Origin: Tridacna crocea
Lineage: Eukaryota > Mollusca > Bivalvia > Cardiida > Cardiidae
Assembly (NCBI GenBank): GCA_943736015.1
Contig: OX031065.1
Span: forward strand, 22,954,427-23,018,426
Reading direction: 5' to 3'
DNA: 64,000 bases
Every line of letters begins with the position of its first letter. Positions within the stretch are counted from its first letter, which is position 1. Positions 1-64,000 of this stretch are shown piece by piece. The position numbers and the translations under genes were made by a program. Below the pieces are notes generated by a model. The model saw nothing but the letters and a program-made list of their open reading frames with translations, was not told the origin of the DNA and did not search any database.

Positions 1-1119
1 TGTTTCAGAGCAGAGAAAAAAATACAGTTTTCCTTCTTTGTTCCCATGTTCACACTTGTAAAGACCAGGGCAGGGCCAGTTTGGACCCCAGGGGCATCGT
101 ATGAACAAACTTGGTAATGGTCCCCTATAAGATGCTACATATCAAATATCAAAGCATTACGACTTCCAGTTTCAGAGAAAAAAAATTAAAGTTTTCCTTC
201 TTTGTTCCTCTGTTTCGAACTTGTGACCCCTGGGCTGGAGTCAGTTTTGACCCCAGGGGCATCATTTGAACAAACTTGGTAGAGGTCTACCAGGAGATGC
301 TACACTCCAAACATCGAAGCTCTACGCTGACGGGGCCAGTTCAGACCCAAGGGGTGTCGTTTGAACGAACTTGGTAAAGGTGCACTAGGAGATGCTACAT
401 GCCAAATATCAAAGCTCTTCGCCTTTTTGTTGCATAGAAGAAGTTTTCCTTCTTTATTCCCATGTTCAAACTTGTGACCTCCGGGGCGGGGTCAGTTTTG
501 ATCCCAGGGGCGACGTAAAAAAAATAGGTGGAGGTTTACAAGGGGATGCTCCTTACAAAATATCAAAGCTCTACACCTTCTAGTTTCTAAGAAGACAAGA
601 ATTTTAAAGTTTTCCTTCATTGTTCCTTTGTTTCGAACTTGTGACCCCCGGGGTTTGGCCAGTTTCGACCCCAGAGGCATCATATGGTCAAACTTGGTAG
701 AGGCCTACTAGGAGATGGTACATTCCAAATATCAAAGCTCGACACCTACAAGTTTAAGAGGAGAAGATTTTTAAAGTTTTCACTCTTTGTTCCTATGCTA
801 AAAATTGTTAACCCCCGGGGCGGGGCCAGTTTTGACCACAGGGGCATCATGTAAAGAAACTTGGTAGAGGTCCACTATGAGATGCTAAATATCAAAGCTC
901 TACGCCGTTAAGTTTTAGAGGAGAAGAATTTTAGTGTTCCTTCTTTGTTCCTATGCTCGAACTTACGATCCCCGGGCTGGAGTCAGTTTTGATCCCAGGG
1001 GCATCATTTGAACAAACTTGGTAGAGGTTTACTAGGAGATGCTACACACCACATATCAAAGCTCTACGCTTTCTAGTTTCAGAGAAGAAAATTTTCAAAG
1101 ATTTTATTTTTTATTTTTT
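1..1119 (+). repeat. Tandem array 1 of ~165-bp repeat
   Basis: About 6-7 degenerate head-to-tail units of ~165 bp. Each unit contains recognisable blocks in a fixed order: AGGAGATGCTACATACCAAA, ATCAAAGCTCTACGCC, a T-rich stretch ending TTTGTTCCTATG, CTTGTGACCCC, GGGGCCAGTTTTGACCC, then CATCATTTGAACAAACTTGG. The array enters from outside the window and runs directly into the tail at 1120. Organisation (tandem core plus unique tail) resembles the repeat-bearing non-autonomous elements of bivalves; that family link is inference. Confidence 0.85.
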
Positions 1120-1349
1120 TTTTTTTGTTTTTCTTTTTGTTGCCATGGCAACCAGGCTTATGGGTAGAATTCAATTCTTTGAACAATTTTGGTAGATCTT
1201 CACCCATTTAAAATCCGTGCCAAGTTTCATCAAGAGTGGCCCATTGTTTTAGGAACAGATGTTTAAAGAAATTGTTGACGGACGAAGGACGCTGGACGAC
1301 GGACGATCACAATAGCTCAACTTTAGCAATTTGTGCTAAGTTGAGCTAA
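1120..1349 (+). mobile_element. Conserved tail of the 165-bp-repeat element, copy 1
   Basis: Contains TTGCCATGGCAACCAGGCTT, AATTCAATTCTTTGAAC, AAGTTTCATCA, GTTTAAAGAAATTGTTGACG, a run of GGACGA-type motifs, and a terminal hairpin AGCTCAACTTTAGCA / TGCTAAGTTGAGCT ending CTAA. The same tail recurs at 6361, 6745, 8906 and, diverged, at 17080, always with the hairpin at its end, so it marks the 3' end of the element. Confidence 0.8.
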
Positions 1350-1399
1350 CAAGAGATCGAGAAGCAGCAGAATCACGTAAAATTTCAATAGAGTTAGAC

Positions 1400-2643
1400 T
1401 GGGAAAAATCACTTTTTAGTGACACAAAACCATCTGATAAGAATGGTTAAAAATGTGTGTAACTGTATCAGCCTCCGGTACTTTGGCCTGGACAAAGGTT
1501 TGGTTTTTAAAACATGACTGAGGTGTAGACTTCAAAGAAGTAAAGCCTGTAGGCTTAAAACTTTCTCGTTTTTTCCCGTTTTCCTTTTAAAACAGGACAC
1601 TCAGAAAGAATGTGGCCTGATACTTTGCAATAATTATAAGTGGGTCGAGATAAGCGATTTTGACCTTGGGCTTCATACGGAGACTTGGGTTTGGGACTAT
1701 CTGACAAGAATTGTCTTTATTCTGATTAAAATTTGGTTAATGACCAGTAGGTGAATAAAAAGGTTTTCGTGGGTTTAATTTATTCATGAAAGAGACCCTA
1801 TGCAACAAGGCAAAGTTGTCTGCTAAACAAGCAGCTTCTTCTAAAATTTCAACGTCTTTCTCGTCTAAGAAAGTTTTGCATCTTAATTAATGCACCTTTA
1901 TAATTCTTCAACTTACAATAAGTATCTAAGTTTTCCATGATCTTAATCTATTTTCTTTGAATGACACCACCTATCAAATAACTGTTATTTAGTTCTAGCA
2001 AATTCAACATGGGTTTGACTATTTTCTTTTCTTCAATTCCTATGTTTTTGTTTATACGCTTCAGGTACAAAATTCATATCATTCAGAGTGAGCGAAGTAT
2101 TTATCAACTTTCTGATCTTGAAATGGCGGCACAAGTCTGAGGTGTTCTGTCAAAGTCATTAACCATATGCAAAGATGTTCTTTTTCTATTGTTTCTATTT
2201 TTTTCATTCTCACCCGAAACTGCCTTTCCTTCTCTCTTTCATCTGATTCAGAAAGCATCTTTTCTAACTCTAATTTAATTCTAATTCTTTTTCTGTAGAA
2301 TATATCTTTTCTAAGTCTACTTCTAATTCTTTTTCTTTCGTTCTCTCTTCTTGCTTTAAATTAATTCTTTTTCTTCTTGATCTAATTTTGATTTTAATGC
2401 TTTTTCTTTCATTCTTTCTTCTAACTCATTTTTTGGCAATCTTTCTTTTTCCATTTGTAGTTTTAATTTTTCTACCTCAATATATCTTTTAATGCCTGTC
2501 TGAGACACACGAATAGGAAACAGAGCAGATGAGTCAAGTATTTCTTCATCAACTAAAGACTGAACAATATAGTTTTTAATTTCATGCTTTAACATAGTAC
2601 CTTTAATGGCAGTCAGTTTATAATGAGAAGCAAGATCTAACAA
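1400..2643 (-). pseudogene. gag-like and protease-start remains of the LTR fossil
   Basis: The best-preserved part (2356-2643) gives LDLASHYKLTA followed by a charged K/E-rich helix, typical of gag N-termini of mollusc and fish Ty3/gypsy elements. Further on are a conserved gag helix region, a CCHC-type knuckle (CNYC..GH....C) and, at the very end near 1355, a protease-like RDSAAS string. Broken. Confidence 0.65.
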
Positions 2644-2850
2644 ACCTGACTATTTTACTATGTTTAACATTTCCTGTGACGGCTGGGCAACAAACGTTTA
2701 AAGATAAAAAGACACGATTGCTTCTTGCTGGTTCAATTGAATAAAATTCAAATTCAATTTTTTATGACTATTTGTCAAATACTGTAACCAGATCAAAATA
2801 AATTCAAAGTATATGACTGGATGTTTAATCCATGACGAACCCCCAATTTC

Positions 2851-3369
2851 TGTAACGAGTCAAATATTGCAATAAAATAAACAAGCAAAAAGACTTTAAC
2901 AATTAACAATAATTATTAATGAAAAAAGAAAAGGAGTTCAATAAGAGTTACATTTGAATGATATTATGACAATTCTTAATCTAAGGACAAGAAATAGAAT
3001 AAGTCCCTCAATTTTAAGAATTGCGTTTAGATAACAAAAAGAATGAAATCCCTGGTTCCTAAAACCTAAATTAACAATATTTTCACTTGCAAGTAGATAT
3101 GACCTGTTTAAAAAAAGATAACTCCAACTCACAGATGTAAATCCCAAGTTAAATCCACACTTTTCACTAATTCTGTATCCTCCAAGCCACAGGCCTAACT
3201 TCAAAATCCAGAATCACCAAGTAAGTTGTTCCTATTTAAATCAGATTGGAAAATTCTAGATTAGTCTTTTCTAGGAAGATGACATCATTGATTAGTAAAC
3301 AGCCTGATTCTAAAAATAACAACGATAGAAAAACCCATACAGGTTCCTGTATGTACTATCTACATGACA
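2851..3369 (-). repeat. LTR of the gypsy-like fossil
   Basis: On the minus strand it starts TGTCATG right after a purine tract (AGGAGGGGAGG, 3370-3380) and ends GTTACA, so it is TG...CA bounded and ~519 bp long. A few bases on, TGGGGGTTCGTC (from 2845 down) resembles the tRNA-Pro primer-binding site of retroelements. No second LTR is in the window. Confidence 0.6.
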
Positions 3370-3477
3370 CCTCCCCTCCTAAAGGAAAATAAAGTTTTAA
3401 GAAGTAAATTATCTTTTATTTGAAGATAGAAAATGTCGTTACAAATGAAATGTACATGATAATACATTATACATAAA

Positions 3478-3830
3478 GACGAATATTAACTATTTTACAA
3501 GTTGGACTCTAGACAAAGCATCAGAGATCACATTATCCCTACCTTGTATGTGTCTGATATCCATGTTATATTCTTTTAAACAGACTCCAAAAACAGACTC
3601 CACCGGAGTAAAAATTGATTCGTGTTTTTCATTTTACGGATAAAAATCAGAAGATTATGATTACTATGCACTCGTATATACAATGATGGATGCAAGTAAA
3701 CGACAAAAATATTTCAAAATGCTGAAGAGCAAGAATAGGAGATAAACACTCAGTTTCTATTGTTGAGTTGTTTTTTCTGATGTTTGTTAAACTGTAAAGA
3801 AAAATAACTAACTGGATGATCTACACAGTA
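3478..3830 (-). pseudogene. RNase H region of the LTR fossil
   Basis: Minus-strand remains of the RNase H end of a gypsy-type pol, recognised from the EYNMDIRHIQGRDN and ISDALSR strings typical of the RNase H/connection boundary. It stops where array 2 begins. Broken. Confidence 0.7.
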
Positions 3831-3837
3831 GTAGATG

Positions 3838-6360
3838 CTACATACCAAATATCAAAGCTCTACGCCTACAAGTTTTAGTGGAAAAGATTTTTTAAAGTTT
3901 ACCTTCTTTGTTCCTTTTCTCAAACTTGTGACCCCAAAGGTGGGGCCAGTTTTGACCCAAGAGGCATCATTTGAACAAAGTTGGTAGACGTCCACTAGGA
4001 GATGCCACATACCAAAAATCAAAGCTCTATGCTTTCCAGTTTCAGAGGAGATTTTTTAAGTTTTCCTGCTTTGTTCCTATGCTCAAGATTTTGACCCGCT
4101 TAGCGGGGCAAGTTTTGACCAAGGAGGCATCATTTGAAGAAACTTGGAAGAGGTCTACTAGGAGATGCTATATACCAAATATCAAAGCTCTACGCTTTCT
4201 AGCTTCAGAGGAGAAGATTTTTAAAGTTTTCCTTGTTTGTTCCTTTGCTCAAACTTGTGACCCGAAGGGAGGGGCCAATTTTGACCAAGGAGGCATCATT
4301 TAAATAAATTTGGAAGAGGTCCAGTAGGAGATGCCACATACTAAATATCAAAGCTCTACGCTTTCTAGTTTCAGAGGAGAAGATTTTTAAAAGTTTTCCT
4401 TCTTTGTTCCTATGCTCAAAATTGTGACACGCTTAGCGGAGCCAGTTTTGACCCAAGGGGCATCATTTGAACAAATTTGGTAGAGGTACACTAGTAGATG
4501 CTACATACCAAATATCAAAGCTCTACGCTTTCAAGTTTTAGAGGAGAAGATTTTTAAAGTTTACTTTCTTTGCTCCTTTGCTCAAACTTGGGACCCCAAG
4601 GGTGGGACCAGTTTTGACCCAAGAGGCATCATTTGAACAAAGTTGGTTGACGTCCACTAGGAGATGCCACATACCAAATATCAAAGCTCTACGCTTTCCA
4701 GTTTCAGAGGAGATTTTTTAAGTTTTCCTGCTTTGTTCCTATGCTCAAGATTTTGACCCGCTTAGCGGGGCAAGTTTTGACCAAGGAGGCATCGTTTGAA
4801 GAAACTTGAAAGAGGTCTTCTAGGAGATGCTATATACCAAATATCAAAGCTCTACGCTTTCTAGCTTCAGAGGAGAAGATTTTTAAAGTTTTCCTTCTTT
4901 GTTCCTTTGCTCAAACTTGTGACCCAAAGGGAGGGGCCAGTTTTGACCCAGGAGGCATCATTTGAATAAATTTGGTAGAGGTCCACTAGGAGATGCCACA
5001 TACCAAATATCAAAGCTCTACGCTTTCTAGTTTCAGAGGAGAAGATTTTTTAAGTTTTCCTTCTTTGTTCCTATGCTCAAAATTGTGACACGCATAGCAG
5101 GGTCAGTTTTGACCCATGGGGCAGCATGTGAAAATATTTGGTAGAGGTACACTAGTAGATGCTACATACCAAATATTAAAGCTCTACGCCTTCAAGTTTT
5201 AGAGGAGAAGATTTTTAAAGTTTACCTTCTTTGCTCTTTTGCTCAAACTTGTGACCCCAAGGGTGGGGCCAGTTTTGACCCAAGAGGCATCATTTGAACA
5301 AAGTTGGTAGACGTCCACTAGGAGATGCCACATACCAAATATCAAAGCTCTACGCTTTCCAGTTTCAGAGGAGATTTTTAAAGTTTTCCTTCTTTGTTCC
5401 TATGCTCAAAATTTTGACCCTCTTAGCGGGGCCAGTATTGACCTAGGAGGAATCATTTGAAGAAACTTGGAAGAGGTCTTTTAGGAGATGCTATATACCA
5501 AATATCAAAGCTCTACGCTTTTCTAGTTTCAGAGGAGAAGATTTTTAAAGTTTTCCTTCCTTGTTCCTTTGCTCAAACTTGTGACCCGAAGGGAGAGGTC
5601 AATTTTAACCCAGGAGGCATCATTTGAATAAATTTGGTAGAGGTCCTCTAGGAGATGCCACATACTAAATATCAAAACTCTACGCTTTCTAGTTTCAGAG
5701 AAAAATATTTATAAAGTTTTCCTGCTTTGTTCCTATGCTCAAAATTGTGACACGCTTAGCGGGGCCAGTTTTGACCCAGGAGGCATCATTTGAACAAACT
5801 TGGAAGAGGTACACTAGTAGATGCTACATACCAAATATCAAAGCTCTACGCCTTCAAGTTGTAGAGGAGAAGATTTTTAAAGTTTACCTTCTTTGCTCCT
5901 TTGCTCACACTTGTGACCCCAAGGGTGGGGCCAGTTTTGACCCAAGAGGCATCATTTGAACAAAGTTGGTTGACGTCCACTAGGAGATGCCACGTACCAA
6001 ATATCAAAGCTCCACGCTTTCTAGTTCCAGAGGAGAATATTTTTAAAGTTTTCCTTCTTTGTTCCTATGCTCAAAATTGTGACCCCTGGGGTTTGGCCAG
6101 TTTTGACCTCAAGGGAATCTTTTGAACAACATTGGTAGAGGTCCACTAGGAGATGCTACATGCCAAATACCAAAGCTATACGCCTTCAAGTTTTAGAGAA
6201 GAAGATTTTTAAAGCTTTCCCTCTTTGTTCCTGCTCAAACTTGTGACCCCTGGGGTGGGGCCAGTTTTGACCCAAGAGGCATCAATTGAACAAACTTGGT
6301 ATAGGTCCACTAGGAGATGCCACATACCAGATATCCAAGCTCTACGCCATCTAGTTTCAG
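3838..6360 (+). repeat. Tandem array 2 of ~165-bp repeat
   Basis: About 15 units. Marker GCATCATTTGAA recurs roughly every 166 bp (for example near 3965, 4131, 4297, 4465, 4629). Here a two-unit higher-order alternation is visible: units with GACCCGCTTAGCGGGGC alternate with units with GACCCCAAGGGTGGGGCC, so blocks of several units (e.g. 3900-4490, 4560-5150 and 5220-5820) repeat each other, suggesting amplification of multi-unit blocks. Confidence 0.85.
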
Positions 6361-6614
6361 AGATGATTTTTTTCAAAGATTTTGGTGGGTTTTTTTTTTC
6401 TTTTTTTTTTTTGGCAACCAGACTTATGGGTGGAATTCAATTCTTTGAACAAATTTGGTAGAGCCTCACCGAAGGAACATCCCTGCCAAGTTTCATCATC
6501 ATGATTGACCGTGTGGTTTAGGAGAAAAAGATGTTTAAAGAAATTGTTGACGGACGACGGACATAGTGCGATCACAACAGCTCACCTTTAGCACTTTTTG
6601 CCAAGATGAGCTAA
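6361..6614 (+). mobile_element. Conserved tail of the 165-bp-repeat element, copy 2
   Basis: Follows array 2 directly. GGCAACCAGACTTATGGGTG, AATTCAATTCTTTGAAC, GTTTAAAGAAATTGTTGACG, then the hairpin AGCTCACCTTTAGCAC ... GAGCTAA. The following ~130 bp (6615-6744) show nothing recognisable. Confidence 0.75.
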
Positions 6615-6744
6615 AAAGGGAGATAATTTGATCAAATTCAGGTTTAATCTTAAACATGCGTACTTTCTAACAGATATAATTCCTTAAGATTTTAACACTT
6701 ATGGTATTTATAATTCTTACAATAAAGAACGCTTACCTTAGACT

Positions 6745-6940
6745 ATAGCTTTTGAGTGAAATTTAATTCTTTGAACAACTTTGGCAGAGCTTCACCCAAG
6801 GAACATTCCTGCCACGTTTCATCAAGTTTGGCTTAGGAGAAGATGTTTAAAGAAATTGTTGATGGACGATGGACGACGGACGCCGGACAAAGGGCTATCG
6901 CAATAGCTGACCTTTAGCACTTTGTGCTAGGTTGAGCTAA
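6745..6940 (+). mobile_element. Tail copy 3 without an array in front
   Basis: Starts at TTTGAGTGAAATTTAATTC, lacks the CCATGGCAACC block, and ends with CCTTTAGCACTTTGTGCTAG..GAGCTAA. Array 3 starts at the next base, so two elements lie head to tail or one inserted at the end of the other. Confidence 0.7.
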
Positions 6941-8905
6941 CAAACATCAAAGCTCTACGCCTCCCAGTTTCAAATAAGAATTTTAAACTTCCCTTCTTTG
7001 TTTCTTTGTTCAAACTTGTGATCTCCAGGGATGAGCCAGTTTTGACCAAAGCAGCATCCTTGGAACAAACTTGGTAGATGTTCACTCAAAGATGCTACAT
7101 ACAAAATATCGAAGCTCTACACCTTCCCGTTTTGGAGAAAAGGAAATTTAAAGTTTTCCTTCTTTGTTCCTATGTTCCAACCTGTGGCCTCCGGGGCGTG
7201 GCCAGTTTTGACTCCAGGGTCATCACATGACCAAACTTGGTAGAGGTCCACAAGAAGATTCTGCATACCCAATATCAAAACTCTGCACCGAGGTTCAGAG
7301 AAGAAGATTTTTAAAGTTTTCTTTCTTTGGTTGCTATTTCGAAACCTGTTACCCCCGGGGCTGGGCCAATTTTGACCCCAAGGGCATAATATGAACAAAC
7401 TTGGTAGAGGTCCACTAGGAATTGCTACATGCCAAATATCAAAGCTCTATGCCTTCTTCATTCTTTGTTTCTATGTTCGGACTTGTGATCCCCTTGGACA
7501 GGGCCAGTTTTGACCGCAGGGACATCACATGAATAAACTTGGTAGAGGTCCACAATAAGATGCTACACACCAATTACCAAAGCTCTGGGCCTTCAAGTTT
7601 TAGAGAAAAAACATTTTTAAAGTTTTCCTTCTTTATTCCTGTGTTCAAATTTATGACCCCTGGGGCTGGGACAGTTTTGACCCCAAGGGTAACATATGAA
7701 AGAACTTGGTAGATTTCCACTAGGAGATGCTACATACAAAATATTAAAGCTCTATGCCTTTTAGATTTTTGGTTTTTTTTGCGAAGAAGAATATTAAAGT
7801 TTTCGTTCTTTGTACCTATGTTTAAAATTGTAACCCCTGGGGCTGCATGCTTTCTAGTTTCAGAGAGGATTTTTAAAGTTTTCCTTCTTTGTTCCTATGC
7901 TCAAAATTGTGACCCCAGGGTGGGGCCGGTTTTAAACCCAGGAGCATCATTTGAACAAATTTGGTAGAGTCCACTAGGAGATGCTACATACCAAATATCA
8001 CAGCTCTACGCCTTCAAGTTTTAGAGCAGATTTTTAAAGTTTTCCTTCTTTCTTCCTATGCTCAAACTTGTGACCCCCTGGGTGGGGCCAATTTTGACCC
8101 CAGGGCCATCAACTTGGTAGAGGTCCACTAGGAGATGCCAAATACCAAATAGCAAAGCTCTATGCTTTCTACTTTCAGAGAAGATTTTTAATACCAAAGC
8201 TCTACACCACCTAGTTTAGTCAGAGATGATTTTCAAATTTTGCTTCTTTGTTTCTATGTTCGAACTTGTGACCCCCATGTAGGACCAGTTTTGACCCCTG
8301 GGATATCATGTGAACAAACTTGGTAGAGGTTCACTAGGAGATGCTACATACCAGATATCAAAACTTTACACCTTCAAGTTTCAGAGGAGAAGATTTTTAA
8401 AGATTTCCTTCTTTATTCCTGAGCTCATATTTGTGATCCCTGGGGTGGGGCCAGTTTTGACCCAGGGGGCATCACGTGAATAAAGTTGGTAGAGGTCCAC
8501 AGGGAGATGCCACATATCAAATATCAAAGCTCTACACCATCTAGTTTCAGAGGAGATGATTTTCAAAGTTTTCCTTCTTTGTTCCTATGCTCAAACTTGT
8601 GACCCCCCGCGGTGGGGCAAGTTTTGACCCCAGGTGCAATATTTGAACAAACTAGATAGAGGTCCACTAGGAGATCTCACGGACCAAATATAAAAGCTCC
8701 ATGCTTTCTTGTTTCAGAGAAGAAGATTTTTAAAGTTTTCGTTCTTTGTTCCTATGCTCAAACTTGTGACCCCCCAGGGTGGGGCCAGTTTTGACCCCAG
8801 GGGCATCATTTGAACAAACTAGGAAGAGGTCCACTAGGAGATGCCAAATACCAAATATCAAAGCTCCATGCTTTGTACTTTCAGCGAAGAAGATTTTTAA
8901 AGATT
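6941..8905 (+). repeat. Tandem array 3 of ~165-bp repeat
   Basis: About 12 units, more degenerate than array 2 and with several shortened units (e.g. around 7840 and 8190). Blocks ATCAAAGCTCTACGCC, CTTGTGACCCC and GCCAGTTTTGACCCCAGG are kept. Confidence 0.8.
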
Positions 8906-9110
8906 TTTTTCCTTTTTGTTGCTATGGCAACAAGAGGTTTTGGTGAAATTCAATTCTTTGAACAAGTTTGGTAGAGCTTCACTCAAGGAAAATCCCTGTC
9001 AAAATTCATTATGATTGGCCCAGTGGTTGAGGAGAAGAAGATGTTTAAAAAAATTGTTGACGGACGCCCGACACCAGACAGGGTGATCACTTTGTGCTAA
9101 GGTGAGCTAA
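8906..9110 (+). mobile_element. Conserved tail, copy 4
   Basis: TTTTTGTTGCTATGGCAAC, AATTCAATTCTTTGAACAAG, TTGTTGACGGACGCCCGAC, then a shortened hairpin CACTTTGTGCTAAGGTGAGCTAA. 9111-9460 holds AT-rich sequence with no gene or repeat that I recognise. Confidence 0.75.
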
Positions 9111-9468
9111 AATAAAAATGGCACCTACTTATTTCGTCAGAAAACAAGGTTGAAGGACATTTGTTATTTGAGATGCATTTTAATAGCATGAAAAGACATA
9201 CATGTAAGTAACATTTTCAAATCTTAAATTGACACAATATTTCAAACTCAATGCAGCAAAATACTCCAGTTAAGTCTTTTTATTTTGCTTGAATTTATCA
9301 AATATGTTTAATAATTCATTTACCAAATATGTTTAATCATTTGTTTACAATTTGTAAAACATCAGAAACTTAGAGAACCAGTTATTATGCACAACAATGT
9401 CACTTTGAGATTTCGCATTTTAACATATCTGATATATAAGAGTCTGTACGTGGCTCTAGACTTAACTC

Positions 9469-9824
9469 TGTACCACCCAATCCTGCTTTTTAATGACCCT
9501 AAGGAAGAGGGCTTTTGATACTTTTGAAAACATTGTCAAGAGAAAGAGAAAATGCTGGTAACCAGCATTTTCTCTATCCCCCACATTGCTTTCTATTCTA
9601 TCAAAGACGGAAATCATTAACCCTTTACCAAACAACAGCATTTTGGACTTTTCCAAATCAAGAGCATTTGCAGAAGACAAAATAAACGTAACTCAAAAAT
9701 TTAAATTTGTTTCCAGCAGGGTAGAAAACATTGTGGGAAAAGCATTTTCTCCTTTTCCCACAATGTTTTCAAAAGGCTTCTATCTCAGGGTCGTAAAAAC
9801 CAGGGATTGTTTGGTAAAGGGTTA
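9469..9824 (-). mobile_element. Two TTAA hairpin MITE copies, partial and adjacent
   Basis: First half copy (9469-9616, +) has the palindrome core GCTGGTAACCAGC. The second (9617-9824, -) starts TTAACCCTTTACCAAACAAC and ends TTTGGTAAAGGGTTA. The second has lost most of one palindrome arm (GGGAAAAGCATTTTCTCC). Confidence 0.75.
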
Positions 9825-9894
9825 TTCGAGCTACAGTCAATATATTGTCTGCAAATACTGTCAATTTAGTCAAGTACACACTTTGCTGTCTGGT

Positions 9895-10110
9895 AAAGAG
9901 TTGATTCTTTACCAAATGACAAAAATCTTAGCATTGTCCAAACTGAAAGCATTCACCAGCAATAAATCAAACCTAGATCATACATGTATAAAAAGGTAGA
10001 AAGTATTGTCGAAGAAAATGTTGTTCAGCAGCATTTTCTCCTTGTCTCACAATGCTGTCAAAAAGCTCCTCTCTGGTGTTGTTGAAACACAGGATTGTTT
10101 AGTAAAGAGT
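9895..10110 (-). mobile_element. TTAA hairpin MITE, degenerate
   Basis: CTTTACCAAATGACAAAAATC at the start and GGATTGTTTAGTAAAGAGT at the end; the palindrome is eroded (GTTGTTCAGCAGCATTTTC). Confidence 0.55.
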
Positions 10111-10172
10111 GCAAGGAGGTTATTCAGAATTTCAATTCATTACTATTCATCAATGTTTTAGACTAGTCCAAC

Positions 10173-10400
10173 TTAACCCTTTACCAAATGAAAAATTTTA
10201 GACTGGCTCATATTGAAAGCATGTGCACATGACGAAACAAATGTAACTCAAAAACTGAAATTTGTTTCAAGCAGGGTAGAAAACATTTTGTGGAAAGGAG
10301 AAAATGCTGGTTACCAGCATTTTCTCCTTTTCCCGCAATGTTTTCAAAAGGTCTCTATCTCAGGGTCCTAAAAACCAGGTATTGTTTGGTAAAGGGTTAA
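10173..10400 (-). mobile_element. TTAA hairpin MITE, full length
   Basis: TTAA-to-TTAA 228 bp. Ends CCCTTTACCAAATG and TTTGGTAAAGGG; palindrome GCTGGTTACCAGC with long GGAGAAAAT / ATTTTCTCC arms. Confidence 0.85.
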
Positions 10401-10573
10401 AAGCATCTGCAGACAGTAAAACTACTATGGTACAGTTGTTGTAATAATTCTTTAGAATGGTGGAGAACAATGTGGAAAAAATGAAAATGCTGGTTACATT
10501 TTCTCCTTTTCCACAGTGTTTTCAAAAGCCTTCTGTTTTGCTTCCTTACACTCTCTCTGGATTGTGTACTACA
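10401..10573 (-). mobile_element. TTAA hairpin MITE, partial
   Basis: Directly follows the previous copy, sharing its TTAA; keeps AAAGCATCTGCAGAC, GAACAATGTGG and half of the palindrome. Confidence 0.5.
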
Positions 10574-10679
10574 GGGTTGTTAGCCACTTCAAAATGTTTT
10601 ATCAATTTAACAGTTAACTTATGAGAAAAAGCAGCTAAGAATCAAGAGTCTTCATAGATAGACTATGCTCGCCAAACAA

Positions 10680-11200
10680 GTCTCTTTTTAGGAAAGTGAA
10701 TGAATGAATGAATAGTGTTTTAAGGCCCGTCGACAACTTAGGTCATATTGGGCGCACTTACTTAGTAAACAATAATGTGAGGTGAAAATAACATACATGT
10801 CGAACAACACAAGACAAACATGATAAATGAGGAATGGATGAAACACAAAATGATGCCCCTTTTGTCGCCTTTTACGACATGCATGCTGTCACTTTTGTTC
10901 CGCCAGATGAAATGGCAGATGTGACGATCGCGGGACTGCAGTGGTTTATTCTTATACCCCCGATTAAACCACACGGGGTCCCACAGGCCAATTGATTCCC
11001 ACTCCAAACCCTATTTACATCGAGAAAAAAATATAGGATTTGGAATAAGAACTACCCAGCCTGCTGCAATCCTACGAATTACGAGGAAAGCAGCCGTTTG
11101 TCTCTAATTTTAGTCGCCTTCTACGACATGCCATAGAGAAAGGCCGAGGTCCTATTCTATACAGTAAAAACCCCCGGGACCCCACGGGGAAGGAAAGTGA
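10680..11200. repeat. Dispersed mollusc-type repeat with TCGCCTTTTACGAC blocks
   Basis: Begins near a (GAAT)n run and contains two copies of a TCGCCTT(T/C)TACGACATGC block (10865 and 11112) and two GGGxCCCACxxGG blocks. I recognise the block as a widespread invertebrate repeat but cannot place it in a named family. 11210-11900 contains only a weak MITE fragment (11340-11440). Confidence 0.45.
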
Positions 11201-12034
11201 AGGCTGTTGGTAAATGGTTGGCCATGGGAAAGGAGGGTGAAGGTGAAACAGGCTACTTGCATTTGGTCCCGCCTGCCAAATTGCATCATGCCAATGTTCA
11301 AATAGTTAAATAATGAAGGGCCATAACTCTTGGAACAGTGGTCTTTTTCCCATAATGTTTTCTATCCTATCAAAGACAAAGTCTTTCATCTGACAGACAT
11401 TTCAATTTGGACAAGGCTAATATTTAGTTGTGTTGAAAAGAGTAATGGTATTTCTAAACTTTGAGCCAGATATCTGCAACGGCTTGTGAGAATTTTAACA
11501 TGGTCACTAACATGACAACTACATTGGATCAAGTTCAGAAAGGTACAGTGTAATCAGATCTTGTATCATAAAAATAAAGGGAATTCCTGATTTCAAACAG
11601 GACAACCTCAACTCTTTTAAACACAAACTTGCTCCTTATGACTGAAAATTTCTTTACCCTGCTAAGAAAAATATGTCAAGAATCATTCATAAACATCTAA
11701 ACAGAAATTAAAATTTTACAGAAGAAATGAAGAAATACCACTTCCAATCCAATACTGAACAAAATCAATTTGTAACTGCCCTGCATTTACATCTTTAAAA
11801 ACATTGTAGCTAAAGGAGATATTGCTTCTGTGAAGCAGCTGCTCATAAAAGTTAATTACTCATTTCTAATATTACTGTATAAGGAGTTGACAAATAATTT
11901 TTCCCTTTTCCTTTCATAATGTTTCTGCTTACTTTCTGTATAATTTGTGATAGGTTTTGTATATTTCAAGTTAGCATATACATTTTGGTCAAAACACTTC
12001 ACCACATATTGCCAAGTTTAAACAAATTGAAGAG

Positions 12035-12390
12035 GAAGATTCTTGAAAACACTGTAAGAATAGGAAAACTTGCCAGCAACCAGCATTGTCTCCTTTTTCC
12101 ATATTGTTTTCTTTTTCTGCCATATTCTTTTTACCATCAACAAATCCTTTGAATTGGAACAAATTAAAACTTTATCATATTGTAAAGAATTAACCCTGAG
12201 AAAGAAAACCTTTGAAAACATTGTGGGAAAAGGAGAAAATGCTGGAAAACAGCATTTTCTCCTTTTCCCACAATGTTTTCTACCCTTTCCAAATCAAATT
12301 TCAATTTTAGATTCACATTTATTTTGTCGTTTGCAACTGCTTTCAATTTAGACTGGTCCAAAATATTGTTGTTTGGTAAAAATTTAAAGT
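12035..12390 (+). mobile_element. TTAA hairpin MITE copies, partial plus near-complete
   Basis: Fragment at 12035-12150, then a copy at 12190-12390 whose palindrome has the core GCTGGAAAACAGC; it ends TGTTTGGTAAAAATTTAA. Confidence 0.65.
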
Positions 12391-12483
12391 GTGGATCCTC
12401 GTTCATGAGCTACATGTAAATGTAACTATAAAAGGCAGAGACAAATAGTGCTCTCTATAGGAAATCCTTGAGTTTTTATTATG

Positions 12484-12716
12484 TTAAAGACAGTCTAATG
12501 TAAAAGGAAAAGCATCTAACATGAGTGCCAGCTTACTTGAATTAACTCTTTTTTTATCAGTAATTTCTTGTAAAACAAGGGGTATAACTGTCTGAAATAT
12601 TTTGAGGGTTACTGACCAATGTGATTGTACATCCTTTCTGTTACAGTTAACAACTAGCCTGAGTTTGAAGTAATCAATCTCAGCAGTGACAAAGATATGA
12701 CAAAACTTAAAGGCTT
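12484..12716 (-). CDS. Unassigned terminal-exon-like ORF
   Basis: I do not recognise the protein. On the minus strand a good acceptor (T-rich tract then TTTACAG) is followed by a phase-1 open frame of about 77 codons. It reads AFKFCHIFVTAEIDYF near its start and SSKLALMLDAFPFTLDCL just before a TAA stop. AATAAA (12475-12480) lies 4 bases after the stop. The composition is protein-like and no repeat explains it. The Rab gene lies upstream on the same strand; its exon 6 ends in phase 1, so an alternative Rab 3' end is formally possible, but the residues do not resemble a Rab tail. It could also be the last exon of an older, decayed or nested gene. Confidence 0.4.
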
Positions 12717-12764
12717 CTGTAAAAAAGCAACAAATGTGCGAACAATGACAGGCTATTTCATTAC

Positions 12765-12950
12765 CAAACAACAAAAATTTTGAACTAGTCTAAATTGAAA
12801 GCATTTGCAGACGAGAAAATAAATGACTAAAAAATTGAAATTTGATTTAGGAAGGGCTGAAAACATTGTGGCAAAGGGAGAAAATGCTGGTCACCAGCAT
12901 TTTCTCCTTTTCCTATGTACAATGTTTTGTACAATCTCTGTGCTTCCTGA
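12765..12950 (-). mobile_element. TTAA hairpin MITE, 3' truncated
   Basis: TTACCAAACAACAAAAATTTT at the start, GCTGGTCACCAGC palindrome, then the end is lost near 12950. Confidence 0.6.
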
Positions 12951-13193
12951 AAACACACAAGCTATAAATATCATCTAGAGGTGGTTAAATAATAGATCTT
13001 CATTTGGTAACACTTTACCTAGTATTCGTGGGTAGATTAACCCACCAGTTCACTTGCAGTAGAGCCAAAAATCAGTTTCAGCCTCTTTTGAAGAGAATCC
13101 AGAATGTTTTCCTTTTCCAACAATGTTTTCTGCTCCTTCAAAAGGCAAATTTCAACTTTGGAGTCACATTTGAATAAGTGCCTGCAAATGCTT

Positions 13194-13422
13194 TTAACTC
13201 ATTACCACACGAGAAAATTTTAGACTGGTCCAAATTGAAAGCATTTGCAGACGAAAAAATAAAGGTGACTGAAAAATAGAAATTTATTCTGGAAAGGGTA
13301 TAAAACACTGTGGGAAAAGGAGAAAATGCTGGTTACCAGCATTTTCTCCTTTTCCCACAGGGTTTTCAAAAGGCTTCTTTCTCAGGGGCGTCAAAAGTAG
13401 GGATTGTGTGGTAATGGGTTAA
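13194..13422 (-). mobile_element. TTAA hairpin MITE, full length, ACCACAC-end type
   Basis: 229 bp between TTAA sites. Very like the copy at 15294-15522 (same CACACGAGAAAATTTTAGAC start and GGATTGTGTGGTAATGGG end), suggesting recent spread. A fragment precedes it at 13085-13193. Confidence 0.85.
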
Positions 13423-13459
13423 TTAGTATCAGTATAATATTTAAATATTGGTGAAACGT

Positions 13460-13695
13460 TCAATCCTTTACCAAACAATCACTTGTTTTGACGACCATGG
13501 AAGACAAGGCTTTTGAAAACATTGTGAGAAAAGAACAAAATGCTGGTGACCGACATTTTCTCCTTTTCCCATAATGTTTTCTACTCTTCTTAAGTCAAGT
13601 TTAAACTTTTGAGTCACACTTACAATGTATTTTGTCATCTGCACATGCTTTCGATTTGGACCAGTCTAACATTTTGTTGTTTGGTAAAGAGTTAA
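13460..13695 (+). mobile_element. TTAA hairpin MITE, near full length
   Basis: CCTTTACCAAACAATC start, GCTGGTGACCGACATTTTC imperfect palindrome, GTTTGGTAAAGAGTTAA end. Confidence 0.75.
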
Positions 13696-13760
13696 AAGAA
13701 ATCACAATAAACAAACTACATTATAGATCTAAGAGTCCCAAATGTTAGTGTGGTTCTGCA

Positions 13761-13876
13761 TCAAGTTTTACTTCGACCACAACAACCCTTCTTCTCCTGT
13801 TGAGCAGCATTATTATTTCTTATATTAACTGATGATCCCATTGGTCTGTACACTTCTTCCGCAGGTAGTCTTTGTG
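13761..13876 (-). CDS. Rab exon 7 and stop
   Basis: 116 bp. Hypervariable tail QRLPAEEVYRPMGSS, an Asn-rich stretch and the C-terminus KKGCCGRSKT, then TGA at 13763-13761. Confidence 0.88.
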
Positions 13877-16800
13877 CTGCAAAGAAAAAATCATTATAAA
13901 CCCTTGTTTCCAACCATGCATTTTTGTCCATGTGGGTGATATGGATTTTCTCCCCGCAGAGAGTGATAATAAACCGGCCAGTTAAATTTCATTGTCTCAT
14001 TTCCAACCATCCGTTATCACCACCCAGCAAAAAGTCCATGCGGAAAAAAAAAAACAAGATGTTGGTTTTTACCGCATGGTCAAATACCCGCTTATCCATA
14101 TAATTATGGAACATGACGTCAGCAATGCTGGCGTATTTGATTATGTTTGTCTGTTTACCTGCCACTAAAAACATGGTATCCAAAGGCAGATCACCCAGAT
14201 CTCTATGACCAAAGCTCAAAACAACATAAGGATCAATTATGATTCCTCCTCCGATCCTTTTAACTTTCCTCTTTATAAACTCTTCATTAAGTTATTGTGT
14301 GATTTCGTCTTTGGAGAAGACTAAAGAAGCAGATAACAGCCATGATGAATAGGCAAAACTGAGAGATTAGCGCAGAATGTTGCAGCAGAAATCTAGTTTT
14401 AAATGCATAGGTGAAAATGGTCTACCACTTGGGTTTTATCATGCTGTAATTATCTGCTTAAGTAAAAACGCGTGGCTGGAAACGAGGGCTATCAGAGAAG
14501 CAGCTCATTTCGATAAGAGACATTAGCGAGACAATAGAATTTTAGACATGACCAAATTGAAAGCATTTACAAATGATGTATAGAATGTTACTCATAGTAT
14601 GATATTTGTCTTTGAATGAGTAAGGAACATTGTGGAAACAGGAGAAACTATACTTTTATATCCCTCTTCAACTGTTTTAGCAACTTTAAATTATGGTTCT
14701 GCAAATGCTTTTTATGCAGATGGGTCTAAAATTCTATCATGTAGTAAGGGATTTTAACCCTTTACCAAATGACAAAATCATAGACTTGTCCAAATCAAAA
14801 GCATTTGCAGATGACAAAATAGATGTGGCTCAAAAACTGAAAATTGTTTTTGGAAGGGTAGAAAACATTGTTAGGAAAAGGAGAAAATGCTGGTTACCAG
14901 CATTTTCTCCTTTTCCTACAATGTTTTCAAAAGGCTTTTTCTCAGGGTTGTTAAAAGTTGGGATTGTGTGATTAAGAGTTACAGTTGTTAAAAGGGGTTT
15001 AGTTAGGCAAAGGATTCAAAATAAGCTATGCACCTATACTTTCGAACAGCTCCTGTACATTCACAGCTGTAAGAGCACTAGTTTCTGTGAAGAAGGCATC
15101 TATTTCTTCTGCAAAGTTGCGGGCATCTGAAACAGATTAATTCCAAAATGTGATTCCTCTTTCTTTCTCAATAAATGTTTTAAATTCTGAAACTCATTTG
15201 CAGTAGATCACTATGAAAACAGGATTGTAAAGTTTGCATAGAAACATTTTATAAATTTAAAACCCTTTACCAAAAAGGTCTGTGTGTTACTGATTAACTC
15301 TTTACCACACGAGAAAATTTTAGACTGGTCCAAATTGAAAGCATTTGCAGACGACAAAATAAAGGTTACTGAAAAATTGAAATTTGTTCTGGGAAGGATA
15401 GAAAACACTGTGGGAAAAGGAGAAAATGCTGGTTACCAGCATTTTCTCCTTTTCCCATAGTGTTTTCAAAAGGCTTATTTCTCAGGGGCGTCAAAAGTAG
15501 GGATTGTGTGGTAATGGGTTAAGAGAACAAAAGCTTTTGAAGATATTCTGGGAAAAAGAGGAAATGCTTGTAACAGCATTTACTCCATTTCCAACAATAT
15601 TTTCTCACCTTCTACATCCTATCATTTCAGCCACATTTATCATATCATCTGCAAAAAGATTTTGATATGGACAAGGCTTCAAATTTTTTGTAAGTAAAGA
15701 ATTACTACAAGAACTCATTATGAAAGGAGAAGCCCCTCAATATGAAAGTGTTCTTATTTCTGCAACAAAGATTTCTATGGAGGTCTGCTTTATGATAAAA
15801 AAAGTCAAGAAGAGTAATGACATATAATGATTTTCTCTGATCTACCTCTTCCCACTGAAACAGAATTCTTGTTATCTTAAAGCTCTAAGGAAGAAGATTT
15901 TCAGAAACATTGTTGGAAAAAAAGAAAATGCTGGTTACCAGATGATAACCAATGGTAACCAGCATTTTCTCCTTTTCCCACAATGTTCTCTATCCTACCT
16001 GAGGCTAATCTCATTATTTGAACCATGTCTTACTTGTCATCTGAAGCTGTTATGAATGAAGAACAATCACAATTTTTCTTGCAGGTAAAGGGTAAACAGA
16101 GAAATAACTCCAGAAATATGGAGAGTTACAGACCATGTACACTGTACCTGTCTAAACATGGTCTATCTGTATCTAATTTTTAGGTTAATGCATTTTATAC
16201 CTCTGATCTTATGCTCAAGACAGAAACCAAAACAATCCTTGTGTACTGCATAATTATGTCCTCGATATGATTTATCTATATTTACCTTATGCTATGACAA
16301 ACAGTCCAACAGTGAAATGGAGGGGCAACAGGATGGACAACCACACATTTGGACAACCACGCATTTGACAAGGTAAACTTCTCTCCCCCCACCCACCCTT
16401 ATTCCTGCCCATTTCTCATTTTGCTACCCCCCCCCACCCCCACAAAAAAAAATGAGGGCCCTGGATCGATCACCTGAATTTCTAAGAGGACCGTAGCCAA
16501 TTTTTTTCTTTTTTTGAGGTATTGAAACACTGGAAAAAAAATATTATTTTGCCAAGCAATTTTCAAAAGGTCACCTGTAAAAGTCACTTCAAATTCTGAC
16601 AAGCAGTTTCAGAAAAAGAGAATTTTTAGAAGTTCTTAATTTTCGTATCTATAGTGCAAATAGCCCCCCTTTCACCAGAGCCATGTTTCTAGATCTATCA
16701 GAATTTCCAAAACAAATTTTGAAAAGGGTCATTCAAGAAACATTTCTGCAAAATCATTTCAAAATCAGTGGTTTCAGAGAAGAAGAATTTTCAAGAATTT

Positions 16801-19800
16801 CTTCATGTCCGTATAGTGCAAGTAGCCCCCATTCACCACAGCCATATTTCTTGATGGATCAAAATTTCACGGACACTTTTTGAAAATGGTCACCCAAGGA
16901 ACAGAAGAAGAGTTTTTAACAATTTCTTCATTTCTGTATAGTGCAAATAGCCCCCATTCACCGGAGTCATGTTTCTTGATGGATCAAAATTTCATGAACA
17001 ATTTTGAAAAAGGTCAACAAAGGAATATCTCTGTGAAATTATTTTAAAATATGGCCAGGGGTTTCAGAGAAGAAGATTTTTAACGAATTTCTTAGAAAAT
17101 TCCATTTGGTAGCCATGGCAACCAGAGTTTTTTACAGAATCAAATTCTGAGAACAATTTTCAAAGAGGATCTCCCAAGGAACATTCTAGCCAAGTTTGGT
17201 CCAAATTTACCGAGCCGTTTAGGAGGAGTTGATGTTTAAAGAATTGTTGATGATTCTAGACTAATTACGGACACTTGGTGATCCTAAAAGCTCCCCTTGA
17301 GCATGTTGTGCTCATTTGAGCAAAAAAACAGATGTACCTGATGTGTTGACCTCCCTCAGATCATTTAGGTCACATTTGTTACCAGCTATCGCAATGACAA
17401 GGTTCACTGTAGCATTTTTACGAAGCTCGTGTATCCACTCTTTGACAGCCAAAAAGGATGCCTGGAAAAAACAATTATTGTAAACAATTTTTTTTTTCCA
17501 CACTACTTCTTCATTCTATAAAACACCTGTATTGTAAAGTTGCTCCCTAACATTTGCTGATCCTTATACTACAGGGAAATGGTGCTAAGTGCCATTCTCC
17601 ATTTAACTTTCTACAAGACAACAAAAATTTAGGCTCGGACATATTAAAAGTACACGAGTTTGCAGACAGTAAATTAAATTTGGCTCAAATGATGGGGTTT
17701 GTTGTGAAAAGAATAGAAAATATTGTGGAAAAAAGAGAAAATGCCAGTTTCCAGCATTTACTCCTTTTCCACCAAGCATTCATCCTCAGGGTTCTTCCAA
17801 CTCATCTTGTTCAGTAAAAGATTAAAAGGCATTTCTACCTGGAAATATAAATACATTATAAATTCTAACATTGAGTTTGTAATACAAAGGTTTCAAAAGA
17901 TTGCTCCATTGGTTAACACTTTACCAAATGAAAAATTTTAGACTGGTCAAAATTGAAAGCACTCGCAGACGACAAAATAAACGTGACTCAAAAATTGAAT
18001 TTTGTTTTCAGGAGGGTAGAAAACATCATGGGAAAAGGAGAAAATGCTGGTTATCAGCATTTTCTCCTTTTCCAATGATGTTTTCAAAAGGCTTCTATCT
18101 CGGGTTCATAAAAACCAGGGATCGTTTGTAAAAGATTAAGTAGATATTTGTATATAAAGAAAGAAACAGGTTAAATTAGGGTTGTCATACCTCTCTTGTG
18201 ACATCATACACTATAATGGCTGCAGCTGCTCCTCTGTAGTACATTGGTGCAAGGGCTCTATACTGAAATCACAAAAGTAAACACAAAAGTATACATGTGC
18301 TACAGATTTCTCACATAACCTCTTGTGTTTCTAGTGTAATACAGCAATGAACAGTTTCTTATCATACTCTTCTTTGGCCTTTCACAGAAGCGCTATGTAA
18401 AATTCCTTTGAATGCATGTACTTATTATGATTTTGCATATTTTGCCCTATAATTCATATGATATTGTTTTGCTATAAAAAGAAGCTGACATTAACAGGCT
18501 TTTCAGATCAAAGTTTACTAAAGTCCTTGACAGAAAATTGTCACTAAGCTTCTGTTACACTTAGTTAACAGCATTTTTATTTTAAACAAACCCCTAGTTT
18601 TAACAAACCTGTCTGCGAGGGCTTTTTAAAACATTGCGGAAAAAACAACCTTTGCAAAGCTGTGCATATTTGGCGGAAGAGATTCTACCATAACATCATC
18701 TGAATACAACACTCTGGGCATATAAAATGGAAAAACAGTCCAGAATTTTCTCCTTTTCCCACAATAGTTTCCACTATTTAAAAACATATTTCAGTTTTGA
18801 GACATTCATTTTGCTGTTTGCAAATGCCTTCAATTTGGAAAAGTATAAAACTGTGTACTTCAGTGAGGAAATAATCAATTTTATCTCCAATGTTTTTTTA
18901 TCTCTTTAACCTTTCCCAAACATTACATTTCAGTCTCTTCCATATTAAATCATTATCAAATGACAAAACTTAAGGTTTTGTCCAAATCGAAAGCATTTGC
19001 AGACAACAAAATAAAAGTGAGTGAAAATTTGAAATTTGTTGTGGAAGGGTAGAAAACATTGTGGGAAAAGGAGAAAATGCTGGTTACTAGCACTATCTCC
19101 TTTTTCCACAATGTTTTCTAAAGGCTTCTTTCTCAGGGTTGTCAAAAGTAAGGATGGTGTGGTAATGTGTTAAAGGCATTTGCAGGTAACAAACCTTTCA
19201 AAACGTTACAATGAATAAATTTTTCTGACAGTCACTGGGCAAACAACATTGTGCAGTCTGATCTCGGATCTACCTTGTCATCTTATTTAGTCAAGACTTG
19301 AGAGATAAAAATCATTCTGAATTTTAGTTCAATATTTTTTCACCAGTTGAAAAAGATTGATTTTATATTCTGAGTGCCAAAAGAGTTGAATTAAAGTTTC
19401 TGAAAATGTACCTTTTCTTGCCCCGCTGTGTCCCATATTTGAAATACGAAGGTTTTATCTCCAACTGTCATTCTTTTTGTCATAAACGATGCCCTGAAAT
19501 CAGATTCTTTTCAAATTATCAGGGCTGCAGATAAGAGGGAGTGATGGTATTCTAAAACTTTTATTTCTTGTCCAAACTCTGTGTTGTGGGTACTCATTAA
19601 AATCGTCTCGACGAGACGATGCTAATGGGCACCTATAACAAAGGGTTTAGTTGAAAATTATTAATATTTTCAATTTTGAAATCAAAATAATTTCCTCTAT
19701 CTGGAGCTCTGTATTATCAAACACTAACAACGCTTTTATCTCTTTCACACATACGAGCAGTCTACTTGCAGATTTGTCCAAAGTAAAGCAATTTGAATAT

Positions 19801-22696
19801 GACAAGGCCAAAATATGTCTCAAGTCTTTTACTTTTCTTTTTCAGGGTTAAAAAAACACTGTGAAAAAGAAGAAAATGCTGGAGCACTTTCTCCTTTTCC
19901 TACAATTTCTGAAAAGGCTTTCCTCCTGACAGTCATCTTATTCCCTTACAACACAAGAAAAATGCTGACACTCCCGTACTTAGAGCATTTTGCACATGAA
20001 AATTTAACCCATTACCACACAATCCCTACTTCTGACAACCCTGAGGAAGAATACTTAGTAAATATTATAGGAAAAGGAGAAAATGCTTGTAACCAGCCTT
20101 TTCTCCTTTTCCCACAATGTTTTCTACCCTTCACAAAACAAATTTCAAATTTTCAGTCTCTTTTATAATGTCATCTATAAACACTTTTGATTTGGACAAG
20201 CCTAAAATATTTCTTGCATGGTAATTAAGTTAAATGTAACTTTAATGAGGAAAACATGGCTTAGATAAGGCACAAAAAATTGTTGGTCAAAAAAAAAATG
20301 CTGGTTATCAGCTTCTACCTATTCAAGATCAAATACCACCATTTGAAAAATACTTGAAATCATCCTTTGTTAAAATGGTTATCAATACAAAACATGGCAA
20401 ATAAAATTACCCGATTGTGCTTTCCAGGTTGTCTTTATATTCATCTCTCACAAAGCGTAAAACAATACTCGATTTTCCCACACCAGAATCCTGTTACAAA
20501 AAAAAAAAACTTGTGTGAAGTGAACATAATTATACTTGCATATCTGTACTTACATGTATTTTTTTAACAGCTCCCATTTTGAATTTGACACAGATTTTAC
20601 CATACTTCTAGTTCATTATTTCCTTTACATCTAGTTATTCAAGAATCATGTGCTCTCAATTGGGATACCTGTATGTCTCAAGTTTTGTTGCATAGTAAAA
20701 TGTTATCAATTATTGAGTGATAGTGAGATATCTATCCCATATTGCAGTCTTAACTCTAACGTTACATGTATTTTCTTTTGCATTCTTCCTCCACCAGCCC
20801 TTATAGAGGAAACATAGAGGCAATCACAAAATTATGTAGCACATTATTATAAACCTTTGCCAAACAACAAATTTTGGACCCTTCCAAACGAAAAGAGTTT
20901 GCAGATGACAATTTTAGATTTGGAGAAAATTGCAGAAAGTTCTCAAACAGGGTAGAAAACACAAGGAAAAGGAGAAACTGCTCGTGTTTTCGAAGACTTT
21001 TACTGCAGAAACGTAAAAACCAGGGCTTGTTTGGGAAAGGGATAACAATATATAGATACATGATATTAGGGTCACTGGTGAATCAAAAGCCCTTCCATAC
21101 ACGTAGCTTATTACCAAAGGATGAAGTTTGAGACTTCCCCAAAATGAAAGCAATTGCAAAAGACAAATTCAAAGTGGCACAAATAATAGGATGTTTGAAA
21201 GCATAGAAAACACAGTGAGAAAAGAGAAAATGATGGTCAGAAGCAGTTTCTCCTTTTTCCTCAATATTTTGAAAAAAAGGAGGTATAAGGTTATTTACTC
21301 TTTCACTACTGAATAATAAAGAAGTTACACTTTTGCAAAGGCTACTGATACACTTCTGCAGCTAGGGACAGAATCTGTCAGTTCATTATAAAAAATTAAA
21401 TAGTGAACAGCGTAGATCAGACATCAAACTACATGTTCTGTACAGTCTGAGTTTGATCCTCATTGTCCACAAAAGCTTTCTGTGCCACTTACAGTCAAAT
21501 GTTATAGAGTACCTTTCACATTATTTTTCTTATTGTGTCTAAACTGAATCCCAAAAGCAGCTGTTCAACTACTGGTACCTGTTGAGGACATTGTAGATCA
21601 AGGCCAGACTCTAATTGTCAGATAAGGTCTTGAATAAGGTCAAAACTTTTTGAACAGGAAAATTAGGTATCTACTTCAGGCGTGAAATATTTATTTCATT
21701 TAACTCTTTCCCGAACAAGCCCTGGTTTTTACATGTCTGCAGTAGAAGTCTTTAGAAAACACTGTGGGAAAAGGAGAAATTGCTTGTAACGAGCAATTTC
21801 TCCTTTTCCCAGTGTTTTCTAGCCTATCGGAAAACTTTCTGCCATTCTCATCAAATTCAAAATTGTCATCTGCAAACACTTTGAGTTTGGGACAGTCTAA
21901 AATTTGTCATTTGGAAAAGGGTTAATTAGCAGCTTAACTCTTTACCAAACAAGTCCTGGATTTCATGACCCTTGGAAGAAAAGCTTTCGAAAACCTTGCC
22001 AGAAATGGAGGAAATGCTGGAAAACAAGGTTTTCTATCCTTTTAGAACAAATTTCATACATTTTAGATTCTTTTAATTTGTCGTCCACAAATACTTTCAA
22101 TATGGACCAGTCTACCATTTTGTCATTTGGGAAAGAGTTAAGGATAAAATCACTATGAAGGCACATGTAACATGTTGAAAGATGACTGTTATGATCAGTT
22201 TTAATTTCACAAGCACGTAGAGAAGCGTTATGTAATATTTGAAGGGTAGTGTAGAAACTATCACAAATGTTTATAAAATCCAAGGGCTATCCTCTGAATC
22301 CAGGAAAGTGAAACAAATTGCAGAGCAATGTCGCATTCAAATTATCGTCTGCATATGCAATAAAGTTGGACCAGTCTACAACCGAGTCCTCAGGTAAAGA
22401 TTAACCCTCTACCTAACAATCCCTGATTTTTAAATCCTGAGATAGAAGCCTTTTGAAAAGATTGTAGGGAAAAAAAGAGAAAATGCTGGTAACCATCATT
22501 TTCTCTTTTCCCACAATGTTTCTACTCTGCAACAAACAAATTCAAATGTTTGCGAAACATTTAATTCGTCGTCTGCAAGTGCTTTGAATTTACACCAGTC
22601 TAAAATTCTGTCGTTTGGTAAAAGGTTTATAGAAATCAACAACATGCTTCAGTGACTTACGCCAAGTAAGCACAGTTTCACTTCTCTAAGAGCCAT
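13761..22696 (-). CDS. Rab22/Rab31-type small GTPase, seven exons
   Basis: Complete gene. Coding exons in order: 22696-22661, 20490-20411, 19493-19412, 18262-18191, 17461-17338, 15126-15034, 13876-13761. All introns are GT..AG and all phases agree, giving 200 residues, close to human RAB22A (194) and RAB31. The start MALREVKLCLLG matches the family. Motifs: P-loop GDSGVGKS (12-19), effector-region T37 with TIGASFMTK, DTAGQEK (60-66), GNKCD (117-121), ETSAL (146-150). Known role of the family: Rab5-subgroup GTPases of early endosome/TGN trafficking, membrane-bound through C-terminal geranylgeranylated cysteines. Odd point: the tail reads KKGCCGRSKT, so five residues follow the CC pair. Introns are 0.7-2.2 kb and full of MITEs. 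No upstream promoter motif is obvious. Confidence 0.93.
13899..14490. mobile_element. ~590-bp TIR DNA element in Rab intron 6
   Basis: Terminal inverted repeats of 27 bp: left 13899-13925 begins AACCCTTGTTTCCAACCATG; right 14490-14464 (reverse strand) begins AGCCCTCGTTTCCAGCCACG. About five mismatches. No transposase ORF, so non-autonomous. Its left end lies 22 bp from the exon 7 acceptor. A clear target duplication was not found. Confidence 0.6.
14754..14981 (-). mobile_element. TTAA hairpin MITE, full length
   Basis: TTAACCCTTTACCAAATGAC start; palindrome core GCTGGTTACCAGC; end GGATTGTGTGATTAAGAGTTA. An older fragment lies at 14540-14680. Confidence 0.8.
15034..15126 (-). CDS. Rab exon 6
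   Basis: 93 bp, phase 1 to phase 1. Encodes ARNFAEEIDAFFTETSAL and the helix VNVQELFESI. Confidence 0.9.
15294..15522 (-). mobile_element. TTAA hairpin MITE, full length
   Basis: Near-identical to the 13194 copy, with one difference inside the lower arm (CCCATAGTG against CCCACAGGG). Lies in Rab intron 6. Confidence 0.85.
15530..15710 (+). mobile_element. TTAA hairpin MITE, degenerate
   Basis: CTTTTGAAGATATTCTGGG, then a shortened core GCTTGTAACAGC, ending GTAAGTAAAGAATTA. Confidence 0.55.
15870..16095 (+). mobile_element. TTAA hairpin MITE with expanded palindrome
   Basis: Between the usual arms (GAAAATGCTGG and CAGCATTTTCTCC) the centre reads TTACCAGATGATAACC then AATGGTAACC, i.e. one arm tip has been copied a second time. 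Confidence 0.65.
16380..17079 (-). repeat. Second tandem core, ~125-160-bp units
   Basis: Three units marked by TAGTGCAAATAGCCCCC near 16652, 16814 and 16939, each followed by CACC..AGCCATGTTTCT. Different in sequence from the 1-9 kb array but feeding into the same kind of tail at 17080. The array-tail unit reads on the + strand; strand given follows the host gene intron. Confidence 0.65.
17080..17323 (+). mobile_element. Diverged copy of the conserved tail
   Basis: GTAGCCATGGCAACCAGAG, AATCAAATTCTGAGAACAAT, CCAAGGAACATTC, GTTTAAAGAATTGTTGATG and a terminal hairpin AGCTCCCCTTGAGCATGTTG..GAGC. Ends ~15 bp from the Rab exon 5 donor. Confidence 0.65.
17338..17461 (-). CDS. Rab exon 5
   Basis: 124 bp. 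Encodes ASFLAVKEWIHELRKN and AIAGNKCDLNDLREV (guanine-specificity motif); donor GTACAT in phase 1. A repeat tail ends only ~15 bp beyond the donor. Confidence 0.9.
17575..17820 (-). mobile_element. TTAA hairpin MITE, degenerate
   Basis: CTACAAGACAACAAAAATTTAGG at the start side; palindrome GCCAGTTTCCAGC; ends eroded. Confidence 0.5.
17913..18139 (-). mobile_element. TTAA hairpin MITE, full length
   Basis: TTAACACTTTACCAAATG start, GCTGGTTATCAGC palindrome, GTAAAAGATTAA end. In Rab intron 4. Confidence 0.8.
18191..18262 (-). CDS. Rab exon 4
   Basis: 72 bp, exactly 24 codons, YRALAPMYYRGAAAAIIVYD then VTRE; acceptor TTTCAG, donor GTATGA. Confidence 0.9.
18640..18910 (+). mobile_element. TTAA hairpin MITE fragment
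   Basis: Only the right half is clear: TTTCTCCTTTTCCCACAATAG, GTTTGCAAATGCCTTCAATTTGG. Confidence 0.45.
18945..19173 (-). mobile_element. TTAA hairpin MITE, full length
   Basis: TTAAATCATTATCAAATGAC start, GCTGGTTACTAGC centre, GGTAATGTGTTAA end. In Rab intron 3. Confidence 0.75.
19412..19493 (-). CDS. Rab exon 3
   Basis: 82 bp, phase 2 to phase 0. Encodes ASFMTKRMTVGDKTF and FQIWDTAGQEK; donor GTACAT. Confidence 0.9.
20004..20233 (+). mobile_element. TTAA hairpin MITE, full length
   Basis: TTAACCCATTACCACACAAT start, GCTTGTAACCAGC centre, GGTAATTAAGTTAA end. In Rab intron 2. Confidence 0.8.
20411..20490 (-). CDS. Rab exon 2
   Basis: 80 bp, phase 0 to phase 2. Encodes DSGVGKSSIVLRFVRDEY (P-loop) through STIG, with acceptor AACAG and donor GTAATT. 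Confidence 0.9.
20840..21300 (-). mobile_element. Two TTAA hairpin MITE copies of the CCCAAAC-end type, degenerate
   Basis: 20840-21047 keeps GCCAAACAACAAATTTTGG, a GCTCG-type core and GGGCTTGTTTGGGAAAGG. 21100-21300 keeps TACCAAAGGATGAAG and GAAAATGATGGTCAG. Confidence 0.6.
21700..21925 (+). mobile_element. TTAA hairpin MITE, GCTCG-type core, CCC(A/G)AAC ends
   Basis: TTAACTCTTTCCCGAACAAG start; core TTGCTTGTAACGAGCAA with GGAGAAA / TTTCTCC arms; end TCATTTGGAAAAGGGTTAA. Sister of 37064-37291. Confidence 0.85.
21934..22141 (+). mobile_element. TTAA hairpin MITE, one arm lost
   Basis: TTAACTCTTTACCAAACAAG start and GTCATTTGGGAAAGAGTTAA end, but the palindrome is reduced to GGAAAACAAGGTTTTC. 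Confidence 0.7.
22401..22629 (+). mobile_element. TTAA hairpin MITE, full length
   Basis: TTAACCCTCTACCTAACAAT start, GCTGGTAACCATC centre, GTCGTTTGGTAAAAGG end; its end lies ~30 bp from Rab exon 1. A fragment precedes it (22290-22400). Confidence 0.75.
22661..22696 (-). CDS. Rab exon 1
   Basis: ATG at 22696-22694; encodes MALREVKLCLLG (residues 1-12) and ends at a GTAAGT donor in phase 0, just before the P-loop. The ATG follows GGATAAAAGG; no competing in-frame ATG upstream in the exon was needed. Confidence 0.9.
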
Positions 22697-22739
22697 CCTT
22701 TTATCCTTAAATCTATTCCTGTAAGACTTTGAGTCCACT

Positions 22740-24005
22740 TGTTTTACATGGTGAGGAAATTATGGAACGTACAAAACCCCTAGGCTTTCTAGAAATGTGC
22801 TTGCGTCACTTGTCTAATGATATAATCCCATTAGTAGGATTTCCTCAGTGTTTTGGTTTTCTATCGGTCAATATTGCGGTCACATGATAATCACGTGAGT
22901 AATCAGAGCACTTCAAGTACTTAGTTGCCACAAAACCGTTTGCGGTTTAGGATTTCAAGTTTCTTTCTCTGGAAAAATACCATACTTGAAAAAATAAACA
23001 TCCTGCAGATGAAATACGTTTTGTCTTACAGAGATCTACTGTGAAAAATATGGAGGAAATATTTCCTCATATCGAAATGTTTCAACACGAGTTTACTCGT
23101 CTAAATTTTATATAGATTTCCCCTTCACTGTGAAAGCCATACTCTGCTTCATGTTACCCTAGGCACTGTACATAAGCAGATTGTAGACGAAGATCAGCCT
23201 GTACCTACTTACAGTCTGATCTTGGTTCCCACTTCTTGCTAACATGTCAACAATTCCATACAAATAGTACATTAGCATGTTTATAGAATGAAACATTTCA
23301 AACTTGCATTAATGCATAATAATTGGAAATTCTGCTGGATTCCAGTTGAATATGCAATTATCAGGGTTATAACTTCTAGAAAAAAAAAAAAATCTTTTTA
23401 GTATAAGCAATACCTCATGATTCACTAATATAAAGGATGCTTTTTCGACATGATTTCCCCCTCATGAATGTATTAAAAGTGTACAGGTGTTGGTGTGGGT
23501 ATGTATGTATGTTCACTGTAAATTGTCTTCACCAACTTTACATTACTCTGTCATATCCCCATGTATAATCTTTTATATTACTGGGTGAATAAAGAGATTT
23601 TTATTTTGATTTTGATTGATTGTTAAATCTAGTTCTAGCCTACCTTCAGTTTAAAGATGTCTGCTCCGGTGCTATTTTGTTACTGGACTCTACGATTTCA
23701 ATGCGAAGACCAGTGACAAAAATAGCATCGGAGCAGACACCTTCAAACTGAAGGTAGTACTAGCCTAGTCTACTTTTCCAAAGTTGTAAGAGATTAATCT
23801 ATTTTTTCTTCAATCTTGTTAAATAACTAATGAGTCTCCTTTTCCCAAATTCACTTGTGAAAGCTGGCCTTGTTCTACTCCTTTAGTTGAGGTCGCAAAA
23901 ATACATGTAGGATAAAGCAGAGACATAAAATAAGAGTGTTTTGTATTGTATGTCTCTGGATAAAGCAAGCTAGATCTCGATCACTTTAAAAATGAAAAAA
24001 TCTGC
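22740..24005. other. Rab upstream/intergenic stretch
   Basis: No gene recognised. Contains a diverged AGACTGCA-type fragment (23185-23225), (GTAT)n near 23500, and the inverted repeat listed separately at 23640-23757. Confidence 0.5.
23640..23757. repeat. Inverted repeat, 47-48-bp arms
   Basis: Left arm 23640-23686 begins CTACCTTCAGTTTAAAGATG; right arm 23757-23710 on the other strand begins CTACCTTCAGTTTGAAGGTG; about 90% alike, with a ~23-bp spacer. Confidence 0.75.
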
Positions 24006-24009
24006 TTTT

Positions 24010-24256
24010 CAGACCTTTTACCAAACAATCCGCGGTTTTCTACGACCTAGAGGAAGAAGCCTTCTGAAAACATTTTGGGAAAAGGAGAAAATGCTGGTAA
24101 CTGGCATTTTCTCCTATTTGCAAAACGTTTTCTAGATCTAGATCTACTCTTCTAAATTTAAATCAAGTTTCAAATTTTGAGTAATGTTTATTTTATCGTC
24201 TGAAAATGCTTTCAATTCGGACAAGTCCATTTTTATGTCGTTTGGTAAAGACTTAA
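24010..24256 (+). mobile_element. TTAA hairpin MITE, full length
   Basis: CCTTTTACCAAACAATCC start, GCTGGTAACTGGC centre, TCGTTTGGTAAAGACTTAA end. Confidence 0.75.
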
Positions 24257-24280
24257 GTCTTCAACAAGCTAATTTTACAC

Positions 24281-24490
24281 TCTAACCCGATTTTAAAAAA
24301 TTTGCAGACGATGTCCAAATTACATGCTGCTATTTGAAATCAAGAGTTTGTTTTTGATAGGGTAGAAAAAGGAAAAAAAAAAAAAAAAATGCAGGTCATC
24401 GGCATTTTCTTCTTTTTTCCACAATGTTTGCAAAAGGTTTCTTCCCAAGGGTCGTTATCTAAAACTCGGGATTGTGTGATATAGGGTTAA
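24281..24490 (-). mobile_element. TTAA hairpin MITE, degenerate
   Basis: TTTGCAGACGATG, an A17-19 run where the arm should be, core GCAGGTCATCGGC, end GGATTGTGTGATATAGGGTTAA. Confidence 0.6.
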
Positions 24491-25654
24491 CTCTTCAGCA
24501 GCTTCATAGCTCTATAATACCACTTGGACACAACCATCTTGAATGAAAGCATTCATTCGAGGCGCCATTCTGTGGCTTAATTGATTAAATCAAAACTGTA
24601 TTTGACAGGACAGATTACATTTTCTCCAACAAAGTTAAATTTAATAAAGTTTAGTTGTTCAGACGCTTAAAATGGCATCAGGAGCACTCGTACCCTGGAG
24701 CACTCGGTACCCCAATCTCAAGGGTACGGCTAAAATTGGGAGTAATTTTATGGTCAAAGGGAGAAAACTCGTATCTACTGACCTCACTTTTTCATGGCAG
24801 AGTTGTCTCCCTTACATTTGTAGACCGCATAAAACCGAAGACGAATAAACATCGTTGCAGCTTGTGAAGACGATCTGTATCGAAAAAAAAAAAATGTTTG
24901 TAGAGCTGTCAGTATTTCCAGTATAGTTTTTAAAAGACAGGCTTGCATATGCTGCTACTTTTGAAAATGTCATGACAGAAGACAAAAGAAAGAAAAACTA
25001 ATTGTAGACGTGGTTACTATATGTATGTTGTAAACAGGTGGTAGTCTCCCTTGTATTTGGTCACATTTGTAAACAAGGCGACCGCTGAAATTTAAACTTG
25101 GAATTCGGTTATCAAAGTAAGAGCTCACGCAGAATCTATTGTTTTTTTTTTTCAATTAAATTTAACAACTGATGAATGTATACGATAAATAGGTTTTGTT
25201 AAGTTACAATATTTAAACTTATGAACCAACGGCAACGACGTGTTTTCGGAACTAAAATGGTCAGGCGATTTATTTTATTTTTTCATTTTTCGATGGTTGT
25301 ACGGTTTTAAAGAAATTGAATACGGCCATTTAATATTGTTAGAAGTATACAGCGTAATATAATTCCTCATAGTTTTAAATTCATGAGGTCATGCAAACTG
25401 TTTATCATCTTAAAAACATCAAATAAAACATGTTTAACATGCGAACTATTTTTCGTCCGCTACCAAAAAACCCCGGGAATTTCTAGCAGGGGAATCTGAC
25501 AAGGCCGTGAAATCTGATCTTTTAAAAATTTTGATCATGAAAATGTTTAAAATGTTTCTAAAAACTCTGTGTTGATACATATCGAATGATTTCTTTTGTA
25601 CATGTGCAAAAAAATCGAACCTTTTCCACAAGCCCTTTGATTTTGAATTAATAG

Positions 25655-26650
25655 CAAATTTTCCGAAACTCCTTACCATTTTATATTAAAAGATGGGAGA
25701 GAGTTTCTACTTATTTGCTTTTCAGTGTCTGAAAAACTTGAACTTTATCTACAGTTTTATGGTCACTGAGGAAAGAAAGCTGTTGCAAACATTGCGGAAA
25801 AAGTAATTCTTTTCTGTTCTCGAAACTCTTTAGCATGTAAGCTTCATTTTTTTTTTTTTGGTAAGATGGTAATGAGTTTCTACCTACATAGATCTAGATC
25901 TATATGTTCAAGAAACAGAAATTTTATCCAACAGTGATTTGTGTGTGTGTGCATGTAAGATGGTAAAGAGTATCTACTTCTTCTTATACTTTCACACAGA
26001 GGAAGTGTGGTAAAAGGATTTTTTTCAAAACTCTTAACCATTTTAGTGAAAATATTTTGCTAAAATGGTTGGGAGTTTCAACTCATTTGCCTTTTTTATA
26101 TCTTGAAACTACAATATAATGTAACAGCATGCATTGCTAAGTACTATAGACACTGAGGAAAAAAAAAACCTTTCAAACAATAGGGTAAAACAGTACCAAA
26201 AAAATTGAATTTCAAAACTCTTTGTATTGCTTAGTACTATAGACACTGAGAAAAAAAAATCTTTCAAACAATAGGGTAAAACAGTACCAAAACTCTTTAC
26301 CATTTTAGTGAAAATATTTTGGTATAATGGTTGGGAGTTTCTGCTCATTTACTTTTTTATATCTTGAAACTGCAATTTAATGCATCAACATGCATTGTTT
26401 AGTACTATAGACACTGAGGAAGAAAGATTTTTTCAAACAATGGGGTAAAACAGTGCCAAAAAAAAATTAGATTTCAAAACTCTACCATTTTAGTGAAAAT
26501 ATTTTTTTAAAATGGTTTGGAGTTTCTACTCTTTTGATTTTTTGTCTTAAAACTGGAATATAATGTAACAACATGCATTGGTAAGTTCTACGACACTGAG
26601 GAAAAAAGTTCTTTTGGACACTGAGGAAGAAAAGTTTTGCAAACATTGCT
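25655..26650 (+). repeat. Degenerate tandem array related to one half of the hairpin MITE
   Basis: Units carry AACTCTTTACCATTTTAG, GGTTGGGAGTTTCT, CACTGAGGAA(G)AAA and CAAACA(A/T)TG(G)GG blocks; CACTGAGGAA recurs near 25761, 26151, 26241, 26411, 26596 and 26620. The blocks match the MITE's left half (CTTTACCA, CCCTGAGGAAGAA, GAAAACATTGTGGG), but no unit has the palindrome. Confidence 0.55.
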
Positions 26651-27417
26651 AAAGGTGGCCCTTCAGATTTTGGGACGAAAATTTTACAAAAAAAAACCAA
26701 AAAAATCATCCTTTTACTCCCAAAGCCTTATAATTTCATTCATTAAACCCCAGTAGTCGAAAACCATCTGACAACTGGATAAATTAGAGATTTACTACAG
26801 CCAATGTCGACACTGAAGAGAAACAAGGTCTATTTTCACATGAGCAACTTGCTCATTTACATACCGGAAATATACAGACGAAGCTTCAAACATAGCATCC
26901 AAAGTTCTAGACATTATAGAAAATAATTACATGTTTATGTTATGGAATTTAATAGTCATTAGTCACGTGCAAGTCACTCAACATTCCCACAATGCTTTTT
27001 CGATTTTGGCGGGAAATCTAAAAATAGCTTAAGAGGCTAAGTAGCCTTTTAACTCATTACCAAACGACAATGTTTTAGTCTTGTCCATATCGACAGCATT
27101 TGCACACGACAAAATGAAAGTGACTGGAAATTTGAAATTAGTTTTGTGAAGGGTATAAAACAGTGTGGGAAAAGGAGAAAATGCCTGTTACCAGCATTTT
27201 CTCCTTTTCCCACAATGTTTTCAAAAGGTTTCTTTCCAGGGGCGTCAAAAGTAGGGATTGTGTGGTAATGGGTTAAGGGAATACCACCAAAAAAATTTTT
27301 TAAGTAATTTTATGATTCTTAATTAATTATGATCTGTATTGTTTTTTCATATAAATTTCATTGACATATATATTTTTTATTTTGGTGTGATGTGAAAATT
27401 CTAAATACCCAGCTTTA
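26651..27417 (+). mobile_element. AAAGGTGG-TIR element, copy 1, interrupted by a MITE
   Basis: Starts AAAGGTGGCCCTTCAGATTT and ends AAATACCCAGCTTT; ~543 bp without the MITE inserted at 27053-27272. It shares its last bases with copy 2, so the two are in direct tandem. Confidence 0.8.
27049..27276 (-). mobile_element. TTAA hairpin MITE with proven TTAA target duplication
   Basis: Occupied site reads CCTTTTAA then the element, then TTAAGGGAAT. The empty site in the neighbouring element (27814-27821) reads CCTTTTAAGGGAAT. So a 220-bp insert (27053-27272) duplicated exactly TTAA. Ends CTCATTACCAAACG and GTGTGGTAATGGG. Confidence 0.95.
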
Positions 27418-27962
27418 AAGGTGGCCCTTCAGATTTGGAACAAAAATTTTACAAAAATACAAAAAAATCATCCTTATACTCCAGAAGTCTTATAATTTTC
27501 ATTCATTAAACCCCAGTAGTCAAAAACCATCCAACAACTAGATAAATTAGAGATTTACTACAGCCCAGGTTGACACTGAAGGGAAACAAGGTCTATTGTT
27601 ACATGAGCAACTCGCTTATTTACATACCCGAAATATACGGACGAAGCTTCAAACATAGCATTGGAAGTTCTAGACATTATGGAAAATGATTACATGTCTA
27701 CTATGTTATGGAATTTAATAGTCATTAGTTACCTGCAAAGCACTTAACATTCCCACAATGCTTTTTTTTACTTTGGCAGGAAATCTAAAAATAGCTTAAG
27801 AGGCTACGTAGCCTTTTAAGGGAATACCACCCCAAAATTTTTTTTTGTAAATTTATGATTCTTAATTACTGATGATTTGTATTGTTTTTTATATAAATGT
27901 CAGTGACGTATACAATGTTTAATTTGGTGTGATTTGAAAACTCTAAATACCCACCTTCAAAA
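27415..27962 (+). mobile_element. AAAGGTGG-TIR element, copy 2
   Basis: Same order of blocks as copy 1: CCCTTCAGATTTGG, CATTCATTAAACCCCAGTAG, GAGCAACTCGC, GGAATTTAATAGTCATTAG, AGGCTACGTAGCC, ending AAATACCCACCTT. ~547 bp, no ORF. Confidence 0.8.
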
Positions 27963-27999
27963 ATGCACAGATTTTTTTTTTGAGATACTCTTTACCATG

Positions 28000-29190
28000 G
28001 TTCTAAGTGTGTGTGTGTGGTTTTTTTTAACATGGTGTGTGGTATACTTTAAGCCAAATTATCTTTCCACTTAATGCACAAATGCAGCCATGTATGTATA
28101 GTCCAAATGGCTTCAGTTTATCATAGCCATCTATATGCCAGATATAATCAGGCGCAGGTGTGCTGTTGGTCCATATGATGAATCATCTGTATATTCCGTG
28201 TTCTACGCCAGCCAAATATAGTAAATAAAGTAAATATTAGCCATGCTCTATGAAAAGGTCGTTTAATACATTTACAAAAAGTATCGACTCGTTTCAGCCT
28301 GCGCAGTCCGTGCAAGCTGATATGGACCGAAATTTTTCACTTTCTTTAAATTTTCTGCATATCAAAGGACCATTCTCATTCTACATCAGGTTAACTCTTT
28401 TGAATAATCAAGTTACTTTATCTAGCACAAATAAGGGCAAAGGGATGTGACCTCCAACACTTTCATAGTTTAAACATATTTGAGCCGCTCTCTGACAAAA
28501 GGGAACTTAATTCATCACTGTGATGCTTCATACCAACCAAGACATTGCATTATTATGGTTCCATGGAAATCCAATTTGCCAAGCAGCTGACTGAATCATA
28601 AGGTAAAATTACCCCTTGACATGCAGAAAATGTAAGAATAGCGAAAAGTTTTGGCCAATGTCAGCCTGCATTGCACCTTAAGAGGATCCATTCATGTTTT
28701 CTCAAAGAAAGAAAGCATACAGTGATCCCGGGTAAACAGTTCGTTTGAATTAAATGTTGGGTTTGTTTATGGAAACAAATACATCATCTGTGCTCAGTGA
28801 AAAAGGGGGCTTAATGCATTTTTAGTGATCCATGATACCAAGCCGGAAGACATCACCTTATTGTGGATCTATAGCATTCATTATGTAAAACAACAGAGTC
28901 TTGATGCAGAATGGTCCTTTGACATGCAGAAGATTTAAAAGATAGCAAAAAGTTTTGGCAAATGTGCGCAGGCTGATACGAATCGATAATTTTCGTTTGT
29001 GGATAAAGCCCTTTTTTCACAGAGCATGGCTCATATTTACTTTCAGCTTGGCAGGCCTAGAATGTTAGAGAACATCCAGACAGTTTGTCAGACGGACGTA
29101 CAGTGCACCTGGCCCTAAGTTTAATTCAATGGATGACTTGGATTAATAAAATTCTGAGTTAGGTGGAAGGCTATTGAAAACATTCTTTTT
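28000..29190. other. Intergenic stretch with dispersed repeat pieces
   Basis: (GT)n near 28010. Blocks such as TATTAGCCATGCTCTATG, AAAGGGGGCTTAATGCATTT and CACAGAGCATGGCTCATATT look like ends of a further dispersed element. No gene seen. Confidence 0.4.
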
Positions 29191-29203
29191 TTTTTCTAAG
29201 ACC

Positions 29204-29431
29204 TTAACCCTTTACCAAACAATCCCTGTTTTTTTTCGACCCTAACATAGAAGCCTTTTGAAAACATTGTTTTAAAAGGAGGATATGCTGGTAACCAGCA
29301 TTTTCTCCTTTTCCTACAATGTTTTCTACCCTGCTGGACACAAATTTCAATTTCTAAGTTACCTTTGTTCGGTCCTCTGCAAGTGTTTTTAAGTTGGAGG
29401 TCCCAAATTTTGTTGTTTAGTAAAGAGTTTT
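29204..29431 (+). mobile_element. TTAA hairpin MITE, full length
   Basis: TTAACCCTTTACCAAACAAT start, GCTGGTAACCAGC centre with an imperfect outer arm, TGTTGTTTAGTAAAGAGTT end. A half copy follows to ~29530. Confidence 0.8.
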
Positions 29432-29569
29432 AGGGAAGAAGATTTTCTAACATTGTTGAGAAAGGAGAATATGCTTGTAGCCAAAGATTTTCTCCTTTCA
29501 AAACAATTTTCTTTATTCTTTTAAGGACAGGTTGTATCGTCTGAGTTATTTCGAAGAAGAGGGTATGTA

Positions 29570-29612
29570 ATCTTTGCATTTTCCGTCTGTCTGTCTGTCT
29601 GACCGACTTTTA
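29570..29612. repeat. (GTCT)n microsatellite
   Basis: CCGTCTGTCTGTCTGTCTGA inside a repeat piece of the kind also seen near 31290, 43800 and 60130. Confidence 0.6.
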
Positions 29613-29983
29613 TTTTGTCAGTCCCTGTAGCAAGAAATCTTCTGAAACCTTTCATGAAAATTGATGAAACCTCGTACATGTTGCTCATGATAATCTGCAG
29701 CTACAGTTTTTTGTTTGTTTGGCTTGACGCCAAGTCATGGAAAAAGGAGGCTTAGTGTTACTATTTCTATTATGGACTAACATCTCTTTAAAAACTGCAT
29801 GGTCAAGATTTCATGAACCTTAATAATTATTTATCATAAGCCACAGGCAATAATTTTTTGTTCTATTTAAGGAAATGCCATGTCATAGAGAAAGGGGGCT
29901 TAATGTATAATTTTGTTCTTGACAAATAACAAAAAAGCAATGTGTACATGCAAAACATAATACCACAGGAATTTGACATTCTA

Positions 29984-30086
29984 TAACCAAAATAAATGAT
30001 AAAATATGAAAAAAAATCTCCCCTATATAGTGTTTATATTATATAGGGGAGATTTTTTTTTCATATTTTATCATTTATTTTGGTTA
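29984..30086. repeat. Near-perfect inverted repeat, ~46-bp arms
   Basis: Left arm 29984-30029 (TAACCAAAATAAATGATAAA ...), right arm 30040-30086, loop 10 bp. Only difference seen is one base in an A8/T9 run. The middle reads ATCTCCCCTATATA / TATATAGGGGAGAT. Confidence 0.9.
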
Positions 30087-30089
30087 GCC

Positions 30090-31250
30090 ATGCAGGACAC
30101 CCTCTTTGTAAAGGGAACTCTGGTCTATGGCAGATCACTGTGACATTGATATGAATGATAACGGTCACTAGTAGATTTAGTCTTTAACCTTGACAGGGTT
30201 GGGTTGCAGTCTGTGGAGAAAACACTCTGGTCGAACTAAAAGGGTAAAGCGGTTAAAGTATTTTTTACTATGTACCGAAATTCGGAGGCTCCGGTATCAC
30301 CATATATACACCGGTACATTTCAGTGGCCGGAACTACTTTCACTGGAACCTCACTGCCATTTACAGTTAAAACTGTAGAACCATTTTAGTTCAAGCTAAT
30401 AAATATCGTTAATATGGGCTGAATTGACAAATTTCTGACATGTCTTTGATCATTGACCGTAAGGAACAGGAGGACAGATAGTGAAAGCATACAAGAATCT
30501 TCCAAGCTAATAAATGGAGATGAAAGCTATGCCTTTTCTCGATTTCATTAATGTTGATCCCAGTTTAGATCCTCCCCTTTTTAGTCAAATAGTGGAAGAA
30601 GGTTGTAAGAGAGAAGGTCACTCTCTATTAATTTGAAAGTTTTAAAATCCCTGAGACAATAAATTGATGTAATTAAAATAACGCAACAGCATCCTGCCTT
30701 TTACTGAAAAAAAAAAAACATTAGGGAAACCATCAGCATAGACTTAACTCGGGTGTACAGGTTTATAAATGGACGTGCAGGTTGATCTTGAATCTACACG
30801 GTCCAGCGCAATTTTTCAAAAGAAACCTCCAGTGAAATAGCAAAGGTTATGTTTCAAAATCAGCTTGAAGACTCATTTACTTTTTTATCAGAACAACTGT
30901 TAACAGAAAATCCGGGTTTTTCGATAGACCGTATGTAAAATAAATCATCCCTGCACCGGTTCTTACAGTTTCGGTGTGACTGTTTGTACTAGATCTAGTT
31001 GAAAAAAAAAATACTATTCCGAAGGGGAAGGTGGGTAGCAACAAGGGAGAGTACTCTTTATAACTACTAAATACCAGATTGTTCGAGTTTTCTCCCTTTG
31101 ACCATAAAAATCACAGTGGAAGATGGTGATCGTACCCGCGACATGACCATAAAAATCACAAAGGAATCTGATGGTGAACATACCAAAGACAGCTAGACCC
31201 GAGACTGATCCACAGCGATCTTAAGGAGCTTTCTCTCGTTTTTAACTCCA
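30090..31250. other. Intergenic, nothing recognised
   Basis: No ORF, RNA gene or repeat family that I can support. Short palindromic words (e.g. GACCATAAAAATCACA twice near 31100) only. Confidence 0.4.
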
Positions 31251-31254
31251 CTGT

Positions 31255-31860
31255 CTATGTCATGGCAGAGATTCCGCCATTCATCCGCCTGTCTGTCTGT
31301 CTGCATGTCTACATGTGTCCATCTGTTTTTTCTTTTTCTTGTTTACATGATAAAACATGATAAAATCTGTATTTCTCATCAGATTTTGTGAAACTTACAC
31401 AGTTTTTTTTATCACATCAATAGCTTGAAATCTATCGATTTTGACAAAATTCCAACATATAGTATGGGAAAAGTAGCCATTTCAAGTTTGAAATTTCCAT
31501 CTCTTGTTTATGCCATAAAGTCTACAATTGTGGTCAGATTTCAGTGAAATTTACCCAATTTCTTTATCTTATCAATAGCTTCAGCCCTATTGATTTTGAA
31601 AGAAATCCAACCAACTGTTAACAATATGGGGAAAGTAGCCATTTCAAGTTGAAAATTTCCATTTCTTGTTAATGCAATAATGTATGCATTTCTTATCAGA
31701 TTTTTGTAAAACTTGAACAACTTATTAATCTCAAAAATAGCTTGAAATCTATTGGATTTGAAAAAAATTCAACAAACAGTCCTGGAAAAGTAGCCTTCTG
31801 TTGATGAAAATTTCCATTTCTTTGGTTTATGCGATGAAGTCAGCTTTTTAAAAAAACATA
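31255..31860. repeat. Three-unit tandem repeat, ~155-bp period
   Basis: Units marked by AAATTTCCAT(C/T)TCTTG..TTATGC near 31490, 31652 and 31806, and by AGTAGCCATTTCAAG. A (GTCT)n-bearing head precedes them at 31270-31320, the same head-plus-tandem design as other repeat elements here. Confidence 0.6.
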
Positions 31861-32862
31861 TCTTCGAATAATTCAATGAATCCAGATTATGAAGATCTAC
31901 CTGATAATTTCATCTTTCTAAAATTTACCTGCTTATTTACCTTAATTACTTCCTTTAATTAAATCCATCAAATACCCGTTTACAGAACTGATATTTTACT
32001 ACATATACCTACAATGCTTGATTATTCTATAAGTTACTAGTTGCACAAAAGATAAAATGAAAATCATCAGTTCACCAAAATCTGAATGATAGGCCTATAT
32101 ATACATGTATAAGTCTATACCCAAAAATATCTGTAGGGTATGAGTTGTCTGGAGAATACATACCCATAGTACAAGTTCTCCAAAGATTGAACTCGTATCC
32201 TTCGGATTGGGGTACAAGTTCTCCGGAGTACTTCAGAGTTCTCCAGGGTATAAGTTCTCTTGCAACCCTTAAAATCAATTGGTATATGTCGATGTCTGCT
32301 CATGTCATATTCTTGGAAGATTCAACCTGTCTTATATGATGCATCACTCTCCCGGATATCGGGGAGACTGTAGTAAAACACACTATAAAGTAGAAATAGA
32401 GAAAATGGCTTTTATCAATACGTTTGAGGAAAAATCAAGCCTGTTTTAGCTCCAGATCAGCTCCAGACTGCTGATCATAGCTGAGTGAATCGCACTAGGT
32501 GGGGTTTTATTGAGTAAACGTTTATATTAGTTTGAAATTCAGAGTAACGGTTGTTGCATAGAAATGTGGTCCGGTTCTGTACCCTAAGGATGCCCAAATT
32601 ATATAATTGGTATTTGTAGAATGCCATCTAGCAGGTAATAATGATTGGTACGTAGTTCTGCGTGAAAGAGCACCCTAAAAGTTACGTGTGATGCGGTCAG
32701 TATTGTTTTGACAAGTCAAATAGGCGAAATCATTTGAAGAAGTCTGATCTGAGCTGTCATTATTGAAACATCGACTAGGTTTTTTGGTCACGTCAAGTCT
32801 TGGGGTTGTCAAATTTGCATTGCAATAGCCCAAATGGGCAAATGCCCGTATTGTGAACAATT
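31860..32862. other. Intergenic stretch
   Basis: Contains repeated TACAAGTTCTCC / AGTTCTC(C/T) words at 32165-32265 and otherwise nothing recognised. Confidence 0.4.
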
Positions 32863-33386
32863 TTAAAGGTGGGTATTTAGATTTTTCACATTACACCAAA
32901 TTGAAAAAATATACATCACTGGAATTTATATGAAAAAACAGTACAAATCATCAGTAATTAAGAACCATAAAATTACCAAAAAAATTATTTTGATGGTATT
33001 CCCGTTAAAGGCTACGTAGTCTATTTTTTTATTTCACACCAAAAAGAAAAAAAGGCATTGTGGAAATGTTAAGTGATGGTATGTGGCTAAATTCCTTTAC
33101 ATAACAAACATGTAATTTTTTTCCATAATGTCTTCTTCGGGCGCTATTTTTGAAGCTTCGTCTGTGAATTTCCGGTTTGTAAATGAGGGAGTTGCTCATG
33201 TAAAAATAGATAGTGTTTCCCGTTGGTGTCCACCTGGACTGTAGTGAATCTCTAATTTCTCTTGTTGTCGGATGGTTTTTGACTACTGGGGTTTTATGAA
33301 AGAAAATTATAGGGCTTTGGGAGTATAAGGATGATCTTTTGTACTTTTGTAAAGTTTTCGTCCCAGAATCTGAAGGGCCACCTTTA
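32863..33386 (-). mobile_element. AAAGGTGG-TIR element, copy 3
   Basis: 524 bp, reversed. Starts TTAAAGGTGGGTATTTAG, ends GAAGGGCCACCTTTAA; intact block order. Confidence 0.8.
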
Positions 33387-33389
33387 ATT

Positions 33390-33480
33390 TAGTTTTAATT
33401 TAATTTAGTTTTTGATTTTAGTTTTTAGTTTTAATTCAATTTTAGTGTGTTATTGATCTCCCTTTCATGAACCCTTTACT
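33390..33480. repeat. TTTTAGTTTTAATTTA low-complexity run
   Basis: Imperfect repetition of TTTAGTTTTAATTTAATT. Confidence 0.6.
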
Positions 33481-33522
33481 AAATTGACTGTTTAATTTTG
33501 AATTCGTTACCCTCGTGCTTTC

Positions 33523-33751
33523 TTAACTTTTTACCACACAAGAAAATTTTAGATCTGTCCAAATTGAAAGCAATTGCACACAACAAAATTAATGTGACTT
33601 AAAAATTAAAAATTGGTTTTGGAAGGGTAGAAAACGTTGTGGGAAAAGGAGAAAATGCTGGTAACCAGCATTTTCTCCTTTTCCCACAATGTTTTCTGAA
33701 GGCTTTTTTCTCAGGGTCGTCAAAATTAGGGATTGTGTGGTAAAGGGTTAA
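33523..33751 (-). mobile_element. TTAA hairpin MITE, full length
   Basis: TTAACTTTTTACCACACAAG start, GCTGGTAACCAGC core with long perfect arms, GTGTGGTAAAGGGTTAA end. Confidence 0.85.
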
Positions 33752-33882
33752 CACGTCTTCCGCAATATTTGAGGCACTAGAATGACCCGCAGAATAAACA
33801 TTTCTTTGTGCATTTATCACTAGATTTCGTGCCCACTGTAATTTGCAGTTAACATACAATGCCTTGTATCTTTATCAGACGT

Positions 33883-33951
33883 ATGACAGTTATTGGAAGA
33901 GCACGTGGAAGATCATCACATATTGACAATTTATTTATCAATTCGAGAAAG
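33883..33951 (+). CDS. PUS3-like tentative exon 1
   Basis: ATG plus 22 codons (MTVIGRARGRSS..., ending NSRK) up to a perfect AAG|GTGAGT donor in phase 0, matching the phase of the next exon. No homology supports it. Translation could instead start at the ATG at 36753. Confidence 0.4.
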
Positions 33952-36900
33952 GTGAGTGATAAATTTTATGGGTTATATTTTTGTTAACACCAATGTTTGT
34001 AGACTGCCGTTGAACCTCAGGCTTAATATCGCCGGATGCAGAGAAAATCAAATTTCACCTTTACGATCGAATTTCAGTGAATTTAGCAAAACGACAGGCA
34101 AACATCACAATTTCAGGGGTGTTGTCATCACCATTAAAAATACAGGACTGTAATCTGATTTAAGATTAAATTGTCCTTATATAGGAAAGAAAACATTGTG
34201 GGAAAAGGAGAAAATGCTAGTTACCAGCATTTTCTCCTTTTCCCACAAAGTTTTCAAAATTCTTCCTCCCCAGGGTTGTTAGAACTCTGGATTTGTGGTA
34301 ACACCCCTATCCCACTAGGCCGTGATATACGGCGCTATGTGACCTCATACAGAGGGACGTATAGATCGCCTGAGATTGCTGCCGAATTGGTGATTATGAG
34401 GACACTCCTGCTCAAATAAAAACCAGATGACGCTCTGCCCGCAATCCAGTAATGACCTTTGAGATCCGATAGCAATTGAACTACACACATATTGACTATC
34501 GTAGCCTGACACTAGGAGTTGCGACCTTATACAACCTGTTTTCACTCCCTTAGTGACCAGAGGCTTTGACCCTCGTTTCGCTCCTTCCCCTGAGTGGCAT
34601 ACTGTAGTTGACTAAAGAATTTATTGTACCTACTCCAGGTGGTCTCCAAATGCAAAATAATGATTATGATCACTTTGTAGGATTAAGATCCCTCTGTGCT
34701 CGAGGCATATACTGCACGGACCATTAGAGAATAAGAATCAGATTCAAGGAAATCCGGGTACAAGCCCTGAGCTCTTCTTGAAACGAATATACCTCCCTGG
34801 TTCCTTAAAGTGCCCAGTGTAATTTTAGCATTAACACACGCAAGGCTACCTCTGGGTTCCAAACTATTTCACCTCGAGTTGAGTGGGATTAACACAAGGT
34901 GTCTCAGATAAAGGTTCTGGTTGGGCTGGGTATCCAATCTCGAGCCTCAGGATTGCAAGTCTGGCGTTTTACCACCACTACCGCTTTGAGAGACAGGCGC
35001 TTTTATAAAGTTCTCCAAAGCGCCATTGGAATGCCATCATGTCACCAATTGATCGTAACGGAGCGCTATCCTATGGCCACTTGATCGAAACAGAGCGCTA
35101 TCATATCACCACTTGATCGTATGGAAGCATCATCACATCACCACTTGATCGCAACAAAGCACTACTGCATCTCTAATGGTTGCTATCGGATCACATAGAA
35201 GCACGATGACCGGCATACTGGAGGAACATTGGCGTTCTAGAGCGATCAGATAGCGCTTCATTTACGATGTTTACCGGTAAAGTTCAAGTTGATTTTCGAT
35301 AGCTATTTAAAGGTGGGTATTTAGAAATTTTACATCTCACCAAATTGAAAAATATATATATCACTGAAATTCATATGAAAAAATAATACAAATCATCAAT
35401 AATTAAAATTCATAAAATTACAAAAAAAAATTTTTTTGATGGTGTTCCCTTAAAAGGCTACGTACGAAAATTTCCGCCCTGACTTTAGGTGGAAAACGCC
35501 TAATATTTAAGGCGGATAACGCCTATCTGGCTATTGAAACATACAGCAATTTTTAGGCGGACATTAAGCGGAATAGAGCTCGAAATATTAGGAGGAATCC
35601 GCCTTCAACTAGGCTGATTCCGCTTAATACAGATGATTAGGCGGATTTTTTTTTTTTTAAATTGAATGTATAATGGATTAGACAGAATCTTAACATTAGG
35701 CGGATTCCGCTTAGTGCTGTTCTTAAACAGACCTGAAACGTTAAACTAAGCCTCTTAAGGCATTTTTAGATTTCGCACCAAAAATCAATAAAGCATTTTG
35801 GTAATGCCAGGTGACTGGCACGTGACTCATAACGCTTAAATTCCATTACATAACAAATATATAATAATTATTTTCCATAATGTCTTCTTCGGACGCTGAG
35901 TTTGAAACCTCGTCTGTGTATTCCTGTATGTAAATGAGCGAACTGATCATCTAAAAATAGAACATGTCTCCCGTCGGTGTCGACCTGGGCTGTAGTAAAT
36001 CTCTTATTTCTCATGTTGTCGGATGGTGTTCGACTACTCAGGTTTTATGAATGAAAATTGAAAGGCTTTGGGAGTATAGGAATGATTGTTTTGCACTTTT
36101 GTACAATTTTCTTCCCAAATTCTGAAGGGCCACCTTTAAGTGATTAAGTTGGGATGTGACAGCGTTCTGAACAGAGCGCCACGGATCTTTGTGCAAGGGA
36201 GTAAATTCTTGGTGATCCGTTAAAAATTTGATAGCATTCTTGGCGTTCTTGGCGCTCTGCATGGTGATCTACGGTGCCCCGTGGGAGCATTGTGGATTGC
36301 AGCCTAGTAGAATGAGGGTATATAGGGACAATTTTGTTGTGGGATAGATCAAATTGGTTCAGGTGAAATCTATTGAACTTTGTTTCAAAATGAAAGTTGC
36401 TTTTCTTCCATTGACCAGGCAGTCGTTCTAGTATCACTTGTTCAAATTTACTTTGTTTCCAAATACATGTAACTCTAAACCAAACAAGAAAATTCGATGC
36501 AAGTCCCATTTTAAAGCATTTACTGATAATGAAATAAAACATGACTCAGAAAATGAAATTTGTTCATGAAAGATTAGAAAACACATTTGAAGAGAGGAAA
36601 AAGAGAGTATTCTACTATCATTTTCTCCTGTACTCACAATTTTTTGAAAGCTTTCTTTGCTGAGGATTTTTAAAACCCTGGATTGTGTGGTAAAGGGTCA
36701 ATCAATGAAGATCTTTATACTGTAAGTTTTTTTTTGTTCTTTTCAATAGGAAATGCTAGTGAAATATTTTTGCAGTAGCACAGATGGCGAGACACAAAAC
36801 AATGCAGGATCTGGGTAAGAAAATGGTTACCATTTAACCCATTACCACACAATCTCTTCTTTTGATGATCCTGAGAAAGAAGTGGGAAAAGGAGAAAATG

Positions 36901-39900
36901 CTAGTAACCATCATTTTCTACTTTTCTCACAATGTTTTCTACTCTTCACAAAACAAATTTCAAATTTTCAGTCTCTTTTATTTTGTCGTCTACAAATGCT
37001 TTCGTTTTGGACAAGCCTAAATTATTGTCATTAGGTAATGGATAAAGGGAGCCAATTAATCCATTAACCCTTTCCCAAACAAGCCCTGGTTTTTACATGT
37101 CTGCAGTACAAGTCTTCAGAAAATACTGTGGGAAAATGAGAAATTGCTCGTAACAAGCAATTTCTCCTTTTTCCACAATATTTTCTAGCATATCGGAAAA
37201 CTTTCTGCCATTCTCATCAATTTCAAAATTGTCATCTGCAAACACTAAGAGTTTGGGATAGTCTGAAATTTGTCATTCGGGAAAGGGTTAAAAAAAAACT
37301 GAAATTAAGTTTCTTTTCTAATTGGATTTCATCATATTCAACTGATTACAGCATGGGCAATAATAATTTTTAATGAATATTAGCCAGTACAACTTGTTTA
37401 CATACAAAACAAGTTCTTTCTTGCAGGTAATACTGATGCAGAGGAAGATCAGAATGACTATTTAAGAACATTTTGGGAAAAGTAGAGAAGTGCTGGCAAC
37501 CAGAATTGTATCCCTTTCCTTCAATGTTTTAAAAAGTTCTCTACCTTAGGGTCATTTAAAGGTGGTGCTGTGAGGTAAAGGATTGAAGCATTGTAAAAAA
37601 AATTAATAGTCTACTTTAAGCCTGGCTGTTTTTTTAATCCTTTCCCAAACAACAAATTTTGGATCCTTCCAAACCAAAAGAGTTTGCAGACGACAATTTT
37701 AGATTTGGAGGAAATGGCAGAAAGTTCTCAAAAAGGGTAGAAAACAATGCGGGAAAAGGAGAAATTGCTCGTTACGAGCAATTTCTCCTTTTCCCACAGG
37801 GTTTTCAAAAGACTTTTACTGCGGACACATAAAAACCAGGGTTTGTTTGGGAAAGGGTTAAGTAAATGTAGATGTTTAATGTCATAGATCCTGTTGTCGC
37901 ATGGTTGTCCTCATTTTGCAAAAAAGTTTGACATTTTTCAGAACTCTCTGTAATTTCAACAATTTGGGCAAAAGGGAAAACCATGCCAATAGACCAAGTT
38001 GCCCTCAAATTGATTTAAAAACAGTTATGCTCCTTATTAGATTTTCAAATAGTGCTGTTTCGAATAAGACATGGAGGTTTGATCCGAACAGCTGGCCATC
38101 CAAAATCACTAGAAAGTATTTCAGATGAGATTTTAAAGGTTACAATGGTCCTTTGTGTGGGAGTTATACACTTAGCAACATTTTAAACAGAAATAACAAA
38201 ACAGGCTTATTGCTGCTTATTTGTTTATCATCAATACAGGAAGAGTTTACTACAGCGAAATAAGAGAACAGGTTCAGAATGAGCAATGTTACTCTCTGAT
38301 GGCATAATATTGGAAGTGTTTACAGTAGTTCTGTGTACTATGTCATAGCATTAACAAGATGCAATGTTACCACATCACATTCTCAAAGACGTACTTCGAA
38401 TGTACACAAACAATAATGAAGGTTGTCTTGATCAATATCAGTGGCGACCCTGATATCGACATGCCTATCCTTGCATTTTTGCACGCATATATCATGGCAA
38501 CCAATGCAGTAAATGACTCATTTGGGTTTTCTTCAACCTTATATAATGTGAGTTGTGATGGGTATGCATTATATTTTCTAGTTACAAACTGGAAATTATC
38601 CATTCTTTGGATTTACTGAGGCTTTAAAGAGTGGGACATAACCTAGGGTTATGTATCTAGGATTATTTATGTGGTACCATCCCATGTAACGTAACTAACA
38701 GCCTTCTGGGGGTGTTGCCCATATGGGCAACCAGTGGTCATGATGAATAAACAAAAATCTGTACAAAATTCAGACAAGCTATATGTATTTATAAAGCAAC
38801 TTTAGAAGAGTTATGGCACCCACTTGTGCTCTTGTTTTCATCTTTTTTATTTTCCTTCAGAAGCAATAGAGTGCGGCTAGCTTTAAAAGTCATGTATATT
38901 GGACAGAAATATGCCGGTATGAACTACCAAGATGATCGATGCAATACAATAGAAAAGGCATTGTTTAGAGCTCTTACCATAACACGACTTATAGAAGACA
39001 GGTAAAAATATTGTTTGTCTTTCTTTATTTGAGATTCATATATAAATAACTGTATAAAAATTTCCTTATGAGGTTTAGTGTCCTCTTTGATATTGTGGTT
39101 AAGGCAATTAAAGTTGTATTTAAAAAAATTCTTTACCATACAAGAAAATTTTAGACTGGTTCAAATTCAAAGCATTTGCAGACAACAAAAATAAATGTGA
39201 CCGAAAAATTGAAATTTGGTTTGGGAAGGGTAGAAAACATTGTGAAAAAAAAAAAGAAAATGCTTTTTACCAGCATTTCCTCCTTTTCCCACAATGTTTT
39301 TATTTGCTTTCTCAGGGACATCAAAAGACGGGATTGTGTGGTAAAGTTTTAAGCCATTAGTGTACATAGAGATCTATAAACAAAATCAACATGATTTCAA
39401 TATCAAAGTTGCTTTGAGAGTGTAGATCAAAGATCAGACTGCACATTTAACCCTTTACCACACAATGACGACTTTTGTCAATTGTGAGGTAGTTGCCTTT
39501 TGAAAACATTGTGGGAAAAGGAGAAAATGCTGGTAACTAGCATTTTCTCCTTTTCCCATAATGCTTTCCACCCATCCCAAAGCAAATTTCAGTTCTTCAG
39601 TTACATTTATTTTGTTGTCTGTTAATGCTTTCCATTTTGACTAGTCCAAAATTTTGTTACTTGGTAATGCATTATCCATCTCATCACTTCATAATCCTGA
39701 CCTTTCACAACCCTGAGAAAGATATCTTTTGAAAACAGCATTTTCTCCATTTCCCACAATGTTTTTTACCCTTCACAAGCAGAAATCAGCATTTGAGCTG
39801 AACTTTATTTGTCATCTGCAGATGCTTTCAAGTTAGATGAGTCAAACATACACAGTATGCTGTTAGCTAAAGAGTTCAGAGTTTGTAATATATTTTCAGA

Positions 39901-42900
39901 AAGACATGTAACTATGGAAGAGTTTCGCGGACTGATGTTGGTGTTAGTGCTGTAGCTCAAGTAAGAAGTTAACCTTTTACCAAACGACAAAATTTTAGAC
40001 AGGTCCAAATTGAAAGCACTTGCAGACAACAAAATAAAACAGGGATTGTTTGGTAAAGGGTTAATATATTTAACAAGATCCAGAACAGTATAGAACCATT
40101 TACCTTGTGATCTCTCTTTTTCACCAGCCTGGCAGGATAACTCAGTGGTTACTTAACCCTTTACTCCATAGATACTCGTTTTGGCATATCAACAACAGAC
40201 AGCTTTTGAAAACACTGTGGGAAAAGGAGAAATTGCTCGTAACAAGCAATTTCTCCTTTTCCCACAATGTTTTCCACTCAGACAGATATGTGTATCCTTA
40301 TTTGTCCATATTTTTGACAATATATCTTTATTTGCTGCTGAAGTGGAAGAGCCTCAAATTGGCATATCAGGTAAAAAGGATAACTGCCTGGTGACCTGGC
40401 GGTTGTGAGTTTAATATCTGAACGAGGCAAATTCCTTTATGGTGGTGTTTTGCCTCTCACCTATGTTGCATGTGAGAAAAGTAGACAGGGGCTGGGAAAG
40501 AAAGTTGTGTCAGTACTAGTATGAAAAAGCTATGAAACACATAGGTAGAACCATGTAAAAGGTTAAGACATACCCCACTTGGAGAATATTACCGATGGTG
40601 TTCACTTGATGAAATAAATTTTGATCTTTCACTAAAAAGAAAAACAAATATTGTATTTATTTCATGCTTTCAAACCTTTCTTGGAGGAGCTTTTTCAAAA
40701 TCCAGTACAGCTCTTTTCAGTTATTCCCCATTGCATACCCCTCCGCATAGCAACGGATTACAATGTAAGGTAAATGATGTCATATTTGCATCTGGTTATG
40801 AGTCACCTGCAATTTACCTAGGTAACTAGAATGTAAAAATCGATCTTTTCATTGGTCATACCCGTTGAATATCGTAAAATATTTTCACTGCTATGTCTCG
40901 ATATCCTATTGGAAAGCATGAAATAAAGTTATTCTATTCAGACAGTTAGATGGTCATAGCATGATGAATAAAGATGTGCAGTAAATACTTGTAAGAAAAG
41001 ACTTACTAGAATTAGCAGGGTTGAGCCAACATTAAAAAGACACAAGATATTCATAGACTGTTCTTAATGCTCTACCTACTGTATAGGTTAAAAGAAACTT
41101 TCAACCCATTGTTGCTATATCAAAGTCATCTTTTGGGGAAAAATATCTCCTTATCCAACATTGCACATCGAAGACATTTTGTGCAATCTCATCTTGATCT
41201 ACACTGTCCGCACAAGGTCCTAATTTAGCACTTAGCAGCCGAATGGTTAACCCTTTCCCAAACAATCCCTGGTTTTTACGGGTCTGGAATAGTAGCCTTT
41301 TGAAAACATTGTAGGAAAAGGAGAAAATGCTGGTAACCAGCATTTTCTCCTTTTCCCACAATGTTTTCTACCCTATCACAGACAGAAATCATCTTTTCAG
41401 CAAGAGTTAAATAGTCATCTGCAAATGCTTTCAGTTTAGTCTAGTCCAAAAATTTGTCGTTTGGGAAAGGGTTAACCCTGTACCAAATGACAAAATTTTA
41501 CCCAATTGAAGGCAAGTATGGACAAAAATTAAATGTGGCTCAAATTTTGAGATTTGTTTTTCAGAAAAAAAGCAATATGTTTTCAAAAGCTAATTTCCTT
41601 AGGATTGCCTACATAATTATTTTGACATGGGTTAAATGTTAGTTTGTGTAATTTCAGGTTGTTTGCTTTGATGTAAGCAAGGAATATTTCAAATGGCATA
41701 ATGCATTTAGAAGACTACAGACAAAATCAAATGCAGAATTGACAGAATCAAGTGAAACACATCAAGGTATCATCTTTCCCTTAACCCATTACCAAACGAC
41801 AATATTTTAGACTGGTCCAAATTGAAAGGATTTGCAGACAACAAAATAAAAGTGACTGTAAATTTGTAATTTTGTTTTGTGACGGGTAGAAAACAGTGTG
41901 GGAAAAGGAGAAAATGCTGGTTACCAGCATTTTCACCTTTTCCCACAATGTTTTCTAAAGGCTTCTTTCTCAGGGGCATCAAAAGTAGGGATTGTGTGGT
42001 AATGGGTTAACCCTCAGACCTTCTCATAGCACAACACAAAAAAGTCGACATAAACATAGCTTTTTTGTATCAAATGATAACATGGTAAGAGCACTTGAGA
42101 GAGCAAGCTGGTATGGCTACAAATACATTACATACATCACAATTAACCATAAACACACAAATATATACACTAATACATCAACTCTTGTTCAGCTTAACCG
42201 AACTTGAAGAACTATAACCGTTCTGTCCTCCTAGATGTTGTGTACAACAACAACAGCCATCCAACAACAACCATCCAACAACAAAATCGTTGTTGCGCCA
42301 ACAGAGATGCTGATGTGAGTAGAGAAAGCAATATATACTGGTAAATACATACGACACATGGGCATTGTTTATTTTACACCTCGGCCCAGTATGTACAATA
42401 CATGATTATTTGTAATACCACAAAGTATTAGTAATGAAGATGATGATTTATGTCTCTTTCAAAAGTATATTTGACCGTATAAACATCATTACATCATTGC
42501 ATTTATCACTTCTTCTATGGCCTACTCGCCCCGGAAAAACCAGAGATAAAAACTACATGTAGAAAAACCTCTGGAAACGTGTGCTCATTTGTCAATGTCT
42601 AGTGCCATGGAATGTTGGTCGTCATTTAATGAATTGGATTTCTTAGCCACTAAAATAACTTCAATGAAATATAAATGACAATAACAACATCTATGAAAAT
42701 CAAGTGATTTCTTAGTGAATTGTACTAATTGATCGATGGTATTCTTGCAAAGGGATTAGCGACCATGCTTCAGAGCTCCAGTACTAAACCATGTACTGCT
42801 ACGTATGCACTCTTACTTTGACAAAAGAAAAAACGTCTGTATATGTTGCCCTCTCAAAACTGAATGAACCTTGTAACCAGCATTTTCTCCTTTTTCCACA

Positions 42901-45900
42901 ATGTTTCCAAAAGACTTCTTTCTCAGGGTCGTCAAAAGTAGTGATTGTGTGGTAAAAGGTTAAGGGCAAATCTCTAATTCTTTTACAGAAGACACAGCGG
43001 ACTGGAAGGATACATGTACTGGTGAATTTTTCCTGAATCTACATAAAATAAATCATCTCTTACCAAAAGATATAAGAGTAATAGCATGGGCTGTTGTCCC
43101 AACCGACTTTTCACCCAGGTTTGATTTGTTATACTTTTAATTATATACTAAAAATTTACATTTCTTTTGCTTACCTTTGTAACTCTTTACCAAACGCCAA
43201 AATTTTAGACAGGTCCAAATTGAAAGCATTTGCAGATCTATGACTAAATAAATATAATCCAGAAACTGAAATTTGGTTCTAGTAGGGGTAAAAAATATTA
43301 TGGGAAAAGAAGAAAATGCTGGTTACTAGCGTTTTCTATTTTTCCCATAATGTTTTCAAAGGCTTTCTTTCATCAGGGATGTTGATACTTGGGGTTGTGT
43401 GGTAAAGAGTTAAGCCACAAGATTAGAGTTGTGTTCTGGAAATATTTTCAAAAATTATGGACAAGCCTAAAATTTTGTTGTTTGTTAAAGTGTTTGAAAA
43501 TATGGTAGGATTCAATATGGCTCGGGGATGAAGGTAGAGATTTGAGGTCCTTAATTTGACCCTCATTGGAGATTCTGCCCTGTTCAATTGAGTGTCCTTG
43601 ACCAGGACAATATTGTATGAAAAGAAGGAATGCTAGTTAATACCAACATTTTCTCCTTTTCCCACCTTCTTTTTAACCCTTGTACAGACAAACCCCCATC
43701 CATAAACTAAATTTAATTTCTGATCTACAAATTAATGCTGTCAGGCAAGGATCAAAACATAATGTTATTATACTCCGCAAACGAATGTTTTCAGGGGGTG
43801 TGCTGGAATCATCCTGTCTGTCCATGTGTCGATCCGTTTGTATGTGTGTCCTTCCATCCATGTGTCTGTCTGTGTACACATTAAATTACTAGTAATTTTG
43901 TGTTGCGAACTCCTTCAAGAGCTTTCCTTCAATTGTATTGAAACTTTGCACATATACTGATCATATATTGAAGATTTTCAAGTTTTCAAGTGTAAACTCT
44001 TCCTGGTTGAGAAACTATCTCCCCTTGAACTTGACACTTTTTTTTCTGTCAAAGCCCTGGCGGGGGTATTAAGTCAGATTCAGTGACAGCTCTAGGTATG
44101 TATTTTACAATCCCCATTCCAAGACAATTGTAAAATATCGCCATGGAGAACAGTTTTGGAATCATGTTGCTCTTCATACACATACTGATTCTGTTTTCAT
44201 CACTCAGGGTCAAGGTAGCTTCTAAAGTTTACAAGATGTGGTTTCCTAAAGGTGATCTTGATATAGAGGTAAATCTTTAAAACTTTTAACTAACTGATAA
44301 GATTGAAGATGTTTGATATTTTTGTTGAACTCTTTACCACACAATTCCGACCTTTAACGACCCTGAGAAAGAAGCCTTTTGAAAACACTGTGGGAAAAGG
44401 AGAAATGCTGGTAACCAGTATAATCTCCTTTTCCTACAGTGTTTCCTACCCTTCCCGAACCAATTTTTAATTTTTCAGTCACCTTAATTTTTTCGTTTGC
44501 AATGCTTTTGAGTTGGACCAGTCTAAAATTTTCTTGTGTAGTAAAGAGTTAAAGCTGTAAAGTAAAGAAAAACCTACCTTAGTGGCTACCTTTGTTCGCC
44601 TTTTACCAAACAATCTCAAGTTTAAATGACTCTCTGGAAAAAAAGGCTTTTATTAACATTGTGGGAAAGGGTAAAATTGCTGGTAACCAGCATTTTCTCC
44701 CTGTCCAACAATATTTTCAACCCTATCTAGGATAGAAACTATCACTGGAGCTACATTTATTCTGTTGTTTGGAATTGCTTACAATTTGATTAAAAACATA
44801 AGACTGTCCTTTGGTTAATTGTTAACCTATTACCACAAAATCCCTACTTTTGACAACCCTGAGAAAGAAGACTTTAGAAGACATTGTGGGAAAAGGAGTA
44901 AATGCTGGTTCTCTCCTCTTTACAAAACAAATTTCAAATTTTCAGTCATTTTCATTATGTTGCACTCGGGGCAGATATCAAGGTGGCGGGCTGATATCAC
45001 TCTCCGGCCCTCATCAGCCTATGATAACCTCTAAATATTTTTGTTTCAATGCAGTATGACTGATTTGAATTAATTTGCAGTTGATTTCGAAAGCCTGTAA
45101 AAAGTTTGAAGGGAATCATGACTTCCGTAATTTTAGTAAACTAGTCTACAAGTCCAGTTACATTTGTGATATCAAGTCAGCGACTGTCAAGGAGTGCAAG
45201 GATGACCCACGTATGGCTGTATTTACAGTAACTGGGAACCGATTTCTCATGCACCAAATTAGATGCATGATGGGTATTCTTCAGATGATTGGATTGAAAA
45301 AAGAGGATCCAGGGGTAATATACATAGTTAATGTCTTCTATTGATAAGCATACATTTTCACTATTTACTGTCACTATATATCAGGCTATGACAACCCATT
45401 TTCTTCTATTCTCTGTTTTTGGTTTACCTTTCAAGAATGAATCCAATCACTTGAAACACATTTATACCTTCAGAAAGAAAACTTTGGAAAATATTGTGGA
45501 AAAAGGAGAAAATGCTGGTAATCAGAATCTTTTCATTTTCCCACAATGTTTTCTACCCTTTCCAAAATGAATTTCAAATTTTCAGTCGTATTTACTTTGT
45601 CGTCTGCAAATGCTTTCAATTTCGCCCAGTCATTTTATCATTTGGTAAAGACTTAAAATGTTGTCATCTTGTGTCAAAATGTTAATTATGTATATTTCTA
45701 AATTTAAACTTACATATTTCACATTGATAATAAAACAAATTCTCACTGGTTTGTTAACCCTATGGTGCACAGTAGCGACTCATAACGACCCTGGGAAGGA
45801 AGGAATTTGAAAACATTTCGGGAAAAGGAGAAAATGTTGGTAGTCAGCATTTTCTCCTTTTCCAATAATGTCTTCTAAACTATGAAAGGCAAGTCTTATA

Positions 45901-48900
45901 TTTTGAGTCACATCGAATATGTTGTCTCAAAATGCTATCAATTTTGAGAAACAAAATTTTTGTCACATGGTAAAGACTTGATTTACCATCAAACACTTAA
46001 CTCTCTACCAAACGACAAAATTTTTAGACTTGTCCAAAATGATAGCATTTGCAGGCGACAAAGTAGTTACTAGCATTTTCTATCTTTTCCGTAATGTTTT
46101 CAAAAGCTTTATTCCTTTGGGTCATTGAACTCAGTATTGTGCGATAAAGGGTTAAATGGCACTCACAGTAACCATGATGTGGCTTGTTCCAAGGGTTGAC
46201 TTCAATCTTTATGGAAATTGAACCGGAAGCCATTGATGAGAGAGGCTTGCACTCTACCCCGTAATGAAGGAAAAGGAGCAATTTTTTTTGTGATAAGCAA
46301 TAACTCCTTTTTCCATCATCTTCTTAACCCTTTACCAAATGACAAAATAATAGACTGGTCCACTTGCAGACCACAAAATAAACGCAATTCAAAAATTGAT
46401 ATTTGTTTCAAACAGGTTAGAAAACATTGTGGGAAAAGGAGAAAATGCTGGTAACTAGCATTTTGCTCCTTTTCCCACAATGTTTTCAAAAGGCTTCTAT
46501 CTCAGGGTCGTAAAAACCAGGGATTGTTTGGTAAAGGGTTAAAGTAAGAAAAACCAGGGGTTTGCTTTGTACAGAGCTAATACCAGACTAAGGAAAGGAA
46601 CATCAAGTATTATGAACAGGAATATTCACACATGAATCACTTTTTGTTTCTTTTAACCCTTTACCAAACAACAAAATTTTAGACTGGTCCAAATTGAAAG
46701 CACCTGCAGACTACAAAATAAACATAACTCAAAAATTGCAATTTGTTTCCAGCAGGGTAGAAAACATTGTTGGAAAAGGAGAAAATGCTGGTTACCAGCA
46801 TTTTCTCCTTTCCCCACAATGTTTTCAAAAGGCTTCTATCTCAGGGTCGTAAAAACCAGGGATTATTTGGTAAAGGGTTAATCCTTTACTGCACAATCCC
46901 AAGTTCGAATTGCTCTGAAGAAGATGGCTTTTGAAAACATCCTGGAAAAAGGAGAAAATACTAGTAATCATCATTACCATCTTTTCTCACAATGTTTCCT
47001 ACCCTATGAAAAACAGAAATCATAATTTAACCCTTTAACCCATTACCACACAATCCCTACTTTTGACGCCCCTGAGAAAGAAGCCTTTAGAAAACATTGT
47101 AGGAAAAGGAGAAAATGCTGGTTACCAGCATTTTCTCCTTTTCCAACAATGTTTTCTACCCTTCACAAAACAAATTTCAAATTTTCAGTCTCTTCTATTT
47201 TGTCGTCTGCAAATGCTTTCGATTTGGACAAACCTAAAATTTTGTTGTTTGGTAATAAGTTAACAATCCCGAGTTTTAACGACCCTGAGCAGAAATCCAG
47301 GTAGAGCGTTGTGTTTTAAAAGGTCAGCTCTTTACCAAATGACAAAATAATAGACTGGCCCAAATAGAAAGCATTTGCAAACACCAAAATAAATGTGACT
47401 GAAATGTGAAATTTGGTATTGGAAGAGTAGAAAACATTGTGGGAAAAGGAGAAAATGCTGGTTACCAGCATTTTCTCCTTTTCTCACAATGTTTTCAAAA
47501 GGCTTCTTTCTTGGGGTTATTGAAAGTCAGGATTGTGTGGTAAAGAGTTGAACAGTGACCTGTTGAAGATTTCAATTACATTAAAATGTCTTACAGATTA
47601 TTGATGAGATGTTAGATGTCGTAAAAAATCCCACAAAACCCCATTATAGGAAGTTTACAGGTAAGATAATGTTTAGGATCTGACATCAGTTTTCATTTGA
47701 AGTAAAATTTCTATCAAATGAGTCTTACAAAATGCTAAGCAAGCCTTTTGTGAGCTTAACCCTTTACCCCATAAGGCATTTCTATGGTACATGATTCTCT
47801 AATTGACCCTAAATAACAGCAAGGTTGAAGCTGTGTCTTATGTGTATATGACACCTTTTGATAGCATAGAAAACATTGTGGCAAAAAAATGAAATTGCTC
47901 GTCAGGAGCAGTTTCACCTTTTGCCACAATGTTTTCCAAAGGCTCCTACAAGCAATGTGTAGAAATGAATATCTATGGAGTAAAGGATTAATAACATTTT
48001 TCTGGGTAAGTTTAACTGTTTACCAAACGACAAATTTATAGACTGGTCCGAATTAAAAGCATTTGTAGACAACAAAATAAATATGACTGAAAAGTTGAAA
48101 TTTGGTTTGGGTAGGGTAGAAAACATTGTGACAAAAGAAGTTCCCAGCATTTTCTGCTTTTCCCAGAATGTTTTCAAAAGGCTTCTTCCTCAGGGCCATC
48201 AAAAGTTGTCATTGTGTGGTAAAGGGTTAAGGCCCAGTGAGGTTCAAAGGTTAAGTAATACAGGTGCTGCTTTCAAGGATGGAAAAACTAATGTTAGGGA
48301 TGAGCATCAACCTGGTCGACTGCTTCCCACCACCACATCACTAATATCAAAGTTATAGTTTACCTTTAACTCATTACCAAATGACAAAATTTTAGACTGG
48401 TCCAAATTGAAAGCATTTGCAGACGACAAAGTGAAAGTAACTGAAAAATTGAAAATTGTTCTGGGAAGGGTAGAAAACACTGTGGGAAAAGGAGAAAATG
48501 CTGGTTACCAGCATGTTCTCCTTTTCCCAGTGTTTTCAAAAGGCTTCTTTCTCAGGGCCGTCAAAAGTAGGGATTGTGTGGTAATGGGTTAACACAAAAT
48601 CCCAACTTTTAAAAACACCAAGAAAGAAACCTTTAGAAAACATGGTGGGAAAGAGAAAATGCTGGTAACCATCATTTTCTCCTTTTCCTACAATGTTTTG
48701 CACCCTGTCAAAGAAAAATTCCATCATATGAGCCAAATACAAATTGTCGTCTGCAAATTCTTTGAATTTGGACTGACTTCCGACCAAGGGTGTGGGTTGA
48801 AGACGCCTGCGGATCATTGACTCCCCTGAATGCTGTCAATGCCCCTCTTTCACATGGTCATTAGAACTCAGGATTGTTTTGTAAAGGGTCAGTTGAGCAA

Positions 48901-51900
48901 ATTCCTTGCTTAGTTTTCCTATGATTCCAAGAGAATGATATGAGGTAATCGATATTTTGTGATATGCTTATTTTTGTGTGTGTTTGATTTTAAGGGAATG
49001 ATTTGAGGTGATGGATATTTTGTGATATGCTTATTTTTTTTTGTGTGCTATCAGGATCGGCTTTGTGTTTGCATGAGACAACCTTCGAACCTGACATAAA
49101 ATGGAGATATACTTCATGTGAGTAGTTTTATTTCCTTGTACAGAATACCTGCTATGCTTCTAAATCAGTCTTGTGTCCCTTGGTTTAACCCGTTACAAAA
49201 TGACATTATTTTAGACTGGTCCAAATTGAAAGCATTTGAAGACAACAAAATAAAAGTGATTGAAAATTTGAAATTTGTTTTGTGACGGGTAGAAAACATT
49301 GTGGGAAAAGGAGAAAAGGAGAAAATGCTGGTTACCAGCATTTTCTCTTTTTCCCACAATGTTTTCTAAAGGCTTCTTTCTCAGGGGCATCAAAAGTAGG
49401 GATTGTGTGGTAATGGGTTGATCACAAAAAAAAATAAGTTAACAACCCAGAGAGGTCCTTAGGAATTTTGAAACATTTTCTCCTTTTCCCACAATGCTTT
49501 TAACTCATTACCAAATGACAATATTTTAGGCTTGTCCAAATCGAAAGCATTTTCAGATGAGAAAATGGAAATGACTGAAAATTTGAAATTTGTTTTTTGA
49601 AGAGAAGAAAACATTGTGGGAAGAGGAGAAAATGCTGGTTACCAGCATTTTCTCCTTTTTTCCACAATGTTTTCAAAAGGCTTCTTTCTTAGGGACGTCA
49701 AAAGTAGGGGTTGTATGGTAATGGGTAAAAAGGCTTCTTTGTTAAGGTCAATGAAAGTTTAAATTGTGTGATAAAGCTTTAAGCCCCCTTTTTACAGAGC
49801 ATGGCTCATTAATCGTTTTGTAATCAAATGTCAATATTATTGTTGTACTGTTATCAGTTAGATTTAGTCTCCTTGCGCCTGAAGGATGGAATGCATTTTT
49901 TATTTGCTGAACAAAGGGTTAATCCTTTACCTCACAATGTGCGCCTTTAATGACCCTATGAAAGAAGGCTTTGAAAGGAGAAAATGCTGGTAACCAGTTT
50001 AACCCTTTACTACTCAATGATGATTTTTAACGCCCCTGAGGAAGATGCCTTTAAAGACATTGTGGAAAAAGGAGAAAATGCTGGAAACCAGCATTTTCTC
50101 CTTTTCCCGCAATGTTTTCTGGCCTGTCAAAAAGAGAAATTCATCATTAGAGCCACTATGAAATTGTCATCTGCAAATGCTTTCAATTTGGACAGGTTAA
50201 AAATTTTGCTGTGCTGTAAAGGGTTAAAATTCTGTCATTTGTTAAAGAGTGAAGAGAAAAATGTTTGGTTGCTAATGAGTATGCAGTCCCAGCATTTTTT
50301 ATTTTTACATTGACAGCCAGCTATGGAAAAATACTATCAGAGCTGAAACAGAATTTGACCGAAAGTTTGATACAGTGAGTATGAAATATACTTTCTTTTT
50401 CTGTTTAATTTGCAATAATTTTAGCTCCATTGGCCAAAGGCCGGTGGACTCATGTCATGGCCTGGTGTCCGTCATACATCTGTGTGTTCATACATTTGTG
50501 TGTCCATCAACCGTGCTTTTCTCTGAAACTACCTGTCCAATTTCGATGCATCTTCACAGAAATGTTACTGCCATGGTCCTCTTCAGAATTTGTTCACAGA
50601 ATTTGATTCGGGTTGCTATTGCAAAAACCTGAAAAATAATGAAAATCTTAGAAAATCTTCTTGTCTGAAAATGTAGGGCCCTGGGCTGATAGACCTCTAC
50701 TGAGTTTCTTCAAATTATAGCCCTAGCATCAAAACTGGCCCTGCCCCGAGGGATCACAAATCTCACATAGACTTATATAGTTAAACTTCAGAAATCTTTC
50801 TGTACTTAGCCATAAGACCTAGGACTACCATATTTTGCATGTTTCTTCATCCAGTGGGCCTTTATCAAGAGTGCCCAAATTATAGCCTCAGGGTCAAATT
50901 TGGCCCAATCCCAGAGGGCACAAGTTTTATACAGGTTTACATGGGGAAAATTTTAAAAAATGCTCCATACCAAGCCGTACGGTCAAGGGCTACCAAATTT
51001 TACATATAGCTTTATCTAATAGACTGCCACCAAGTATCTTCAAGTAATAGCCATAGGGGTCAAAATTGTCCCCATCCTTGTGGTCACAAGTTTTTCAAGT
51101 TTATATAGTGAAACCCTAAGAATGGATTTTATGGATCTGCTATGTATCATGGATCACAGAAATGCAATAAGCCCCCTTTTGCCAGAGTATGGCTTATTAT
51201 TACATTCTTCTGGATGGTAGATCATTTTTGTGCAAGCTAACGTGAGTGATTTGTATGCCGATACAGATATGTTTTGAAGATTGCTTTGTCGGTACATGTA
51301 TGTGTGCACCATAAGGTAATCTCAAGGGGTACATTGTTTCCATGACAAATACAAACAATTTGCCAGTCCGATAAAGCTTGATTGTACTCTAGGGACCATC
51401 TTCATTGCATCTTTAACCCATTACCACACGATCCCTACTTTTGACACCCCTGAAAAAGAAGCCTTTTGAAAACACTGTGGGAAAAGGAGAAAATGCTGGT
51501 AACCAGCATTTTCTCCTTTTCCCACAGTGTTTTCTACCCTTCTCAGAACAAATTTCTATTTTTCAGTCACCTTTATTTTGTCATCTGCAAATGCCTTAAT
51601 TTGGACCTGTCTAAAATTTTCTCATGTGGTAAAGAGTTAAACCTTAAACAATGAAAATATGCAGCACATTTAACCTTTTACCAAACAACAAAATTTAGAC
51701 TGGTCCAAATTAAAAGCACTTGCATACTACCAAATAAACATTTAAAACTCAAAAACTGAAATTTGTTTTCCAGCAGGGTAGAAAACATTGTGGGAAAAGG
51801 AGAAAATGCTGTTTACCAGCATTTTCTCTTTTTCCCCACAATGTTTTCAAAAGGCTTCTATCTCAGGGTCATAAAAACTACAGATTGTTTGATAAAGGGT

Positions 51901-54900
51901 TAAAACAGTTTATTTACCTTTTTCCGGGCTTGCAAGTCAGATAGTGAAGTCTGCTTATGCAACAGTATATTTTGCTTATGCAACACAGTATTTTTTTGCT
52001 AAAGAATGACATTAGGTATTCAAAGCTAACTGTCTTCTCTGTCTTTGTCTATTGAGTGAAGTTAATTTTCTTTATTAATTTTTTCATGTTTTGGTCACAG
52101 TACAGCGGTGTTAAAAAGTATGCTGGATCAACTGGAAAGTACTGAGGTTGAAACAGGTATTTTTAATAAGTTTTTTGTCATTTCTTGAAATAATTTGATT
52201 CCTGTTACCATAGCAACAAGACTGAAAAAGACTAAAATTCTTTTAAATCCTTGTCCAAAACATAAGGCAAACGGCTCCCAAATATACCAAGAATCTTCAA
52301 ATCATAGACCTGGGGTCAAAATTGGCCTTGCCTAAGGGGTCACAAGTTTAACATAGGCTTATATAGTGAACACTTCAAAAATAATTTTGCTTTCAGGCAT
52401 AAGGAAGTCCAGCCATGTAGACCAGTAGTTAGTATATCCAACTTGTGACTTGGTGGTTGTAGGTTTGATACACAGTTATGGTAAACTTCCTTTTTTGCCA
52501 TTTTTTGCCTCTCACCTCTGATGCATGTTAGAAAGTAGTCAGTGACTTGTGAAGAAAGATGAGTCAGTACTAGTGTGAAAAAGCCAGGACACACATGCAT
52601 AGGCGCAATGGCTGCTATAATATGACTTTAACTTTTTAAATGGTGTAATCTGTAATACAAACTTACCATAGCCAAGGGCTTCTGGATTTTGGCATGTAGC
52701 TTAATCTTTTAGTTCTTCACTAGGATTCTTCACATCATAGCCTTTGAATAACATCGGTCCTACCTAGGGGGTCACAAGTTTTACATGTGTTTATATGGTG
52801 TGAACTTTTACATGAAAAAAATGTTTCTAACCATAAGGCCTAGGGAAACTAAATTTTGCCTGTAGCTTTATCTAGTGAACCAATGCTAAGATTGTACAAA
52901 TTATAGCCCTTTGATCAAATTGGCCCTGCCCTGGCAGTCACAAGTTATAGGATGAGCTCAGATATTGAAAACTATATATATTTTCTCTGCCTAGCCATAA
53001 GGCCAAGGTCTTTCAAATTTTGCATGTATGTTTATCAAGTGGACTTATACTAAGGTTGTTAAGATTTAACTCGTTACCAAATGACAAAATTTTAGGTTTG
53101 TCCAAATGGAAAGCATTTGCAGACGACAAAATAAAAGTGACTTAAAATTTGATTGTTTTTTTGTGAAGGGTAGAAAACATTGTGGGAAAAGGAGAAAATG
53201 CTGTTTACCAGCGTTTTTTTCCTTTTCCCACAATGTTTTCCTAAGGTTTCTTTCTCAGGTCGTCAAGAGTAGGGATTATGTAGTAATGGGTTAAGCCTTT
53301 GGGTCAAAATTGGCCCTTGCCTAAAAATTGCAAGTTTTTCATAGTCTTAAAAGTGAAAATTTTAAGATCTTTTTTCTGACCATGACCTTCAGTTTGGGTT
53401 TAACCATCCATTGGGCTTCTTCCAAAACTGTTCACGTTAAAGCTGTGGTGTCATAGTTAGCCCCACCCTATGGTTCATAGATGTAGCATGTGCTTATGGG
53501 GTTGATAGGAAATAAAAAAAAATATTCTTGCTCCTACCCATTAATCCAAGGGCTAACAGGCTTGGCTCAAACTTTTTCTATTGGATCATTTCCAAATTTG
53601 TTTATAATTTAAGCCTTGGATACAAAATTAACCCAGCCATTGTAGTCTCTCTTTTTTTTCTAACTTGGGCTTTATACGAAGTAAACTTTGAGAATCTTCT
53701 TCTTTGTAAATATATTGCTAAGACCCCCACCCCCTTTTATAAGACCCAAATTGACCCACATTCAGTTTCATCAGCAAACTGCTTTAAATTTTGACAATTT
53801 TGAAATTTCATGATGTTTTAAAGGTGGGTACTTAGAATTTTCACATCACACCAAATCAAAAAATATATATATCACTGAAATTAACATGAAAAAAACAATA
53901 CAAATCATCAATAATTAAGAATCATAAAATTACCAAAAAAATTTTTTTTGATGGTATTCCCTTAAAAGGCTACGTAGCCTCTTAAGCTATTTTTAGATTT
54001 CCTGCCAAAAATAAAGAAAGCATTATGGGAATGTTAAGTGACTGGCACGTGACTGATGACGATTAAATTCCATTACATGACAAACATGTAATTATTTTTC
54101 ATAATATCTTCTTCGGACGCTATGTTTGAAGCTTCGTCTGTGTATTTCCAGTATGTAAATGAGCGAGTTGTTCATGTAAAGATAGAACGTGTTTCCCGTC
54201 GATGTCGACCTTGGCCGTTGTAAATCTCTAATTTCTTGTGTTGTCGGATGGTTTTCGAGTACTGGCGTTTTATGAATGACAATTATAAGGCTTTGGGAGT
54301 ATAAGGATGATACTTTTGTATTTTTGTAAAATTTTCGTTCCAAATTCTGAAGGGCCACTTTTAAATTTCAATGTTTTACCACACTATCACCACATTAAAT
54401 GACTTTAAGAAAAAGCCGTTTGAAAACAATGTGGGAGAAGCAGAAGAAAATACTGATTACTATAATTTTCTCTTTATTTATAGTGTTTTCTACCATAACA
54501 AAAACAAATCCTATTATTTAACCCTTTACCAAACAACCTCTGGTTTTTACGGTTCTGAAATAGAAGCCTTTTGAAAACATTGTGGGAAAAGGAGAAAATG
54601 CTGGTAACCAGCATTTTCTCCTTTTCCCACAATGTTTTCTACCTTATCATAGACAGACATCATCTTTTCAGCAAGAGTTGAATTGTCGTCTGCAAAATTA
54701 ATGCTTTCAATTTGGTCTAGTCCAAAAGTTTGTCGTTTGGGAAAGGGTTAAGCTGTGTTTAACCCATAGGCTGCTAAGCAAGGCTTACTGACCTTTTGTG
54801 GACAGTGTAGATCAAGATCAGACTGCACAGTCATTCTGTGCAGTCTATCTTTGATCTTCACAATCCATTTAGGAGATATTATTCCCAAAATGCAATTTTG

Positions 54901-57066
54901 AAATAGTGATAGTTAAGTTTTTTCTATTCCATACCAAATTAAATTTGTGTTTTTTAGCAGGATGAGGAATAAATGGTCATCTGCAAATGTTTCCATGTTT
55001 GATAAGCCTACAGTTATGTCTCTTAATGCAGAGATAAGACATTTGCCAGTCATTTGGGACTCATATCTAATGTCTTTTGCAAATCCCTTCAATTTGGACA
55101 TAAGTTTTTGTTTTATTATAAGGGTTAATAAAACCTTTAAATCTTTACAAAGCAACATAAAATTTAGACTCGTCCAAATTGATAGCACTTACAGAGAACA
55201 GATGTAGCTATGTAACTCAAAAATTGAAATTTGTCTCCAGCAGGCCAGAAAGGGCCAGAAAGCATTTTGGGAAAAGGAGAAAATGCTGGTTACCAGCATT
55301 TTCTCCCTTTTCCCAAAATGTTTTCAAAAGGCTGCTATCTCAAGGTTGTAAAAAACAGGGATTCTTTTGTAAAGAGTTAAAACTTAACATTTTTGTGATT
55401 TATTCTTTTACAGATAATGAATTAAGGGAAAGGATAAATACAGTACACAAGGAAGTTAGACCATACAAATCTATAATGCTCCAAGGGAGGGGGAGTATGT
55501 TGTTTTCTTTACTATTTGACTCTTTAACAAACAACAAAATTTTTAGTCTGGTCCATTTGGAAGCACTTGCAGACAACAAAATAAATGAGAATCAAAAATT
55601 GAAATTTGAGTTGGAAAGGCTAGAAAACATTGTGGGAAAAGGAAAAAATGCTGGTGACCAGCATTTTCTCCTTTTCCCACAATGTTTTCAAAAGGCTTCT
55701 CTCTGTGGGTCATTGAAAGTCAGTACTTCGTGGTACATTTGGAACACCTCGGTCAATCTTTCGATCCAGCCTAAGATGTATGCCAATGGAATAATACATG
55801 TATGTTAAAAAACTTGACATGCATAGCCAGAACGGTTATTCGACAGATACTCCCCACTACATAGTTCCCGAAATGTTCCAAATGACGTCAACTAGTAATC
55901 CTGTAGAATGACAGTAAGTCTAACTATAGCAGCATAAATGGCTGAATTAAGGACTTGCATTGATAACGCACTTGAAAAATTGGGCTGGATCGAAAGATTG
56001 GCCGAGGTGTTCCAAATGTTTTCGCTATAATGATGTCATTGTATTTGTTGTTATGGGGATTTTGTTGTTCCTTCCGGAAGTAGTCCGTCAGCATACATCC
56101 GAGGCTTGATTCATTGAGTTGACTGATGTGTGGTAAAGAGTTAACTCTTTTACCATATGACAAAATTCTGTATTATTCAAAACATAAGCAGACAACATGT
56201 TTAGTGTAGCTACGTGTAAAATGCTGTTTTCTGTCTGATACAGCAGAAAATATTGTGGGAAAAGGAGAAATTACTGATCACTAGCATTTTCTCCTTTTCC
56301 CACTATGTTTTTAACCCATTACCACACAATCCCTGCTTTTGACTACCCTGAGAAAGAAGCCTTTAGAAAAGCCAGTAGCTTAGAAAGAAAATTGTGAGGA
56401 ATATTGTAAAAGAGACTCCAGGAAAGTATGGATAGGTGGTCTGGCCACCTTGGTATAACGGAAATAATGATGAAAACGGCATTAAACACCATACAATCAA
56501 TACAATAAATGTAAAATCTTGTTGTCATGTGGGCGGTTATGATGAGGTTTATACCCTTCCACAAACAAATTTGATCCGTGATTAACCCTTTACCAAACAA
56601 TCCCTGGTTTTTACAACCCTGAGAAAGAAGCCTTTTGAAAACATTGTGGAAAAAGGAGAAAATGCTGGTAACTAGCATTTTCTCCTTTTCCCACAATGTT
56701 TTCTACCCTTCTCTACACAAATTTCAATTTTTGAGTTACATTTAGTTTGTTGTCTACAAGTGCTTTCAATTTGGACCAGTCTAAAATTTTGTCATGTGAT
56801 AAAGAGTTTAGAGTTAAACAATTACTTGAATACAAAATAAGTTAACACCGTCTTATACAGGTACTGTGGAATATGTACAGAAAAAGTTTAAGAAGAGGAG
56901 GCTGCTGAAAAAACTAATACGGAATCCTGATGCTGAATTAGATAGTGACGAAGAGCAAATTCTAAAGGAAAACCCAGAACTATGTGTGGAAGAAAACATA
57001 GAAATTGAAAATGAAGATTTAAGTATAGATGAAACTGTTGAAAAAGTACCAGGGAACAGTACTTGA
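33883..57066 (+). CDS. PUS3-like tRNA pseudouridine synthase (TruA family), 13-14 exons
   Basis: Exons: (33883-33951 tentative), 36750-36814, 38861-39001, 39900-39960, 41658-41766, 42989-43118, 44208-44268, 45081-45314, 47597-47660, 49055-49117, 50317-50374, 52101-52156, 55414-55494, 56861-57066. Every junction is GT..AG and all phases agree, giving ~465 residues against 481 in human PUS3. Landmarks: VMYIGQKYAGMNYQ, TIEKALFRALTITRLIEDR, the catalytic-Asp motif SRTDVGVSA (D104), VYKMWFPKGDLD with the conserved Tyr (Y200), GNHDFRNF, and FLMHQIRCMMG. Known role of the family: isomerises U38/U39 of the tRNA anticodon arm to pseudouridine. Odd: V follows the catalytic Asp where PUS3 has K (bacterial TruA has A), and a long acidic tail ends the protein. 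PUS1/PUSL1 are less likely given the IEDR, HDFRN and HQ(I/V)RCMM strings. Confidence 0.9.
34190..34310 (-). mobile_element. TTAA hairpin MITE, half copy
   Basis: Perfect palindrome core with GCTAGTTACCAGC, then the right side GGTTGTTAGAACTCTGGATT; left side missing. Confidence 0.6.
34310..35305. other. PUS3-like intron, mostly unrecognised
   Basis: GATCG-rich words recur at 35040-35270 (e.g. CACTTGATCG four times), a weak short-period repetition. No gene seen. Confidence 0.4.
35309..36139 (-). mobile_element. AAAGGTGG-TIR element, copy 4, interrupted
   Basis: Starts TTTAAAGGTGGGTATTTAG and ends GAAGGGCCACCTTTAA. About 280 bp at 35466-35745 are foreign and split the AGGCTACGT|AGCC block. Confidence 0.75.
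35466..35745. repeat. GCGGATTCCGC-rich insertion
   Basis: Inside TIR element copy 4. Carries repeated near-palindromes AGGCGGATTCCGC, GGCGGATAACGCC, AATCCGCC and TCCGCTTAA. No clean target duplication found. Confidence 0.6.
36470..36702 (-). mobile_element. TTAA hairpin MITE, degenerate palindrome
   Basis: CTAAACCAAACAAGAAAATTC start, GGATTGTGTGGTAAAGGGTCAA end; the palindrome is broken (GAGTATTCTACTATCATTTTC). Confidence 0.65.
36750..36814 (+). CDS. PUS3-like exon 2
   Basis: Acceptor TTTTCAATAG, 65 bp, ends in phase 2 at GTAAGA. Encodes EMLVKYFCSSTDGETQNNA then GSG; a poorly conserved N-terminal part. A MITE starts only 20 bp after the donor. Confidence 0.6.
36834..37046 (+). mobile_element. 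TTAA hairpin MITE 20 bp from a splice donor
   Basis: TTAACCCATTACCACACAAT start, GCTAGTAACCATC centre, TCATTAGGTAATGGATAA end. Begins 20 bp after PUS3-like exon 2. Confidence 0.8.
37064..37291 (+). mobile_element. TTAA hairpin MITE, GCTCG-type core, CCCAAAC ends
   Basis: TTAACCCTTTCCCAAACAAG start; core TTGCTCGTAACAAGCAA; end ATTCGGGAAAGGGTTAA. Confidence 0.87.
37420..37590 (+). mobile_element. TTAA hairpin MITE fragment
   Basis: Eroded; GAACATTTTGGGAAAAG, GCTGGCAACCAG and GGTAAAGGATT remain. Confidence 0.45.
37634..37861 (-). mobile_element. TTAA hairpin MITE, GCTCG-type core, perfect palindrome
   Basis: TTAATCCTTTCCCAAACAAC start; core TTGCTCGTTACGAGCAA is perfectly palindromic; end TTGTTTGGGAAAGGGTTAA. 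Confidence 0.9.
37862..38840. other. PUS3-like intron 2, unrecognised part
   Basis: No repeat or gene recognised; ORFs here have no protein-like signature. Confidence 0.4.
38861..39001 (+). CDS. PUS3-like exon 3
   Basis: 141 bp. Encodes SNRVRLALKVMYIGQKYAG, then NTIEKALFRALTITRLIED, the first strand and helix of the TruA fold. Confidence 0.9.
39125..39352 (-). mobile_element. TTAA hairpin MITE, full length
   Basis: CTTTACCATACAAGAAAATT start, GCTTTTTACCAGC centre, GGATTGTGTGGTAAAG end. In PUS3-like intron 3. Confidence 0.75.
39447..39675 (+). mobile_element. TTAA hairpin MITE, full length
   Basis: TTAACCCTTTACCACACAAT start, GCTGGTAACTAGC centre, TTACTTGGTAATGCATTA end. Preceded at 39410-39446 by a scrap of the AGACTGCA hairpin family. 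Confidence 0.75.
39685..40065. mobile_element. MITE fragments on both sides of PUS3-like exon 4
   Basis: 39685-39870 is an eroded + copy. 39970-40065 is a short - copy that has lost the palindrome altogether (TTTTAGACAGGTCCAAATTG joined to ACAGGGATTGTTTGGTAAAG). Exon 4 lies between them. Confidence 0.6.
39900..39960 (+). CDS. PUS3-like exon 4 (catalytic Asp)
   Basis: 61 bp. KTCNYGRVSRTDVGVSAVAQ; the Asp of RTDVGV is the family nucleophile. Donor GTAAGA. Confidence 0.9.
40126..40600 (+). mobile_element. tRNA-like SINE split by a MITE
   Basis: A-box-like GGATAACTCAGTGGTTA (40133-40150) is separated from the B-box-like GGTTGTGAGTTTAATATC (~40405) by the MITE at 40153. The body GCCTCTCACC..TGCATGTGAG, TGTCAGTACTAGT and GAAAAAGC matches the SINE at 52398. 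Confidence 0.65.
40153..40384 (+). mobile_element. TTAA hairpin MITE, CTCCATAGATA-end type, inside a SINE
   Basis: TTAACCCTTTACTCCATAGA start; core TTGCTCGTAACAAGCAA; far end GGTAAAAAGGATAA is worn. The subterminal sequence differs from the main type and matches the copy at 47756. Confidence 0.7.
41098..41250 (-). mobile_element. AGACTGCA hairpin family, copy
   Basis: ACATTTTGTGCAATCTCATC, TTGATCTACACTGTCCGC, then AGCACTTAGCAGCC..GGTTAA. One arm diverged. Shares its last TTAA with the next MITE. Confidence 0.6.
41247..41475 (+). mobile_element. TTAA hairpin MITE, full length
   Basis: TTAACCCTTTCCCAAACAAT start, GCTGGTAACCAGC perfect core, TCGTTTGGGAAAGGGTTAA end. Combines CCCAAAC ends with the GCTGG core. 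Confidence 0.88.
41472..41640 (-). mobile_element. TTAA hairpin MITE, palindrome deleted
   Basis: Shares TTAA with the previous copy; CCCTGTACCAAATGACAAAA start, then only ATGTTTTCAAAAGC and a worn end. Confidence 0.55.
41658..41766 (+). CDS. PUS3-like exon 5
   Basis: 109 bp. VVCFDVSKEYFKWHNAF and a variable Ser/Glu-rich end; donor GTATCA in phase 1. A MITE begins ~15 bp after the donor. Confidence 0.85.
41781..42010 (-). mobile_element. TTAA hairpin MITE ~15 bp from a splice donor
   Basis: TTAACCCATTACCAAACGAC start, GCTGGTTACCAGC core, GTGTGGTAATGGGTTAA end. Begins 14 bp after the exon 5 boundary of the PUS3-like gene. Confidence 0.88.
42011..42870. other. PUS3-like intron 5, unrecognised part
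   Basis: ACAACAACAGCCATCC / CAACAACAACCATCC short repetition near 42245-42285; otherwise nothing recognised. Confidence 0.4.
42870..42963 (-). mobile_element. TTAA hairpin MITE, right half only
   Basis: Starts inside the palindrome (GTAACCAGCATTTTC) and keeps the right end GATTGTGTGGTAAAAGGTTAA. Confidence 0.65.
42989..43118 (+). CDS. PUS3-like exon 6
   Basis: 130 bp. Low-complexity start, then KINHLLPKDIRVIAWAVVP, matching ILNRVLPPDIRILAWAPV of human PUS3. Confidence 0.9.
43183..43413 (-). mobile_element. TTAA hairpin MITE, full length
   Basis: AACTCTTTACCAAACGCC start, GCTGGTTACTAGC centre, GTGTGGTAAAGAGTTAA end. Scraps of another copy lie at 43445-43500 and 43615-43680. Confidence 0.75.
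43770..44100. repeat. Dispersed repeat with GTCTGTCC and CGGGGGTATTAAGTC ends
   Basis: TATACTCCGCAAACGAATG at one side, a CTGTCTGTCCATGTGTC stretch, and GGCGGGGGTATTAAGTC at the other. I recognise the type as widespread in invertebrates; family name unknown. Confidence 0.5.
44208..44268 (+). CDS. PUS3-like exon 7
   Basis: 61 bp. VKVASKVYKMWFPKGDLDIE, matching the SCLERTYRYFFPRADLDI region; donor GTAAAT. Confidence 0.9.
44328..44552 (+). mobile_element. TTAA hairpin MITE, full length
   Basis: CTCTTTACCACACAATTCC start, GCTGGTAACCAGTATAATC imperfect palindrome, GTGTAGTAAAGAGTTAA end. Confidence 0.75.
44598..44960 (+). mobile_element. Two adjacent TTAA hairpin MITE copies
   Basis: 44598-44824 is complete but diverged (GCTGGTAACCAGC core, CTTTGGTTAATTGTTAA end). 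44821-44960 starts TTAACCTATTACCACAAAAT and lacks the palindrome. Confidence 0.65.
45081..45314 (+). CDS. PUS3-like exon 8
   Basis: 234 bp, 78 codons, the longest exon. Contains GNHDFRNFSKL and FTVTGNRFLMHQIRCMMGIL, the C-terminal half of the catalytic domain. Confidence 0.92.
45462..45654 (+). mobile_element. TTAA hairpin MITE, left end missing
   Basis: AGAAAGAAAACTTTGG, GCTGGTAATCAGAATC, CATTTGGTAAAGACTTAA. Confidence 0.6.
45753..46156. mobile_element. Two TTAA hairpin MITE copies, opposite orientation
   Basis: 45753-45972 (+) has unusual end CCCTATGGTGCACAGTAG with GTTGGTAGTCAGC centre; 45998-46156 (-) has lost the left palindrome arm. Confidence 0.6.
46324..46542 (-). mobile_element. 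TTAA hairpin MITE, full length
   Basis: TTAACCCTTTACCAAATGAC start, GCTGGTAACTAGC centre, GTTTGGTAAAGGGTTAA end. Confidence 0.85.
46653..46881 (-). mobile_element. TTAA hairpin MITE, full length, near consensus
   Basis: 229 bp. TTAACCCTTTACCAAACAAC start, GCTGGTTACCAGC core with near-perfect arms, TATTTGGTAAAGGGTTAA end. Confidence 0.9.
46878..47263 (+). mobile_element. Partial plus full TTAA hairpin MITE
   Basis: 46878-47032 is worn (ACTAGTAATCATC). 47035-47263 is full: TTAACCCATTACCACACAAT, GCTGGTTACCAGC, GTTTGGTAATAAGTTAA. Confidence 0.8.
47325..47551 (-). mobile_element. TTAA hairpin MITE, full length
   Basis: CTCTTTACCAAATGACAAAA start, GCTGGTTACCAGC perfect core, GTGTGGTAAAGAGTTGAA end; 46 bp before PUS3-like exon 9. 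Confidence 0.8.
47597..47660 (+). CDS. PUS3-like exon 9
   Basis: 64 bp. IIDEMLDVVKNPTKPHYRKF, matching IIDELLNIEKNPQKPQYSMA in human PUS3. Confidence 0.9.
47756..47991 (+). mobile_element. TTAA hairpin MITE, CTCCATAGATA-end type
   Basis: TTAACCCTTTACCCCATAAG start and ATCTATGGAGTAAAGGATTAA end; core TTGCTCGTCAGGAGCAG within AACATTGTGG / CCACAATGTTTTC arms. Confidence 0.8.
48012..48230 (-). mobile_element. TTAA hairpin MITE, one arm lost
   Basis: TTAACTGTTTACCAAACGAC start, palindrome reduced to GTTCCCAGCATTTTCTGC, GTGTGGTAAAGGGTTAA end. Confidence 0.75.
48236..48358 (+). pseudogene. mariner transposase fragment (HTH region)
   Basis: Open frame with AAFKDGKTNVRDEHQPGRL, matching the FKxGRTxVxDExRSGRP segment after the N-terminal helix-turn-helix of mariner (mos1/SETMAR-type) transposases. 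No catalytic part nearby; a small remnant squeezed between two MITEs. Confidence 0.65.
48366..48592 (-). mobile_element. TTAA hairpin MITE, full length
   Basis: TTAACTCATTACCAAATGAC start, GCTGGTTACCAGCATG centre, GTGTGGTAATGGGTTAA end. Confidence 0.85.
48590..48790 (+). mobile_element. TTAA hairpin MITE, 3' truncated
   Basis: Shares TTAA with the previous copy; AACACAAAATCCCAAC start, GCTGGTAACCATC centre, ends after TTTGAATTTGGACTG. Confidence 0.6.
49055..49117 (+). CDS. PUS3-like exon 10
   Basis: 63 bp. SALCLHETTFEPDIKWRYTS, matching PLVLYDCKFENVKWIYD; donor GTGAGT. Confidence 0.88.
49185..49420 (-). mobile_element. TTAA hairpin MITE with internal GGAGAAAA duplication
   Basis: TTAACCCGTTACAAAATGAC start. 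The upper arm reads GGAGAAAAGGAGAAAATGC, a 9-bp duplication not present in the lower arm. GTGTGGTAATGGGTT end. Confidence 0.8.
49500..49728 (-). mobile_element. TTAA hairpin MITE, full length
   Basis: TTAACTCATTACCAAATGAC start, GCTGGTTACCAGC core, GTATGGTAATGGGTAA end. Confidence 0.8.
49918..50227 (+). mobile_element. Partial plus full TTAA hairpin MITE
   Basis: 49918-49998 is a left half. 49999-50227 reads TTAACCCTTTACTACTCAAT, GCTGGAAACCAGC and CTGTGCTGTAAAGGGTTAA. Confidence 0.75.
50317..50374 (+). CDS. PUS3-like exon 11
   Basis: 58 bp, phase 1 to phase 2, SSYGKILSELKQNLTESL. Another frame is also open here, but only this one agrees with both neighbouring exons. Confidence 0.8.
50421..51160 (-). 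repeat. Reversed, diverged ~165-bp-type array with its own tail
   Basis: Begins TTAGCTCCATTGGCC (hairpin end, read backwards) and continues into units with AAATTATAGCC, GGTCAAATTTGGCCC and GGGCACAAGTTTTA. Reverse-complemented, these give the CTTGTGACCCC..GGGGCCAGTTTTGAC order of the 1-9 kb array. Confidence 0.65.
51413..51640 (+). mobile_element. TTAA hairpin MITE, full length, near consensus
   Basis: TTAACCCATTACCACACGAT start, perfect GCTGGTAACCAGC core, TCATGTGGTAAAGAGTTAA end. Confidence 0.9.
51670..51903 (-). mobile_element. TTAA hairpin MITE, full length
   Basis: TTAACCTTTTACCAAACAAC start, GCTGTTTACCAGC (one-sided change) centre, GTTTGATAAAGGGTTAA end. Confidence 0.85.
52101..52156 (+). 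CDS. PUS3-like exon 12
   Basis: 56 bp. TAVLKSMLDQLESTEVET, matching THMLYSMLQGLD. Embedded between two stretches of the ~165-bp-type repeat. Confidence 0.85.
52398..52630 (+). mobile_element. tRNA-like SINE
   Basis: GTAGACCAGTAGTTAGTATA (A box, worn), GGTTGTAGGTTTGATACAC (B box), GCCTCTCACCTCTGATGCAT, GAGTCAGTACTAGTGTGAAA. Same body as the 40126 SINE. Confidence 0.65.
53066..53294 (-). mobile_element. TTAA hairpin MITE inserted in the array
   Basis: 221-bp insert between TTAA (53066-53069) and TTAA (53291-53294). The flanks join into a normal array unit (..TTGTTAAGAT / GCCTTTGGGTCAAAATTGG), a second nested insertion agreeing with TTAA duplication. Confidence 0.88.
53818..54364 (-). mobile_element. 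AAAGGTGG-TIR element, copy 5
   Basis: Starts TTTAAAGGTGGGTACTTAG, ends GAAGGGCCACTTTTAAA; ~546 bp, intact block order, with the empty-site sequence CCCTTAAAAGGCTACG. Confidence 0.8.
54518..54751 (+). mobile_element. TTAA hairpin MITE, full length
   Basis: TTAACCCTTTACCAAACAAC start, perfect GCTGGTAACCAGC core, TCGTTTGGGAAAGGGTTAA end. A worn copy precedes it (54370-54517). Confidence 0.88.
54759..54915 (+). mobile_element. AGACTGCA hairpin family, copy with TTAA ends
   Basis: TTAACCCATAGGCTGCTAAG start; AGATCAAGATCAGACTGCAC / GTGCAGTCTATCTTTGATCT palindrome; ends GTTAA. About 157 bp. Confidence 0.7.
55140..55380 (-). mobile_element. TTAA hairpin MITE, CATTTTGGG arm variant
   Basis: Both outer arms read CATTTTGGG / CCCAAAATG instead of CATTGTGGG / CCCACAATG, i.e. 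the arms changed together. Core GCTGGTTACCAGC, end TTTTGTAAAGAGTTAA. Confidence 0.8.
55414..55494 (+). CDS. PUS3-like exon 13
   Basis: 81 bp. NELRERINTVHKEVRPYKSI then MLQGRG; donor GTATGT. MITE copies end 33 bp before it and begin ~20 bp after it, and the exon's frame is open into both. Confidence 0.85.
55515..55745 (-). mobile_element. TTAA hairpin MITE, worn ends
   Basis: CTCTTTAACAAACAACAAAA start, GCTGGTGACCAGC core, ACTTCGTGGTA end. Begins ~20 bp after PUS3-like exon 13. Confidence 0.7.
56148..56312 (-). mobile_element. TTAA hairpin MITE, truncated, next to a scrap
   Basis: CTCTTTTACCATATGACAAAA start; palindrome ATTACTGATCACTAGC; then joined to the left end of another copy (AACCCATTACCACACAATCC, 56312-56370). 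Confidence 0.6.
56582..56810 (+). mobile_element. TTAA hairpin MITE, full length
   Basis: TTAACCCTTTACCAAACAAT start, GCTGGTAACTAGC core, TCATGTGATAAAGAGTTTA end; 50 bp before PUS3-like exon 14. Confidence 0.85.
56861..57066 (+). CDS. PUS3-like exon 14 and stop
   Basis: 206 bp. TVEYVQKKFKKRRLLKKL, then an acidic tail (DAELDSDEEQILKENPEL ...) and TGA. A basic patch followed by acid-rich residues is usual for the tail; it could aid nuclear targeting, which is inference. Confidence 0.88.
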
Positions 57067-57311
57067 CATATCAATTATAGGTGATGTGATATAGTGATTG
57101 TGATGATCGGAATTCTTGGTCTCAGAAGGCAGCCAAATTAAAAATTCAGATTGTGGGAGATGGAAGAAAATGCTAGCTTATGACTCACTTAAGTTATCAG
57201 ATGTGTTTGTTTAGATAGAAAAGAAAATGTAGATCTACTTTTAACCCTTTACCAAACAATCCCTGGTTTTTACAACCCATAGGAAGAAGCCCGGGCGAGC
57301 TGTCTGAAAAC

Positions 57312-57460
57312 AGCCCATTCAATAAACACCATTGATAAAATATTGTTTTTCTTTACTGATGAATTGCTACTTTTCGCCATCCTTATTTAATTCAGTGATA
57401 AGTAACTTTCTTTACTATAAAGGGAATTTAAAATGAGCCTGAATAGCACCCCACCCCACC
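57312..57460 (+). repeat. Duplicated 3'-flank segment, copy 1, with AATAAA
   Basis: Contains AATAAA at 57321-57326, TTTTTCTTTACTGATGAATTG, TTACTATAAAGGGAATTTAA and CTGAATAGCACCCC. A diverged copy is at 57795-57955. The AATAAA is a candidate poly(A) signal ~255 bp after the PUS3-like stop. Confidence 0.6.
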
Positions 57461-57468
57461 CCACCTTC

Positions 57469-57695
57469 AACTCATTACCAAACGACAATATTTTAGGCTC
57501 GTCCAAATCGGCAGGATTTGCAGACGACAAAATGGAAGTGACTGAAAATTTGAAATTTGTTTTGAGAAGGATAGAAAACATTGTGGGAAAAGGAGAAAAT
57601 GCTGGTAACCAGCATTTTCTCCTTTTTCCACAATGTTTTCAAAAGGCTTCTTTTCCAAGAACGTCGAAAAGAGAGATTGTGTGGTAATGGGTTAA
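57469..57695 (-). mobile_element. TTAA hairpin MITE, full length
   Basis: CAACTCATTACCAAACGAC start, perfect GCTGGTAACCAGC core, GTGTGGTAATGGGTTAA end. Confidence 0.85.
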
Positions 57696-57794
57696 AGGGG
57701 TGTCTCTGCTTTATAGAAATAAGCCAGATAACTCTTCTAAACCAGATGAGAAATTTGAGCGATCTGTCTAAAAATACCGATGGAGGATATATAG

Positions 57795-57955
57795 CTTATT
57801 GAATAAATGTCATTAATAGAAGATTGCTTAGTTTTATCTTTCTTCTTTTTGGTGAATAGCTACCTTTAGATTTCCTTACTTAATCCTGTCACGGATCACT
57901 TATCTTACCTTACTGTTGGGTTAAAAGAAGTCTGAATAGCCCCCTTTAAGCGGGT
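57795..57955 (+). repeat. Duplicated 3'-flank segment, copy 2
   Basis: AATAAA at 57802-57807, TTGGTGAATAGCTACC, TTACTGTTGGGTTAAAAGA and TCTGAATAGCCCCC line up in order with 57312-57460; about 480 bp apart. Confidence 0.55.
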
Positions 57956-57983
57956 CTGTTTATACTCTATACAAAAGCACCGG

Positions 57984-58184
57984 GGTCCGTATTCACCAAC
58001 GATCTTTTTTCTTTTTCTTATTTTCTTTTTCTTATTCTTCAAATTTGTCTAACTATGAAAGAAACAGAACCTCTGATTGGCTAAACCGGATGGTTTCGCC
58101 AGTCAGGGGTTCTGTTACTTTCACATTGACAAAATTCTAAACAATTAGACGAAGAGTATTTTTAAGAATGGTTGGTGAATACGG
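57984..58184. mobile_element. TIR element CCGTATTCACCAAC, copy 1
   Basis: ~201 bp. Left GGTCCGTATTCACCAAC, right GTTGGTGAATACGG. Internal inverted pair CTGATTGGCTAAACC / GGTTTCGCCAGTCAG and TGAAAG(A)AACAGAA / TTCTGTTACTTTCA. Confidence 0.75.
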
Positions 58185-58279
58185 TAACTCTTTAATGTTT
58201 TCTAGATGATGCGTATATCTTGGTTTCGAGTTGTTTTAAAAAAAACGATACCATCATTTGGAAAAGATGAACATGACAT

Positions 58280-58490
58280 AGTTAAACCAGGTGCTAAATT
58301 CGGTATGGCATGTATAAATTGAGAGCTTGTGCAAAGACAAAGTAAATGTTAGTTGTCTGGTAGAGTAATAGACGTTTTAGGACAAGGAAAAACGTTGTTT
58401 TCCAGTATTTTATTCTTTTTCCTGAACGATTTAAAGGTTCCTCCACAATATCATTAAAACATTGGATTGCCTGTGAAACCCCTAAATACC
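58280..58490 (-). mobile_element. Hairpin MITE remnant
   Basis: TAGACGTTTTAGGACAAGG and TATTTTATTCTTTTTCCTG arms only; weak. Confidence 0.35.
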
Positions 58491-58589
58491 AACAGAAAGT
58501 CATTTTTTTCTTCATTTTCAAATACGATAATTTATAAGAGCTGTCATTTTTGAACTGTGGGGCAATTGGTGCCTATTGTTTTATCTAAG

Positions 58590-59204
58590 CTATGCCGTAT
58601 CGCTTGATGACGTCACATCTGTCATTGCAGGCGAGAGTGTGACGGCATCATTATATTCCTTAACCAGCATATTACTGGCGATGCCTACATCGCTAGATAC
58701 GCCACCTTGTTCTTTCACACTTTCCAAGTTATCTAAGGAACGTTTTCTCTTCACTACATGTGTAACGATCCTGAAGTCTGTGTGATGATGTCTAGTCTGA
58801 GAGCAGGGCTTCTGCAAGCTTTTATAGAGAGAATATATTCTAGGAATGAAGAGACAAGCCACTGTAACTGAAGCATTGAGTAACAATGATGCTGCTAGGA
58901 TAGTCACTTTAGCATCAGCTCTCGATGTTGTGAAGTAGGTTGGTAAGAAGGTGATCCAGATAAGTAAAGTGGTATCCACGCAATATGCGATATACCGGGT
59001 TTCCTTATAGTTATCCGGTAACTTCCGGGTCTTGAACGCATAAAATGTACATACGAGTACTAAAATGAGATTGTAACATAACGATGACAGCAGGCCAGCT
59101 TTGGGTAGAGAACAAAACAACTCCACAAACTTCTCTGTTCTGCTTGGCATCTGTAGTCGTACTTCAGGAGGCTCTAAACTGGTAGTTATAATTACTATGG
59201 CCAC
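58590..59204 (-). CDS. Class C GPCR (metabotropic glutamate receptor-like), last coding exon
   Basis: Acceptor AATTCAAG, then 204 codons and TAG (58592-58590). It covers the end of TM4 (VAIVIITTSLEPPEV), the extracellular-loop Cys (ELFCS), TM5 (SSLCYNLILVLVCTFYAFKT), the signature KTRKLPDNYKETRYIAY, TM6 (LLIWITFLPTYF) and TM7 (ASLLLNASVTVACLFIPRIY). A ~75-residue cytoplasmic tail follows with basic (VVKRKRS) and Ser/Thr-rich ends. The match to mGluR TM5-TM7 is strong. Ligand class cannot be told from this part: venus-flytrap, Cys-rich and TM1-TM4 exons are not visible in 59.2-64 kb and probably lie beyond the window or were lost. Confidence 0.85.
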   Translation of the reverse strand: MAIVIITTSLEPPEVRLQMPSRTEKFVELFCSLPKAGLLSSLCYNLILVLVCTFYAFKTRKLPDNYKETRYIAYCVDTTLLIWITFLPTYFTTSRADAKVTILAASLLLNASVTVACLFIPRIYSLYKSLQKPCSQTRHHHTDFRIVTHVVKRKRSLDNLESVKEQGGVSSDVGIASNMLVKEYNDAVTLSPAMTDVTSSSDTA

Positions 59205-59448
59205 CTTGAATTAAAAAAAGAAATACATGTATATATGAATGGTAGAGAAAGTTCAAAGCAGTTCGAATGTATTGTTTAAAATTTGTGAACCATTACGCAA
59301 AAAGGAACCATCTGGGAATTCTGTTCATCAATTAGATGAAAACCGATCAACAATAATGCAGGTCAGTAAAAGTTGATAATTAAAAAATGGTTGTATAACA
59401 AGGTACAATGGCCACTTTTCATACAGAAAATATCATTAAAGCGAAAGG

Positions 59449-59500
59449 TTTCAACCCTGGCCAGACTGAGCAATTTGCGCAGTCTGACCAGGGTTGACAC
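59449..59500. repeat. Short perfect-type hairpin
   Basis: CAACCCTGGCCAGACTG / CAGTCTGACCAGGGTTG around GCAATTTGCG; related to the AGACTGCA hairpin family. Confidence 0.6.
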
Positions 59501-59581
59501 TTTTCGCAGTTCCCAGAAGGTCCCTTTTGCGTGATGGGCCACATATACATGTAGGCTAACGTATTCTTTTCACACAACACA

Positions 59582-59787
59582 GGCCCGTATTCAGCAACCA
59601 TTCTTGCATATGGTTTCATTCTTCGTTTTAGTCTGGATTTAAAAAAGTATCGCGGCTTCAGAGTGGCTAAACCAAATCTAAACAATATGGTTTGGCCAAT
59701 CAGAAGTTATGTTGCATGTATCTTTAAATTTGAAAATTTCTCGAAGAAACATTAGGAACGTTCTTAGGAATCTTTGGTGAATACCTT
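59582..59787. mobile_element. TIR element, copy 2
   Basis: CCGTATTCAGCAACCATTCT left and AATCTTTGGTGAATAC right, with internal GGTTTGGCCAATCAGAAG. Confidence 0.65.
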
Positions 59788-59817
59788 CCTCGACAATTTT
59801 ATCGTTGATTAAACAAC

Positions 59818-60021
59818 CCAGGGTCCATATTCAACAACCATTCTCAATAACATTCTTAGTCCTATTCTTCAGAATTTCGCCAATGTGAAAGTAACAGGAC
59901 TTCTGATTGGCTAAACCATTTGGTTTAGCCAATCATAAGCTCTGTTACTTTCACAGTCAGGAAATCATGGAGATTAAGACAAAGAACGTTTTTAAGAATG
60001 GTTGATGAATATGGACCCAGG
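59818..60021. mobile_element. TIR element, copy 3
   Basis: Best-preserved ends: CCCAGGGTCCATATTCAACA left, matching on the other strand CCTGGGTCCATATTCATCAA right (27-bp TIR). Internal CTGATTGGCTAAACC / GGTTTAGCCAATCA pair. The right end is followed by a worn MITE piece (60020-60090). Confidence 0.75.
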
Positions 60022-60114
60022 TTTTAACAACCCGGAGAAAACAGGTTTTCTAAAACATTGTCGAGAAAGGAGAAAATACTGGTTATCGGAATTTTTTTAT
60101 AACGCCCAAAGGGT

Positions 60115-60345
60115 AGTATTATGTTACGGCCCTGGTCGTCCCTCTGTCCGTCCGAAATTTCTTGTGTGCGCAACTCCACCGTGACACAGTTTCCATCGGA
60201 ATTACTTAAAACTTACCACAATGAATTTCTATGATGTGTTGTTCTGCATGCGACACTTAAAACTTGGATCCCTTTAGGCGTTCTAGATTATAACCTATTT
60301 TACTGACGACCCCTTCGAGCGTAGATGTGCCACTTTGTAAAGCTC
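60115..60345. repeat. Dispersed GTCCGTCC-type repeat
   Basis: GGTAGTATTATGTTACGGCC, CCCTCTGTCCGTCCGAAATT, GACACAGTTTCCATCGG; same type as 43770-44100. Confidence 0.45.
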
Positions 60346-60547
60346 ATCTTTCCTTTTTCCACAATGCTTTCTACTCTTTCAATGACGAATACTGTCAACT
60401 GAGCTGAATTTGATTTGCTCTCAGCATAGGCTTTTATTTTGGATGAGTCTGATTTGTCTTCTAATAGGGAGTTAAGGGTTTATTCTTGTGACCTGCTCTG
60501 AGTGGATTGAATAACGACCATTGACATTCCAAATACATCATTAAAAT

Positions 60548-60770
60548 CATTACCGAAAGACAATAATTTAGACTTGTCCAAATTGAAAGAATTTGCAGAC
60601 GACAAAATAAAAACGGCAGAAAATTTAAAGTTTGTTTTGTGAAGAGTAGAAAACATTGTGGGAAAATGAGAAAATGCTGGTTACCAGCATTTTCTCCTTT
60701 TCCCACAATGTTTTCTAACGGCTTCTTTGTCAGGGTCGTCAAAAGTAGGGTTTGTGTGGTAATGGGTTAA
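60548..60770 (-). mobile_element. TTAA hairpin MITE, full length
   Basis: ATCATTACCGAAAGACAATA start, GCTGGTTACCAGC core, GTGTGGTAATGGGTTAA end. A half copy lies at 60345-60480. Confidence 0.8.
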
Positions 60771-60837
60771 CCTTTTTTTCCGAAATAGCTAAAATGAAAT
60801 TTTCAGTTCGGTGGTAAAAACCCTAATATTGCTATCT

Positions 60838-60976
60838 CAAAAATATATTTTGGGGAATAATACCACCTCGGAGAGTGTAGATCCAAGATCAGACTGCACG
60901 TCCTGTGCAGTCTGATCTTGATCTACACTGTCCGCAAAAGGTCGTTGAGTCGCGCTCAGCAGCTTAAGGGTTACTC
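60838..60976 (-). mobile_element. AGACTGCA hairpin family, near-perfect copy
   Basis: GTGTAGATCCAAGATCAGAC / GTCTGATCTTGATCTACAC palindrome around TGCACGTCCTGTGCA; then AGCAGCTTAAGGGTTA. Confidence 0.75.
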
Positions 60977-61135
60977 GTTAGCTGTTTTGCACGACTCAAT
61001 GGCCTCTTTGCATGCAATCTGATCTTGACTCTACAGTGTCCGATAAAGAGATATTTCTCTAAAAATAGAAGTTTGAAATAACATTTTTCGTTTTTGTTTT
61101 TTTTTAGATCGGCTTGGAAATTTTAGTATTATATT

Positions 61136-61361
61136 TTAATTCCCCATATGACAATATTTTAGACTAGTTCAGTTTGACAGCACAAGCAGACGACAAAATG
61201 TATATAGCACAAATGATGGGAATTTTATCAGAGAGTCTAGAAAACGTCCTGGGAAAAGGAGAAAATGCTGGTTTCTAGTATATTCTCCTTTTCCCAGAAT
61301 GCTTTCTACAGACCAACTTGTTAGGGTCGTTAAAACTAGGGATTGTGTGGTAAAGGGTTAT
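61136..61361 (-). mobile_element. TTAA hairpin MITE, GTCCTGGG arm variant
   Basis: TTAATTCCCCATATGACAAT start; arms AACGTCCTGGGAAAAGG / CCTTTTCCCAGAATGC; GCTGGTTTCTAGT centre; GTGTGGTAAAGGGTTA end. Confidence 0.75.
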
Positions 61362-61394
61362 CTTGTTCAGAAGGATAAGGATTAAAAGGAAACA

Positions 61395-61530
61395 TTAACC
61401 CTTAGTCTGCTAAGCATGACTCACTGACCTTTTCCGGATAGTGTAGATCAAGATCAGACTGCATAGAACATGCAGTCTGATCTTGGATGTACAATTACTG
61501 ATCTGATATTATTTTCAAAAACATAACTGT
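61395..61530 (+). mobile_element. AGACTGCA hairpin family, copy with TTAA end
   Basis: TTAACCCTTAGTCTGCTAAG start; AGATCAAGATCAGACTGCAT / ATGCAGTCTGATCTTGGAT palindrome. Confidence 0.75.
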
Positions 61531-61757
61531 AACTCATTACCACACAATCCCTACTTTTGACACCCCTGAGAAAGAAGCCTTTTGAAAACACTGTAGGAAA
61601 AGGAGAAAATGCTGGTAACCAGCATTTTCTAATTTTCCCACAGTGTTTTCTACCCTTTCCAGAACAAATTTCAATTTTTCAGTCACCTTTATTATGTCAT
61701 CTGCAAATGCTTTCAATTTGAACCAGTCTAAAATTTTGTCGTTTGGTAAAGAGTTAA
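61531..61757 (+). mobile_element. TTAA hairpin MITE, full length
   Basis: AACTCATTACCACACAATCC start, GCTGGTAACCAGC core, TCGTTTGGTAAAGAGTTAA end. Confidence 0.85.
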
Positions 61758-62044
61758 AATAGCAATATTTGGTTCTTTTACTTTCGAATTGAACATTTAA
61801 TATCAGTTATTTAGGAGAATAAAGTTTAATCCCCTACTGGCAGATAATATTTGATGCGACAAAAAGTGATACAAATTTACACATCTCACAAACATTTGAG
61901 AGCAACGAAATCATAGTTTTATATATGAGAGAAAAAAATGGAATAGGAGAAATCTCTTGTACAACCTTTTGTTTCTTTTCCACAATGTTTTAAAAATGTT
62001 TAGCCTTGCACTGCAGGGAGCATAAATGCCATATATGTAGAGTG

Positions 62045-62275
62045 GTTGAATTTTTTTTACCACTTCACCGTTTGTTTTTACGACCCTTAAATATTGCCTT
62101 ATAAAAACAAAAAAAAAAATAAAATAAATAAATGCTGTTAAACAGCATTTCCTCCTTTTTCAGCAATGTTTTATCTTTTTATCCTATCAAGAATAAAAAA
62201 TAGGTTGCATTAAACCATCTGACAATGTTTCATTTGTGTAACTAGTTCCGACAATTCTAAAAGAGGAGCTGTGTG
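62045..62275 (+). mobile_element. TTAA hairpin MITE, worn, with GCTGTT core
   Basis: ACCACTTCACCGTTTGTTTT left; core TGCTGTTAAACAGCA keeps its pairing although G-to-T in one arm and C-to-A in the other differ from the consensus. Confidence 0.55.
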
Positions 62276-62276
62276 A

Positions 62277-62480
62277 TTAACGCGCACCCTGCTAATTGCG
62301 TCTCAATGATACTGTGCAGACAGTGTAGGATGAGATTAGACTGCAGGCAACGTGCAGTCTGATCTCGAATTCATATTGTCAAATTAGGAGACATTTCCCC
62401 CGAAGAATGCCATAGAAATAGCAAAATTATCGGTTTTACCATCTGCTTGAAAGTTTCGTTTCACGCATTTAACAGGTTAA
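62277..62480 (+). mobile_element. AGACTGCA hairpin family, diverged copy
   Basis: TTAACGCGCACCCTGCTAAT start; GATGAGATTAGACTGCAGGC / GTGCAGTCTGATCTCGAAT; ends ACAGGTTAA. Confidence 0.65.
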
Positions 62481-62486
62481 GAGTCA

Positions 62487-62715
62487 ACTCTTAACCAGAC
62501 GACAAAATTTTAACCCTGACCAAATCGAAAGCATTTGCAGACCACAATTCCAATATGGTTCAAATGGTGTAACTGTTTATTGAAACGATAAAAAACATTG
62601 TGGGAAAAGGAGAAAATGCTGGTTACCAGCATTTTCCCCTTTTCCCACAATGTTTTCCAAAGGCTTATTTCTCTGTGGGTCATTGAAAGTCGCCATTGTG
62701 TGGTAAAGGGTTTAA
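62487..62715 (-). mobile_element. TTAA hairpin MITE, full length
   Basis: AACTCTTAACCAGACGACAA start, GCTGGTTACCAGC core with near-perfect arms, GTGTGGTAAAGGGTTTAA end. Confidence 0.8.
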
Positions 62716-62939
62716 GCCCAGAGGGAACTGTCCTCTGGAAATGGCACTGGGTTAATTGTTGCCTAGAAATGATTGTTTATGTCTTTGTTGCATTAATGGG
62801 TTTCAGAATAACCACTGTTGATCAAAGACTCAAGGGTACTTAGGGTTCCAGTTTATGAACCAATGTTCCAATTAATGCGCTATTGACAGGCATACAAGTG
62901 GGTTCGTTCAAATAGGAAATGTCCATTACAACAATAAGG

Positions 62940-64000
62940 AAATAGAACAAGAGACACGACATGCGGGAGACAACGCGTGGCTGTAGTTGCACAAGACTCA
63001 ATTAGTTGTAAGGTTGGGGACAGGGGATTTGGAAACTTATTTACGGCATTCGGCTCGAGACGACATGATTCACCACAGCCGTGAACAAGTTTCCAAGTCC
63101 GCTGCCACCTGACAATCGCCAGCGCTTCGTCCTATTGCACAAGAGACACTGCATGAGCCCGCAAACACTCGACTTAAGTTGCACCAAAAAAACTGAATAT
63201 GGTCGCAAATGCTTGGCTGCAGCTGCACAAGACGCATCACAAGCAGTCTCTAATGCTCGGCTTCGTTCAACATGAGACAAAGGCGGCACCACATGCGGGT
63301 GCCAAGGCTCTGCTGTAGTTGCACAAGAGACAGCATATATACGCCTGCCAACGTTCGGTTGAAGTTGCACAGGACTCCACAGGCAGTTGCCAAAGCTCGG
63401 CCCTGTTGCACAAGAAATGCTGCATGTAGTCGCAAACGCTCGACTGAAGTTGCACGGAAAACACTGCACGTGGTAAGATACATGTACGTTTGGCTGCAGT
63501 TGCCCAAGATCTGTCATATGCAGTGTACAATCCTCGGCTTCGTTCCACAAGAGACACCCCGTGCGGGTGCCAACATTCAGTTATGCTTGCGTAAGGCAGC
63601 ACCATTATGTGGGTGACAACGCTTAGTTATGGTTACGTAAGACGGCACCATATGCAGGTGACAAAGCTCATGGCACCATATGCGGGTGACAACGCTAAGT
63701 TATGCTTGCGTAAGGCGGCACCATATGGGGATTACAACGCTCAGTTATGCTTGCGCAATGATGCACCATATGCCGGCCACTACACTCAGTTACGGTTGCG
63801 CAAGGCGGCACTACATGCGGGAGTCAACGCCCGATTACGGTTGCGCAACGAGGCACCATATGCGTGTGTGCCAACGCTCAGTTATGGTTGCGCAAGGCGG
63901 CTTCACAACGCACCATTCGGGTGCCATCGCTCTACTGTGGTTGCACAAGAGACACCATATACCAAGACAGTTGAAGTTGCGCAGGACACACTACATGCAG
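62940..64000. repeat. Minisatellite, ~45-bp period, GC-richer
   Basis: Units of the form GTTGC(A/G)CAAG(A/G)(G/C)...CACCATATGCGGGTG.CAACGCTC. The GTTGCxCAAG marker recurs about every 44-46 bp from ~63125 to the edge (e.g. near 63317, 63362, 63404, 63447, 63795, 63839, 63886). Left part is more worn, right part more regular. Because the period is near 45 it leaves long open frames on both strands. Confidence 0.8.

Follow-up and report, generated by a model that had tools for sequence, protein, structure and literature searches.

A TTAA-flanked MITE family with a central palindrome in the Tridacna crocea genome and its probable piggyBac partners

MITEs that outnumber their partner elements by orders of magnitude pose an open question, which the locus analysed here raises in an extreme form: about ten partner copies were seen, against approximately 1.5 million MITE copies. 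The window, a 64,000-nucleotide stretch of T. crocea DNA, was searched with a profile made from 20 of its own MITE copies (model length 229 positions; consensus length 229 bp). At E ≤ 0.001, the search yielded 98 non-overlapping copies (51 on the plus and 47 on the minus strand), and 10 shuffled windows gave no matches with the same profile. At least 100 of the 229 model positions were covered by 83 of the 98 copies and at least 200 by 55, and MITE matches occupied 34% of 9469-62715. A dense family present in both orientations, including the copies at 46653-46881 and 51413-51640, had been correctly described in an earlier note, although its estimate of 60-70 copies was too low. The absence of open reading frames reported there was also confirmed: coding capacity was lacking in all 55 long copies, with a longest ATG-to-stop frame of 67 amino acids. 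This absence and the small, uniform size of the 229-bp units agree with a MITE. Features of the window are listed below; unless indicated otherwise, each is a profile match.

9463..62712, unstranded: interval containing all 98 window copies (profile search; of the 43 copies below 200 model positions, only 46879-47028 is given singly)
46653..46881, +: full-length MITE, young subfamily, TTAA at both ends (40 copies genome-wide at 98-100%)
46760..46826, unstranded: palindrome within the 46653 copy, centred on 46793 (subfamily consensus with 2/33 pairs mismatched)
51413..51640, -: full-length MITE, near-perfect palindrome
51467..51535, unstranded: palindrome within the 51413 copy, centred on 51501 (34 pairs with 1 mismatch)
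15294..15522, +: full-length MITE, second young subfamily (profile match and subfamily search)
9617..9824, +: MITE copy
9902..10110, +: MITE copy
10173..10399, +: MITE copy
11994..12192, -: MITE copy
13194..13422, +: MITE copy
13463..13695, -: MITE copy
14754..14981, +: MITE copy
15862..16094, -: MITE copy
17913..18135, +: MITE copy
18946..19172, +: MITE copy
20005..20225, -: MITE copy
20851..21044, +: MITE copy
21701..21925, -: MITE copy, symmetric palindrome variant, slightly degraded
21935..22141, -: MITE copy
22402..22627, -: MITE copy
24013..24255, -: MITE copy
24258..24489, +: MITE copy, abuts the 24013..24255 copy
27049..27275, +: MITE copy
29205..29429, -: MITE copy
33523..33750, +: MITE copy
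36470..36700, +: MITE copy
36835..37043, -: MITE copy
37065..37291, -: MITE copy
37634..37860, +: MITE copy, symmetric two-pair variant of the palindrome with changes in both arms
39127..39351, +: MITE copy
39448..39673, -: MITE copy
39686..39876, -: MITE copy
41248..41475, -: MITE copy
41781..42009, +: MITE copy
43180..43412, +: MITE copy
44328..44552, -: MITE copy
44597..44824, -: MITE copy
45755..45979, -: MITE copy
46324..46541, +: MITE copy
46879..47028, -: partial MITE, shares one TTAA with the abutting 46653-46881 copy
47036..47263, -: MITE copy
47326..47549, +: MITE copy
48012..48229, +: MITE copy
48366..48591, +: MITE copy
49185..49419, +: MITE copy
49500..49728, +: MITE copy
50000..50227, -: MITE copy
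51670..51902, +: MITE copy
53067..53293, +: MITE copy
54519..54751, -: MITE copy
55138..55379, +: MITE copy
55517..55736, +: MITE copy
56583..56808, -: MITE copy
57468..57694, +: MITE copy
60544..60769, +: MITE copy
61141..61360, +: MITE copy
61530..61757, -: MITE copy
62485..62712, +: MITE copy

Genome-wide searches showed that the family extends far beyond the window. In 36 stretches sampled elsewhere (80 kb in total), MITE coverage was 22.8% (bootstrap 18-28%), and the 1.05-Gb assembly contained 183,553 exact occurrences of a 31-bp palindrome core, which corresponds to approximately 1.5-1.65 million copies when fragments are counted in. The family thus fills roughly one fifth of the genome; to our knowledge, a share of about 23% of a gigabase genome would be among the largest for a single non-autonomous DNA element. 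Amplification has been recent; copies of the 46653 set match at 98-100%. The exact core pattern gave no matches in viral contigs, and a search of the literature listed no such MITE family, which may be undescribed, as the earlier note suggested.

The density in the window could be attributed to local amplification, either in tandem or by self-targeting. Twenty of the 97 neighbouring pairs overlapped or lay at most 10 bp apart, and the MITE-bearing interval was somewhat denser (1.84 copies per kb) than the 80-kb sample (1.46 per kb). However, the density of the window as a whole (1.53 per kb; 14 exact cores, versus 13 in the sample) was similar to that elsewhere and is therefore not a local peculiarity, in line with the abundance of exact cores throughout the genome. 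Since 10 abutting ends were observed, against 9-19 expected under random choice of TTAA sites, abutting copies require no special explanation; self-targeting and tandem growth were rejected on this count, and a purely local origin is hardly credible.

The ends of the element were consistent with TTAA-specific insertion. TTAA was present at both ends of 72 of 73 young copies, comprising 39 of 40 from the 46653 subfamily (all 40 scored matches used) and 33 of 33 from the 15294 subfamily (the window copy and 32 others, from 40 full-size matches, after 7 gapped or end-deficient matches were left out). Among the 55 long window copies, TTAA occurred within 8 bp of both ends in 28, of one end in 20 and of neither in 7. 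In one clean pair of filled and empty sites (L031/L033), the empty site carried just one TTAA; a second such pair was less clean. Terminal repeats mostly read TTAAC(C/T)C(T/A)TTACCA. Terminal repeats of 12-19 bp with a CC(C/T)T motif are given as the definition of piggyBac-type MITEs in a coral study (PMC2872659). At the position of this motif, the 46653 subfamily carried CCCT and other MITE copies CTCT, CTCA or CCCA; candidate partner elements carried CTCA and CCCA (C15) or CTCT (C7).

These candidate partners were found among 118 matches to piggyBac DDE genes in the genome, for 30 of which the sequence was taken. C15 is a 7.2-kb piggyBac element with about nine copies, and C7, which is related to it, a 6.4-kb element of which one copy was seen; both have an open transposase exon. 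The C15 and C3 copies of the 7.2-kb element were 99.6-99.9% identical, with homology stopping at TTAA and different flanks, and, of the six left ends of this element located in the stretches retrieved, five carried TTAA, as did six of the seven right ends. The DDE_Tnp_1_7 domain was detected with E values of 2.7e-88 (C15 type, C5 copy) and 4.4e-89 (C7), and alignment of the C15-type transposase to piggyBac 6x67 and piggyBat 9c0f showed retention of the Asp positions, which we take to be catalytic. In the 36 bases following TTAA, the right end of the MITE matched C7 at 30 and C15 at 26 positions, versus 11-18 for five other piggyBac elements; four other clusters, for which ends could be located, were rejected as partner, their ends being different. 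Among the nine piggyBac clusters, L009, L010, L036 and L038 may be further candidates. The right approximately 40 bp of the MITE correspond to a single unit of a direct repeat, of which each partner carries about four by visual count. Over 36 bases, left ends matched C15 and C7 at only 13-15 positions: the common part was the terminal repeat of about 14 bp, beyond which no homologue of the MITE left half was seen in the left ends of the partners. The expectation of a piggyBac gene flanked by the same ends was borne out for the right end and the terminal repeats but not for the remainder of the left end. A partner closer than C15 or C7 may exist or be extinct.

Mobilization by another TTAA-cutting superfamily, Kolobok or Sola3, is very unlikely. 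Sola3 uses TTAA as its target. Kolobok and its T2-MITEs are described as doing likewise, but with ends that begin with AG/RR after TTAA (PMC6004289), a sequence absent from the C(C/T)C termini of the MITE, and the involvement of either superfamily is argued against by the piggyBac clade found in this genome, whose right end matches. The earlier proposal, in which a non-coding, TTAA-specific family relies on a trans-acting transposase of likely piggyBac origin, agrees with the related elements that share a right end and terminal repeats. On this sequence evidence we infer that the C15/C7 transposase mobilises the MITE. Overall, the family is very probably a non-autonomous piggyBac MITE, most likely moved by a transposase of this clade, and the MITE source copies that multiplied were those that kept the palindrome.

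The consensus palindrome spans positions 108-174 (67 bp, 33/33 pairs), close to the approximately 65 bp with stems of about 32 bp noted before, and is not composed of the terminal repeats. In predicted folds of the 51413 copy, the palindrome alone gave a z score of -15 as DNA and the whole copy -11 as RNA. Its substitution pattern was analysed in a tree of 208 copies, obtained from 215 by removal of identical rows; alignments took in copies with at least 190-195 aligned positions, and CpG sites were excluded from private-mutation and tree counts. The ratio of per-site change within the palindrome to that outside was 0.36 for internal branches; for terminal branches it was 0.70 among older copies and 0.56 among young ones. 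Terminal branches taken together differed from internal branches (p = 3.3e-9; 1.6e-6 without a variable stretch), while young terminal branches alone gave p = 0.06. Pooled private mutations of young copies fell in the palindrome in 21 of 81 cases, with 24 expected (p = 0.47 versus a uniform distribution; p = 0.006 versus the internal-branch ratio). A McDonald-Kreitman-like table based on two consensus sequences was not significant on its own (21:60 vs 4:26, p = 0.20), and the argument for selection is therefore carried by the tree version. Because the palindrome changed more slowly on internal branches and young mutations were near chance level, we infer that amplifying copies were selected for the palindrome; the mirror-image stretch thus appears to have been kept in copies that went on multiplying.

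A mutational process, such as arm-to-arm correction or gene conversion, might maintain the palindrome instead. Consistent with such a process, 33 copies carried a single-pair variant symmetrically in both arms, versus 2.6 expected, and the palindrome was also slower on terminal branches. However, 1,392 resident copies carried the change at that pair in one arm only, young private mutations accumulated at chance level, and pairing between arms of nearest relatives (0.894) was slightly above that between the two arms within one copy (0.876). Arm-to-arm correction is not supported by the one-arm and two-arm counts or by the nearest-relative pairing, and a mutational origin is improbable; the 33 symmetric copies may derive from a symmetric two-pair variant.

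Alternatively, the palindrome could be kept for its sequence itself, serving as a transposition enhancer or as a symmetric site for protein binding, with base pairing irrelevant. The young and successful 46653 subfamily tolerates its two mismatched pairs, 87 changes on internal branches affected a single arm, compared with 4 paired changes that were complementary and 2 that were not, and the nearest-relative pairing likewise points in this direction. In addition, only 29 of the 208 copies had all 33 pairs intact, a count that weighs against the hairpin reading of the palindrome. Evidence for pairing came from joint switching of the arms in some subfamilies, with 9,565 copies of the symmetric two-pair variant versus 10 arm hybrids, and from 62 compensated cells versus 18.4 expected. 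One founding event could explain the former contrast, and a symmetric dimer site could likewise yield joint switching. Selection for sequence alone is accordingly a possibility of some weight, to which we give less than even odds.

A function of the hairpin as RNA, as a substrate for Dicer or ADAR (a possibility raised in the earlier note) or as a microRNA substrate, would fit the strong predicted RNA stem. A search of the window against Rfam gave no match at gathering score, and a role for the host would leave retention of the palindrome in amplifying lineages unexplained; the way in which the palindrome is conserved indicates that selection acted on the DNA lineage that amplifies. An RNA role is therefore quite unlikely, more so than a mutational origin.

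In the proposed mechanism, a transposase from a piggyBac element, in all likelihood one of the C15/C7 clade, would cut at the TTAA-flanked terminal repeats, with the right approximately 40 bp as a plausible transposase-binding end, and the excised 229-bp unit would then be pasted into TTAA sites elsewhere. Source copies retaining the palindrome would be those that multiplied. The chances appear about even that the palindrome acts in cis as a hairpin or cruciform that raises the probability of excision or net copy gain. For example, the hairpin might fold on the single-stranded lagging strand and so tie excision to replication. This specific version, a cis-acting 'amplifier' that links piggyBac excision to replication with a net gain per move, is put forward tentatively. 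If it is true, element-level selection took a 229-bp unit with about ten full-length partners to approximately 1.5 million copies. With a candidate partner that has an open main exon and one internal feature retained by amplifying lineages, a cis-requirement for MITE success becomes directly testable.

Several known systems resemble this one. Pokey and mPok of Daphnia also represent a piggyBac superfamily element with MITE derivatives, but Pokey has a specific rDNA insertion site besides others (PMC4912750). The T2-MITEs of Xenopus share the TTAA target and are described as long-lived and predominant among MITEs in that genome, but have AGGRR ends, unlike the terminal bases found here, and depend on a Kolobok transposase (PMC6004289). 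In Blepharisma, autonomous copies are few and BogoMITEs number in the thousands, but these belong to the Pogo superfamily, with about 8,000 copies and a TAA/TTA target (PMC9942856). The CMITE families of Acropora are piggyBac-type MITEs with TTAA duplications and tandem copies, whose interior is of unknown origin and better conserved than their terminal repeats, and whose partner AmiPB1 has little beyond the ends in common with them (PMC2872659). CMITEs are approximately 100 bp long with about 1,600 copies, versus 229 bp and approximately 1.5 million here, and the text of that paper does not contain 'palindrom', 'hairpin' or 'secondary structure' (PMC2872659). Judged by published structure, the family in T. 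crocea is set apart from CMITE by its conserved interior, a palindrome that is near-perfect and whose arms co-vary.

A search profile derived from 20 of the window's copies of the ~229-bp non-coding, TTAA-flanked element (MITE) yielded 189 raw matches in the window (E <= 0.01), many of which reflected self-matching of the central palindrome on the opposite strand. At this threshold, matches covered 34% of 9469-62715, while ten shuffled windows yielded none. After resolution of overlaps (E <= 0.001), 98 copies remained, of which 51 were on the plus strand and 55 spanned at least 200 of the 229 model positions. The two copies named in an earlier note, 46653-46881 (plus strand) and 51413-51640 (minus strand), were confirmed as described.

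9463-62712, both strands: all 98 MITE copies from the profile search of the window

The profile search detected no MITE copy before 9463. A satellite of ~166 bp, in part with a period of 332 bp, formed arrays in 1-8922, and 45-46 bp tandem repeats formed a GC-richer stretch at 63562-63901. A 215-aa open frame at 55161-55808 (plus strand), which spans two MITE copies and lacked a Pfam match at E 0.001, is probably a chance open frame. Another open frame (58590-59210, minus strand) matched 7tm_3, the transmembrane domain of class C GPCRs (E 8e-26), and the window is therefore probably in part an intron of a class C GPCR gene.

The assembly comprises 1,048,827,098 bases in 31 contigs, with 18 large contigs summing to about 1.048 Gb (added by hand). 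Across these 18 contigs, 36 stretches at hand-picked round coordinates (80 kb in total) were sampled. MITE coverage in this sample was 22.8% (bootstrap 17.8-27.7%). The sample held 117 copies, of which 45 spanned at least 200 model positions, and four of the 36 stretches had none; the reversed sequence of the sample gave no bases covered by the profile. A whole-assembly search retrieved the exact 31-bp palindrome core 183,553 times, and the same pattern read backwards did not occur in the genome. Exact core counts in the sample (13) and in the window (14) agreed with this total. Scaling gave about 1.5 to 1.65 million MITE copies, fragments included. At 1.53 copies per kb, versus 1.46 in the genome sample, the window in full is ordinary in MITE density; the interval 9463-62712 was somewhat denser (1.84 copies per kb).

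Both termini carried TTAA in 39 of 40 copies of one young subfamily and in all 33 copies of another, and the site of one copy (stretch L031) had an unfilled counterpart (L033) in which TTAA occurred once. These observations together represent the footprint of a piggyBac-type insertion. A second filled/empty pair (L033/L014) was less clear-cut, as the empty site had no intact TTAA. Ten abutting MITE ends were counted in 144 kb, as compared with 9-19 expected under random TTAA choice per insertion, and thus gave no evidence for self-targeting. Amplification was recent: forty copies of the 46653 subfamily (named after the copy at that position) together showed 87 substitutions from their consensus, and an exact 77-mer was common to 82 MITE copies. 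In stretch L015, one MITE copy was split near model positions 83-100 by a piggyBac element of another cluster (776-3761, ends CCCTTTATATAC).

Genes for piggyBac DDE transposases were common in the genome (118 matches), and many decayed fragments were clustered at C13:4.48-4.61 Mb (within about 130 kb) and C8:56.71-56.76 Mb (within about 50 kb). Thirty of the 118 loci were fetched and formed nine clusters at 60% identity. Judged by its ends, one of the nine would fit as a partner of the MITE, in a comparison of the clusters with established ends (all but L009, L010, L036 and L038). Four other clusters were rejected as partner, having clear TTAA ends but different terminal repeats. Two candidate sources of transposase were delimited:

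C15:28711023-28718224: C15 partner element, 7,202 bp as joined
C7:18507265-18513640: C7 partner element, 6,376 bp, with a second transposase, 80% identical

Copies of the former element on contigs C15 and C3 were 99.6-99.9% identical, with homology ending at TTAA and differing flanks. In stretches around seven C15-type copies, six left ends (TTAA at five) and seven right ends (TTAA at six) were found; for the C17 copy, the stretch fetched around it showed no left end. Additional ends showed TTAA at three of three right ends, and one left end was damaged beside TTAA. Whole-genome searches gave seven near-full and two short matches for the left end, and nine near-full and two short for the right end. 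Five nearly identical loci had the main exon open over 492 residues, and an acidic frame upstream is probably the first exon. The encoded protein contained a DDE_Tnp_1_7 domain (2.7e-88) and aligned with piggyBac 6x67 and piggyBat 9c0f across the catalytic Asp positions. The C7 element carried an 18-bp terminal repeat at both ends, TTAA included. The partner elements contained nested MITE copies.

The suggestion in the earlier note of a piggyBac transposase gene flanked by the same ends held for the right end and the terminal repeat, but not for the left end beyond that repeat. In the 36 bases that follow TTAA, the right end of the MITE matched that of C7 at 30 positions and that of C15 at 26, versus 11-18 for five other piggyBac elements from four clusters (7-14 for the MITE left end). 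Left ends of both partners matched either MITE end at only 13-15 of 36 positions; the MITE left side therefore shares the terminal repeat alone. A ~37-bp right-end unit occurred as about four direct repeats in each partner (by eye) and once in the MITE, and these repeats are a possible transposase-binding array. The family is very probably a piggyBac MITE moved in trans.

A consensus built from 98 long copies matched at all 33 palindrome pairs (central 67 bp, consensus positions 108-174), and palindrome divergence was 0.45-0.60 of the rate elsewhere at every divergence level (151 copies). In merely decaying dead copies, mutations should ignore the palindrome. Of the mutations private to single young copies, 13 of 39 fell in it for one subfamily (11.6 expected) and, for the other, 8 of 42 (12.6 expected); the pooled 21 of 81 were consistent with uniformity (p = 0.47) and differed from the internal-branch ratio (p = 0.006). 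Within error, private mutations of young copies thus ignore the palindrome. In a tree of 208 copies, the palindrome/outside per-site ratio was 0.36 on internal, 0.70 on older terminal and 0.56 on young terminal branches. The comparison of all terminal with internal branches gave p = 3.3e-9 (1.6e-6 when the variable stretch 68-106 was left out), and that of only the young terminal with internal branches p = 0.06. Lineages that went on multiplying therefore tended to keep the palindrome. By block, internal/terminal ratios were 0.14-0.21 in the palindrome and 0.20-0.40 in other blocks, with outside block 46-67 as low as the palindrome tip. This pattern supports a putative role of the palindrome in MITE amplification.

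Compensated cells between palindrome arms numbered 62 versus 18.4 expected under independence, although such pairing counts overstate the number of events, related copies not being independent. A two-pair symmetric variant had 9,565 exact copies and its arm hybrid 10, a contrast that one founding event could explain. For a single pair alone, 1,392 one-arm changes and 33 symmetric copies (2.6 expected) were found; the two-pair variant may be the ancestor of some of these 33. Complementary paired switches occurred on four internal branches, at four different pairs, and non-complementary ones on two; control pairings shifted by 1-3 positions gave 0-3 paired switches per offset. Several findings speak against strict pairing: the 46653 subfamily, a young one, spread despite two mismatched pairs, 87 internal changes were single-arm, only 29 of 208 copies were perfect, and arms of nearest relatives paired slightly better than arms within one copy. 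On these sequence patterns, the chance that the palindrome works as a hairpin appears roughly even. That it acts instead as a symmetric binding site is less likely, and for action via Dicer, ADAR or microRNA there is no support beyond foldability.

A search confined to published papers retrieved no family matching this MITE. MITEs form a considerable share of bivalve genomes, according to a transposon survey (PMC10294476). Among the papers searched, the coral CMITE group is the nearest described system (PMC2872659). It differs in its copy number (about 1,600), and its description does not mention a palindrome. Like the MITE described here, CMITEs have an interior that is conserved but of unknown origin, a partner with little in common beyond the ends, and tandem copies (PMC2872659).
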